Origin: Bacteroidota bacterium
GTDB lineage: Bacteria > Bacteroidota > Bacteroidia > Chitinophagales > Chitinophagaceae
Direction: 5' to 3'
Assembly (NCBI GenBank): GCA_018267585.1
Contig: JAFDYE010000923.1
Location: forward strand, 1 to 43,195
DNA: 43,195 nucleotides
The translations under genes and the position numbers were made by a program. The first letter of the stretch is position 1, and each line of letters begins with the position of its first letter. Below the pieces are notes generated by a model. The model was not told where the DNA came from and ran no database searches. It saw only the letters and a list, made by a program, of their open reading frames with translations. This document shows, one piece after another, positions 1 to 43,195 of the stretch.

Positions 1-368
1 GCGTGTGCAAAAGCCGTGGCCAAGCTCTCGACCGGCGCATCCAATCCCATGCGCTCGAAGACGTCGACAAAGGTCATGTCCATGTACAGGTCGTCGTAGA
101 GCCCCGGCGTCTCGAGCATCGTCTTGCGGATATACCCCTCGCTATAGTACAGGGGTTGATAATCCTGTATAAAGGTGCCGTTGTACCGGAACTCGTAAGG
201 ACCGCCAAAGGTCACGCCGATCGTTTGACCGGCCCATCCGCCCTTGATCTTGTCCCGCAGCACTGACTCGGGGATCGTCACCGTCTCACCCAAATGGGCT
301 TTAGTCTTCTGCGCCACGGCGGGAAGAGTAACGGCCACCATCAAAACGACCTTCAATAATTTTTTCAT
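1..368 (-). CDS. ADP-ribosylglycohydrolase family protein, exported (N-terminal part, runs off window)
   Basis: Only the first 122 codons are present; the gene continues past base 1. The ATG at 366-368 overlaps the TGA of the upstream gene as ATGA, so the two are probably translationally coupled. Residues 1-16 (MKKLLKVVLMVAVTLPAVA-type) form a signal peptide. The mature start contains DKIKGGWAGQTIGV and, further on, YDDLYMDMTFVD. The first matches the opening helix of the ADP-ribosylglycohydrolase (DraG/ARH, PF03747) fold and the second its metal-binding acidic stretch. Exported members of this family occur in Bacteroidota PULs, where they are thought to cleave a glycosidic bond rather than protein ADP-ribose (inference). 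It is the last visible gene of the ten-gene PUL operon. The family call is fairly sure; the substrate is unknown. Confidence 0.8.
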   Translation of the reverse strand, partial: MKKLLKVVLMVAVTLPAVAQKTKAHLGETVTIPESVLRDKIKGGWAGQTIGVTFGGPYEFRYNGTFIQDYQPLYYSEGYIRKTMLETPGLYDDLYMDMTFVDVFERMGLDAPVESLATAFAH

Positions 369-3300
369 TTCAGACTATTGTAGTGGTTTAAAAATATCCG
401 ACAATTCTCTTTGCCATGCAGCACGAACAGTCCTTCGCCTTCGTGCGCCTCCAGCAATTCGACCAGCCTTCGAATCCTTTCCTCTACCGGCTGACCTGCC
501 GTCCGCAGCGCCAGTATTTCCAGGTCCGCGATCGCATAGTCAACTATAAAGCCGAGCCGCCGCATATTTGCCGTCGCGAGCCGAGCGCGGCATTTCCTGA
601 GCACCCCCAGTGCGGAATCGAGGGAAGCAGCTGATTTTAGCTGCGTATAGGGGATGCTGCAATAGCTGCGCCCGATATCTTCCAAAACGCGGTATGTCTC
701 CGCCGCTGCGCCGGTGTCTCCTGCATACTGCGTTCTCAAATACTCGCCAATTAAGGAATCCACGTTCGCACCCGGATCCCAGGCCAGGCCCGCCAGCACA
801 TAGTGATTCAATCCATAGGTATACCAGTCTCCCGGCTCGGCATAGGTCGAAATGCCGCGCCAGCCGTTGTCACGATACCACCGCAGCTCCTGCTGCATAT
901 AGTGCGGCAGCATCACCGGCAGCGACCGCCACGCATATTTGCGGTAATAGGAGTATACGCCGAGATCCCCTCTGAATCTTTGCTGCCAGTGTTGCATCGC
1001 CGAGAAATAGGGCGCATTGGGCCTAACAGAGCTATCGTAGACGGGTCGCTCAAAGCTCTGATTGATCGGGCATACATCCACCAGAATATCGTCATTTAAC
1101 CGAACCAGCGGCGGCTCCAGCACCTGCCCATAAGCGATGATCTCCACCTTCAGCCCCGGCCGCACAGCGCGGGCCACCGAATCGACCTCGTTGATCAGCC
1201 TGGCCTGCCGGTCTACCGCGGTGCCCAGTCCGGCCGTCGCCGGGCATTCCGCCCACTTCGCCACATCCGGCGGCCAGCAATCGAAAATATCGATTTCCGG
1301 GTGTCCGCGCAGATACCGTTGCACATTCCCGAGGAAATAGCGCACCGCCCCGGGGTTGCCGGTATTGAAGACCAGGTTCTCCGTCGAGTCGGAGAGTCCA
1401 GCATGGTTGCAGCCAAACCAGTCCGGATGTTGCCGGAACAAGGTGCCGCCGTCCATCCGGGCGCTGATAAAATTTTGATAGCCGTGTCCGCCCACCTCGA
1501 TCAGGAGTCCCCGCCGTCTGAGCTCTGGCGTCAGCGCCTGCCGCCAGTCATCCCATTTTACGCGCCCCGCGCCCTGGTAATTCAGCGGCACCTGCAGGAC
1601 ATTGAGGCGTACTTTAGGCATCCATGCGATGATCTGCCGCAGGTTTTCGATGGTATGGGTCCGGCCTTCCTCGACGTCCAGCTTTCGATAGGACATCGCC
1701 GGCAGTTCATGGACGGGCAGGGTGGCATCGTACGCCAATACGTTGAAAGAGGGGATATATTCCGCTTTGCCGCGGTAACTATCGAATGCCGGCGCTGCCC
1801 ATACACAACCCAGCCGGTGTAAGAGGTCATATACCGCATACAGCAGCGCCCGGTCCGATCCCCCGCTTAGCACGAGGTCGCGGCCCTGCAACCTGATGCG
1901 GTATTCCTCGGAGGACATCGAGTCCACTTTTTCGAGCAGGATCCGCGGTCCTGTCCTGGCGATGGAAAAATCCGCCCCACTCATTTTTGTCAAATATCGT
2001 TGCAATTCCCGGATGGCGAATGCCGCGATCCCCGGACGATCTGTCGCTGTCCCGGGGCGAGCTGCCAGGGTCCCGGGACGAGCTGCCACGGTCCCGGGAC
2101 GAGCTGTCGCAGTCCCGGGGCGCCTCACCAGGCCGATCCCCACCATTGCCTTGCCATCCCTCGCCAAAACAAGTTGACGCTCTCCATATTCCGCCGAGTC
2201 GCCCGGCCCTTCCTTACCCATCCTCAACCCGTCCCCACAGTACCGATTATGCGAAATGATCGTCCCGGGCTGAGCGGTTCCCTTCTTCCCGACATTAAAG
2301 ATCACCACTCCCCGCGCGGTAACGACCGTATTCCCGCGCACGATATTGTGGGAATGATCCTGCGTAATGTTGAAGACTCCCCATTCATTCGCATTCACTT
2401 TGCGCCGGACGATCGTGTTGTCTTCGATCAGGCAGCCCTCGCTCCGCCAAAGTGCGACGAACTGCTGGTAGTCGTCACTGTAATTCCGGTAGATATGAAA
2501 GTTGCGGTAGCCCGGATTCTTCTTCACGTCGGTCCATGTTACTTCCAGGAATCCCTGATTGTCCCGCGTCTCGTTGTCGTGAATGGATATATCCGATTTG
2601 TCATACCGTGCGTCGTCGATCTCCAGCGCCCCGCCATCCGCCCCGCTGCCATAGGCATTGGGCCCCCAGCCGATCCTCGGGTCTACCGCGCTGTAGTTGA
2701 CGATGCGGTTAAAGCGTACCTCCTGGTGGTCGGCCCCGAGCCAGATGCCCAGCGGGCCCCAATTCCATTCTTTCAATACCCGGTTGCAGTCGTGGATATA
2801 GTTGCGTTCTATCAGCGCATAGGCTCCGTTGCTCCGGATGCCCGCTACGCAGTCCCGAATTTCGTTGTCCCGGACGATGCAGTGCTCCGCTCTGCGACCG
2901 ATATGGATCGCCCCCATTTCCCATTCGACCCAGCCATCGCCGGCGTGGGTCTGAGGTGGTCCATTGACTGCGAGGGTCTCGCGCGGTCCATTGACTGCGT
3001 GGGTCTGGCATGGTCCATTGACGTGGGTCTGGCGTGGTCCTTCGCCGTTATATTCGACGGGCGACCAGGCGGCCGTCCCGCTAAAGGACAGCCGCTCGAC
3101 GATCACCCAGCTTCCGCTGAGGCGGATACAGTTGCCATAGGTTCCGTCTGCAAACACCGGGTTGGTAAACATAGGGGCCGGCGCAGTGGACGGACCATAG
3201 TCCGTGAGTACGATATAGTTGCCCGATCTTCCGGAATCGGCGATCACCAGTCTTCCGCTGAACAGCGAGCCGCGCCGGAAACAGACGGAGTCTCCCGGAT

Positions 3301-3460
3301 GCAGATGGACGCGCTGCAATGGCGCAAAGCTTTTCCAGGGACCGGCCGCCGTCAGGCCGCTGTTGCCGTCATCCCCCGATCGCGAGTCAAGGTAGTAAGC
3401 TTTGCCGGCGAAGCTCTGTCCGGCAGATAATATCATCAATATGATCAAAAGTTGCTTCAT
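365..3460 (-). CDS. Exported parallel beta-helix / DUF4838 (alpha-glucuronidase-like) fusion protein
   Basis: 1031 residues with a signal peptide (cleavage near residue 18, SFA/GKA). Residues about 20-420 begin with YYLDSRSGDDGNSG and continue with repeated N-rich rungs (RDNEIRD, IERNYIHD, IEDNTIV), typical of right-handed parallel beta-helix proteins. Residues about 425-580 resemble the N-terminal domain that precedes GH67/GH20-type catalytic domains (AIRELQRYLTKMSGADF). Residues about 580-1000 look like DUF4838, a TIM-barrel domain (YRKLDVEEGRTH, WPPDVAKW). Two in-frame tandem repeats interrupt it, at residues about 137-174 and 443-478. The gene abuts the upstream hydrolase gene with no gap and overlaps the next ATG, so it is internal to the PUL operon. 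A glycan-cleaving role is inferred; neither domain allows the substrate to be named. Confidence 0.8.
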   Translation of the reverse strand: MKQLLIILMILSAGQSFAGKAYYLDSRSGDDGNSGLTAAGPWKSFAPLQRVHLHPGDSVCFRRGSLFSGRLVIADSGRSGNYIVLTDYGPSTAPAPMFTNPVFADGTYGNCIRLSGSWVIVERLSFSGTAAWSPVEYNGEGPRQTHVNGPCQTHAVNGPRETLAVNGPPQTHAGDGWVEWEMGAIHIGRRAEHCIVRDNEIRDCVAGIRSNGAYALIERNYIHDCNRVLKEWNWGPLGIWLGADHQEVRFNRIVNYSAVDPRIGWGPNAYGSGADGGALEIDDARYDKSDISIHDNETRDNQGFLEVTWTDVKKNPGYRNFHIYRNYSDDYQQFVALWRSEGCLIEDNTIVRRKVNANEWGVFNITQDHSHNIVRGNTVVTARGVVIFNVGKKGTAQPGTIISHNRYCGDGLRMGKEGPGDSAEYGERQLVLARDGKAMVGIGLVRRPGTATARPGTVAARPGTLAARPGTATDRPGIAAFAIRELQRYLTKMSGADFSIARTGPRILLEKVDSMSSEEYRIRLQGRDLVLSGGSDRALLYAVYDLLHRLGCVWAAPAFDSYRGKAEYIPSFNVLAYDATLPVHELPAMSYRKLDVEEGRTHTIENLRQIIAWMPKVRLNVLQVPLNYQGAGRVKWDDWRQALTPELRRRGLLIEVGGHGYQNFISARMDGGTLFRQHPDWFGCNHAGLSDSTENLVFNTGNPGAVRYFLGNVQRYLRGHPEIDIFDCWPPDVAKWAECPATAGLGTAVDRQARLINEVDSVARAVRPGLKVEIIAYGQVLEPPLVRLNDDILVDVCPINQSFERPVYDSSVRPNAPYFSAMQHWQQRFRGDLGVYSYYRKYAWRSLPVMLPHYMQQELRWYRDNGWRGISTYAEPGDWYTYGLNHYVLAGLAWDPGANVDSLIGEYLRTQYAGDTGAAAETYRVLEDIGRSYCSIPYTQLKSAASLDSALGVLRKCRARLATANMRRLGFIVDYAIADLEILALRTAGQPVEERIRRLVELLEAHEGEGLFVLHGKENCRIFLNHYNSLK
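2028..2132 (-). repeat. Five-unit 21-bp in-frame tandem repeat
   Basis: Units start at 2028, 2049, 2070, 2091 and 2112. Each carries a gtcccggg core on the plus strand, degenerate in the 2028 unit. In the coding frame each gives a seven-residue motif of the type ARPGTVA. The array sits between the first strand (MVGIG) and first helix (AIRELQRYL) of the GH67-N-like domain, so it is an insertion in a loop rather than an ordinary interdomain linker. Confidence 0.9.
2958..3050 (-). repeat. 27-bp in-frame tandem repeat in beta-helix domain
   Basis: The sequence ggtccattgac recurs at 2958, 2985 and 3012, with a partial ggtcc copy at 3036 (spacings 27, 27, 24). In the coding frame the units read VNGPxQTHA or VNGPRETLA. 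Spacings are multiples of three and the frame is kept. The array lies in the N-terminal beta-helix domain, between EYNGEG and GWVEWEMGAIHIG. Confidence 0.9.
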
Positions 3461-5008
3461 CTATTGAAAAACGGGTTGTACGATATTGGCCGTATCCATC
3501 TTCATCAGGCCGATCCAGTTATCCGCCGTCACCTGCGTACCATTGTAGATAAAATGGTCGAAGACCAGCCCGTCAAAAGGATGCGCCGGGACGCCTGCCT
3601 GGATATAGTTGTGAAAACCGCTGCTGCTGTCCTGTCTGACTTTCCAGCCCTTGAAGACCATTCCATGGATCAGTTCGGGACTGGCCGGGTTGGGAGAGAT
3701 GCGAAAGATCAGCGGCACCGGCGTCTCTGTAACCAGGTCGTCGATAAGGAAGTTCTGCTGCAGGCCGTTCATTCCCCCTGCGGCAAATTTGTCGCCTACG
3801 CAGCTGATGACTCCGCGGTTGACCGCATCGGTATTCCATTCACCGTGGAGGAGGTCGGTCCGCGTGATCGTGACGCCCGTTGCGCTGGCATTGCCCCAGC
3901 TCAGCTGGATCATCCCGCCGTTGTTCAGCTGCCAGCATACGTTGTCGGTGAAGGTTATATTGTTGCGGTAGACCTTGATATTGTCGTCATTCGCCCAGAT
4001 AAAGCAGTGGTCGACGCTCGAGTTGTCGTATACGGCAATGCCGTCGCAATTATAGGTCCAGCCCCCGATGACCTTTACCCAGCTGACGGTGTTGTTCTTG
4101 CCGATCAGCCTCACCGCAAAATATTTCGTATCGGCAATGGTGATCCCTTCGAGGGTGATATTGTTGCTCTGCGTGATCGCTTCTACGCAGTGACTTTGCC
4201 GGTAGTTCAGCCGCGCCGACGATAATACGCCGCGACCGAAGATATGCACGCCCGGATTGCCGTCCATAATCAGCGTCCCGTAGACCCAGGCGCCCTCTTC
4301 CAGATAGACGTTCTTGATATTCAGCGGCACATGGAACACGCCGATATCGTGTACGCCTGCTTTGAAATAGATGCCGGTGAAAGGCGCTGCTGCATTGGCG
4401 TCTGACGCGGTGGCGTTGCGCAGCACCTTATAGGTGCCTGTCGTAGTATCGGGCTTGTTGGTCTCGGCGGGGTTGGCGAAGACCATTAGCCCATTCTTGT
4501 AGCCGCTGTCGCTGATCTCGACCGAGAACTGTCCCGGGTCTGTCAGCCGGAATGCTATCGTGTTCCCGTTGACCATCGGCTGGATGCCCTTTCGCGACGG
4601 CAGAATCTTTACATTGCTGCTCATCGCGAGGTGGCTCTGGCTCAGCAGCTTTACCTCGACGACAACGCTGCCCGAGAAGGAGAAGGTCGTCCAGTTGATG
4701 GTCCGGCCCTTGAATATTTTCGCCGGGTATTGGTCGTTGACCGTCATATTCATATAACCGAACTGATACACCGGGCACTTGCTTTGGAATACCAGCTGTT
4801 TTTCCCGCCTGACCCCGTCCCGGATCACCGACACCTCGTAGATATCCGATTGGGGTATCCGGGAATAGGCCGCAGTGTCGATGCCCGGCGGATAGTGCGC
4901 CGGCGGTTCGATCGGAACAAGATGCCGGCAGTTGCCGAAAAGCAAGGATGCGAAGCATGAGAATGCCAGGGCCGCACTCAGCCCTTTGAGTCGGTTTAGA
5001 TGTATCAT
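3461..5008 (-). CDS. Clan GH-N (GH28/GH49-like) beta-helix glycoside hydrolase, exported
   Basis: 515 residues. The hydrophobic N-terminus ends in LLFGNC, a signal peptide or an imperfect lipobox. A beta-sandwich-like segment (about 50-200) is followed by a parallel beta-helix (about 220-500). Acidic residues sit where clan GH-N enzymes keep their catalytic aspartates: D322 in NCDGIAVYDN, and D341-D342 in WANDDNIKVY followed by MIQLSWG. The latter recalls GH49 dextranase/isopullulanase motifs more than GH28 polygalacturonase. Family knowledge: these are inverting endo-hydrolases of polysaccharides. It follows the PA14 sulfatase by 14 bp and abuts the next gene, so it belongs to the same PUL. 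Polygalacturonan-like and alpha-glucan substrates are both possible; I do not choose between them. Confidence 0.72.
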   Translation of the reverse strand: MIHLNRLKGLSAALAFSCFASLLFGNCRHLVPIEPPAHYPPGIDTAAYSRIPQSDIYEVSVIRDGVRREKQLVFQSKCPVYQFGYMNMTVNDQYPAKIFKGRTINWTTFSFSGSVVVEVKLLSQSHLAMSSNVKILPSRKGIQPMVNGNTIAFRLTDPGQFSVEISDSGYKNGLMVFANPAETNKPDTTTGTYKVLRNATASDANAAAPFTGIYFKAGVHDIGVFHVPLNIKNVYLEEGAWVYGTLIMDGNPGVHIFGRGVLSSARLNYRQSHCVEAITQSNNITLEGITIADTKYFAVRLIGKNNTVSWVKVIGGWTYNCDGIAVYDNSSVDHCFIWANDDNIKVYRNNITFTDNVCWQLNNGGMIQLSWGNASATGVTITRTDLLHGEWNTDAVNRGVISCVGDKFAAGGMNGLQQNFLIDDLVTETPVPLIFRISPNPASPELIHGMVFKGWKVRQDSSSGFHNYIQAGVPAHPFDGLVFDHFIYNGTQVTADNWIGLMKMDTANIVQPVFQ

Positions 5009-5022
5009 GTTGTAGGAATTTT

Positions 5023-7218
5023 TTACCTGGTTGCCCGGAAAAAATCAGCCGCTCCCATCTTCTTACGCGTCTCCCCCGGCCCATTCCAGTCCAGCTTAAA
5101 AAAGGGTTCTCCCTGATCATGGTCACGGTGATAGCTCAGCCGGAAAGGATGCAGACCCTTCTTCAGCACGATCGTCGCCTCCCTCGGCAACCCGCCCGGG
5201 TAGCCGTAGTCCGCGTCGATCACCTGGATATCGTGAATGCGCAGGAACGCCTTTGTGTCACTGGTCAGGAAGAAATGGTATTCGCCGTCCGCCGGCGCCA
5301 TAATATAGCCGCTAAAGACATATACCTGTCCCAGGGTTTTGCCCGTATCGACCAGCGAAGGGTAGGGTGCATAGCCCGTGGCCGCCGGCGTTAGCCCCGA
5401 CACCTGCGGGATCCAGGGGAATGGACCGTTATAGACCGCCCAGTCGACTCCCGGAGCAAGCCCGTCGGCCGGAGCAAGCCCGTCGCCCCGAGCCAGACCG
5501 CTGGCCGGGGGAAGCCTGCCGCCCGGAGCAACCGAAGCGGGATTCACGCCGGGAACCGGCTCGTTATCGTAAGGCCGAGGGGACCCATCCCCGTTGTGGT
5601 GCAGCTGCAGGGCCCGTGCCTTCAGCTGCTGCTGCAGTCCTTTCATGCTATCTTGCCCCGCCAGGTTATTCCGCTCAGCCGGGTCATCGATCACATTGTA
5701 GATCTCAAAATCATCGGCCGCCGACTTCACGTCGTACCGGACGCCAACGTAATTGCCCAACCGCAGGAGTTGCGTCTGGTTACGGGCCCGCCCGCGGTGG
5801 CTCGCCGAGAAGACGGAATAGTCCGGGGTCTTCCCGTCATTCTTGTATTCGATATATACCGTCGGATCCTGCTGCACTCCCTTGCCCGTGAGCGCGGGCA
5901 GCAGCGAGACGCCGTCCATCCGCTCGGGCGGGGGCTGGCCGCTGAGACCGATAAAGGTAGGCGCCCAGTCATAGGCTATAGCCGGCATCTTCAGGGCCCT
6001 GGACGCCGCCACATGCCCTGGCCAGCGGACTATCGCAGGCACCCTGACGCCGCCTTCCCAGGTGTCCGCCTTGATCCCTTCAAAGGGCCCGAAACTGCGG
6101 AAGAATGTGGGCTTGTTGGGCGGGAAGCGGTCCTCGGGAAGGTAGGACTCGTTGGACGGTCCATTGTCCGACGTATAGACGACCATCGTATTGGAGTCGA
6201 TCTTCAGGTCCTTCAGCAGCTGCAGCATGTCCCCGACGGCGTCGTCGATGCGGTGGTTTGCGGTTGCATATCGCTGATAGGTGGACGGCCAGTGTACTTC
6301 CGGTGTCGAAGGGTCGCCATCGTCGTCATAGAGCGCGTCCGCGTATGCGGGGTAGGTGTAGGAGTCCGGCGTCCCCGAGGCCGTGCTGATCATACGTCCC
6401 GGCGTCCCCAGCCACTGCATGCCGCCATGAAGCCCGCCGCCTTTTGGATAGGCCTGTGTCGGAAGCTCCTGGACGGCGTGGGGAGTTTCGAATGCGAGGT
6501 AGAGGAAGAAGGGTTTGTTTTTCTCCCTTCCGCATATGTGATCGACGATATATTTTTTCGCCGCGGCTGTCCAGAGGTCCGCGGTATAGCATTTGTCCAG
6601 CTGTGAAGTGATATTGGTATGGTTCTGCCACACGGCCTTGCCGTTCTCCGCCCAGTATTTCCGGTACAGTGCTTCTTTCGGGTAGTGTTCATGGCCGTCG
6701 GCGTGGCGCATATAGCCAAAAAAGTAATCGAAGCCGCGTCGCAGGGGGTGCGCCGGCCATAGGTAGCCATTGAGATCGTATTTGTCATTGCCCTCCAGTC
6801 CCCACTTGCCGATGATCGCGGTGCTGTATCCCAGCTGCCGCAGGGTGCCGGGCAGGGTATAGTTGTCGTCCAGCGCCTTGTCGAATTCGTTGTCCCGTAC
6901 ATTGGCGTGTCCCTGGCTGACACCCAGCATCAGCGAGGCCCGCGACGGGGCGCATATCGGCGCCGCGACATAGTACTGTGTCAGCATCGTTCCCTCGCCG
7001 GCCATCCGGTCGATATTCGGCGAGACCTCGAAAGGCTTTGACCGGTCGTTCAGCCGCGCCCGCTGATTCTGGTAGAAAACGCCCAGGTCTCCGTAGCCCT
7101 GGTCATCCGCCAGAATGAAAATGATGTTCGGCGCCTTCCCCGGCCGGGTCGCCTTTTGCGCGTGAGCCGTTGCTGCGATGCCCGTCAGCGTCATCCCCAG
7201 TAGTAAATATCCAGTCAT
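5023..7218 (-). CDS. Secreted S1-type sulfatase with C-terminal PA14-like domain
   Basis: 731 residues from the chosen ATG (7216-7218). That ATG lies one base after the upstream TGA and gives a clean signal peptide (MTGYLLLGMTLTGIAATAHA). An ATG five codons earlier (7233) would overlap the upstream gene by 14 bp. The sulfatase fold spans about 25-540, starting with NIIFILADDQGYGDLG, whose aspartates bind the metal. C89 in CAPSRASLMLG is the cysteine converted to formylglycine, so a maturase encoded elsewhere is required. Residues about 590-725 (VFSGYIMAPADGEYHFFLTSD, split across strands) look like a PA14 carbohydrate-binding domain. A repetitive linker (about residues 560-590) separates the two. 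Operon position points to desulfation of the PUL glycan; sulfate position and sugar are unknown. Confidence 0.9.
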   Translation of the reverse strand: MTGYLLLGMTLTGIAATAHAQKATRPGKAPNIIFILADDQGYGDLGVFYQNQRARLNDRSKPFEVSPNIDRMAGEGTMLTQYYVAAPICAPSRASLMLGVSQGHANVRDNEFDKALDDNYTLPGTLRQLGYSTAIIGKWGLEGNDKYDLNGYLWPAHPLRRGFDYFFGYMRHADGHEHYPKEALYRKYWAENGKAVWQNHTNITSQLDKCYTADLWTAAAKKYIVDHICGREKNKPFFLYLAFETPHAVQELPTQAYPKGGGLHGGMQWLGTPGRMISTASGTPDSYTYPAYADALYDDDGDPSTPEVHWPSTYQRYATANHRIDDAVGDMLQLLKDLKIDSNTMVVYTSDNGPSNESYLPEDRFPPNKPTFFRSFGPFEGIKADTWEGGVRVPAIVRWPGHVAASRALKMPAIAYDWAPTFIGLSGQPPPERMDGVSLLPALTGKGVQQDPTVYIEYKNDGKTPDYSVFSASHRGRARNQTQLLRLGNYVGVRYDVKSAADDFEIYNVIDDPAERNNLAGQDSMKGLQQQLKARALQLHHNGDGSPRPYDNEPVPGVNPASVAPGGRLPPASGLARGDGLAPADGLAPGVDWAVYNGPFPWIPQVSGLTPAATGYAPYPSLVDTGKTLGQVYVFSGYIMAPADGEYHFFLTSDTKAFLRIHDIQVIDADYGYPGGLPREATIVLKKGLHPFRLSYHRDHDQGEPFFKLDWNGPGETRKKMGAADFFRATR
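5451..5540 (-). repeat. Five-unit 18-bp in-frame tandem repeat in sulfatase linker
   Basis: Units begin at 5451, 5469, 5487, 5505 and 5523, with a ccggagcaagcccgtcgg consensus on the plus strand. In frame they encode six-residue units such as GLAPAD, GLARGD and RLPPAS. The array lies exactly between the sulfatase and PA14-like domains. Confidence 0.9.
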
Positions 7219-7219
7219 A

Positions 7220-9082
7220 TCAATCGATTCCATATTGCATCCAGGTTAACCTCCATGTCCCTGCCTCGCGGCCACCGGCCTCATAAAAGGGCCGGAACAC
7301 CACCGGCTTTTCCCCGGGCGGAGAGAAGACATATTTATTATCGCCATCCTCTTTCACGAATTTCCCAATCTGCCCGGCCCCGACCTTAAAATTCATTTCC
7401 CTGTCCTTTCCTTCGACCAGGCCGTCACTGGCATAGACCAGGGGTCCGCGCTGAAGCGCAAACCAGTTGACGCGGTACAGGTCTTCCTTGCCCTGCGGCA
7501 TGACCGCAAATTCCGGCTGCTCTTCCACGCGCAACGGCATCGGCAGCAGTAGGTCGACGACGTCCCCTTTTTTCCACTGCCGGTCGATGGTATAGTAGGT
7601 CCCCGCCTTAGGTGCAGCAGTATCCACAGCCTTGCCGTTGACGGTAACCTGTGCGCCCGAAGTCCAGGCCGGTATCCGCAGATAGAGGGGAAACCGTACC
7701 GCTGCCGAAGGCGTAACGCTGAGCCGGATATTGCCCTCGAATGGATAGCCCGTCTCCTCTTGGAGCTTCACTGCAGTGCTGCCGAACACCGTTGTCAAGG
7801 AACCTGCGCTATAGACATTGCAGGCGATGCCGCCACGACGCCGCGTATAAGCGACCTCCGACAGCTCTTCCAGCGCCATCGCGCCGCTGGAAGGGCAGCA
7901 GTCATTGAAATTGGCCGGGTGTTTCCGCCCGTTGGTAAAGGAGTGATAGGTCCAAAGCTGTCCATCGGGCAGCTGCGCGCCCAACAGCGCATTATAAGCG
8001 GACTTTTCGATCTCTTCGCTATATTTTGCCTCTCCCGTCAGCTGTAGCAAATACCGGTTGAGCTGCATCCAGCTCATGATGCTGCAGGTCTCGACAAAGC
8101 CATAGGGAGACCAGAACTCCCGCGAATTGAAACATTCCTTATGTTTTCCGATGCCGCCCCAGGGGCCACCGGTGATGGTCAGGTGATGGTCATGGACATT
8201 CTTCCAGGCGGCTTCCACGGTCCTGAGATAGGCCGGGTCTCCCGTCACGGCATAGAGCTTGGCGACACCCAGTAAATTCCAGATGATCTGGTAGGCTTTG
8301 CCGTCGGCTACCGTCTCGAGGTCGCGGCCTGCCGCCATTGCGGCCGTCAGCCGAAGGCCCTCTTTTTTGTCTGCCTCGCGCATGATCCGCTGCGCGAGGT
8401 CGAGGTACCGCCTGTCGCCCGTTGCCCGGTAGAGCATGACTACGGGGTCGAGCGCGACGGTAGCGGAGTAGCCATAGCGGGTGCCGTAGTCGGTGATATC
8501 CGCGGCTCCTTCGCCAAAGGTTTTTAGAAATAGTTCTCCGATCTTCTTCGCTGCCTCGAGACAGTGCTCATCGTGCAGACGGGCGTTCACCTCCAGTAAG
8601 CCCAGTACTGTGCAGCTTAAGCCCCAGACATCCCAGGACTTTTTGTGCTGCTTTGAAGCGGCATTGGTTATCCGCAACGCCGGCGAGTAAGAACCCATAT
8701 ACCCGTCGGGTTCCTGGTTGCGGACAAGGAAATCGGCTGTGCGCAGCAGCAACGCCTTCAGGCTGTCGTCGCCCGTCCGAATGGTCGCCAGGGCCGTAGC
8801 GTACATCCATTTCCCCGCGTGTTCGCCATACCAGTCGGTGGTTATATTTCTGCTGCGCGCTTCCGGGGTGAACATCGTGATCAGCGCGCCGTTATTCCAA
8901 CCGGGCAGCGAACGCAGGCGTCCGTGCTCGCTCAGGTCAAGGGCCTTGCCCAGCAGGCCTTTCAAAGCGACATTGGATGGGCTCATCAGGCTATCCACCG
9001 TCTGTGCGGCACCGTCCGACGGTTGCGTGAACCCGCTCGCCTGCAGCAAGGTCATGGCGGCTGCCAATAGGAAAATTTTCAT
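7220..9082 (-). CDS. GH127-type beta-L-arabinofuranosidase (DUF1680), exported
   Basis: 620 residues from the ATG at 9080-9082; an in-frame TTG two codons upstream is less likely. A signal peptide (MKIFLLAAAMTLLQASGF) precedes an alpha/alpha-barrel domain (about 30-430) and beta-sandwich C-terminal domains. E331 and C333 in VETCSIM, with C395-C396 in NDCCPSS, correspond to the Glu-Cys-Cys-Cys zinc site of HypBA1, where one cysteine is the nucleophile. The catalytic machinery therefore looks intact. GH146 shares this architecture, and the family also contains members with other furanoside or uronate specificity. It follows the transporter gene by 54 bp, the largest gap in the operon, and is followed one base later by the PA14 sulfatase. 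The predicted role is release of a pentofuranose (inference). Confidence 0.87.
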   Translation of the reverse strand: MKIFLLAAAMTLLQASGFTQPSDGAAQTVDSLMSPSNVALKGLLGKALDLSEHGRLRSLPGWNNGALITMFTPEARSRNITTDWYGEHAGKWMYATALATIRTGDDSLKALLLRTADFLVRNQEPDGYMGSYSPALRITNAASKQHKKSWDVWGLSCTVLGLLEVNARLHDEHCLEAAKKIGELFLKTFGEGAADITDYGTRYGYSATVALDPVVMLYRATGDRRYLDLAQRIMREADKKEGLRLTAAMAAGRDLETVADGKAYQIIWNLLGVAKLYAVTGDPAYLRTVEAAWKNVHDHHLTITGGPWGGIGKHKECFNSREFWSPYGFVETCSIMSWMQLNRYLLQLTGEAKYSEEIEKSAYNALLGAQLPDGQLWTYHSFTNGRKHPANFNDCCPSSGAMALEELSEVAYTRRRGGIACNVYSAGSLTTVFGSTAVKLQEETGYPFEGNIRLSVTPSAAVRFPLYLRIPAWTSGAQVTVNGKAVDTAAPKAGTYYTIDRQWKKGDVVDLLLPMPLRVEEQPEFAVMPQGKEDLYRVNWFALQRGPLVYASDGLVEGKDREMNFKVGAGQIGKFVKEDGDNKYVFSPPGEKPVVFRPFYEAGGREAGTWRLTWMQYGID

Positions 9083-9136
9083 AGTCAATTATTTTTACTC
9101 CATCCGTAAATTCTTCCGATGATAACTTCTTCCTGG

Positions 9137-10138
9137 CTACTGCCCGGCCCGGATGATCGACCCGAGGCCCAGCAAGAAGAATAAGAACATCAACGCGATC
9201 AGCACGTGGCTGCGCGCGGGCGAACCCTTGAACTCCTTCCAGATAAACACTCCCCACAATGCTGCGACGAGCGTGGCGCCCTGGCCGAGGCCGTAGGAGA
9301 TGGCGGGGCCCGCTTTTCCGGCGGCGATAAGGTTCAGCGCATTGCCAAGGCCCCAGATAAGGCCGCCGAATATTCCTACAAAGTGGGTGCCCGTCCCGCC
9401 TTTGAAATAGTCGCGATAGCTGACGGGGGGGCCGTCGAAAGGGCGCCGCATCAGGATCGTATTGAACAGGAAATTGCTTGCCAGGATGCCGCAGGCGAAG
9501 ATGAACATGGCAGTATAGGGTGTCATCTTTCCGGCCGCCGGCGTGGAAAAATTCTCTACGTCCATCGATGCCGCAATGAACCGGTAGAAGAAAGACATCA
9601 GCACGCCCGCCACGACCGACAGCAGGATCCCCTTTGAGGAAGCACCCGGGGCGCCCGCCGACTTACGTCGATAGACCACTGCATTCAGGATGATCGCGAC
9701 CAGTACAAAGCCCACGCCGGCAAAGAGCAATACGGGATTGCCTTTCTCCGAACCCAGGTAGTTGATCAGCACCCCGAGGATCAGCGCCAGTCCGATGCCC
9801 ACGGGAAAAGCGACCGCCATCCCTGCGATCGCGATCGCAGCCGAGAGCAGGATATTGGCCGCATTGAAAACGATCCCGCCGAGGAGCGCCATCCCGATAT
9901 TCCCGGGGTCCGCCTGCGCGAGATCATCTGTAAAATGCCGTCCCTGGTCTCCCATGCTGCCCAGCGTCAATGCCGAGAGCAGTGCGAACAGCAGGATGCC
10001 GATCACGTAGTCCCAGTAGAACAGCTCGAACCGCCAGCTCCTGCCGGCCAGCTTCTGGGTGTTGGCCCAGGACCCCCAGCATAGCATGGTGATCACACAA
10101 AATAAGATGGCTTGCCAATAACTATGGACGATAAACAT
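9137..10138 (-). CDS. GRP/DMT-superfamily sugar transporter (glucose/ribose porter type)
   Basis: 333 residues. The ATG at 10136-10138 was chosen because it starts directly before the first membrane helix (MFIVHSYWQAILFCV) and 14 bp after the upstream sulfatase stop; a longer frame would run into that gene. About ten hydrophobic segments are visible, with two internally similar halves. Motifs such as CWGSWANTQ near the N-terminus and GLIWGLGNALNLIA in the second half fit the GRP family (GlcU/RbsU, COG4975). These proteins move a monosaccharide across the inner membrane. Plant ureide permeases are distant relatives, so a non-sugar substrate is not excluded. Encoded in an operon with a ribokinase and a furanosidase, a pentose such as ribose or arabinose is the best guess (inference). 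Confidence 0.75.
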   Translation of the reverse strand: MFIVHSYWQAILFCVITMLCWGSWANTQKLAGRSWRFELFYWDYVIGILLFALLSALTLGSMGDQGRHFTDDLAQADPGNIGMALLGGIVFNAANILLSAAIAIAGMAVAFPVGIGLALILGVLINYLGSEKGNPVLLFAGVGFVLVAIILNAVVYRRKSAGAPGASSKGILLSVVAGVLMSFFYRFIAASMDVENFSTPAAGKMTPYTAMFIFACGILASNFLFNTILMRRPFDGPPVSYRDYFKGGTGTHFVGIFGGLIWGLGNALNLIAAGKAGPAISYGLGQGATLVAALWGVFIWKEFKGSPARSHVLIALMFLFFLLGLGSIIRAGQ

Positions 10139-10152
10139 GATGAATATATTTT

Positions 10153-11796
10153 TTAGTGTGTGTCGTAGGGGGAGTCTCCTTCCCCCTTTATTCCTGTCCC
10201 CGGCCACTTGCTGCCTTCGACGTATTTCGGGTTCGGCACGGGCATCTGCGCATTCACTTTCTTCCGCCAGTCGTGCAGCATCCCGGTCAGTTCTGTCACC
10301 TTCGCCGGTTCGGTCTTCGAAAGGTCGTGCTGTTCGCCGGGGTCATTCTTCAGGTTGAACAGCTGCACCCGGTTGTTCTCGTAATATTCGATCAGCTTGT
10401 AGTCGCCGAGTCGTACGGCTCCGCCGGGGCTCTGCGCGCCGTGGTTGCTATAGGCGGGAAAATGCCAGAACAGCGGCCTCTTCGTCAGGGCATCGGCCGC
10501 GGCCTTATCGCCTTTCAGGATAGGCACGAGGCTTTTGCCGTCGATGCCATCCAGTCCTCGCGGACTGGGGTCGATGCCGACCATATCCAGTATCGTCGAG
10601 TAAAAGTCGGTACCTACGACCGGCACATCGGAGGTTACGCCGTGTTCGCCATGGTGCGGCCAGTAAATCAACAACGGCTCGCGGATGCCGCCTTCATACA
10701 TCCAGCCCTTTCCGCCGCGCAGCGGCAGGTTCGAAGTGGAATAGGCCTTGTCCAGTCCCACGGGCTGGATATTACGGGCCGGGTTGCCGAAATTCGCGGC
10801 CGACATTCCGCCGTTATCCGAAAAGAAGATCACGATCGTATTATCCTCCAGGCCCAGCTGCTTCAGCTTAGCCATGACGCGTCCGAAGTTCTCGTCCATA
10901 CAGTCCACCATGGCGGCAAACTGGACGTTGTCCTGGTGCTGTTTGATCTTGACGGTGCGGTCGGGGAAGACGCGAAATCCTTTGTGCGCCTCGTCCATGG
11001 CAGTACCCGTCACGTCGACGCCGTCGTCGGGGTTGCCTTCCAGGATGAAGGGGGCGCCCTTGGGCTTGCCCGTCTTCGCCAGCTTCTTCTCATACTTCAC
11101 CACCAGGTCGCCGCGTCCCTGTATAGGGTCATGTACTGCGTAGTGGGCCAGGTAGAGGAAGAAGGGATGGTCCTTGTTCTGCTCGACCCATTTCAGCGCC
11201 TCGGAGGTCAGGCGGTCCGTCAGGTATTCTCCTTTGACGCCGCCCTCGAGGCCCTTCATATCATACGGCGAGAAGTAGCTGCCGTTCGGCCAGCCCTTGT
11301 TGTAGTCTGGCACGTGCACGTCGAAACCCTGCCGGCTGGTAGAGTTGGGATCTTCGCCAAGATGCCATTTCCCGTATATGGCTGTACGATAACCGTGTTC
11401 CTTCAGCACCATCGGCAGGGTCTTCCCGTCATAGGGAAGGTGCTGCTCCGAGTGGACATTCTGCAGCTTCTGGAAGGGAAAATCCTTCCGGCCGGGGAGC
11501 CAGTCGGTCAGGTGGAGCCGCGCGGGGTACTCGCCGGTGAGAATGCTCGCCCGTGACGGCGAGCAGACATGGCAGGCGGCGTACGCCTGGTTAAACCTGA
11601 CGCCGACCTTCGAAAAGCTGTCGATATTGGGCGTTTCGTAGAAGCTGCTGCCCTCATAGCCGAGGTCGGTCCAGCCAAGATCGTCTACAAGGTAGAAGAT
11701 TACATTCATTTTCTTGTTCGTCTGCTGAGCGTGCAGCGCGAGCGACCCTATGAGGATCGCAAGGCTGCATGAAAATATTCGTTTCATCGTTGTCAT
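10153..11796 (-). CDS. Secreted S1-type sulfatase (arylsulfatase A-like)
   Basis: 547 residues. A signal peptide (to about ALHA, residue 23) precedes the alkaline-phosphatase-like sulfatase fold. VIFYLVDDLGWTDLG holds the first metal aspartates. C78 in CSPSRASILTG is the formylglycine precursor, and GKWHLG and FFSDNGG supply further active-site residues. The length is typical and there is no extra C-terminal domain, unlike the second sulfatase in this operon. The ATG at 11794-11796 is used; a second ATG three codons in is equally plausible. It starts 10 bp after the SusD stop. Two sulfatases in one operon suggest that two sulfate positions or two sulfated sugars are attacked (inference). Confidence 0.92.
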   Translation of the reverse strand: MTTMKRIFSCSLAILIGSLALHAQQTNKKMNVIFYLVDDLGWTDLGYEGSSFYETPNIDSFSKVGVRFNQAYAACHVCSPSRASILTGEYPARLHLTDWLPGRKDFPFQKLQNVHSEQHLPYDGKTLPMVLKEHGYRTAIYGKWHLGEDPNSTSRQGFDVHVPDYNKGWPNGSYFSPYDMKGLEGGVKGEYLTDRLTSEALKWVEQNKDHPFFLYLAHYAVHDPIQGRGDLVVKYEKKLAKTGKPKGAPFILEGNPDDGVDVTGTAMDEAHKGFRVFPDRTVKIKQHQDNVQFAAMVDCMDENFGRVMAKLKQLGLEDNTIVIFFSDNGGMSAANFGNPARNIQPVGLDKAYSTSNLPLRGGKGWMYEGGIREPLLIYWPHHGEHGVTSDVPVVGTDFYSTILDMVGIDPSPRGLDGIDGKSLVPILKGDKAAADALTKRPLFWHFPAYSNHGAQSPGGAVRLGDYKLIEYYENNRVQLFNLKNDPGEQHDLSKTEPAKVTELTGMLHDWRKKVNAQMPVPNPKYVEGSKWPGTGIKGEGDSPYDTH

Positions 11797-11806
11797 AGTT
11801 ATCGAT

Positions 11807-13384
11807 TTACCATCCGGGATTCTTTGTCAGATTTTTGTTCAGGTCGAGCTCTTTCTGGGGTATCGGCCAGAGATATAGCTTGTCGGTCCAGGTCTGGGTC
11901 CAGCCGGGAACCACCACCGTCTTCAGGCTGCCGTCGGTGTCCTTATACGTCAGGCCATAGACATTGCCCGGCATCACGGCTGCGGCTATCTTCCAGCGGC
12001 GGATATCGAAATAGCGGAGGCTTTCGAAGGCGAGCTCTACTGTCCGCTCGTTACGGACGATGGTCCTCAGCTGGTCCTGCGTCTGACCGGTCGGGACAGG
12101 CGGCATGTTCACGTCGCTGCGCTGTCTGACGGCATTGATCGCGTCGTACACCGACTGGTCCAGCCGGTTCTGCTCGATCATCGACTCGGCATAGGTGAGC
12201 AAAACCTCGGCGTACCGGATGAGCATGATATTGATGCCGCCATCTGCCGGCTTGGACAGGTCTTCCTTGTTGACATATTTCTTGATATTCCATCCTGTCG
12301 GTGATACGACGAACGATGAGCCCACCGCGTCCCCCGTCGTGCTGTTTGGCAGCGAATTGAAGATCTTGCCGTTCGGCAGTGTGTCCTTGGGGACGAAGAC
12401 GGAGTAGGATAGCCGCGGATCGCGGTTGGCGTACTGGTTGGCCGGGTCATAGCCGCTGGCCGGGTCGGTGATGGGAAGGCCGTTCTTCATCTCGTACATG
12501 TCTATCATCGCCTTTGTGGGCACCCATTTGCTGCTGGCGTTGACGCTGCGGGGTGCGAGCACCTGGAAGATATTGCTCGGGTAGACGTCCGCCAGGAATT
12601 GTACGTCGAGTATGTCCTCCGAGCTGTTCTCCGCCGCATAGCTGAATAAAGTTTTGTAGGCAGGGTATAGCTTGTAGGTATTCAAAGCCATGACCTGGCC
12701 GGCCGCCGCAGCGGAGGCGTCATACCGCCCCGCATACAGCATCGCCCTCGCCTTGATCGCCAGCGCTGCTCCTTTGGTGATCCTGCCGGCATCCGTCTGT
12801 TTCACGGGGAGGAGCGTAGCCGCTGTGTCCAGCTCGCTGGCTACAAAGTCCCATACCTGCGCCACTGGGGTACGCTTCACGGTCTCGCTCGCGGCCAGTG
12901 AGAGTTCGGTGGTGATCAGCGGCACGTCGCCCCACAGCGAAGCGAGCCGCATATAGAAATAGGCGCGCATCGCCCGCACTTCGCCCTTGAGGCGGCTGAT
13001 CAGCGCCGCATTGGTTGTCTGCACCTGGTCCACGTGCGCCATAAAGGTATTGGCACCGCGGATACCCGTATAATACGTATTCCAGTCGGAGGCGATGCGG
13101 CTGTTCAGTGCGTCATACTGCCCCTGCTTGATGGCAGCCTCCACCGGCCCTGTGGGATTGGTGAAGATGATATCGGACATATTGTCCCATCCGAAGAAAT
13201 GGTCCGGCGATTCCGCCATATAGTTGTAGATAGCGTTGGCCGCCAGGGTCGCGTCGTTGTCCGTCTTCCAGAAGATATCCGTCGAGATGCGGTCATTGGG
13301 GACGGTGTTCAGCAGATCTTTCTGGCAGCTACCCAGCAATACCGTACCTGCAAAAGCAAGGATCATATATTTCGATAGTCGCAT
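11807..13384 (-). CDS. SusD/RagB-family surface glycan-binding lipoprotein (pair 1)
   Basis: 525 residues. The ATG at 13382-13384 is used; it gives a lipoprotein signal whose lipobox LLGSC places the lipidated cysteine at C20. Immediately after comes QKDLLNTVPNDRIS, typical of SusD starts. The TPR-rich body contains RAYFYMRLASLWGDVPLI, and the C-terminal SusD domain has YAEVLLTYAES, NAVRQRSDV and ERTVELAFESLRYFDIRRW. All are hallmarks of the family. SusD proteins cap the SusC barrel at the outer membrane and bind the oligosaccharide. The gene starts 18 bp after its SusC partner. Confidence 0.95.
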   Translation of the reverse strand: MRLSKYMILAFAGTVLLGSCQKDLLNTVPNDRISTDIFWKTDNDATLAANAIYNYMAESPDHFFGWDNMSDIIFTNPTGPVEAAIKQGQYDALNSRIASDWNTYYTGIRGANTFMAHVDQVQTTNAALISRLKGEVRAMRAYFYMRLASLWGDVPLITTELSLAASETVKRTPVAQVWDFVASELDTAATLLPVKQTDAGRITKGAALAIKARAMLYAGRYDASAAAAGQVMALNTYKLYPAYKTLFSYAAENSSEDILDVQFLADVYPSNIFQVLAPRSVNASSKWVPTKAMIDMYEMKNGLPITDPASGYDPANQYANRDPRLSYSVFVPKDTLPNGKIFNSLPNSTTGDAVGSSFVVSPTGWNIKKYVNKEDLSKPADGGINIMLIRYAEVLLTYAESMIEQNRLDQSVYDAINAVRQRSDVNMPPVPTGQTQDQLRTIVRNERTVELAFESLRYFDIRRWKIAAAVMPGNVYGLTYKDTDGSLKTVVVPGWTQTWTDKLYLWPIPQKELDLNKNLTKNPGW

Positions 13385-13402
13385 ACGATACAATTTTGAA
13401 GA

Positions 13403-16400
13403 TTATAAAGAGAGGTTGAAGCCGAGGCTGTATACGGATATCTGCGGATAGTAGTTCTGCACGCCCGACATGGACTCCGGGTCGATATGCCACCGGTTAA
13501 GCTTCGAGAAGGTCAGGAGGTTGGTCCCGGAGACGTAGACGCTGGCCTGGTTGATATGCGCCTTTTGCAGCCAGTGCACGGGAAGCCTGTAGACAAGCTG
13601 CGCGTTCTTTACGCGCAGGTAAGAGGCGTCCAGCACCAGTCTGTCGTTGTTGGTCTGGTTGCGGAGGTCCTGTTTGGTCGGTCTCGCGAACTCCGCATTG
13701 GGGTGGGAAGGCGTCCAGTAGTTGTTGGTATAGATATCCGGTACCATGCCTTCATAGTTGCCGCCCTGGCCGAAGGCTCCCGCCATCCGGGTGCTGGTTT
13801 TGCCTACGCCCTGTAGTGCGAAGTTGAGCGAGAACGAGGAGTATGACAGGCTGAATGCGCCGCCGAAGGTATACTTGGGAAAGGTATTGCCCAGGTAGGC
13901 CTGGTCGCTGGCGTCGATCTTCCCGTCCTTGTTGAGGTCAAGATACCGCGTGTCCCCTGCCTTGGCCGTGCGCAGGTAGAAAGGCCCTGCGGCCGCGTCT
14001 GCGTCGCTCTGGTAGAAGCCCGCCGTCTTGTATCCCCAGAAGGAATAGATCGGGTAGCCCTGCTGGATAGTATACCGGGGGTTCTGGTCTGTCCCGTAGT
14101 AGAAGGGGCCTGTGCCCGCGAGGTCTACCACGTTGTTCTTGTTGATGGCGAGGTTCAGCGTGACGTCCAGGCCGAACTTTCCGAACCGGTTGCGGCTGCC
14201 CACGGTGAACTCCAGGCCCGAGTTGTCGACCTTGCCCGCGTTCTGTGGTCCGGCCTGCAGTCCGAGGGTACCCGGTACAGGCAGGGTGAGCAGGATGCCG
14301 CTGGTCCGCTTTTTATAGTAGTCGACGGTGAGGGTCAGGCGGCCTTTTAAGAAGCTCGCGTCCAGTCCGGCGTCCGCTTCCGTCGTGCTTTCCCAGGTGA
14401 TGTCCTGGTTGGCCACCGTCGTCTGGATATAGCCTTGCGCCGCGGCGTTGTTGAAGTCGTAGGTAAGCAGGCTCATGGTGGGGAAGTAGCTGTACAGTGC
14501 GACGGCCTGGTTACCTGTCTTGCCGTAAGAGCCCCGCAGCTTGAGTTCGTTGACTTTGTCGCGCAGCCCGTCCCAGAAATTCTCCTGCGAGATCCTCCAG
14601 CCGGCCGAGAAAGAGGGGAAGAAGCTGTATTGATGGCTTCCGGTAAAGCGGGAGCTGCCGTCAAAGCGGCCGTTCGCCTCGAAGAGGTATTTATCCTTAT
14701 AGGCGTAGTTGAGGCGGCCGAAGTAGGAGCGCAGGCCCCAGCCGGCGTCGAGGCCGCTGTTGTCCTTCGTGGCGTCATTGGCGCCTGCGTTGATCGACTG
14801 CACGTCATTGTTATAAAAATCCTGGCGGTAGGCGCTCAGCGAATGGCTGGTGTACTGTATCTGCGAATAGCCCAGCAGCACCTTCAGGCCGTGGTCTCCG
14901 AAATTCGTGGAATAGTTGAGCAGGTTGTTGATCGTATACTCCCGGTTGTCGTTGCGCGACTCGGTGAGCATGTTGTGGAGGTTGCTCTTTTTGACCACGG
15001 TGGAATCCTGTGTATGCCAGGTATTCTGGTAGAGTTTGCCGTAGGTGTTGCTGGCGTTGGTGGCGAACTGGGTGGTGAAGGTCAGGCCTTTGATGATATG
15101 GACGGTGCCCTGCAGGTTGCCGATGAAATAGCCCGACTCGGTATGGTTATACCCGCCCTGGTCGATCAGCAGGAGGGGGTTGTTGCCCTGCGTGCCGCCG
15201 CCATAGTCGCCATTGGGATAGCGGGGGACGGTCCAGATCGCATTCTGGGTCATGAACTGGAGGATATTGGCGAGCCCGTAAGGGTTGCGGTCGTTCTCAT
15301 ACCGGTAGTCGATATCCATCGAGACGTTGATCCGTGAGGAGACCTTCAGGTCGGTGTTGACCCTGGCCTCGGCCAGTTTGGATCCGGTGTTGTCGATAAT
15401 GCCGTCCTGGTCCTGGAACCGCACGCTCGCCCGGCCTTTGAAATTATCGTTGCCGCCGGAGACGGATAGGGTGTGGTTCGTCTGACCGGCGTCGTGAAAG
15501 GCGCGGCTGTACCAGTCATAGGGCAGGGGAAAATGGATAGGGTCGGTCTTGTTGCCCTGGATATAGGCGTCGATGTCCTGGTCCCGGTAGGGTTTGGGGG
15601 GCGTAGAGCCCACATTCTTATATGCTGCGTTCTCGAGGTGCAGGTAGCTGGGGAGGTCCATGGGCTTGGGCCGGGATACGGAGCGCTGTCTGCCGTAGTA
15701 GCCGCTGTAGCTGGTGACGACCTGGCCGGGCTTTGCGCGCCTGGTCGTGATCAATATAACGCCGTTGGATGCGCGCGAGCCGTAGATGGCCGTGCTGCTG
15801 GCGTCTTTCAATACCGAGATATTCTCGATATCGTCGGGGTTGACATTGCTGAAGGGCTGTTCGATCCCGTCGATCAGCACCAGCGGCGCCACGGATGCAC
15901 CAGAAAGGTCTTCCGAAGTATAGAGGGTATTTACGCCGCGAAGGACGATGGGGGTATTGTTGTTCCCGGGCTGGCCGCCTTTGTCGAGGATCGTCAGACC
16001 CGGCAGCTTGCCCTGGAGCGCCTGCTCGAGACCGGAGATGGGCCGGGTCGTGAGGTCTTTGCCGGATATGGAGGCCACGGCGCTGGTCAGGCTCACTCTT
16101 TTCTGGGTGCCATAGCCTACGACGACCACGTCGTCCAGCCGTTGGTTGCCCTGGGTCAGGACGACTTCGAGAGGACCGCTGCCGGCTTTCGTCTCCTGCT
16201 GGTCAAAGCCGATAGAAGAGAAGATAAGCGTTGCGCCGCGCCGGGTAACGCGAAGCGTAAAGTATCCGTTGGCGTCGGTGGATGTTCCTCCCGTACCGCC
16301 TTTTACGGATACCGTCACCCCTGTCACCGGATTTCCTTTCTCGTCCTTCACCCGCCCGGAGACAGTGAACCCGGTTTGTGCAAGGACGAAGGTGGAGGTG

Positions 16401-16450
16401 AAACAAAGCGCCAGCCACAGACCGGCGAAAGCAAGTTTCAAATTTTTCAT
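13403..16450 (-). CDS. SusC/RagA TonB-dependent outer-membrane transporter (pair 1)
   Basis: 1015 residues. Signal peptide (cleavage near residue 24, VLA/QTG), a carboxypeptidase-regulatory-like beta-sandwich (about 27-110), the SusC segment VVVVGYGTQKR, a plug domain (about 115-235, with DDIENISVLKDASSTAIYGSR split over its strands), and a 22-strand-type barrel ending in SLGFNLSL with aromatic/hydrophobic residues. There is no STN domain, so this transporter is not expected to signal through a FecR/ECF pair. It imports glycan fragments across the outer membrane using TonB energy. It is the second gene of the operon, 32 bp behind the ribokinase gene. Confidence 0.96.
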   Translation of the reverse strand: MKNLKLAFAGLWLALCFTSTFVLAQTGFTVSGRVKDEKGNPVTGVTVSVKGGTGGTSTDANGYFTLRVTRRGATLIFSSIGFDQQETKAGSGPLEVVLTQGNQRLDDVVVVGYGTQKRVSLTSAVASISGKDLTTRPISGLEQALQGKLPGLTILDKGGQPGNNNTPIVLRGVNTLYTSEDLSGASVAPLVLIDGIEQPFSNVNPDDIENISVLKDASSTAIYGSRASNGVILITTRRAKPGQVVTSYSGYYGRQRSVSRPKPMDLPSYLHLENAAYKNVGSTPPKPYRDQDIDAYIQGNKTDPIHFPLPYDWYSRAFHDAGQTNHTLSVSGGNDNFKGRASVRFQDQDGIIDNTGSKLAEARVNTDLKVSSRINVSMDIDYRYENDRNPYGLANILQFMTQNAIWTVPRYPNGDYGGGTQGNNPLLLIDQGGYNHTESGYFIGNLQGTVHIIKGLTFTTQFATNASNTYGKLYQNTWHTQDSTVVKKSNLHNMLTESRNDNREYTINNLLNYSTNFGDHGLKVLLGYSQIQYTSHSLSAYRQDFYNNDVQSINAGANDATKDNSGLDAGWGLRSYFGRLNYAYKDKYLFEANGRFDGSSRFTGSHQYSFFPSFSAGWRISQENFWDGLRDKVNELKLRGSYGKTGNQAVALYSYFPTMSLLTYDFNNAAAQGYIQTTVANQDITWESTTEADAGLDASFLKGRLTLTVDYYKKRTSGILLTLPVPGTLGLQAGPQNAGKVDNSGLEFTVGSRNRFGKFGLDVTLNLAINKNNVVDLAGTGPFYYGTDQNPRYTIQQGYPIYSFWGYKTAGFYQSDADAAAGPFYLRTAKAGDTRYLDLNKDGKIDASDQAYLGNTFPKYTFGGAFSLSYSSFSLNFALQGVGKTSTRMAGAFGQGGNYEGMVPDIYTNNYWTPSHPNAEFARPTKQDLRNQTNNDRLVLDASYLRVKNAQLVYRLPVHWLQKAHINQASVYVSGTNLLTFSKLNRWHIDPESMSGVQNYYPQISVYSLGFNLSL

Positions 16451-16482
16451 ACAGCAATTTTTATATAAGCGATCGTTAGGGA

Positions 16483-17415
16483 TTACATTTCGGTGCTATT
16501 CAGCTGCCGGGCGATAAGCTCGTTGCGGTACGGTATCGAAGACTGTGCTCCGAGCCGAGTGACAGAGATGGCGGCCGCTTCACAGGCCACGTCCACGGCT
16601 TCCTCCAGGCTCTTGCCTTCCGAGACGGCCACGGCAAGGGCGCCGTTGAATACGTCTCCGGCAGCCGTGGTGTCTACGGTCTGTACCTGGCGGGCGGGGA
16701 CAACCGAGAATTTTTCGTCGGCGTAGATCAGGGCGCCGAGCGAGCCCATGGTCACTACCACGTTGCGTGCGCCTTTGGAGCAGATGATCCGCGCGGCTTC
16801 TTTGGCGGATTCCATATCCGTCACGTCGATGCCGGCGATCATGGATGCCTCTTTCTTATTGGGGGTAAGGATGTATACGCATTCCAGCAGCTGCTGGCTC
16901 AGTGTGTTGGCGGGGGCGGGGTTGAGGATCACTTTCACGCCTTTGCCGGCCGCGTAGCGCACGACATAATCTACCGTCTTCATCGGGATCTCCAGCTGTA
17001 CGAGCAGGATGGCCGCGCCGGCGATCTGTTCGAGTGCGCCGTCGATGTCGTTGCCGTCGAGGGACGCGTTGGCTCCCGAGGCGACGACGATGCTGTTCTC
17101 GCCTGCCTCGTCCACCGTGATAAGGGCGACGCCGGAAGGAAGGTCTTCGTCGGAGACCAGGTATCGTGTGTCGATACCTTCTTCGCTGAATAGTTGAGAG
17201 AATTGTTTGCCGAAAACGTCGTTGCCCATTTTTGATATAAATACCGCTTCGCCGCCGAGACGGGCTACGGCAACTGCCTGGTTGGCGCCTTTGCCGCCGG
17301 GGTTCATAAAGAAAGAACCTGAAAGGACCGTCTCACCGGGCGCCGGTATATGCTCCGTCTTTACGACCATATCCATATTGCTGCTGCCTACTACTACAAT
17401 TTTCCTGTTTTCCAT
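16483..17415 (-). CDS. rbsK: Ribokinase (PfkB family)
   Basis: 310 residues from the ATG at 17413-17415; the frame extends upstream only through a TTG start in the promoter region. PfkB signature 1 is seen as PGGKGANQAVAVARLGG (about 39-55). Signature 2 is DTTAAGDVFNGAL, with the predicted catalytic base D254. SSNMDMVV near the N-terminus is the usual ribokinase start. The enzyme phosphorylates D-ribose at O5 in the cytoplasm; other PfkB sugar kinases share the fold, but the match to ribokinase is close. Being the first gene of a PUL operon is unusual. It implies that a ribose-like pentose is a product of the pathway (inference). Confidence 0.87.
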   Translation of the reverse strand: MENRKIVVVGSSNMDMVVKTEHIPAPGETVLSGSFFMNPGGKGANQAVAVARLGGEAVFISKMGNDVFGKQFSQLFSEEGIDTRYLVSDEDLPSGVALITVDEAGENSIVVASGANASLDGNDIDGALEQIAGAAILLVQLEIPMKTVDYVVRYAAGKGVKVILNPAPANTLSQQLLECVYILTPNKKEASMIAGIDVTDMESAKEAARIICSKGARNVVVTMGSLGALIYADEKFSVVPARQVQTVDTTAAGDVFNGALAVAVSEGKSLEEAVDVACEAAAISVTRLGAQSSIPYRNELIARQLNSTEM

Positions 17416-17439
17416 AAGCAAGTCATTCGTTTGTTGAAC

Positions 17440-17471
17440 CAAAAATAAGCGTCCGGTGAAGTGAAAAGAAA
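17440..17471 (-). promoter_or_regulatory. Candidate promoter of the rbsK-led PUL operon
   Basis: Read on the minus strand, TATTTTTG (17440-17447) is a perfect match to the Bacteroidota -7 consensus TAnnTTTG. TTTC (17468-17471) lies 20 bp upstream of it, a three-of-four match to the -33 TTTG. The -7 box is 24 bp ahead of the rbsK ATG. Assigned by pattern only. Confidence 0.45.
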
Positions 17472-17595
17472 GCCTTATTTTGTGCAATTATTGGTTCCTG
17501 AATCCGCCATATCTTCGCCGCAATTGAATTATTGTACTGATAGACAATAGATTATGAAATTTATTTTGCTAACGATCCCTGGAAGAAGATAGCCC

Positions 17596-19089
17596 ATGAG
17601 TCCCTCCGCGCTGGTCAAGCTGGTCCGCTCGCTCTCGAGCTCCGAAAAGAGATATTTCAAGCTGCAATCCAAAAGGCAGGGTGGCGGCAAAGAATACCTG
17701 ACCCTATTCGATCTGATCGACTCCGGCAAAAGTCCCGACATCCGGCAGCTGAAACAGGAGTTTAAAAAAAAGTCCCCCGCCGGCAGTTGGGAGAATACCT
17801 GCATCTATCTTGGAAGTGCTCTGGTCGACTGTCTCGTACGCGCAAAAAAAGAAAAGGACGTATTCTTCAACCTGCTGCATCAGCTGCAGGAGATACGTGT
17901 CCTGAAAGAACGTTCGCTGGAAGAGGAGGCCTTCCGGCAGGCCAGAAAGGTGGGCCGTACTGCAGCGCAGCACCAGTTATACTGGATAGAGTACTATTGC
18001 TACCGGGACGAGCTGCAGTACTATTCGGACAACAGTTTTTCGGGCATCACCGACCAGGGTCTGGTCACGCTCCAGATGAAAGGCAAAGACATTCTGAAAA
18101 GTCTCAGCCATATCCACGACCACTATTCGCTGTACGAGCTGCTCCATTACCGTCTCATCCACAGCGGCAAGATCGCTTCGGAAGAAGGCCGGAAGAAGCT
18201 GAATGACCTTATGCTCAGTGAGATGGTGCTTGTCGCCAACAGATCGAAAAGCTTTATCTCGCAAAAGTTGCACCTGCTGTTCCAGTCCTTCTTTTTTACC
18301 GTCGTCGGCGACTATCATTCCGCGCTGAAGTCCTTCTACCACCTCAATGCGCTGCTCGAAAAGAATCAGGCCTTCCTCGACAATCCTCCGCTCGACTATC
18401 TCTCCGCGCTAACCGGTATCATTGAAAGCCTGTTCATGCTGGAGAATACTACCGACGCCACATACTACATCGACAAGATCCGCAACCTCGACCAGCCGGT
18501 CTATCCGGAATATTTTCGTTATATCGTCCGCAAAACCGTAGTTACCCGGCAGATTCAGATACTGTTGCGTGCCGGACGGCCGGACGAAGCAAGGCGTCTT
18601 GTCGACTCCATTCCTTCCGCCGTCTTCGACAGCTATCCGCTCGTGGATGAAGAAAAACAGTGTGAGCTCTATTTCTTCTGCAGCCTTACCTTTTTCCAGC
18701 TGCGCGACTGGCGAAAGGCGCACCTCTATCTCCGCGAGATCATGAACACCCTGCGTCTGCCGGCCCAGCTCCTGATCAGCCGGGCGATCCGGCTGCTCAA
18801 CATCGTCATCTACTATGAAAAGCGCGATCTCGATCACCTCGAGTACGAGATACGGTCGTACAAGCGCTACTTCAGCCAGTCGAGGCTGATGAACATCGAA
18901 AAGCTTCTCTTCCGTATCGTCGAAGCCAGTCCCTCCGGCCGCCGTCTCCTTTCCCTTCCGGCCGGTCAGCGCAGGATGCAGTCCGATCTGGCAGCCATTG
19001 CCGCCGACAAATACCAGCAGCAGCTGCTGCGCTACTTCGACCTCATTGCCTGGGCGAGGGGAAATGTGCAAGCAGTTGCGGCACGGTAA
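17596..19089 (+). CDS. Uncharacterised all-helical (TPR-like) protein
   Basis: 497 residues, with no signal peptide or membrane segment, so probably cytoplasmic. The composition is helical and rich in charged and aromatic residues. Repeated two-helix patterns (for example RLLNIVIYYEKRDLDHLEYEI, one residue longer than a single helix, and ELYFFCSLTFFQLRDWRKAHLYL) suggest TPR-like repeats over about 100-480. The start MSPSALVKLVRSLSSSEKRYF has a basic helix and looks like the conserved head of a family I associate with Chitinophagaceae but cannot name. No catalytic motif was found. It is divergent from rbsK across a 180-bp spacer, and its last 47 bp overlap the 3' end of the convergent GH9 gene. 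A regulatory link to the PUL is possible but unsupported. Confidence 0.75.
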   Translation: MSPSALVKLVRSLSSSEKRYFKLQSKRQGGGKEYLTLFDLIDSGKSPDIRQLKQEFKKKSPAGSWENTCIYLGSALVDCLVRAKKEKDVFFNLLHQLQEIRVLKERSLEEEAFRQARKVGRTAAQHQLYWIEYYCYRDELQYYSDNSFSGITDQGLVTLQMKGKDILKSLSHIHDHYSLYELLHYRLIHSGKIASEEGRKKLNDLMLSEMVLVANRSKSFISQKLHLLFQSFFFTVVGDYHSALKSFYHLNALLEKNQAFLDNPPLDYLSALTGIIESLFMLENTTDATYYIDKIRNLDQPVYPEYFRYIVRKTVVTRQIQILLRAGRPDEARRLVDSIPSAVFDSYPLVDEEKQCELYFFCSLTFFQLRDWRKAHLYLREIMNTLRLPAQLLISRAIRLLNIVIYYEKRDLDHLEYEIRSYKRYFSQSRLMNIEKLLFRIVEASPSGRRLLSLPAGQRRMQSDLAAIAADKYQQQLLRYFDLIAWARGNVQAVAAR

Positions 19090-21520
19090 CGCACCGGTAG
19101 CCTTTGTTGTTAAGCCAGTCGAGGAGCTCGTCCAGGCGGTTGTAGAGTTTGTCTTTCCTTCTGGGATCGGTCCCTGCATGAATGAGTATGATGGCGCCGT
19201 TGAGGCCACCGGCCCGGGAGGATTCGTAGCTACGCAAGGACCGAAGGATGTCTTCGCTGTCCATGTATCCCTTTTCCATTTCGGGGTAGGTATAGTCGGC
19301 GTTGGTGCGGATACCGGGGGTAAAGTTGATCAGCTGCCAGCCGATGGTGCGGGCCCAGGCGGCGACGGTGTCGTTGAACCACTCATAAGGGGGGATGAAA
19401 TAGTGTGGGTATTTTGTGTCGATGCCGAGGGCGTGGATCGATGCGAGGTTGGTTGTCAGGTCTGTCCGGAAGCTGTCTTCGGTGATCAGGGTACTGTCCC
19501 TTTTATTCCAGTCGGCATAGAGCAGGTGTTTATCGGAATGCGGGCCGAGGTAGTTGTGGTTGTTGCACAGCTGGCGGATGATTGTCTGATTGGCGGGGTT
19601 ACGATACATGCGGCCGGTGAAGAAGAAGGAGCCGGTGGTGTTATGTTTTTTTAGGGTTGCGGCGATCGTGGGGAGGCCGTCAACGAATTCGTCGGCGGTG
19701 AAGACGAGGGCCACGGTCTTGCGGGTGGAGTCGCCTCTGACGATCGCGCCGTGCGAAAAGCTTTGGTGACCGTCGGCCCGGGCCTGCCTGGCGGCGAGGA
19801 GGTATACCAGCGACGCGGTGCCATCCATTGTGGGTTCGTTGGTGCTATAGTCGCCGTAGTCGTCGTGATAGACGGCGAGACCGCTTTGGAATTCTTTGTA
19901 GGGGTCGTCGTGGGTCAGGCGAATGCCGATGAGGTGGTCGTAGATGCTCGTATAGACCGGTCCGTCGACCAGTCCGCCGTCGATGGGATAGTGTTTCAGG
20001 TGGGTGAATGCCGAGTGGGGGTCGGTTGGGGTGTCGCCATCTGCGGGCAGGCCGTAGACCATGCTGGTGCCCCAGGGGTTGCAGCCGAAGAGCCAGTCGA
20101 AGCAGGCCTGTTCGAGCGGCTGGTAGGTTTTGTCGCCGGTGAGCTGACGGTACCAATAGCACTGGATCGCAAAGCTGACGGTGAGGTTGTTGCTGCACCA
20201 GATGAAGGGGATATGGCGGTAGAAGGCGTTGGTTTTTGCTTTTTGCCAGACGAGGTCGATGCCTTTCCGGTACCAGGAGAGGAGGGAGTCGCGGCGGTGG
20301 CCGGTGAGGAGTTTGGCCAGCTCGTAGTGGCCCAAATTGATAAAGGGATACCACTGGTAGTGTCTGGCCGTGTCTGCGCCGAGCCAGGGTGTGATCTTTT
20401 CCTGTTGGGCGTACTGCCAGGCCCTGTCGGGCTGGGCGAGGGCGGCGGAGGCGAGTTCCATGTCATCGGTCCAGTTGTCTTCGGCGTAGATATAAGGGGA
20501 GAGGACGGAGGCGGTCTGGCAGACGCCGGGTTTGTCGAGGCCGAGCCGGAGGGCGGTGGCGGCTTTTTCGTTGAGTTTTTGTGCGTATTGGCTGTCGATG
20601 GGGGTGAATTCGCGGCTGCCGAGGGCGAAGGCTGCGGCGAATTTGCCGGCCGTGGAGGCGACGCCGGTGGTGGCGTTCATGAATTTGCCCCGCACCTGCG
20701 GGAGGCCTGTGCAGAAATAGACGGGTCGTTCGAGGCCCCGTCCGTAGAAGTTGGTGTCTTCTTTTGGAATGCGCATTCCGCGATGATCGCGGTCGTCGCC
20801 GAGTTGGTTGAAGAGCCAGTCGGGTCGGGGGTGCATTTTCAGTAGCCAGTCCATGCCCCATCTGGCTTCGTCGAGGACATCGGGGATGTGGTTGGCGCCG
20901 TCGAGGCCGTTGGATCGATGTGCGTCGCCGAAGACTCCGGGGAAGTCGCGCCAGGCGGCGAGCAGGTGGTAGACGGCATTGGCGGTGGTGGTGGAATACT
21001 GGAGATAGTCGCTGGCGTCGTGCCATCCTCCGACGACGTCGATATGGGTGCTGTCGGGGACGGGTGCGTAGAGCGTATATCCGTCGTGGGTATGGCAGGA
21101 ATCTTTGAGGAAGGGGTTGAAGCCGCTGCGTTGCTGGCGGAGATAGCGAAGGCAGAAGTCGGCGGCGCCGTCATAGACCTGGCGACCGATGGAGAAGACG
21201 GGAGAGGTGGTGGTTTGTACCTTTATGTAATAGCGGCCGGGTCTTTTGAATGCCGAGAAATCCAGCCGGCGGGTATCGGTAAATGGGCCATAGGGACCGA
21301 AGGATGGGCTGGTTGGGCCGGTGAAGACTTTTTTTTGGGTGGCGGCGTCGATGAGGTCGAAGGTTGTCGTGGTCAGTGTGGCGCCGGCTGCGAGGACGGC
21401 GGTTTTGAGGTCGTCGGGGGCATAGCCGAGCTGGTTGATGCGGATGCAGGGGCCGGGGTGCTGGGCGTAGGAGTAGTCGAGGAGTATGCAGAGCAGGATG
21501 GCGAGTATCGGTCTTCTCAT
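19043..21520 (-). CDS. Exported GH9 glycosidase fused to a CE4/NodB-type deacetylase domain
   Basis: 825 residues. Signal peptide (to about YSYA, residue 19); Ig-like CelD_N domain (about 20-110, starting IRINQLGYAPDD); GH9 alpha/alpha-barrel (about 115-585). GH9 acidic residues are present: D168 and D171 in GGWHDASDY, and E562 in DYSTNEPTMDG as the acid. Residues about 600-820 form a polysaccharide-deacetylase domain. Its motif 1 reads TADE (T608-E611) instead of TFDD; motif 2 is HSDKH (H661, H665); a PPYEW motif follows. An Asp-to-Glu metal ligand change could be tolerated, but activity is uncertain. GH9 enzymes cut beta-1,4-glucans or exo-cleave glucosamine-type chains; coupling to CE4 suggests an acetylated or GlcNAc-containing substrate (inference). 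It stands alone, converging on the gene at 17596. Confidence 0.87.
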   Translation of the reverse strand: MRRPILAILLCILLDYSYAQHPGPCIRINQLGYAPDDLKTAVLAAGATLTTTTFDLIDAATQKKVFTGPTSPSFGPYGPFTDTRRLDFSAFKRPGRYYIKVQTTTSPVFSIGRQVYDGAADFCLRYLRQQRSGFNPFLKDSCHTHDGYTLYAPVPDSTHIDVVGGWHDASDYLQYSTTTANAVYHLLAAWRDFPGVFGDAHRSNGLDGANHIPDVLDEARWGMDWLLKMHPRPDWLFNQLGDDRDHRGMRIPKEDTNFYGRGLERPVYFCTGLPQVRGKFMNATTGVASTAGKFAAAFALGSREFTPIDSQYAQKLNEKAATALRLGLDKPGVCQTASVLSPYIYAEDNWTDDMELASAALAQPDRAWQYAQQEKITPWLGADTARHYQWYPFINLGHYELAKLLTGHRRDSLLSWYRKGIDLVWQKAKTNAFYRHIPFIWCSNNLTVSFAIQCYWYRQLTGDKTYQPLEQACFDWLFGCNPWGTSMVYGLPADGDTPTDPHSAFTHLKHYPIDGGLVDGPVYTSIYDHLIGIRLTHDDPYKEFQSGLAVYHDDYGDYSTNEPTMDGTASLVYLLAARQARADGHQSFSHGAIVRGDSTRKTVALVFTADEFVDGLPTIAATLKKHNTTGSFFFTGRMYRNPANQTIIRQLCNNHNYLGPHSDKHLLYADWNKRDSTLITEDSFRTDLTTNLASIHALGIDTKYPHYFIPPYEWFNDTVAAWARTIGWQLINFTPGIRTNADYTYPEMEKGYMDSEDILRSLRSYESSRAGGLNGAIILIHAGTDPRRKDKLYNRLDELLDWLNNKGYRCVTVPQLLAHFPSPRQ

Positions 21521-21691
21521 GGTCGGAAATTAAGGCAATTGTATCATAACCGTACACCCCTTGTAACGGAAACGATCCGTTCGCGGATGTTTTTCTCTGC
21601 CAGGCCTTGTAAATCAGGCGATTTGCTTCCGGCATGTTGTTCGCGATCTATCTCCGGGATCTGCAACCGGTAACCTTTCAATCGATCTGCT

Positions 21692-24076
21692 ATGTTGAAA
21701 AATTACTTCCTCATCGCCTGGAGGAATCTTCTGAAGAACAAACTCTATTCCCTGGTCAATATCACCGGGCTGGCAACCGGAATGGCCGTCGCTATGATCA
21801 TCGGTCTGTGGATCTATGACGAGGTCAGCGCGAACAGGCATTTTAAGAATTACGGCGAGCTGTACCAGGTGATGATGCACCAGACCTTCGACAATTTCCG
21901 GGGTACGCAGTCGGCGGTACCGTACTCGCTGGGGGAGGAACTGAAAAGTAAATTTCCCGATCTTAAGGCGGTGGCCATGAGCGACTGGGGGCAGCCGCGC
22001 TCGCTCGTCTACGGGGAAAAGAAGATAAGCAGGTTCGGGCATTTTATAGGCGAAGAGGCAGTGAGCATGTTCTCGATGAAGATATTGGAGGGCGATAAAA
22101 ATCCGTTGCACGACCCTTATTCCATCGTACTCACCGATGAGACGGCCCGTATCCTTTTTGGGAATGAGAATCCTATCGGAAAGGTCGTCAAACTGGACAA
22201 CGCGACAAACCTGAAGGTTACGGCCGTCGTTGAGAAACAACCAAAGAACAGCTCTCTCAGCTATGACTACCTGATCCCTTTCAACCTGCAGGAACTGATC
22301 TATACCTGGATCAAGCAATTTCATAAGAACAACTGGGGTAATAATTCCTGGCAGGCCTATGTCCAGCTCAATCCCAATGTAAGCGCCAAAGAAGTGAATG
22401 AGAAGATCAGGAATGTGGTGCTCGCGCATTTCAGCGATGAGAATACATTAAAGCATGTCAAGCCGGAAGTATTTGTTCATCCGATGTCGAAATGGAGGCT
22501 GTACAGCGATTTTGACAACGGTGTCAACACAGGTGGCTTTATCCGGTATGTACGGATGTTTGGGATACTGGGCTTTATTGTGCTGTTGATCGCCTGTATC
22601 AACTTCATGAATCTGAGCACGGCGCGTTCTGAGAAGCGGGCCAAGGAGGTGGGTGTCCGAAAGGCAATAGGCGCGGGAAGGCGAAGGTTGGTGGGTCAGT
22701 TCCTTGGCGAATCGCTGTTGATATCCGGAATTGCTTTTTTCGTTGCGCTGGCTATCGTGCTTGTCTCGCTGCGCTTTTTCAATAAGCTTACGGACAAGGA
22801 TATGAGCTTGCAGGTCAGCAGCCCCCTCTTCTGGTTGGTGATGGTGGGCTTTACCGTTGTGACCGGTCTGCTGGCCGGCAGTTATCCCGCCTTTTATCTG
22901 TCGTCTTTTAACCCTGTGCGTGTCCGGAAAGGGAATCTGCGGGCGGGAAGGAGCAGTTCGCTGCCGCGTAAGATACTGGTGGTCCTGCAATTTGCCAGCT
23001 CGGTCGTGCTGATGATCGGAACGATCGTGGTCAACAAACAGATACAATTCGGGAAGGATCAGCCTATCGGGTTCAATAATAAGGGTTTGATCTCTATCAA
23101 CTGGTCGGACGATATCGCCAAGAATTTTGATGTGATAAGAAATGAACTGCTTAGTACGGGAACTGTCGCTTCCGTGACCCAGAGTAATTCGCCGCCCTCC
23201 GAAATATACAGCAATAACAATGGCTGGGAATGGAAGGGTAGTACGCCGGTCGAAAAGACCACCATCTTCTCGACGATCGCCACGGCCTACGATTATACAA
23301 AAACGATGGGTATCAAACTGATCGCCGGACGGGATTTTTCGAGGGATTTTGCCGACAGCAACGGGGTCATCCTGAACCAGGCAGCGGTCAAACGGATGCG
23401 GCTGAAGAACCCGGTTGGGGAGATGTTGAAATGGAATGACAAGCCGATGGTGGTCCTTGGGGTGATACCTGATATACAGATGGAATCGCCGTATCGTCCG
23501 GTCTCGCCGTTGACCATTATATTTAACAAGGGCTGGGCTGGCTATGTCGATATCCGTATCAACCCGAACACGCCGATATCGAAGGCCATTGCCGCGATCA
23601 AGCCGGTCTTTGACCGATATAATCCGGCGTATCCATTCGAATATAAGTTTGCCGATGAGGAGTATGCCAAGAAATTCAACTATGAAGAGCTGGTGGGCAA
23701 CCTTGCGGCGATCGTCGCGCTGCTGGCGATCTTTATATCCTGTCTCGGTCTGTTCGGTCTGGCGTCCTTTACCGCGGAGCAGCGCGTCAAAGAGTTAGGC
23801 GTCAGGAAAGTGCTTGGGGCCAGTGTGTTCAATTTGTGGCGGTTGCAATCGAAGGAGTTTGTCTTCCTCGTGCTGATCTCCTGCGCTATCGCCAGCCCGG
23901 TCGCCTGGTATGGCATGAATGAATGGCTTAAGGACTATAAGCTCAAGACAAATATAGGGATGGAGATCTTTATTGTCGTAGGCCTGGTTTCGATGGCGAT
24001 CACGCTGGTGACGGTGAGTTGGCAGGCCATGAAGGCGGCGATGACGAATCCGATCAAAAGCCTTAGAACGGAATAG
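21692..24076 (+). CDS. MacB/FtsX-type ABC transporter permease
   Basis: 794 residues. MLKNYFLIAWRNLLKNK leads into a first membrane helix (about 21-42). A periplasmic MacB_PCD-like domain (about 45-250) and an FtsX core with three helices (about 285-410) follow. A second periplasmic domain (about 430-650) and a second FtsX core (about 670-790) complete it. The duplicated motif VGVRKAIGA / LGVRKVLGA after each first core helix is a hallmark of this family. These single-chain permeases act as mechanotransmission or efflux proteins with a separate ATPase, but none is encoded beside it. The family is much expanded in Chitinophagaceae and individual roles are unknown. The DUF1343 gene begins 65 bp downstream and may be cotranscribed. 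Confidence 0.9.
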   Translation: MLKNYFLIAWRNLLKNKLYSLVNITGLATGMAVAMIIGLWIYDEVSANRHFKNYGELYQVMMHQTFDNFRGTQSAVPYSLGEELKSKFPDLKAVAMSDWGQPRSLVYGEKKISRFGHFIGEEAVSMFSMKILEGDKNPLHDPYSIVLTDETARILFGNENPIGKVVKLDNATNLKVTAVVEKQPKNSSLSYDYLIPFNLQELIYTWIKQFHKNNWGNNSWQAYVQLNPNVSAKEVNEKIRNVVLAHFSDENTLKHVKPEVFVHPMSKWRLYSDFDNGVNTGGFIRYVRMFGILGFIVLLIACINFMNLSTARSEKRAKEVGVRKAIGAGRRRLVGQFLGESLLISGIAFFVALAIVLVSLRFFNKLTDKDMSLQVSSPLFWLVMVGFTVVTGLLAGSYPAFYLSSFNPVRVRKGNLRAGRSSSLPRKILVVLQFASSVVLMIGTIVVNKQIQFGKDQPIGFNNKGLISINWSDDIAKNFDVIRNELLSTGTVASVTQSNSPPSEIYSNNNGWEWKGSTPVEKTTIFSTIATAYDYTKTMGIKLIAGRDFSRDFADSNGVILNQAAVKRMRLKNPVGEMLKWNDKPMVVLGVIPDIQMESPYRPVSPLTIIFNKGWAGYVDIRINPNTPISKAIAAIKPVFDRYNPAYPFEYKFADEEYAKKFNYEELVGNLAAIVALLAIFISCLGLFGLASFTAEQRVKELGVRKVLGASVFNLWRLQSKEFVFLVLISCAIASPVAWYGMNEWLKDYKLKTNIGMEIFIVVGLVSMAITLVTVSWQAMKAAMTNPIKSLRTE

Positions 24077-24141
24077 GGGGTATGGGCGAACGCGGTCGAT
24101 TTCGTATCTTTCATCCCTTATTCAATTCTTATTTGATCAAT

Positions 24142-25545
24142 ATGCGTATTAACCGATCTGTTACTCTTGTCGCCGCTCTGTTATTTGTTATTTCGACCTA
24201 TGCGTCGGGAGGCGGGGACGTCCTGAACGGAAGGGAGTTGGAAAGGGGGATCGCTGAAGGAGGAGGGCCGTCGGAACGGGGGATCGGCGTGGGAGAAGGG
24301 GGTGTCGCCGTGGGAGGAAAGGCGTTGGAACGGCGGATCGCTGAAGGAGGAGGGGAATTGGAACGGGGGATCGGCGTGGGAGAAAGGGCGCCGGAAAGGG
24401 GGGCGCTGCGAGGCGGGCCCAAGCCGATCGTGACGGGCGCGGACCAGACGGCGTTGTATCTTCCGTTGCTAAAGGGTAAGCGCGTTGGTATTCTTGGCAA
24501 TCCGACGACCATTATCGGCAAGCGCTCGCTTGTCGACAGCCTGCACGACCTTAAGATTGACATCAGGGAGATCTTTGGGCCCGAACACGGTTTCCGCGGG
24601 AAAGCCAGCAATGGCGCCAAGGTCGCCGATGAGGTCGACTCTGCCACCGGCATCCCGATCATCTCGCTATATGGGACCAAACGCAAGCCGTCAAAAGAGG
24701 ATATGGACGCCATCGATATTATGATCTTTGATCTTCAGGACGTCGGATGCCGATTTTATACCAACATCAATGTGCTGCGGAATATCATGGAGGCCTGTGC
24801 CGAGTCGGGGAAGGAGTTGTTGATCCTGGACCGTCCGGACCCCAATGGGTATGTCGACGGGCCGATACTGGATATGTCGCTGAGATCGGGCGTCGGGCAA
24901 TTCCCTGTACCGATCGTTTATGGCATGACTATCGGCGAATTCGCGAAAATGATCAATGGGGAAGGCTGGCTGGCCAATAAGGAGCAATGCCGGCTGAAGA
25001 TCATCCCTGTTAAGAACTACACGCATGACCGGTATTATCAGTTGCCGGTGAGTCCGTCTCCGAATCTCAATACCCAGCAGTCGGTCCTGCTTTATCCCTC
25101 GCTCTGTCTTTTCGAGGGGACGGTCATCAGCCAGGGGCGGGGGACGCATATGCCGTTCACGGTCCTGGGGAATCCGGAGCTGAAGCAATCGTATTCCTTT
25201 TCGTTTACGCCGGTGAGTATCCCCGGGATGTCCGAGACCCCGCTCCACCAGGATCAGGTCTGTTATGGTCTCGATCTGCGTACGGTCGATGCCGACAGCC
25301 TCCGGAGGACCGGGAAGATCAATATCAGCTGGATGATGGAGTTCTACAAGGCCTACCCTTACAAAGAGAAATTCTTTGATTATCACCAAAGCAAGCAGAT
25401 GGGGGATATCAACAAGCTCGCAGGGACGACCGCCTTTAAGGAACAGATCGCGGCCGGTATGAGCGAGGAGGCTATTCGCAAGAGCTGGGAGCCGGGGTTG
25501 AGCAATTATAAACAGCTGCGGAAGAAATATCTTTTATATCCCTGA
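24142..25545 (+). CDS. DUF1343 / NamZ-type exo-beta-N-acetylmuramidase (GH171), exported
   Basis: 467 residues from the ATG at 24142, which starts a signal peptide (MRINRSVTLVAALLFVISTYA). A frame opening 20 codons earlier lacks a secretion signal at its start. After the signal comes about 70 residues of Gly/Glu/Arg-rich repeat, then the DUF1343 domain (about 95-465): GKRVGILGNPT, EIFGPEHGFRG, IDIMIFDLQDVG and LDRPDPNG. Family knowledge: NamZ (B. subtilis YbbC, Tannerella forsythia) removes MurNAc from the non-reducing end of peptidoglycan fragments. The domain looks complete. It is one of several possible cell-wall-related genes in this stretch. Whether this member acts on MurNAc or another sugar cannot be read from sequence alone. 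Confidence 0.88.
   Translation: MRINRSVTLVAALLFVISTYASGGGDVLNGRELERGIAEGGGPSERGIGVGEGGVAVGGKALERRIAEGGGELERGIGVGERAPERGALRGGPKPIVTGADQTALYLPLLKGKRVGILGNPTTIIGKRSLVDSLHDLKIDIREIFGPEHGFRGKASNGAKVADEVDSATGIPIISLYGTKRKPSKEDMDAIDIMIFDLQDVGCRFYTNINVLRNIMEACAESGKELLILDRPDPNGYVDGPILDMSLRSGVGQFPVPIVYGMTIGEFAKMINGEGWLANKEQCRLKIIPVKNYTHDRYYQLPVSPSPNLNTQQSVLLYPSLCLFEGTVISQGRGTHMPFTVLGNPELKQSYSFSFTPVSIPGMSETPLHQDQVCYGLDLRTVDADSLRRTGKINISWMMEFYKAYPYKEKFFDYHQSKQMGDINKLAGTTAFKEQIAAGMSEEAIRKSWEPGLSNYKQLRKKYLLYP
24234..24420 (+). repeat. In-frame compound tandem repeat with 87-bp higher-order period
   Basis: Two subunits alternate, one encoding ERGIAEGGG and one ERGIGVGE. The block tcgctgaagg at 24251 recurs at 24338, and atcggcgt at 24283 recurs at 24370; both distances are 87 bp (29 codons). 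The array occupies the stretch between the signal peptide and the folded DUF1343 domain. Confidence 0.88.
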
Positions 25546-25685
25546 GACCTGCCGATGGGGAAAAAAAATTTACAAACCGGGTAGTTCGATTTACCCATTC
25601 GGGAGACAGTAGAAAATTTTATAGTCAATCCAAATTAACAAACTGTCATTTGAAGGATAAGTAAATATTAATTCGAGGCGCGGGC

Positions 25686-25729
25686 AGTTAATGGACTGTT
25701 AAATGAACGCAAATTTGCGTCCATTAACT
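25686..25729. promoter_or_regulatory. Nested palindrome / hairpin in leader of YdcF-like gene
   Basis: Arms agttaatggac (25686-25696) and gtccattaact (25719-25729) are perfect 11-bp inverted repeats. Between and overlapping them is acgcaaatttgcgt (25707-25720), a perfect 14-bp palindrome. The structure ends six bases before the chosen ATG at 25736, so it would act as an operator or an RNA hairpin next to the start. The two palindromes overlap at positions 25719-25720 and would partly compete in RNA. Confidence 0.7.
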
Positions 25730-25735
25730 ATACAC

Positions 25736-27022
25736 ATGAAGCGCGCATATTGGTTTGCTCTTGTCATTCTTCTCGCTGTTGCTGCAACCGGCGTTGCCCA
25801 GGAGAAGCGCCCCGATGCTCACTATAAGCTACTGAACGGGGGCGATTTTGTCCAGTCCAAAAATTATTATCTCCTCACATTATTTCACGAACTCCCGGAC
25901 GTGAAGCAGCTGCTCGCCGCTGATCCTATCATTGCGGCTATCGGGTCGGGAAAGCTGGACTCGTTGAAGGCCGCGTTGCAGAATTGTCAGCGGGATGGGG
26001 CCTGTTATGTCAACGTCATGCGGTGGTCTCCGGCCGAGATCGCCCAGGTTGCAGATCGGCTGAAGGCCCTTTACAGGCCTGATAACGCGCTTGGCCGGTT
26101 GGTTAGAAAACACCTCATCCCTTCCGGCACTTATGTACTTTTTCAGCATTTGTCTGAACCGGAGATGCTGGCCAGGGCGTGGACGCAGGACGCAGAGGGG
26201 ATCAACTTCGCCATCGGCGTCTATGCCGAGGGAAAGAAGCCGAATTATCGCAATATCGCCTCGCTATCCTTAAATGTTCATGACTCGAAGGACAGCCGCA
26301 AGTATCGCCTCGGGTATATAGGGTTATTGTATAATACTGCCTCGCTGTTGGTGACGGAGAATGAGCCGGGGAGCGATTTTTTCCGGATCCCTTTGCAGTC
26401 GGCCCTGCATTTTCTTGAAATGAACGAAAGGGATCAGGCGGCGGATTATGAACCGATGCAGCAGACGGAGAATAAGGCCGCATTGGACCGCATGGCTACC
26501 ATCAAATGGAATAATTATCCCTACACGGTCATCGAGATACCCGGGGCGGGGCCGGATGAGCCTGGTGTTGCGCTGAGCGCGGAAGGAATGATCCGTTGCA
26601 GGCTGGCTGCCATCCAGTATCAGAAAGGACTGGCGCCTTTTATCGTCACTTCGGGGGGCAGGGTGCATCCGTATAAGACCAAGTATTGTGAGGCCATCGA
26701 GATGAAGAAATTCCTCGTGGAAAAATTGCATGTACCTGCCAATGCCATATTGATCGATCCGCACGCCAGGCATACGACCACCAACATGCGAAATACGGTC
26801 AGACTTATCTATCGCTATGGTATGCCGTTCGATAAGGCGGCTATTACCTGTACCAGCCGGGGGCAGAGCGCCAGCATCGAGAAGAACCAGATCGAGCGGT
26901 GTATGAGGGAATTGAATGAAGCGCCATTTGCAAATGGGAAGAGGCTGAGTGAGACGGAGATGGAATTCTATCCGAAGGTCGAAGCGCTTCAGATCAACCC
27001 GCGTGAGCCGATGGACCCGTAG
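25736..27022 (+). CDS. Exported YdcF/DUF218-domain (ElyC/SanA-like) protein
   Basis: 428 residues from the ATG at 25736, which starts a good signal peptide (MKRAYWFALVILLAVAATGVA). An earlier in-frame ATG at 25703 lies inside the palindromic leader and is disfavoured. Residues about 25-250 are a helical region of no recognised family. Residues about 260-395 are a DUF218 domain: YTVIEIPGAG, ALSAEGMIRCRLAAIQYQKG, FIVTSGG and a histidine-rich IDPHARHTTTNMRNT. DUF218 proteins such as ElyC and SanA affect peptidoglycan or envelope integrity, but the enzymatic activity is not firmly known. The final codons lie within a short repeat array that continues past the stop. Confidence 0.82.
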   Translation: MKRAYWFALVILLAVAATGVAQEKRPDAHYKLLNGGDFVQSKNYYLLTLFHELPDVKQLLAADPIIAAIGSGKLDSLKAALQNCQRDGACYVNVMRWSPAEIAQVADRLKALYRPDNALGRLVRKHLIPSGTYVLFQHLSEPEMLARAWTQDAEGINFAIGVYAEGKKPNYRNIASLSLNVHDSKDSRKYRLGYIGLLYNTASLLVTENEPGSDFFRIPLQSALHFLEMNERDQAADYEPMQQTENKAALDRMATIKWNNYPYTVIEIPGAGPDEPGVALSAEGMIRCRLAAIQYQKGLAPFIVTSGGRVHPYKTKYCEAIEMKKFLVEKLHVPANAILIDPHARHTTTNMRNTVRLIYRYGMPFDKAAITCTSRGQSASIEKNQIERCMRELNEAPFANGKRLSETEMEFYPKVEALQINPREPMDP

Positions 27023-27090
27023 GGGATTTGAAATGGTGGGCCGCAGGGGAACTGATGGACCGCAGAGGAATCGATGGACCCGTAGGAGAC
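27010..27090 (+). repeat. Degenerate short repeat spanning the 3' end of the YdcF-like gene
   Basis: gatggacccgtagg occurs at 27010-27023 and again at 27073-27086. Related units gatggaccgcagagg (27054) and aatggtgggccgcagg (about 27031) lie between, at spacings of about 19-22 bp. The first unit supplies the last codons and the TAG stop of the gene at 25736. The core atggacc also occurs in the coding strand of the 27-bp repeat at 2958-3050. Confidence 0.65.
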
Positions 27091-27144
27091 TTAAACCGAA
27101 TCGTCCGATAATTTTCTTAATGATCACTGAAAAAGTAAAAACAC

Positions 27145-30100
27145 ATGGAAAGTAGCACATTCAGCATTGGCGGCCGTAGGAGCATTGTTGCGACGGTACG
27201 CTGGGCTGCGGTACTGGTTATGGCATTGTTATTTTATTCGATGCCGACTTACGCAGGGGGAAAGCCTTTTGAGCGTGTATCGGGAACGATCACCGACAGC
27301 ACGGGGAAGCCGCTCGAAGGAGTCAATGTAATGGTAAAGGGTGGAAGAAAGGGTGTCTCGACCAACGCCAGGGGTGAGTTTGTGATCGAGGCTAACGCGG
27401 GAAGTACGTTGATCGTGTCCGGCGCGGGCTTCCTGGAGCAGCAGATAAAGGTCACGGGGGAGGTTATGACCATCAGTCTTAGGGAGAATGCGAGGATGTT
27501 GGAAGAAGTGTATGTGGGATATACGCGTCTGCGCAAGGCGGACGTGACCGGCGCCATGGCGAGCGTCAAGGCGAGCGAAATGAACCTGAGTACTCCGACG
27601 ATCGGTCAGGCGCTTGTGGGTAAGGTGGCCGGTGTGCAGGTGTCGCAGGTCAGCGGCGCGCCTTATGGCGGCGTCAAGATCCGGGTACGGGGGACGGGCT
27701 CTATCAATGCCAGCTCTGAGCCGCTGTATGTGATCGACGGTTATCCTGTCGGCGGCAATATCATGCAGGGGCCGGGCAACAGCACCAATGGGACCGGCGG
27801 CTACAACCCCAGCCAGAATGGCAACGATCTCTTCATCAATCCGGAGGATATCGAATCGATCGAGATATTGAAGGACGCCGCGAGCGCCGCTATCTATGGG
27901 TCGAGGGCGTCCGGCGGGGTGGTGCTTATCACGACCAAGAGGGGGCGGAGCGGCAAGGGCACGCTTACCTATGATCTCCAGGTGAGCAGGCAACAGCTGG
28001 CCCATAAGGTCAAACTGCTGAACGCTTCGCAGTTCGCCGATCTCTTTGTCGATGGCCGTAATAACAACTACAAGGACATACTTCTGGCGAATGGCACGGG
28101 GTGGAATGACTCTTATCTGTCCGATGACAACGCGACCCGGGTGAAGAAGGCGGGGCAGACGGCGACGAGCTGCTCGGTCTGTATCATTTCGGATCTGTAT
28201 GATTTCCCCACGCATACCCTGAAGACGCCAAAATACAACACGGACTGGCAGGACGTGCTGTACAGCAATGTTACCACTCAGCGCCACAACCTGTCTTTTT
28301 CCGGCGGATCGCAGAATACGCGTTACCTGATCAGCGGCGGTTATCTCGATCAGCCGGGTATCCTGAACAGCACCTATCAGAAGCGGATCAACCTGCGTGC
28401 TAATATCGACGCTGACGTGACGCCCAGGCTGAAGGTCTCGTCCAGTGTGTTTGTAACCAATACGGTCAACCGCGAAGTAGAGGAGGGGCGTTTTGACCAT
28501 GGTCCGATCTTAGGGGCACTGGTGTATATGCCGATCTTTCCTGCCTTCAATCCGGATGGAAGCGTGCAGACGGCGGACCAGGGTGCTTCGAAGCAGTGGG
28601 ATGGCTATACCTATGCTTTCCAGGGTATCGAAAACCCGCTGGCGTTGGCGCAGCGCAATAAGATCACCCGCAATGGCACGAGGGCGATGTACCAGGCCAG
28701 CGCTTCGTATCAGATCATCAAGGACCTGGTATTCAAAGCCTCTTTGGGTGGGGAGACCTACCAGGAAAAATACGAATACTATTTCCCTACCAATTTGAGC
28801 AACGGCATCAATCCTCCGGGGTCGCCGCAGTCGATACTGGCTGCCAACGCCGCGGCGCAGAGCCTGACGACGCAGGATAAGCTGGCGGAGTTCACGCTGA
28901 ACTATAAAAAGGAATTTGGGAGGCACCGGTTCGATCTACTGGGCGGTTACACGGCGCAGGAGACCAAGACGGATGTGCTTGCGGTTGCGGCGAAGGACTT
29001 TACGAGCGATAACGTCCCCGATATCACGGCGGTCGGATCTACGGCGGGCGACTTTACGCAGCAGAGCAATACGGGTAAGACGACTACGACGTTGCTTTCC
29101 TACCTGGGGCGAGTGGTATACAGCTACAATAACCGCTATTTTTTGACGGGGTCGTTCAGGAGTGATGCGAGTTCGCGTTTTGGCCCGGCGAATAAATGGG
29201 GTCAGTTCGGGTCGGTTGCGGCGGGGTGGACGTTGTCCAATGAATCGTTCTACCATGACTGGCTGGGGCAGAATTCGCTGTTGAAGCTGCGTGCGAGCTG
29301 GGGTCTCACGGGTAATAATAATATCGGGAACTACCAGTATGAACAGGATATTACGGGCGCGGGCGGTGTTGTCATCGGCAATAACGTCTATAACAGCAAC
29401 TGGGCTGCGGGGTTGAAGGACCCTGCCCTCGGATGGGAATCCACGTCGCAGCTGAATTTCGGGCTGGATGCCTCCACCTGGCATAACCGGCTGTCCTTTA
29501 ACGTCAACTACTATATCAGCCGGTCTTACAACCTGCTGCTGAACAGGCCGATCACAGCAACGGGCAATACCGACAACAATACGACGATTCTGACCAACCT
29601 GCACGATGCCAATATTCACAATCAGGGTATCGATCTGCAGGTGGACGTCAAGGTTGTTCAGTCGAAGGACTTCAACCTGGGTTTTACGGGCAATATTACG
29701 CACAATGCGAACAAGGTGGTGAGTCTGGGCGGCGCGAGCGAGATACAGGTGGCGGGAGCGGAAAGGCAGTATACCACGCATGTGACGCGTGTAGGCGCGC
29801 CGATCGGATCGTTCTACGGGGTGAAGGTGGCGGGTATGGTCAGGGAGAAGGACCTGGCGGCTGTCGCCTCGGACCTGGCCGTTTACAAGGCGAACAAGAA
29901 CAGTTTTCCCACGGGCTATAAGCTCCAGGCTTTCCCGATCTCTTCGTATTCTTCCACGCCGCTGGAGGCGGGGGATTTGTATTTCAAGGACAAGAACGGC
30001 GACGGAGTCATCAACGAATCGGATAAGGACGTTATCGGCTCTCCCTATCCCGACTTCACTTATGGGTTCGCCATCACGGCCAATTACAAGATGGTCGATC

Positions 30101-30561
30101 TCAGCGCGTCGTTCAACGGTTCGCACGGCAACAAGATCATTGACGGGCAGGACTACTATATCCGCAATATGGAGGGATCGGGCAATAACTATGTCCAGGT
30201 CGACCAGCGCTACCGCAGCGAGGCAAGACCGGGGAATGGCCATGAATACAGGGCTTCCCGTGGCGGCGATCAGAGCAACAGCACGCGTCTGTCGGACTTT
30301 TATCTGCAGGACGGCTCATTTTTCCGCTGTACCAATATGACCCTGGGTGTCAATCTCAACCAGATCGTGGACCTGAAGAAGGCCGGTCTTTCGGGGCTAC
30401 GGTTCTATGTGTCGGTCGACAATGCCTTTACCGTCACCAAATACCTGGGATACAATCCCGAGGTGGACTATAATAACGGAGCGAATACGACGCCGGGTGT
30501 CGACTATGGCAAGTATCCGCTGATGCGGTCATTCAATACGGGTATCAAGGTTGTATTCTAA
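27145..30561 (+). CDS. SusC/RagA TonB-dependent outer-membrane transporter (pair 2)
   Basis: 1138 residues. An N-terminal hydrophobic stretch (about 18-37, ending MPTYAGG) serves as signal peptide. A carboxypeptidase-regulatory-like domain (about 43-120) contains VSGTITDSTGKPLEGVNVMV. The usual VVVVGYG segment is replaced by EEVYVGYTRLRKADVTGA. A plug domain with VIRVRGTGS-type and NPEDIESIEILKDAASAAIYG motifs precedes a long barrel. A CSVC cysteine pair lies in a loop after the plug (near 28175). There is no STN domain. The SusD partner starts three bases after the stop. No enzyme gene accompanies the pair, so the ligand cannot be guessed. Confidence 0.95.
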   Translation: MESSTFSIGGRRSIVATVRWAAVLVMALLFYSMPTYAGGKPFERVSGTITDSTGKPLEGVNVMVKGGRKGVSTNARGEFVIEANAGSTLIVSGAGFLEQQIKVTGEVMTISLRENARMLEEVYVGYTRLRKADVTGAMASVKASEMNLSTPTIGQALVGKVAGVQVSQVSGAPYGGVKIRVRGTGSINASSEPLYVIDGYPVGGNIMQGPGNSTNGTGGYNPSQNGNDLFINPEDIESIEILKDAASAAIYGSRASGGVVLITTKRGRSGKGTLTYDLQVSRQQLAHKVKLLNASQFADLFVDGRNNNYKDILLANGTGWNDSYLSDDNATRVKKAGQTATSCSVCIISDLYDFPTHTLKTPKYNTDWQDVLYSNVTTQRHNLSFSGGSQNTRYLISGGYLDQPGILNSTYQKRINLRANIDADVTPRLKVSSSVFVTNTVNREVEEGRFDHGPILGALVYMPIFPAFNPDGSVQTADQGASKQWDGYTYAFQGIENPLALAQRNKITRNGTRAMYQASASYQIIKDLVFKASLGGETYQEKYEYYFPTNLSNGINPPGSPQSILAANAAAQSLTTQDKLAEFTLNYKKEFGRHRFDLLGGYTAQETKTDVLAVAAKDFTSDNVPDITAVGSTAGDFTQQSNTGKTTTTLLSYLGRVVYSYNNRYFLTGSFRSDASSRFGPANKWGQFGSVAAGWTLSNESFYHDWLGQNSLLKLRASWGLTGNNNIGNYQYEQDITGAGGVVIGNNVYNSNWAAGLKDPALGWESTSQLNFGLDASTWHNRLSFNVNYYISRSYNLLLNRPITATGNTDNNTTILTNLHDANIHNQGIDLQVDVKVVQSKDFNLGFTGNITHNANKVVSLGGASEIQVAGAERQYTTHVTRVGAPIGSFYGVKVAGMVREKDLAAVASDLAVYKANKNSFPTGYKLQAFPISSYSSTPLEAGDLYFKDKNGDGVINESDKDVIGSPYPDFTYGFAITANYKMVDLSASFNGSHGNKIIDGQDYYIRNMEGSGNNYVQVDQRYRSEARPGNGHEYRASRGGDQSNSTRLSDFYLQDGSFFRCTNMTLGVNLNQIVDLKKAGLSGLRFYVSVDNAFTVTKYLGYNPEVDYNNGANTTPGVDYGKYPLMRSFNTGIKVVF

Positions 30562-30564
30562 TCA

Positions 30565-32124
30565 ATGGATCAATTCAAAAAAGTAATTATGCGAACTACT
30601 ATAACTAGAGTAATGGCGCTGGTCCTGCTGGTTGGTGCGGCCGGGTGCAGCAAGACGTTCATCAATCAGAGTAATCCGGAGGCGGTGTCGGTCGATGGGG
30701 GGTACAAGACGGAATCGGACATTACCGCCGGTGTCTACAGCGTTTACCAGGCTTTGCGCAGCTCGAATTGCGTGGGTGAAGGTGCGCAGACCTGGACGGA
30801 CGACCGGTCGGACGATATCAATACGACGGATAACCAGTCGAATGACGGGCAGCCTTTTCAATTCACGGCCTTTTCGCTGGTGCCGAGCAACAGCTATCTG
30901 AAGAATCACTGGACTGCGCTTTATACGCCGATAGGCCGGGCGAATATGATCCTTTCGCTGATCGATGGCATTTCTTTTGCTAATGCGAGCACGAAGGCTC
31001 AGTTCATCGGTGAAATGAAATTCGTCCGGGCTTATATGTACTTCAACCTGGTGCGGGAATTCGGGGATGTGCCGCTGGTGACTGAGCGGATAACGACCCT
31101 TTCGCAGGCGGACAAGCTGACGGCGCGGGTGAAGCGGGACACCGTTTATGCGCGGATCGTTGCGGATCTGAAGGACGCCCTCAACAGCGGTCTGCCGAAT
31201 GTGCAGCCGGTGGCCAATAAGGGACGGGTATCGATGCAGGCTGTCAATGCGCTGCTGGGGCAGGTGTATCTGACGATGGGCGCGACCCTGGACGCCAACA
31301 AGGTCGACAACCTGAATAACGCGAAGACCTACCTGCTGGCTGCCTATAACCTGAAGACTTTTGGCAGTCTTTCCGACGTAGCGTATGCCGATGTGTTTGA
31401 TGTCAACAAGAAGGGGACCAATCCGGAGATCATCTGGCAGATACCTTATAAGGAGGGTGATCTGACCTACTATTCTTCGCTGGCAAAGAACAACCAGCCG
31501 AAGGGGGAGACGCTTATTTCGACCTTCCTGTCGCAGGGCAGCGGGAACACGATGACGCTGGATCTTGTGAAAGAATATGAAACGGGTGATCTGCGGACCA
31601 ACTACTCCATACATTTCGCCAATTCGACGGGGAAGTATTATATTTCGAAGTTCAGGGATGTCAATGCGGGTTCGGTGATCGGCACGCAGGGCGGCTATGG
31701 CGGCAATGACTGGATATTGATCCGGTATGCGGATATCATCCTCAATATCGCGGAGGTTTATGACCTGCTTGGTGATGACGCCACGGCGATCACGTATCTC
31801 AATATGGTACGGGCGAGGGCGCAGCGTCCGGACTATGCCACGATGATGGCGACGGATGCGAACTATGCTGCGAGGTACCCGACCGTCAAGCTGGCGATCC
31901 TGCATGAGAGAAGGGTGGAGCTGGCTTTTGAGCATCACCGGTGGTTCGACCTGATCAGGTTTTTCAATGCCCAGCAGCTGGTGGACTATTTCCATACGAA
32001 GAACCAGGCGGACTATGACAACTCGCCGCTGTCGAATATTTCGACCAAGGATATTTATTACCCGATACCTCAATTCGAGTATCTTCTGGATCCGGTGAAG
32101 ATGTATCAGAACACTGGCTATTGA
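30565..32124 (+). CDS. SusD/RagB-family surface lipoprotein (pair 2)
   Basis: 519 residues from the ATG at 30565. A second ATG at 30589 would give a shorter, more typical 20-residue lipoprotein signal and may be the true start. The lipobox VGAAGC puts the lipidated cysteine at C28. Family motifs include FVRAYMYFNLVREFGDVPLV, ILIRYADIILNIAEVY and LHERRVELAFEHHRWFDLIRF. It forms the outer-membrane lid of the SusC encoded just upstream. A strong intrinsic terminator begins 41 bp after the stop, which closes the two-gene unit. Confidence 0.95.
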   Translation: MDQFKKVIMRTTITRVMALVLLVGAAGCSKTFINQSNPEAVSVDGGYKTESDITAGVYSVYQALRSSNCVGEGAQTWTDDRSDDINTTDNQSNDGQPFQFTAFSLVPSNSYLKNHWTALYTPIGRANMILSLIDGISFANASTKAQFIGEMKFVRAYMYFNLVREFGDVPLVTERITTLSQADKLTARVKRDTVYARIVADLKDALNSGLPNVQPVANKGRVSMQAVNALLGQVYLTMGATLDANKVDNLNNAKTYLLAAYNLKTFGSLSDVAYADVFDVNKKGTNPEIIWQIPYKEGDLTYYSSLAKNNQPKGETLISTFLSQGSGNTMTLDLVKEYETGDLRTNYSIHFANSTGKYYISKFRDVNAGSVIGTQGGYGGNDWILIRYADIILNIAEVYDLLGDDATAITYLNMVRARAQRPDYATMMATDANYAARYPTVKLAILHERRVELAFEHHRWFDLIRFFNAQQLVDYFHTKNQADYDNSPLSNISTKDIYYPIPQFEYLLDPVKMYQNTGY

Positions 32125-32164
32125 GGTTTTTTTTTGTGTTGTTTCCGGTATCCCGGAGAAGCAG

Positions 32165-32195
32165 CGCCACGATCTTTCGGTCGTGGCGTTTTTTT
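32165..32195 (+). terminator. Intrinsic terminator of SusC/SusD pair 2
   Basis: An 8-bp perfect stem pairs cgccacga (32165-32172) with tcgtggcg (32181-32188) around an 8-base loop, followed directly by seven T residues (32189-32195). This is a canonical rho-independent terminator. Confidence 0.93.
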
Positions 32196-32221
32196 ATTGT
32201 GGGGCCAAGGTGGTTGCCGCG

Positions 32222-32347
32222 GGTATGGTCGTTATCGCGGGTATGGTGGTGATCAAGGGCATGGTGGTGATCAAGGGTATGGTGGTTATCGCGGGCATGG
32301 TGGTGATCGGGGGTATGGTAGTTATCGCGGGCATGGTGGTGATCGCG
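32222..32347. repeat. Seven-unit 18-bp minisatellite
   Basis: Exactly seven contiguous 18-bp units with consensus GGTATGGTGGTTATCGCG and substitutions at only a few positions, including T/C at position 3 and CGCG versus CAAG at the end. Every reading frame is open. One frame gives GYGGYR-type hexapeptides, another GMVVIA, and the opposite strand ITTIPA-type units. It begins 27 bp after the terminator T-run. Confidence 0.95.
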
Positions 32348-32474
32348 GCTGCGGTGGCCCGGGTAGCGGCGGGGGGGAGGGTGTAGTCAGGAGATGCAAC
32401 ATCAGGCGGGGGCATGACCGGTATCATTGCGGGTGGATGGGCGACCGGTTATTATTGTGCTAAAATCTCCGGTC

Positions 32475-33128
32475 ATGGCAAATCTTAGCGGGGCGAGCGG
32501 TGTCAAAAGGTTTGATGCTGATACCGAACTCAAGGACGCAATCGATTTCAACGCGAATGCGCTGAAGGAGCGATTAGGCGATGGGACTATTCCTACGCTG
32601 GTGAAGAGTCTGGAAGACCGCCTCAATTTTCATCGGGGGCTTTTGTTGCGTCAGCGGAATATTGCGCGTCCGCTGAGCAATTTCCTTACTTATGCGATTC
32701 CGTGTGCTGCGGCCTTTATCACTTTTCTGACGGCGCTGAAGGACAATTCGGGCAGTGATCCGATGCTGCATTTTTTTTCCCGGGTGGCGCTATCGCTGCC
32801 GGTGCTGGGTTTTGTGCTTTCTATCCTGACGCTCGTCAATTCCATCTACAAGCCTGTTGAAAGAAAGCTGATGGTTTCGCAGACGCTGATCAACCTGCAT
32901 GATCTCGAATTGCGGTTGTACCTGTTGTTACACGAGCATAACCGCATTGGGGACGGTGCGGCGGACGGCTCGGACAGGAATTTTTACGATGATATTGTGC
33001 AGTGGGATAAGGATCTGTCAAAGCTGGGGGGCACGATGGTGCAGATGGTCGTTCCTCATGGATTGCGGGATGCTGCCGGGGAGCGCGCCGGGGTTGGCGG
33101 GGATGGACTTAAAGACCGGGTCGACTGA
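32475..33128 (+). CDS. Small two-helix membrane protein (SLATT-like topology)
   Basis: 217 residues from the ATG at 32475; upstream frame extension has only a TTG start. A soluble helical N-terminus (about 1-70) is followed by two hydrophobic segments, about 74-93 (FLTYAIPCAAAFITFL) and 106-128 (VALSLPVLGFVLSILTLV), with a short loop between. A long amphipathic helix follows (VERKLMVSQTLINLHDLELRLYLLL). This order recalls SLATT-type 2TM proteins, some of which are effectors in nucleotide-signalling defence systems, but no sensor or cyclase gene is nearby and the resemblance is topological only. The Gly/Arg/Asp-rich C-terminus looks disordered. No function is assigned. Confidence 0.68.
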   Translation: MANLSGASGVKRFDADTELKDAIDFNANALKERLGDGTIPTLVKSLEDRLNFHRGLLLRQRNIARPLSNFLTYAIPCAAAFITFLTALKDNSGSDPMLHFFSRVALSLPVLGFVLSILTLVNSIYKPVERKLMVSQTLINLHDLELRLYLLLHEHNRIGDGAADGSDRNFYDDIVQWDKDLSKLGGTMVQMVVPHGLRDAAGERAGVGGDGLKDRVD

Positions 33129-33150
33129 GCGTCCAGGGATCTTTAATTTT

Positions 33151-33179
33151 TTTGCGGCGCGGCCTTTTCCTTACATTAG
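33151..33179 (+). promoter_or_regulatory. Candidate promoter of the ECF sigma gene
   Basis: TTTG (33151-33154), a 17-bp spacer, then TACATTAG (33172-33179), which matches TAnnTTTG at all but one fixed position. It sits in an AT-richer gap after the preceding stop. If real, transcription would begin near 33186, downstream of the ATG at 33103. Confidence 0.4.
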
Positions 33180-33201
33180 CGGTTATTTAGCTGACCAACC
33201 A

Positions 33202-33783
33202 TTGCAAGGCTCCGCATCCGATAAAGAATTGTTAGACCTCGTTGCGTCGGGAGACCAGGCTGCTTTTGAGCGGCTGTTCAACGCCTGGTACGAACAGCTG
33301 GGGGCGCATATCTATCGGCTCACGGAGTCCCGCCAGCTGGCCGAGGAGATCGTCCAGGACGTGTTCCTGAATGTCTGGATCAACAGGGAAGCGCTGGCCG
33401 GCATCACGAATTTCAGGGCCTATCTTTTTGTTGCGTCGCGCAACCGCGCCCTCAATGCCCTGCGAAGTCTGGCGCGAGAACGCACGCTGCGCCGGGCCTG
33501 GCAGCGTGACAATGGCGGGGAGGCGATAGAGCCATCGTCTGAAAACTCCGATCTCGACGGCCTCCTCGATCTGGCTGTCCGGCAGTTGCCGCCGCAGCAG
33601 CAAAAGGTCTACGTCATGAGCCGTTATCAGCGTCTTAGATACGACGAGATAGCCAGCCGGATGAACATTTCCCGCGAGACCGTGAAAAAATACCTGCAGC
33701 ACGCCACCGCCTCCATCTCCGCATATATTCGCGATCACCTCGAGTTGATGGTCCTCGTCCTCGCTTTCCTGAAAAAAAAATAG
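33202..33783 (+). CDS. ECF-family RNA polymerase sigma factor (FecI/sigma-70 family)
   Basis: 193 residues from a TTG at 33202. This start puts SDKELLDLVASGDQAAFERLF, the usual sigma region 2 opening, at the N-terminus and gives the normal family length. An in-frame ATG at 33103 would add 33 unrelated residues, overlap the preceding gene by 26 bp and lie upstream of a candidate promoter; it remains an alternative. Region 2 contains EEIVQDVFLNVWINR and NFRAYLFVASRNRALN. Region 4 contains QLPPQQQKVYVMSRYQRLRYDEIA and the helix-turn-helix NISRETVKKYLQHA. The C-terminus ends FLKKK, encoded by an A9 run. With the FecR, STN-SusC and SusD genes downstream it forms a surface-signalling system that should activate its own PUL. 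Confidence 0.9.
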   Translation: MQGSASDKELLDLVASGDQAAFERLFNAWYEQLGAHIYRLTESRQLAEEIVQDVFLNVWINREALAGITNFRAYLFVASRNRALNALRSLARERTLRRAWQRDNGGEAIEPSSENSDLDGLLDLAVRQLPPQQQKVYVMSRYQRLRYDEIASRMNISRETVKKYLQHATASISAYIRDHLELMVLVLAFLKKK

Positions 33784-33804
33784 GGGGGCGATACCCCCTT
33801 TTTT
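33772..33804 (+). terminator. A9 run, stop codon and terminator-like hairpin between sigma and anti-sigma genes
   Basis: A9 at 33772-33780 is followed by the TAG stop (33781-33783). Then come GGGGG (33784-33788), the loop cgata, CCCCC (33794-33798) and six T residues (33799-33804). The hairpin has the form of an intrinsic terminator or attenuator and would reduce FecR transcription relative to sigma. The A9 run just before it is a potential slippage site. Confidence 0.75.
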
Positions 33805-33826
33805 CCGCCGGTGGTGTCCTGGTAGT

Positions 33827-35095
33827 ATGGACCGCATGGAAGAACATATTGGACGGCTCTTCGACCGATATTATAACAAGACCGCGACGGCGGAAGAAAG
33901 GCAGGAATTTTTGTCCTGGCTGGACCGTTCGGCCAGCGACGAGGAAGTCGCCGCGCTGATGCGGGACGCGTGGGAGAACCTGGGGACTGGCGAGTCCTTG
34001 TTCGGTGAAGAAAAGGGGAGGGCCATGCTTGCGGCAATATTCGATGAGAGGCCGTCTGAGACGGTGCAGACCATGATGGAGGGTCCGGCTCCTGTCCGGC
34101 GTATCGGGACGGGGCTTGGTATCGGCGCTGTCGCAGCTGCCGTCGCGGCTGTCGTCGCCGCCATTTGGCTTTTCTACCCCTCGAAGATCCGCAAGGCGCA
34201 GCCGGATATTTCCATTCCTTTGGCGAAGAAGGATATTGCCCCCGGGGGCAACAAGGCATTGCTGGTCCTTTCAGACGGCTCATCGATCGTCCTGGACAGC
34301 GCCCGCAATGGCGTCATCGGTCACCAGGGAGCCGCCGTCATCAACAAAACTTCCAGCGGGGCGCTCGCGTACGAAGCGCTGGCGACAGGGGCTAATCCTG
34401 CGGCGGCCGCTAAGGCGGCGGGGGCGGCTGATCCTGCGGCGGCCACCGGCGGTCCTGCCTATAACCGCATTACCACCCCGAGGGGAGGCCAGTACGAGGT
34501 CACCCTTGCCGATGGCAGCAAGGTCTGGCTGAACGCCGCGTCTTCGCTGCGATTTCCGTCTTCGTTCACGGGAGACCGGCGCGAGGTCGAGCTCACGGGG
34601 GAAGCCTATTTCGAGATAGCAAAAAATACTGCTGCCCCTTTCGTGGTGAAAGTGGGCGATGATACCAGGGTCCAGGTGCTGGGCACGCAGTTCGACGTCA
34701 TGGCGTATGATGATGAGCAGGTCCTGCGAACCACTTTGCTCGAGGGGGCGGTAAAGGTTGCCCATCGTGGGGCCTCGAGTCTGCTGCGGCCCGGACAGCA
34801 AGCCCGATTTGCCGCCGCGTCCTCTGCGATCGACGTTGTTGAAGAGGGGGACATGGAGGAAGCCGTCGCCTGGAAGAACGGGCTTTTTGAGTTCAACCGC
34901 GCCGACATCCATACCATTATGCGGCAGATCGCCCGGTGGTATGACGTCGACGTCCGCTACGAGGGAAAGCCGCCGGCCCGTGAATTTGTCGGCAAGGTAT
35001 CGCGCAATGCCAATGTATCCGAGGTGCTTCGAATCCTCGAGCTAAGCCATATCCATTTTCGTATTGAGGGCAAGACGATCGTAGTTGTGCCCTGA
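33827..35095 (+). CDS. FecR-family anti-sigma factor with DUF4974 C-terminal domain
   Basis: 422 residues. The cytoplasmic N-terminal helical domain (about 1-85) should bind the sigma factor. A single membrane helix follows (about 95-117, IGAVAAAVAAVVAAIWLFY). The periplasmic FecR domain (about 210-310) has TPRGGQYEVTLADGSKVWLNAASSLRFP, one domain start shown in part, and ELTGEAYFEIA. The C-terminal DUF4974 domain (about 345-420) contains LFEFNRADIHTIMRQIARWYDVDV-like sequence. An Ala/Pro repeat lies between the membrane helix and the FecR domain. The DUF4974 domain is expected to contact the STN domain of the SusC encoded 148 bp downstream. ATG 33827 is used; 33836 is also possible. Confidence 0.93.
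   Translation: MDRMEEHIGRLFDRYYNKTATAEERQEFLSWLDRSASDEEVAALMRDAWENLGTGESLFGEEKGRAMLAAIFDERPSETVQTMMEGPAPVRRIGTGLGIGAVAAAVAAVVAAIWLFYPSKIRKAQPDISIPLAKKDIAPGGNKALLVLSDGSSIVLDSARNGVIGHQGAAVINKTSSGALAYEALATGANPAAAAKAAGAADPAAATGGPAYNRITTPRGGQYEVTLADGSKVWLNAASSLRFPSSFTGDRREVELTGEAYFEIAKNTAAPFVVKVGDDTRVQVLGTQFDVMAYDDEQVLRTTLLEGAVKVAHRGASSLLRPGQQARFAAASSAIDVVEEGDMEEAVAWKNGLFEFNRADIHTIMRQIARWYDVDVRYEGKPPAREFVGKVSRNANVSEVLRILELSHIHFRIEGKTIVVVP
34391..34444 (+). repeat. Three-unit 18-bp in-frame repeat in FecR
   Basis: gctaatcctgcggcggcc (34391-34408) and gctgatcctgcggcggcc (34427-34444) differ at one base. Between them lies the diverged unit gctaaggcggcgggggcg. They encode ANPAAA, AKAAGA and ADPAAA, directly before the conserved FecR domain. 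Confidence 0.8.
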
Positions 35096-35146
35096 CCTAT
35101 TATACTTTATCCTTACTGTTGATGCTGGATGGGCGCCTAAACAAAA

Positions 35147-35191
35147 GCCGGAAGTGCGGTAACACCTCCGGCCGGAGTCTGGGTCGACCCA
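35147..35191 (+). promoter_or_regulatory. Structured leader upstream of STN-SusC gene
   Basis: GCCGGA (35147-35152) pairs with TCCGGC (35167-35172). The stem continues through one mismatch into gtg/cac pairs around the loop cggtaa. Directly after comes TGGGTCGACCCA (35180-35191), a perfect 12-bp palindrome. Neither is followed by a T-run, so they look like leader RNA hairpins or operator sites rather than a terminator. They lie 53 bp and more ahead of the SusC start. Confidence 0.5.
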
Positions 35192-35243
35192 AGTTGTCAA
35201 TCATTCGGGACTGCTTATTGTTTAACCCAAACAAACCAAAGTT

Positions 35244-38200
35244 ATGCTTTTTAAGGCTATTGCCCGCTGCTGCCTTGCCCAGAGCGGGAGTCTAACCAAA
35301 ACGCTGTTAAGGATGAAATTCACAGCCCTTCTGATCTTAGTTGCCTGTCTGCAGGTGAGCGCGCGATCCTACTCGCAGAAGATCACGCTTACACTCCGGA
35401 ACGCCCCGCTGGAAAAGGCCTTCAAGGCCATCGAAAGGCAGAGCGGCTATCATTTCTGGTACGACTATTCACTCCTGCAGAGCGTGGCCAGGGTGACGGT
35501 CGATACGCGCAATGCGTCCCTGGCGGAGGCTCTCGACCTTTGTCTGAAGGGGCAGCCTCTTTCCTATAGCATCGTCAACAATACTATTATCATCGACCGC
35601 AAGGCCCTGCCGCCGCCGCCGCCCGACCCCCGTATCGAGGTCCGGGGCCGGGTGCTCGACAGCGCCGGCCATCCGCTGGCGGGGGTCTCCATTACCGTCA
35701 AAGGACATTCTGGTGGATCGACTACCGATGGACAGGGCAATTTTCGTATTCTTGTCGCACCGTCGGCAACGCTGCGTTTCAGCTATATCGGTTATGTCGC
35801 CGTAGAGCTGCCGGTGGAGGGGCGGGCCTCTCTCGATGTCCGCCTGACGGCCAGGAACGCGGCGCTCAACGACGCGATCGTCATCGGGTATGGCACCCAG
35901 CGACGCAGCAATATTACGAGCGCTGTCTCGACGGTCTCGTCCAAAAGCATCGAGAACCAGCCGCTCACGAGTCTTGATCAGGCGATAGCCGGTCAGGCGG
36001 CGGGGGTGCAGGTGTCGCAGGTGACCGGCACGCCTGGTGGTGGCGTCACGATCCGTGTCCGTGGAACCGGCTCTATCAGTGCCGGCAACGAGCCCCTGTA
36101 TGTCATCGACGGATTTCCCATCGAAGGGTCTTACGGGCGCGATATGAACCCGTTGTCCACGTTGAACCCCAACGACATCGAGTCCATCCAGATCCTCAAA
36201 GACGCTGCGGCGGCGGCCATTTATGGCTCGCGCGGCAGCAATGGGGTCGTTATCGTGACTACCAAACACGGCAAGCCCGGAAAAGCCAGGGTACAGCTGG
36301 ACAGCTACTATGGACTGCAGCAGGTCGCCCACAAGATACCGATGCTCGACGCGAGCCAGTATGCCGCTTACAATACGGAGGCCCGCAACAACGGCTGGGT
36401 CGGCGCCGGTGGAAAGGCATCCGATCCGAACGCTGTCCGCCCTGTCAATTTCCAGATACCGCCGGTCTTCGCCAATCCGTCGGCGCTGGGAAAGGGAACC
36501 GACTGGCAGGACGCCGTGTTCCAGACTGCGCCAATGCAGAGCTACCAGCTGTCGGTCTCGGGCGGCAATGAGAATACGCAATACCTCGTCTCGGGGGGAT
36601 ACTTCAAGCAGGAGGGAGTGGTCATTCATACCGGGTTTCAGCGTTATGCACTGCGTTTCAACCTCGACAGCCGGTTGTCGGACAAGATAAAGATCGGTCT
36701 GAATCTCGCGCCTTCCTATAGCCGCAATGACGTGCTTCCGGTAGAGGACCAGGTATTTGGCGGCGGCATCCTCGGATCGGCGCTGGCCATGCCTCCTACG
36801 ACGCCGGTATACAATCCCGACGGCTCTTTTACCACGCAGCTCGGGTCGCCGCCCTATAACTTAGGTGTGATCGACAACCCCGTCGCCATTGCATCGAAGA
36901 TCAAGGGGGGCTCTTCTACTTACCGGACGCTTGGCAATCTGTTCGCGGAATACGAGATCGTAAAAGACCTTCGTCTCCGGTCGTCTGTCGGCGCTGACTA
37001 CCTCGAAGGGCGGACCAGCACTTACTGGCCCTCGACGCTGGGTCGCAGCGGCGTCCTGCCGCCGGTGTCGCCGACAGCCAGCGCTGCCTCGTCCACGACC
37101 TTCAACTGGCTCAATGAGAACACGCTCACCTTCGACAAGACCATCCATGAAGACCACCAGGTCACGGCGCTTGCGGGCTTTACTTCGCAGCATGCGCGCA
37201 CAGACAATATGACCCTGACGGCGATCAATTTCCCCAACGACCTCGTCACCACGCTGAATGCGGGCCAGGTGAGCACCGGAGGCACTACTATCGACCAGTG
37301 GTCCCTGCTGTCCTTCCTGGGACGTGTGACCTACGGATACCGGTCCAAATATTTGCTGACGGCGACCATCCGGCGCGATGGCTCGTCGCGGTTTGGCCAG
37401 GAGAACAAATGGGGCACCTTTCCTTCTGCGTCCGTGGGCTGGAATGTCGCCCGCGAAGACTTTATGCGCGGCGCCGGCTTTATCAGCGATCTCAAGCTGC
37501 GGGGCAGTTATGGGCTGGCGGGCAACAATACGATCGGCAACTACAGCTATATCGGCCTTCTCTCTTCCAGCCGTTATGTTTTCGGCCCCGGCACCGGCAG
37601 TGTGGTCAACGGCCTGCAGCCGGCAACGCTCAGCAACCAGTATCTGGGCTGGGAAAAAATGCGGCAGGCGGACGTAGGCCTCGATGCCGGCTTTTTCCAG
37701 GGCAGGATATACCTGACGGTAGACTACTACGACAAGGTCACTTCCGACCTGCTGCTCAACGTCCCCGTTCCAGCGACTACCGGTTATACCAATGCGCTGC
37801 AGAATATCGGAAAGGTCAGCAACAGGGGCTGGGAGTTCACGCTCAGTACGAAGAATACCACCGGCGTTTTCAAGTGGAGCACCGACCTCAATATCTCCTT
37901 CGACCGTAACAAAGTCCTGGCCCTGGGACCCAATGGCGACCCGATCATTTCGACGAGCCCCTCTTTTAGCCCCCAGACCCATATCACGGAGATCGGCCAT
38001 CCGCTGGGCAGTTTTTACGGATACAGGCAGATAGGCGTCTATCGCGACCAGAACGACGTCGCCAAAAGCCCCGTCGTGGCCGGCGCCACGGGCAGCCATC
38101 CCGGCGACCTGAAATTCCAGGACACCAATCACGACGGCGTCATCAGCCCTGCGGACGAGACGATCATCGGCAGCAACCACCCTTCCTATACTTTCGGTGT

Positions 38201-38690
38201 GTCCAATAACTTCTCGTACCAGCGGTTCACGCTCAGCGTGCTCATCGACGGCGCGCAGGGAGTGTCGGTGCTGAACGGGGCGAGGCGGAATATCGGGCTG
38301 GTAACGGAGAGTTACAGCCGAAAAGACGTACTTGGCCGATGGCAGTCGCCCGACCAGCCCGGCGACGGCCATACGCCGAGGGCGAACATCGCGCCTACCG
38401 GGGGTAATGTTTCCTATGTATCGTCGCTGCTGATAGAGAATGCCAGTTTTCTGCGCTTCAGGAATATCAACCTGCGGTACGCTTTCTCTCCGGCTATGTT
38501 CGCGCGCACGCCGGTAAAGAGCCTGGCGGTCTATTTTGCGGTGCAGAATCCTTTTACCATTACCCCCTACCAGGGATATAACCCCGAGCAGAACCTCAAC
38601 GGCGCCAGCCCGCTGACGCCCGGCGTCGACTTCAACGGCTATCCTGTCGCGCGGGTGTATACCCTGGGCCTGAATCTTACCCTGCAATAA
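35244..38690 (+). CDS. SusC/RagA TonB-dependent transducer with STN signalling domain (pair 3)
   Basis: 1148 residues from ATG 35244; an internal ATG at 35313 (MKFTALLILVACLQVSA) would start at the signal peptide itself. The STN domain (about 45-118) includes KITLTLRNAPLEKAFKAIERQ, split at its strands, and SYSIVNNTIII. A Pro-rich linker (LPPPPPDP) leads to the carboxypeptidase-regulatory-like domain (about 130-215). The plug follows, with AIVIGYGTQRR and NPNDIESIQILKDAAAAAIYG segments, then the barrel ending LGLNLTLQ. The STN domain is what distinguishes signalling SusC proteins. It should contact FecR and release the ECF sigma factor when ligand binds. It starts the SusC-SusD-enzyme unit. 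Confidence 0.95.
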   Translation: MLFKAIARCCLAQSGSLTKTLLRMKFTALLILVACLQVSARSYSQKITLTLRNAPLEKAFKAIERQSGYHFWYDYSLLQSVARVTVDTRNASLAEALDLCLKGQPLSYSIVNNTIIIDRKALPPPPPDPRIEVRGRVLDSAGHPLAGVSITVKGHSGGSTTDGQGNFRILVAPSATLRFSYIGYVAVELPVEGRASLDVRLTARNAALNDAIVIGYGTQRRSNITSAVSTVSSKSIENQPLTSLDQAIAGQAAGVQVSQVTGTPGGGVTIRVRGTGSISAGNEPLYVIDGFPIEGSYGRDMNPLSTLNPNDIESIQILKDAAAAAIYGSRGSNGVVIVTTKHGKPGKARVQLDSYYGLQQVAHKIPMLDASQYAAYNTEARNNGWVGAGGKASDPNAVRPVNFQIPPVFANPSALGKGTDWQDAVFQTAPMQSYQLSVSGGNENTQYLVSGGYFKQEGVVIHTGFQRYALRFNLDSRLSDKIKIGLNLAPSYSRNDVLPVEDQVFGGGILGSALAMPPTTPVYNPDGSFTTQLGSPPYNLGVIDNPVAIASKIKGGSSTYRTLGNLFAEYEIVKDLRLRSSVGADYLEGRTSTYWPSTLGRSGVLPPVSPTASAASSTTFNWLNENTLTFDKTIHEDHQVTALAGFTSQHARTDNMTLTAINFPNDLVTTLNAGQVSTGGTTIDQWSLLSFLGRVTYGYRSKYLLTATIRRDGSSRFGQENKWGTFPSASVGWNVAREDFMRGAGFISDLKLRGSYGLAGNNTIGNYSYIGLLSSSRYVFGPGTGSVVNGLQPATLSNQYLGWEKMRQADVGLDAGFFQGRIYLTVDYYDKVTSDLLLNVPVPATTGYTNALQNIGKVSNRGWEFTLSTKNTTGVFKWSTDLNISFDRNKVLALGPNGDPIISTSPSFSPQTHITEIGHPLGSFYGYRQIGVYRDQNDVAKSPVVAGATGSHPGDLKFQDTNHDGVISPADETIIGSNHPSYTFGVSNNFSYQRFTLSVLIDGAQGVSVLNGARRNIGLVTESYSRKDVLGRWQSPDQPGDGHTPRANIAPTGGNVSYVSSLLIENASFLRFRNINLRYAFSPAMFARTPVKSLAVYFAVQNPFTITPYQGYNPEQNLNGASPLTPGVDFNGYPVARVYTLGLNLTLQ

Positions 38691-38712
38691 TTCAAACCGG
38701 AAAAAATTCGTC

Positions 38713-40149
38713 ATGAAAAAGATATTCTATACAATAGGTCTCGGGCTGCTGGTGTGTTCCTGCAAAAAGGATTTTTTGACGCTGTCCCCGCCCAGCAATG
38801 CCAATGTCCAGTCCTTTTACAAGAACGCCGGCGACATGCAGGTGGCTGTCAACGCTGCCTATGCCTCGCTGCAGCTGGACGGGCAATACAGATATGCCTA
38901 CTGGACCCTCGCCGAGGTCCGGTCTGACAACAGTCTCAACTTCAACGGCGCCGGCGATTTTCCCGACGCCGACATCGACCTGTTCAACGACGATCCGTCC
39001 AATGCGATCATTACCGCCGCGTGGAATGACACCTACCGCGGCATCCAGCTCTGCAATGTCGTGCTAAACCGCATTACGGCTGTTGCGATGAGCGACACGC
39101 TGAAGAACCAGTTGACGGGCGAGGCTCAATTCCTGCGGGGGCTGATGTATTTCAACCTCGTCCGCCTTTTTGGCGATGTGCCCCTGGTCACGACGGAGAC
39201 CCAGTCTGTGTCCGAGGGCTATTCCCAGGCCCGTACGCCGGTGGCCGCCGTCTACGACCGGATCACGAAGGACTTCGGCGATGCGGCGCGCCTGCTACCT
39301 GCATCCTATACGGGCGCCAATATCGGGCGGGCGACCAGCGGAGCTGCGCTCGGTATGCTGGGCAAGGTATACCTGACAAAAAGGAATTATGACTCCGCCG
39401 CCATCTGTCTGAAGGCGGTGATAGACGGCGGGCATTACCAGCTGATGGCCAGCTACGCCGATCTCTGGAAGACGGCCAACGCCAATAATGTCGAATCCCT
39501 GTTCGAAGTGCAGTTCCACAAGGGGGGTACCCAGACGGGCAGCAACTACTACGAGCAGTTCGCTCCCCGCAACTCGGGCACGGCCATTACCGGCATCGGT
39601 TTTGCGCAGGGGCGGAATATACCTACCGACGACATCGACACGTCGTACGAGACCGGCGACCTCCGTAAGAATATTTCGATTGCCGAAAGCTTTGTTCTCA
39701 ATGGCCAGACGGTAAATTCCCGTTATACGCTGAAGTTCCGCGACCAGCCCTATGCCGACGGCGACGCCGACAACCACTGGCCTGTCCTCCGCTATGCGGA
39801 CGTGCTGCTGATGTACGCCGAGGCGCTCAACGAGAAGGGGCAGGGTCCCGATGCCACCGGCTATTCGATGGTCAACGCCGTCCGTAGCCGGGCCGGGCTG
39901 TCGCCGCTGGCGACGGGTCTCGACAAGGACGGATTCGCCGCGGCCCTGGATCGTGAGCGGCGCAGCGAGCTGGCCTTCGAGGGACAGCGGTGGTTCGACC
40001 TGCTGCGGACGGGGAGGGCTCTGGCGGTGATGAACAATCATTTCGGGGGCGCGGTGACGGTGTCCTCCTACCGGCTGCTGTATCCCCTGCCGCAGACCGC
40101 CGTCAGCGTCAATCCCAGGCTGATAAAGCAAAATCCAGGGTACAACTAA
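38713..40149 (+). CDS. SusD/RagB-family surface lipoprotein (pair 3)
   Basis: 478 residues. A short lipoprotein signal (MKKIFYTIGLGLLVCSC) has the likely lipidated cysteine at C17. SusD motifs follow: DMQVAVNAAYASLQ, FLRGLMYFNLVRLFGDVPLV, VLRYADVLLMYAEALNE, NAVRSRAGL and DRERRSELAFEGQRWFDLLR. It starts 22 bp after its SusC partner and 32 bp before the M14/dehydrogenase fusion gene, consistent with one transcript. It is expected to bind the ligand sensed by the STN-SusC. Confidence 0.95.
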   Translation: MKKIFYTIGLGLLVCSCKKDFLTLSPPSNANVQSFYKNAGDMQVAVNAAYASLQLDGQYRYAYWTLAEVRSDNSLNFNGAGDFPDADIDLFNDDPSNAIITAAWNDTYRGIQLCNVVLNRITAVAMSDTLKNQLTGEAQFLRGLMYFNLVRLFGDVPLVTTETQSVSEGYSQARTPVAAVYDRITKDFGDAARLLPASYTGANIGRATSGAALGMLGKVYLTKRNYDSAAICLKAVIDGGHYQLMASYADLWKTANANNVESLFEVQFHKGGTQTGSNYYEQFAPRNSGTAITGIGFAQGRNIPTDDIDTSYETGDLRKNISIAESFVLNGQTVNSRYTLKFRDQPYADGDADNHWPVLRYADVLLMYAEALNEKGQGPDATGYSMVNAVRSRAGLSPLATGLDKDGFAAALDRERRSELAFEGQRWFDLLRTGRALAVMNNHFGGAVTVSSYRLLYPLPQTAVSVNPRLIKQNPGYN

Positions 40150-40181
40150 TCCCGATCTCTCCCAGGTAAAGCAATTACGAT

Positions 40182-42896
40182 ATGAGACCATACCGGCGGA
40201 TCATCCGTAGCGGATGCGTAGCGGCCGTCTTGTGCCTGCCCATCGCCCTGTTATTAGCGAATACATATCAACATGAGAGGCCCGGTCGCCGAATCTACAT
40301 CGGGACCGCCTTTGAGAATGCGTCGCCCCTCGAATGGTCTGTTGACAGTACGGGCCGCGTCGACATTGCGCTGCTGTATGACCACGAGCGGTACTCGGTA
40401 AACCGCAGCAACGGGCACTGGCTCTTCCAGGTGCAGGCGCCGAAGGGCACCCGCGTCGAGCTTGTCCTTCGCAATTTTGACAACTACTGGAACGGCCGTC
40501 TGGCCGCCGCGATCACCGACCGCAGTCCTGCCTGTGTCTCCGTTGACGGGAAGACGTGGAAGACAGTCGGAGCATCCCGGATCGACGGCAACCGTCTGCG
40601 CATATCCGTCGATATGCCTGCCGACAGCCTGTACGTGTCCGAGACCCAGCCTTACCGGATCAGCGACCTGCGGGCGCTTGTCGAAGAAATAAAGTCCGAC
40701 CCGCTGGTAGGCATCACGACTATCGGCCACACCGTAGAAGGCCGGCCGCTGGAGATGATCCGGGTAGGCCGGCCCACGGCGCCGCACCGGGTCTTTGTCC
40801 GGGCCCGCGCGCACGGCTATGAGGCCGGCGGCAACTGGGTCGCGCAGGGCCTGATAAGGGGTCTGCTTTCTCCGGCGGGGCGGCCGATGCTCGACCGGTA
40901 TTGTCTCTATATTCTACCGATGGCCAATAAGGATGCCGTTGCGAGGGGCAGGTCCAGATTTAACAGCCGCGGGATAGACCTGAACCGCCACTGGGACAGT
41001 GCGGCGGACCCCTTGCTGGCGCCGGAGAACCGGGCAGTGGAGGGCTGGCTCGACGAGGCGTCGCGGCGGGGCTTTCTTCCCGAGCTGGCGATAGATCTCC
41101 ACAACGATGCGGAGGGTCATCTGCATCTTTCTCCTCCCGGCAGCCACAGGGGCTATTTGCGGGATATGCATCGACTGGACTCGCTGCTCCGCCGGTATAC
41201 CTGGTACAGGGAAGGGGCCATCGGGGGAGATGAGTCCGCGGGTGCGCCCATTTCTTCGATCGCCGACGGCCTGCTCCACCGGTATGGGATAAGCGCAGCG
41301 GTCCTCGAGTTCAACTGGGAGTGGGCGGCGGGCCTCGGACGTACGCCGCTGGGAAAGGACTGGGAGGAGTTCGGCGCGGGGCTGGCGAGGGTGTTCGACG
41401 AATATTTTAAAACCGGGACCTCTGCGGGCCCGGCGACCGCGGCGGGTCGGGTCGATCGGGGGGAAGACACGCTCCGACTCGACTCCACTCTTGTCGGCGT
41501 CAGTACCGTCCTTACCGGTCTCGAAGTGCCGTGGGAGCTTGCCTGGGGGGCCGACAATTGTATATGGTTCACGGAACAGACGGGACGCATTACCCGCTGG
41601 GATCCGGTCTCCGGCAGCCGCCGCCAGCTGCTGCAGCTGCCCGACCTGTACAGGAAGCGTCTTGGTCTGCTGAGCATGGCCTCCGACATGCCGCGTCGTC
41701 CCTGGGTCTTTGTCAACTATCTATTCCTGAAGCCCGACTCTTCGGTATGGGCGAAGGTGGTACGATACACCTATGAGAACGACTCGCTGATGGCGCCGAA
41801 GATCCTCATTCAGTGGCCGGCGCATATCGGACACAACGGTTCGCGGATCGCCATCGCCCCCGACGGCCGGCTTATGATCGCGACGGGCGATATCACGCGC
41901 GACAGTGCGGCGCGCGACAGGCGTACGCCCAATGGCAAGATACTCCGCCTGAATATGGACGGCTCGATACCTGCCGACAATCCCTACCCCGGCAGCCCTG
42001 TCTGGGCCAGTGGTTTTCGTGTTCCGCAGGGCCTCGTCTATTCCCCCGCCGGCCGTCTCTACAGTGCCGAACACGGCGACGCTACCGACGATGAGGTCAA
42101 CCTGATCCGCAAAGGTGGCGATTATGGATGGCCGGTGGTGACGGGTTATTGCGACCAGCCCGGCGAGAAAAAATGGTGCAGGCTCAGTCCTATCGTGGAG
42201 CCCCTCAGGGCCTGGACTCCGACGATCGCTCCGGCGGCCCTTGCCTGCTATTCCTCGGGGGCCATCCCGGAATGGAAGAATGCGCTGCTCCTTGTAACGC
42301 TCAAGACCCAGAGTCTTCGCGTATTGCAGCTGGACCGTGCCGGAACGCGGATCACCCGCGAGCGGGTCTATCTCGAGAAGCGGTACGGCCGTCTTCGCGC
42401 CCTCTGCGTCTCGCCAGCCGGAGACGTCTATATCGGCACGAGCAACAGGGACTGGAACCCTCCGGAGAATTTCCCCGTGGGCGGTGACGACCGGATCATC
42501 CGGATCCGCCGTATCGGGAGGATGACTGCCGGCGCGCGTGCTGCGGTGCGCGGCGTGGTTCATGCTAAGACCACGCCCGGAGCGGAAGGCGCCATCCTTT
42601 ATACAAGCTACTGCAGCAGTTGTCACAAGGCGGAAGGCCAGGGTCTCGCCGGCAGTTTTCCTCCGCTGGCCGGCAACCCCTTCGTCGCGGGGGACAAAAG
42701 GGCGCTGGTGCGCATTCTTTTGAAAGGCCTGTCGGGGCCTGTACAGGTGAACGGCGCGGGGTACGATCAGGCCATGCCTTCCTTCGCCTTCCTGAAAGAC
42801 CGGGATCTGGCAGCGCTGCTGACGTATATCCGTTGGCGTTTTAACAAGGCGGGGGGCGTCACGGAAAAAGAAATCTCAAAAGAAAGGAAACAATGA
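40182..42896 (+). CDS. M14 carboxypeptidase-like / PQQ sugar-dehydrogenase-like propeller / cytochrome c fusion
   Basis: 904 residues with an N-terminal signal segment (about 8-26). (1) Residues about 35-170 are the beta-sandwich that precedes some M14 peptidases, and about 170-410 the M14 domain. Zinc ligands are H211 and E214 (AHGYE) and H307 (IDLHND); R269 lies in GIDLNRHW; catalytic Glu is E376 (VLEFN). All are present. (2) Residues about 440-785 resemble the GSDH six-bladed propeller of soluble glucose dehydrogenase: VPWELAWG, HNGSRIAIAPDGRLMIATGD with H551 at the expected base position, FRVPQGLVYSP (usual RNPQG), and AEHGDATDDEVNLI. (3) Residues about 800-895 form a class I cytochrome c: CSSCH (C811, C814, H815) and M865 as probable sixth ligand. 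The propeller would oxidise a sugar with PQQ and pass electrons to the heme; the M14 substrate is unknown. The stop overlaps the next ATG. Confidence 0.87.
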   Translation: MRPYRRIIRSGCVAAVLCLPIALLLANTYQHERPGRRIYIGTAFENASPLEWSVDSTGRVDIALLYDHERYSVNRSNGHWLFQVQAPKGTRVELVLRNFDNYWNGRLAAAITDRSPACVSVDGKTWKTVGASRIDGNRLRISVDMPADSLYVSETQPYRISDLRALVEEIKSDPLVGITTIGHTVEGRPLEMIRVGRPTAPHRVFVRARAHGYEAGGNWVAQGLIRGLLSPAGRPMLDRYCLYILPMANKDAVARGRSRFNSRGIDLNRHWDSAADPLLAPENRAVEGWLDEASRRGFLPELAIDLHNDAEGHLHLSPPGSHRGYLRDMHRLDSLLRRYTWYREGAIGGDESAGAPISSIADGLLHRYGISAAVLEFNWEWAAGLGRTPLGKDWEEFGAGLARVFDEYFKTGTSAGPATAAGRVDRGEDTLRLDSTLVGVSTVLTGLEVPWELAWGADNCIWFTEQTGRITRWDPVSGSRRQLLQLPDLYRKRLGLLSMASDMPRRPWVFVNYLFLKPDSSVWAKVVRYTYENDSLMAPKILIQWPAHIGHNGSRIAIAPDGRLMIATGDITRDSAARDRRTPNGKILRLNMDGSIPADNPYPGSPVWASGFRVPQGLVYSPAGRLYSAEHGDATDDEVNLIRKGGDYGWPVVTGYCDQPGEKKWCRLSPIVEPLRAWTPTIAPAALACYSSGAIPEWKNALLLVTLKTQSLRVLQLDRAGTRITRERVYLEKRYGRLRALCVSPAGDVYIGTSNRDWNPPENFPVGGDDRIIRIRRIGRMTAGARAAVRGVVHAKTTPGAEGAILYTSYCSSCHKAEGQGLAGSFPPLAGNPFVAGDKRALVRILLKGLSGPVQVNGAGYDQAMPSFAFLKDRDLAALLTYIRWRFNKAGGVTEKEISKERKQ

Positions 42897-43195
42897 CAAG
42901 AAGAAGTTTTATCGGCTGCGCGTCCGCGGCCCTGATGGCCTCGCTTGCGACGGGGGAGGGGAAGGCTTCGCTTGCGATGGGGGCCGGTGGGGCTTCGCTT
43001 GCGATGGCCGGGGCGCCCGGCAGACGCATCGGGGTCATCGGGCTCGATTCGTCCCACAGCCTGGCCTTTGCAAAAGCCTTCAATGCTGCGGACGCAGCCC
43101 CTGCGTTCCGTGGTTATAAGATAGTATCCGCCTACCCGTACGGCAGCCGTATGATACCCGGCGCCGGGGAAAAGATCGCCGCCAACAGCGTCGCC
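42893..43195 (+). CDS. Gfo/Idh/MocA-family oxidoreductase with Tat signal (N-terminal part, runs off window)
   Basis: 101 codons are visible. The ATG overlaps the upstream TGA as ATGA, indicating translational coupling to the M14/dehydrogenase/cytochrome gene. MTRRSFIGCASAAL is a twin-arginine signal, so the protein would be exported folded, possibly with its NAD(P) cofactor. After a repeat (residues 16-42) comes RRIGVIGLDSSHSLAFAKAF, a Rossmann-type GxxGxDxSH start seen in exported Gfo/Idh/MocA proteins of Bacteroidota, then YKIVSAYPYGSR. These enzymes catalyse sugar oxidation, reduction or redox-assisted glycoside cleavage. In this operon it adds a second redox step. The family call is good; the rest of the gene is outside the window. 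Confidence 0.78.
   Translation, partial: MTRRSFIGCASAALMASLATGEGKASLAMGAGGASLAMAGAPGRRIGVIGLDSSHSLAFAKAFNAADAAPAFRGYKIVSAYPYGSRMIPGAGEKIAANSVA
42938..43018 (+). repeat. Three-unit 27-bp in-frame repeat at Tat signal cleavage region
   Basis: Three exact-length 27-bp units start at 42938, 42965 and 42992. They encode ASLATGEGK, ASLAMGAGG and ASLAMAGAP. The first half of each unit (gcttcgcttgcgatgg in the second and third) is nearly identical. Confidence 0.9.

Follow-up and report, generated by a model that had tools for sequence, protein, structure and literature searches.

The 43,195-nt stretch of Chitinophagaceae DNA analyzed here (the window) carries short tandem repeats inside unrelated genes, raising the question of whether these arrays are adaptive linkers of exported proteins, copies of a mobile element, or products of ordinary local tandem duplication subject to purifying selection. 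Tandem Repeats Finder (score of at least 50, period of at least 12, non-overlapping rows counted) returned 10 rows in the window, comprising six coding arrays, two intergenic arrays, and two two-copy matches; the latter (18376-18407 and 28174-28206) were set aside as ordinary coding sequence whose protein aligns gap-free in the sister genome (G017). The eight arrays of the original prediction, six of them inside genes, were thus all recovered near the positions first given for them (Table 1), and the coding periods of 21, 27, 18, 87, 18, and 27 bp are, as predicted, all divisible by three. All six coding arrays are in frame, with repeat units of 6-29 residues. When whole samples (86-406 kb) were mononucleotide-shuffled three times each, 0-2 rows per sample resulted and, given this outcome, the window arrays are beyond chance: head-to-tail units of roughly 10-100 bp in both coding and intergenic DNA, as in minisatellites. 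Pfam matched the beta-helix/DUF4838, sulfatase, NamZ, and FecR hosts named beforehand. The last host starts with a Tat-like signal, in line with the export route proposed for it; this protein is presumably an oxidoreductase, and its gene apparently continues in contig C159, which overlaps the window end.

Table 1. Tandem arrays in the window and the genes that host them.
Feature	Coordinates	Strand	Context
Host gene: beta-helix + DUF4838 protein with signal peptide	365..3460	-	Pfam, hydropathy
21-bp array, 4.7 copies, PGTATAR-type	2021..2119	-	between beta-helix and DUF4838 domains
27-bp array, 3.7 copies, QTHAVNGPR-type	2943..3040	-	35-aa insertion, cleanly absent from G017 orthologue
Host gene: sulfatase with SGSH_C + PA14	5023..7233	-	Pfam
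18-bp array, 4.6 copies, LAPADG-type	5450..5531	-	between SGSH_C and PA14; 24 aa absent in G017
Host gene: NamZ-type exo-beta-N-acetylmuramidase	24082..25545	+	Pfam
87-bp array, 1.8 copies, strongly G/purine-rich	24229..24388	+	71-aa insert, signal peptide to NamZ_N
19-bp array, period not a multiple of three	27037..27080	.	intergenic
18/36-bp array	32209..32348	.	intergenic, just past terminator-like hairpin
Host gene: FecR	33827..35095	+	Pfam
Weak 18-bp alanine-rich array, 3 copies, score 52	34391..34444	+	immediately before FecR domain
27-bp array, 2.6 copies, GKASLAMGA-type	42937..43007	+	right after Tat-like signal; gene truncated by contig end

To determine how the arrays arose, their sites were compared with orthologous proteins. 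Three of the six coding arrays (the second DUF4838 array and those of the sulfatase and NamZ genes) are insertions missing from orthologues of 65-87% identity, and all three are absent from the G017 orthologues. Among the matches to NamZ in relatives (all matches, and also the 80 loci kept of 313), none starts before residue 93; therefore, none spans the core of the NamZ array. The predicted absence of the arrays from orthologues accordingly holds for three of six: the first DUF4838 site is of low complexity in both the window's own genome (G000) and G017, where its sequence differs, and no close orthologue of the FecR or Tat-signal protein was found in the genomes searched, the FecR array stretch varying in length among nine aligned relatives. 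The DUF4838 orthologue of G017 has a 33-aa insert of its own, found in G017 only. No near-identical second copy of three host proteins occurs in G000, the comparison covering one genome per species. The final copy in the sulfatase array, LAPGVD, is similar to LPGVD, which G017 has only once, as would be expected of a local seed. A clear single-copy seed in the orthologue is not visible for most inserts, which counts against local duplication. Taken together, the empty sites show that several arrays arose recently.

The distribution of periods points to filtering by the reading frame. Across four genomes, gene models hold 57 arrays, 50 of them with periods divisible by three, vs 8 of 25 intergenic arrays; gene models were greedy longest open frames, so that some upstream "coding" arrays may precede the true start (shown by alignment for L015:1775-1881 and possible for L057:8242-8312). 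Intergenic periods ignore the reading frame, and arrays are about six times denser there (27.4 per 100 kb vs 3.7-4.7 in coding classes). A second filter concerns position within the protein. Only 1 of 13 strong arrays of G000 overlaps a Pfam envelope over cut-off vs 7.84 expected (P=5e-6; envelopes entered by hand, a second FGE stretch assumed), or 3 of 13 vs 8.5 expected when sub-cut-off matches are counted, bearing out the placement of the arrays in interdomain linkers and the post-signal region. These 13 belong to 19 strong G000 arrays in gene models; the other six are L015:1775-1881 (before the likely start), L015:7496-7633 and L047:72-194 (hosts without a match), two L048 arrays (unscanned), and that of the truncated Tat-signal gene. 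The exceptional strong array, in the coiled-coil type protein L126, lies inside a domain and counts against a purely filtered origin; two weak arrays (L065 and L117) also lie inside Pfam envelopes.

Divergence between copies speaks to both age and selection. Adjacent copies of the 46 G000 arrays differ by 0.02-0.48 (median 0.17, with indels inflating the upper end), and those of the eight window arrays by 0.12-0.34. Third-position divergence between G000 and G017 is 0.498; therefore, most arrays look younger than the split between the two. Unit differences in G000 are even over the three codon positions (77/443, 88/435, and 85/424; without the window, 48/314, 57/308, and 54/300), and the repeat peptides therefore do not look selected there, leaving no sign of a conserved repeat peptide. 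In the relative G002, with the largest repeat left out, differences are higher at third positions (18/171, 26/170, and 48/166); repeat peptides may be constrained in that genome, an excess that counts against drift of filtered duplications.

These observations bear on the possibility that the arrays are adaptive linkers, copy-number change tuning the reach or display of exported surface enzymes. The six coding window arrays have five hosts, each with a signal peptide or membrane segment according to a simple hydropathy rule, as was stated at the outset; the arrays do sit in linkers, the G002 peptides may be constrained, and length variation in surface proteins can matter, as Periscope proteins show (PMC8201768). 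However, hydropathy assigns 20 of the 23 genes in the window to the exported or membrane class, and the proposed association with export did not survive a wider comparison: such genes make up 67% of coding DNA in four genomes and hold 34 of their 50 in-frame arrays (p=1), and a second hydropathy classifier gave 24 arrays in 642 kb vs 33 in 715 kb (p=0.5), so that export enrichment was rejected. Strong arrays also occur in cytosolic-type proteins (an ABC ATPase, a PIF1-type helicase, and a MarR-GNAT protein), the unit peptides of G000 are not conserved, and density is higher between genes, making adaptive linkers an improbable explanation.

Rickettsia palindromic elements are mobile in-frame elements inserted into proteins, and a mobile or templated element of that kind could likewise explain insertions that break orthologous sequence cleanly at a point. 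Such an element would place the same sequence in unrelated genes, whereas the arrays of G000 and G017, 61 in all, have a single outside match in about 1.45 Mb, and no strikingly over-represented word, as a seed, was found in array-masked DNA. A shared mobile unit in these two genomes was accordingly rejected, as the original prediction had also held. The G000 arrays do share 68 9-mers vs a mean of 13.8 (maximum 20) for tandemised GC-matched units, an excess that favors an element and counts against independent local duplication, but fewer than GC-matched random segments (mean 115). In addition, G002 has a dispersed heptad-like GCAAGCT-type family at several places, some within gene models. On balance, an inserted element is very improbable.

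The composition of the arrays is distinctive. Their G+C is 0.62 in G000 and 0.67 in the window vs 0.53 for the G000 sample, and their strand skew is strong, beyond controls. G+C as the only driver was rejected, as only a weak trend was seen over 5-kb bins. G-quadruplex-type motifs occur in 3 of 46 arrays for the G3 form vs 0.37 expected (control maximum 3) and in 21 of 46 for the G2 form vs 12.1 expected (control maximum 18), an excess that is suggestive only. Contig breaks were also considered as a sign of population variability and discarded: 3 of 46 arrays lie within 300 bp of a contig end vs 1.56 expected (p=0.2).

Whether the rate of array formation is unusual depends on the class of array. 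In G000 loci outside the window, picked partly via ABC-transporter matches and partly by contig number, strong arrays number 20 in 638 kb (3.1 per 100 kb) vs 1 in 400 kb (0.2 per 100 kb) in four same-genus genomes (p=0.001), 4 in 414 kb of other Bacteroidota loci, which all surround NamZ and have lower G+C (p=0.02), and 1 in 200 kb of Escherichia coli (p=0.04). Other Bacteroidota loci have weak arrays at a similar frequency (5.6 vs 4.4 per 100 kb, p=0.4), and named Chitinophagaceae loci have more of them (12.5 per 100 kb, p=0.016). The genome-wide tendency first proposed is therefore partly upheld, for strong arrays and not for weak ones, and the raised rate in this genome is modest and uneven. 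Clustering of arrays is evident in 10-kb bins (P=0.006, whether or not the window is included), and C271, the contig of G017 that is collinear with the window, is also array-rich, at different sites; both observations count against a uniform mutational process. That contig is part of the G017 sample and bears 6 of its 15 arrays; without it, the G017 sample is left with 3 strong arrays over about 352 kb. This last figure, the weak-array counts, and the post hoc recognition of the window density (10 rows in 43 kb) would fit an ordinary rate, with the arrays as low-complexity background linkers in GC-rich DNA and the window chosen for having them. The strong-array comparisons and the strand skew above controls argue against that reading, which is considered unlikely.

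Known repeat systems offer partial parallels. In bacterial satellites (Subirana and Messeguer; PMC6749651, PMC8161180), multiples of three predominate, sequences are often species-specific, and abundance is confined to a minority of species; the present arrays resemble such minisatellites or VNTRs in having units of tens of bases, mostly multiples of three. Unlike the constant 20-21 or 52 nt satellite classes, they show no single repeat size (periods of 15-87 bp among the G000 arrays listed), and their copies are degenerate and G/C-skewed. Archaeal Borg tandem repeats (PMC9879509) are described as perfect, A-enriched, and enriched in extracellular proteins. They share with these arrays genic and intergenic occurrence, independent recent origin, and undisrupted protein domains, whereas the arrays lie in a bacterial chromosome, are imperfect (0 of 46 perfect) and G/C-rich, with the commoner of A and T at a share of 0.252 vs 0.262 in the background, and lack the export enrichment. 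De novo tandem duplications in a beta-lactamase gene (PMC4169377), ascribed partly to direct repeats and slippage, were likewise in frame and at a tolerant site, but were laboratory-selected and two-unit, unlike natural arrays often of more copies in many genes. Periscope proteins alter surface-protein length through repeated folded domains of high identity; the likeness is that of repeats in surface proteins, and the difference is that the units here are short, degenerate, and mostly in linkers (12 of 13 strong G000 arrays outside Pfam domains). The open-access literature searched yielded no paper on in-frame minisatellites in Bacteroidetes, none related to minisatellites in Bacteroidetes genomes, and none on protein repeats and linkers, and no Chitinophagaceae tandem repeats of this kind were among the open-access matches listed.

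The arrays are thus probably young minisatellites formed by ordinary local tandem duplication and filtered by purifying selection, with no need for a dedicated system or a link to export. Local sequence would be duplicated in tandem at each site during replication or repair, perhaps by slippage, somewhat frequently in this genome and mostly in G/C-rich, strand-skewed DNA. Arrays could originate anywhere, with any period persisting between genes; within genes, mainly whole-codon periods would survive, in linkers, signal-peptide borders, and other tolerant stretches. Copies would afterwards drift as if neutral in this genome, and loss may proceed by the reverse process. A bolder version, put forward tentatively and less likely to be right than wrong, is that some genomes of this genus have a raised, strand-asymmetric (G-rich vs C-rich) rate of tandem duplication in regions that stay array-rich across species while sites shift, steadily writing new protein linkers and able to bridge adjacent genes. 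At the MarR-GNAT locus, two neighbouring genes in five of six relatives form a single open frame bridged by an array in G000.

The orthologous empty sites show how linkers are born in bacterial proteins, by tandem duplication whose products then pass two filters, one of reading frame and one of protein domains, and length differences between close orthologues can be explained without a surface-display function. If the raised rate is not true, the arrays are ordinary genome biology; if a raised, strand-skewed rate is borne out in complete genomes, this group would offer a natural setting in which to measure the birth of linkers and gene fusions.

All eight tandem arrays that the original prediction placed in the window, six coding and two intergenic, were recovered by Tandem Repeats Finder (TRF), with a period of at least 12 used for all array counts and scores of at least 80 and at least 50 defining strong and weak arrays, respectively. 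Gene-frame translation of the coding arrays gave units of 6 to 29 residues, confirming that they are in frame. With a score of 52, the FecR array counts as weak. Shuffles of whole samples yielded 0-2 TRF rows each. The arrays are real, and they are ordinary in kind. The window is an entire contig (C914; 43,195 bp) of a 7.0-Mb, 929-contig assembly, and we take most of it to be polysaccharide-utilization-type loci with SusC/SusD-like pairs, sulfatases, beta-helix proteins, and a sigma factor/FecR pair (non-Pfam names being our own attribution). One open frame in the window has a domain fusion that looks unusual. At its end, the window overlaps another contig of the same genome, C159, over 131 bp with 3 mismatches; judging from this sequence overlap, the Tat-signal gene appears to extend into C159, which hints at a strain mixture in the assembly.

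Coordinates of arrays and associated features (window positions unless a sampled locus, L, is named)
Location	Feature	Host or context
365-42896	Presumed polysaccharide-utilization-type loci	
2021-2119	Coding array	DUF4838/beta-helix protein
2943-3040	Coding array	DUF4838/beta-helix protein
5450-5531	Coding array	Sulfatase
24229-24388	Coding array	NamZ
27037-27080	Intergenic array	
32163-32348	12-pair terminator-like hairpin, closely followed by 18/36-bp array	Intergenic array at 32209-32348
34391-34444	Coding array	FecR
40182-42896	Single open frame	Zinc carboxypeptidase (M14), glucose/sorbosone dehydrogenase, and cytochrome c domains (Pfam)
42937-43007	Coding array	Tat-signal protein
43065-43195	Contig overlap	C159 (L211)
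L055:1388-2443	352-residue open frame	MarR and GNAT parts; own genome, C822
L055:1866-1941	36-bp-period array	Links MarR and GNAT parts
L157:19031-19063	Heptad-like repeat	Relative G002
L159:15236-15371	Heptad-like repeat	Relative G002
L161:11276-11315	Heptad-like repeat	Relative G002
L161:16935-16966	Heptad-like repeat	Relative G002
L169:15677-15752	Heptad-like repeat	Relative G002

As had been proposed, the arrays do not derive from one mobile repeat: 61 arrays from this genome (G000) and its sister genome (G017) returned one outside match in the ~1.45-Mb sample of four genomes (G000, G017, and the relatives G002 and G022). Arrays shared 68 9-mers, compared to 13.8 for tandemized GC-matched units and 115 for GC-matched random segments, and no strikingly over-represented word was found in array-masked DNA. 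G002 differs, having a dispersed, heptad-like repeat family (GCAAGCT-type) in several places, some in gene models; three test words for this family had no 12-mer or 16-mer match in the G000 and G017 samples.

Over its first 19 kb, the window is collinear with a sister-genome contig, C271, at ~78% DNA identity. When 14 window genes were aligned as proteins to their best G017 frames, all insertions of at least 12 residues, bar an ambiguous N-terminal stretch in two genes, were repetitive or low-complexity, including some specific to G000 (35, 24, and 71 aa) and others specific to G017 (33 and 12 aa). The predicted absence of arrays from orthologues held for the DUF4838 (65% identity overall, 78% over the largest segment), sulfatase (78%), and NamZ (87%) hosts, which carry clean insertions relative to G017, but not for the first DUF4838 array, where both genomes are low-complexity with differing sequence and G000 is longer by 20 aa. 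Of 39 genomes searched, G000 among them, 37 had a NamZ match, and 80 loci were retained from 313 confirmed; in relatives, no match started before residue 93. No close orthologue of FecR (best-scoring relative 49% identical) or of the Tat-signal protein (best-scoring match outside G000, 50%) was found in the genomes searched. Divergence between adjacent copies in 46 own arrays had a median of 0.17 (range 0.02-0.48, the upper end inflated by indels), and G000-G017 divergence at third codon positions was 0.498 over 7,812 codons. Where datable, the arrays are recent.

The suggested genome-wide tendency stood in part. Strong arrays in the own sample without the window (3.1 per 100 kb; 20 in 638 kb) were more frequent than in four other same-genus genomes (0.2; 1 in 400 kb; p=0.001), other Bacteroidota loci (1.0; p=0.02), and E. 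coli (0.5; p=0.04), with named Chitinophagaceae loci at 0.9 (112 kb; p=0.35), G002 at 3.0, G017 at 1.8, and G022 at 0 (86 kb). However, the elevation is modest and uneven, since weak arrays did not differ between the own and other Bacteroidota loci (5.6 versus 4.4; p=0.4) and G017 without C271 has 3 strong arrays in ~352 kb. Weak arrays were commoner, and AT-rich, in named Chitinophagaceae loci (12.5; p=0.016). Across 10-kb bins, own arrays showed overdispersion whether or not the window was included (P=0.006 in each case), and certain regions carry many arrays in each of the sister species.

The arrays are not tied to export, contrary to what their window hosts had suggested. A lenient hydropathy rule classes 20 of 23 window genes, with 92% of the window's gene bases, as encoding exported or membrane proteins, so that all array hosts falling in that class is expected. 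Across the four genomes, such genes held 34 of 50 in-frame arrays against 67.1% of coding bases (p=1) and 17 of 26 strong arrays (p=0.84); a stricter rule gave 24 arrays in 642 kb of exported versus 33 in 715 kb of other coding sequence (p=0.5). Cytosolic-type hosts include an ABC ATPase, with a 36-bp array in a stretch missing or much shorter in six relatives, and a PIF1-type helicase, whose array precedes the helix-turn-helix domain at a site that is shorter in six relatives.

The predicted linker position was borne out: among 13 strong own arrays, whose 12 hosts have above-cut-off Pfam matches, one overlapped a Pfam envelope (7.84 expected; P=5e-6), namely L126, in a coiled-coil type protein. 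Counting sub-cut-off matches gave 3 of 13 (8.5 expected; P=0.0008), and excluding window hosts, 1 of 9 (5.05 expected; P=0.003). Two weaker arrays lie inside ABC_tran (L065) and OEP (L117) domains; the arrays are mostly, not exclusively, in linkers. One array joins MarR and GNAT parts in what the open frame predicts to be a single polypeptide in G000; five of the six relatives searched have two adjacent frames instead, a stop codon closing the MarR part, and in G022 the two parts likewise form one frame, without the array. Own copy differences were even over codon positions (77/443, 88/435, and 85/424; the same without the window), with 44 synonymous and 145 nonsynonymous by codon. Those in G002 were uneven (18/171, 26/170, and 48/166, a 156-bp-period repeat left out), suggesting that some repeat peptides there may be constrained.

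Strand skew was the least expected feature. Mean absolute G-versus-C skew was 0.363 in 46 own arrays, compared to 0.225 in unit-length, GC-matched controls (maximum of 200, 0.293); it reached at least 0.5 in 14 of 26 strong arrays (1.7 expected, maximum 6), or 12 of 20 without the window. Intergenic arrays were skewed as well (mean 0.414), and the G017 and G002 means exceeded control means, mostly inside the control range. Of 22 skewed arrays, 20 had the same sign of skew as their 1-kb flanks, and the coding strand did not predict the sign (6 G-rich, 9 C-rich). Slippage on one replication strand would fit this pattern, as would seeding from skewed local DNA.

Among the open-access matches listed, none reported such arrays in this bacterial group. 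The general phenomenon is already covered by work on Borg repeats (PMC9879509), prokaryote satellites (PMC6749651, PMC8161180), de novo repeats in a beta-lactamase (PMC4169377), and Periscope proteins (PMC8201768). Of 82 arrays placed in the four genomes, 57 were in gene models and 25 were intergenic; periods were divisible by three in 50 of the former versus 8 of the latter, and density per 100 kb was 27.4 in intergenic DNA versus 3.7, 4.1, and 4.7 in exported, membrane, and cytosolic genes. This frame bias, together with the higher intergenic density, indicates that arrays arise widely, with genes retaining those that are harmless.
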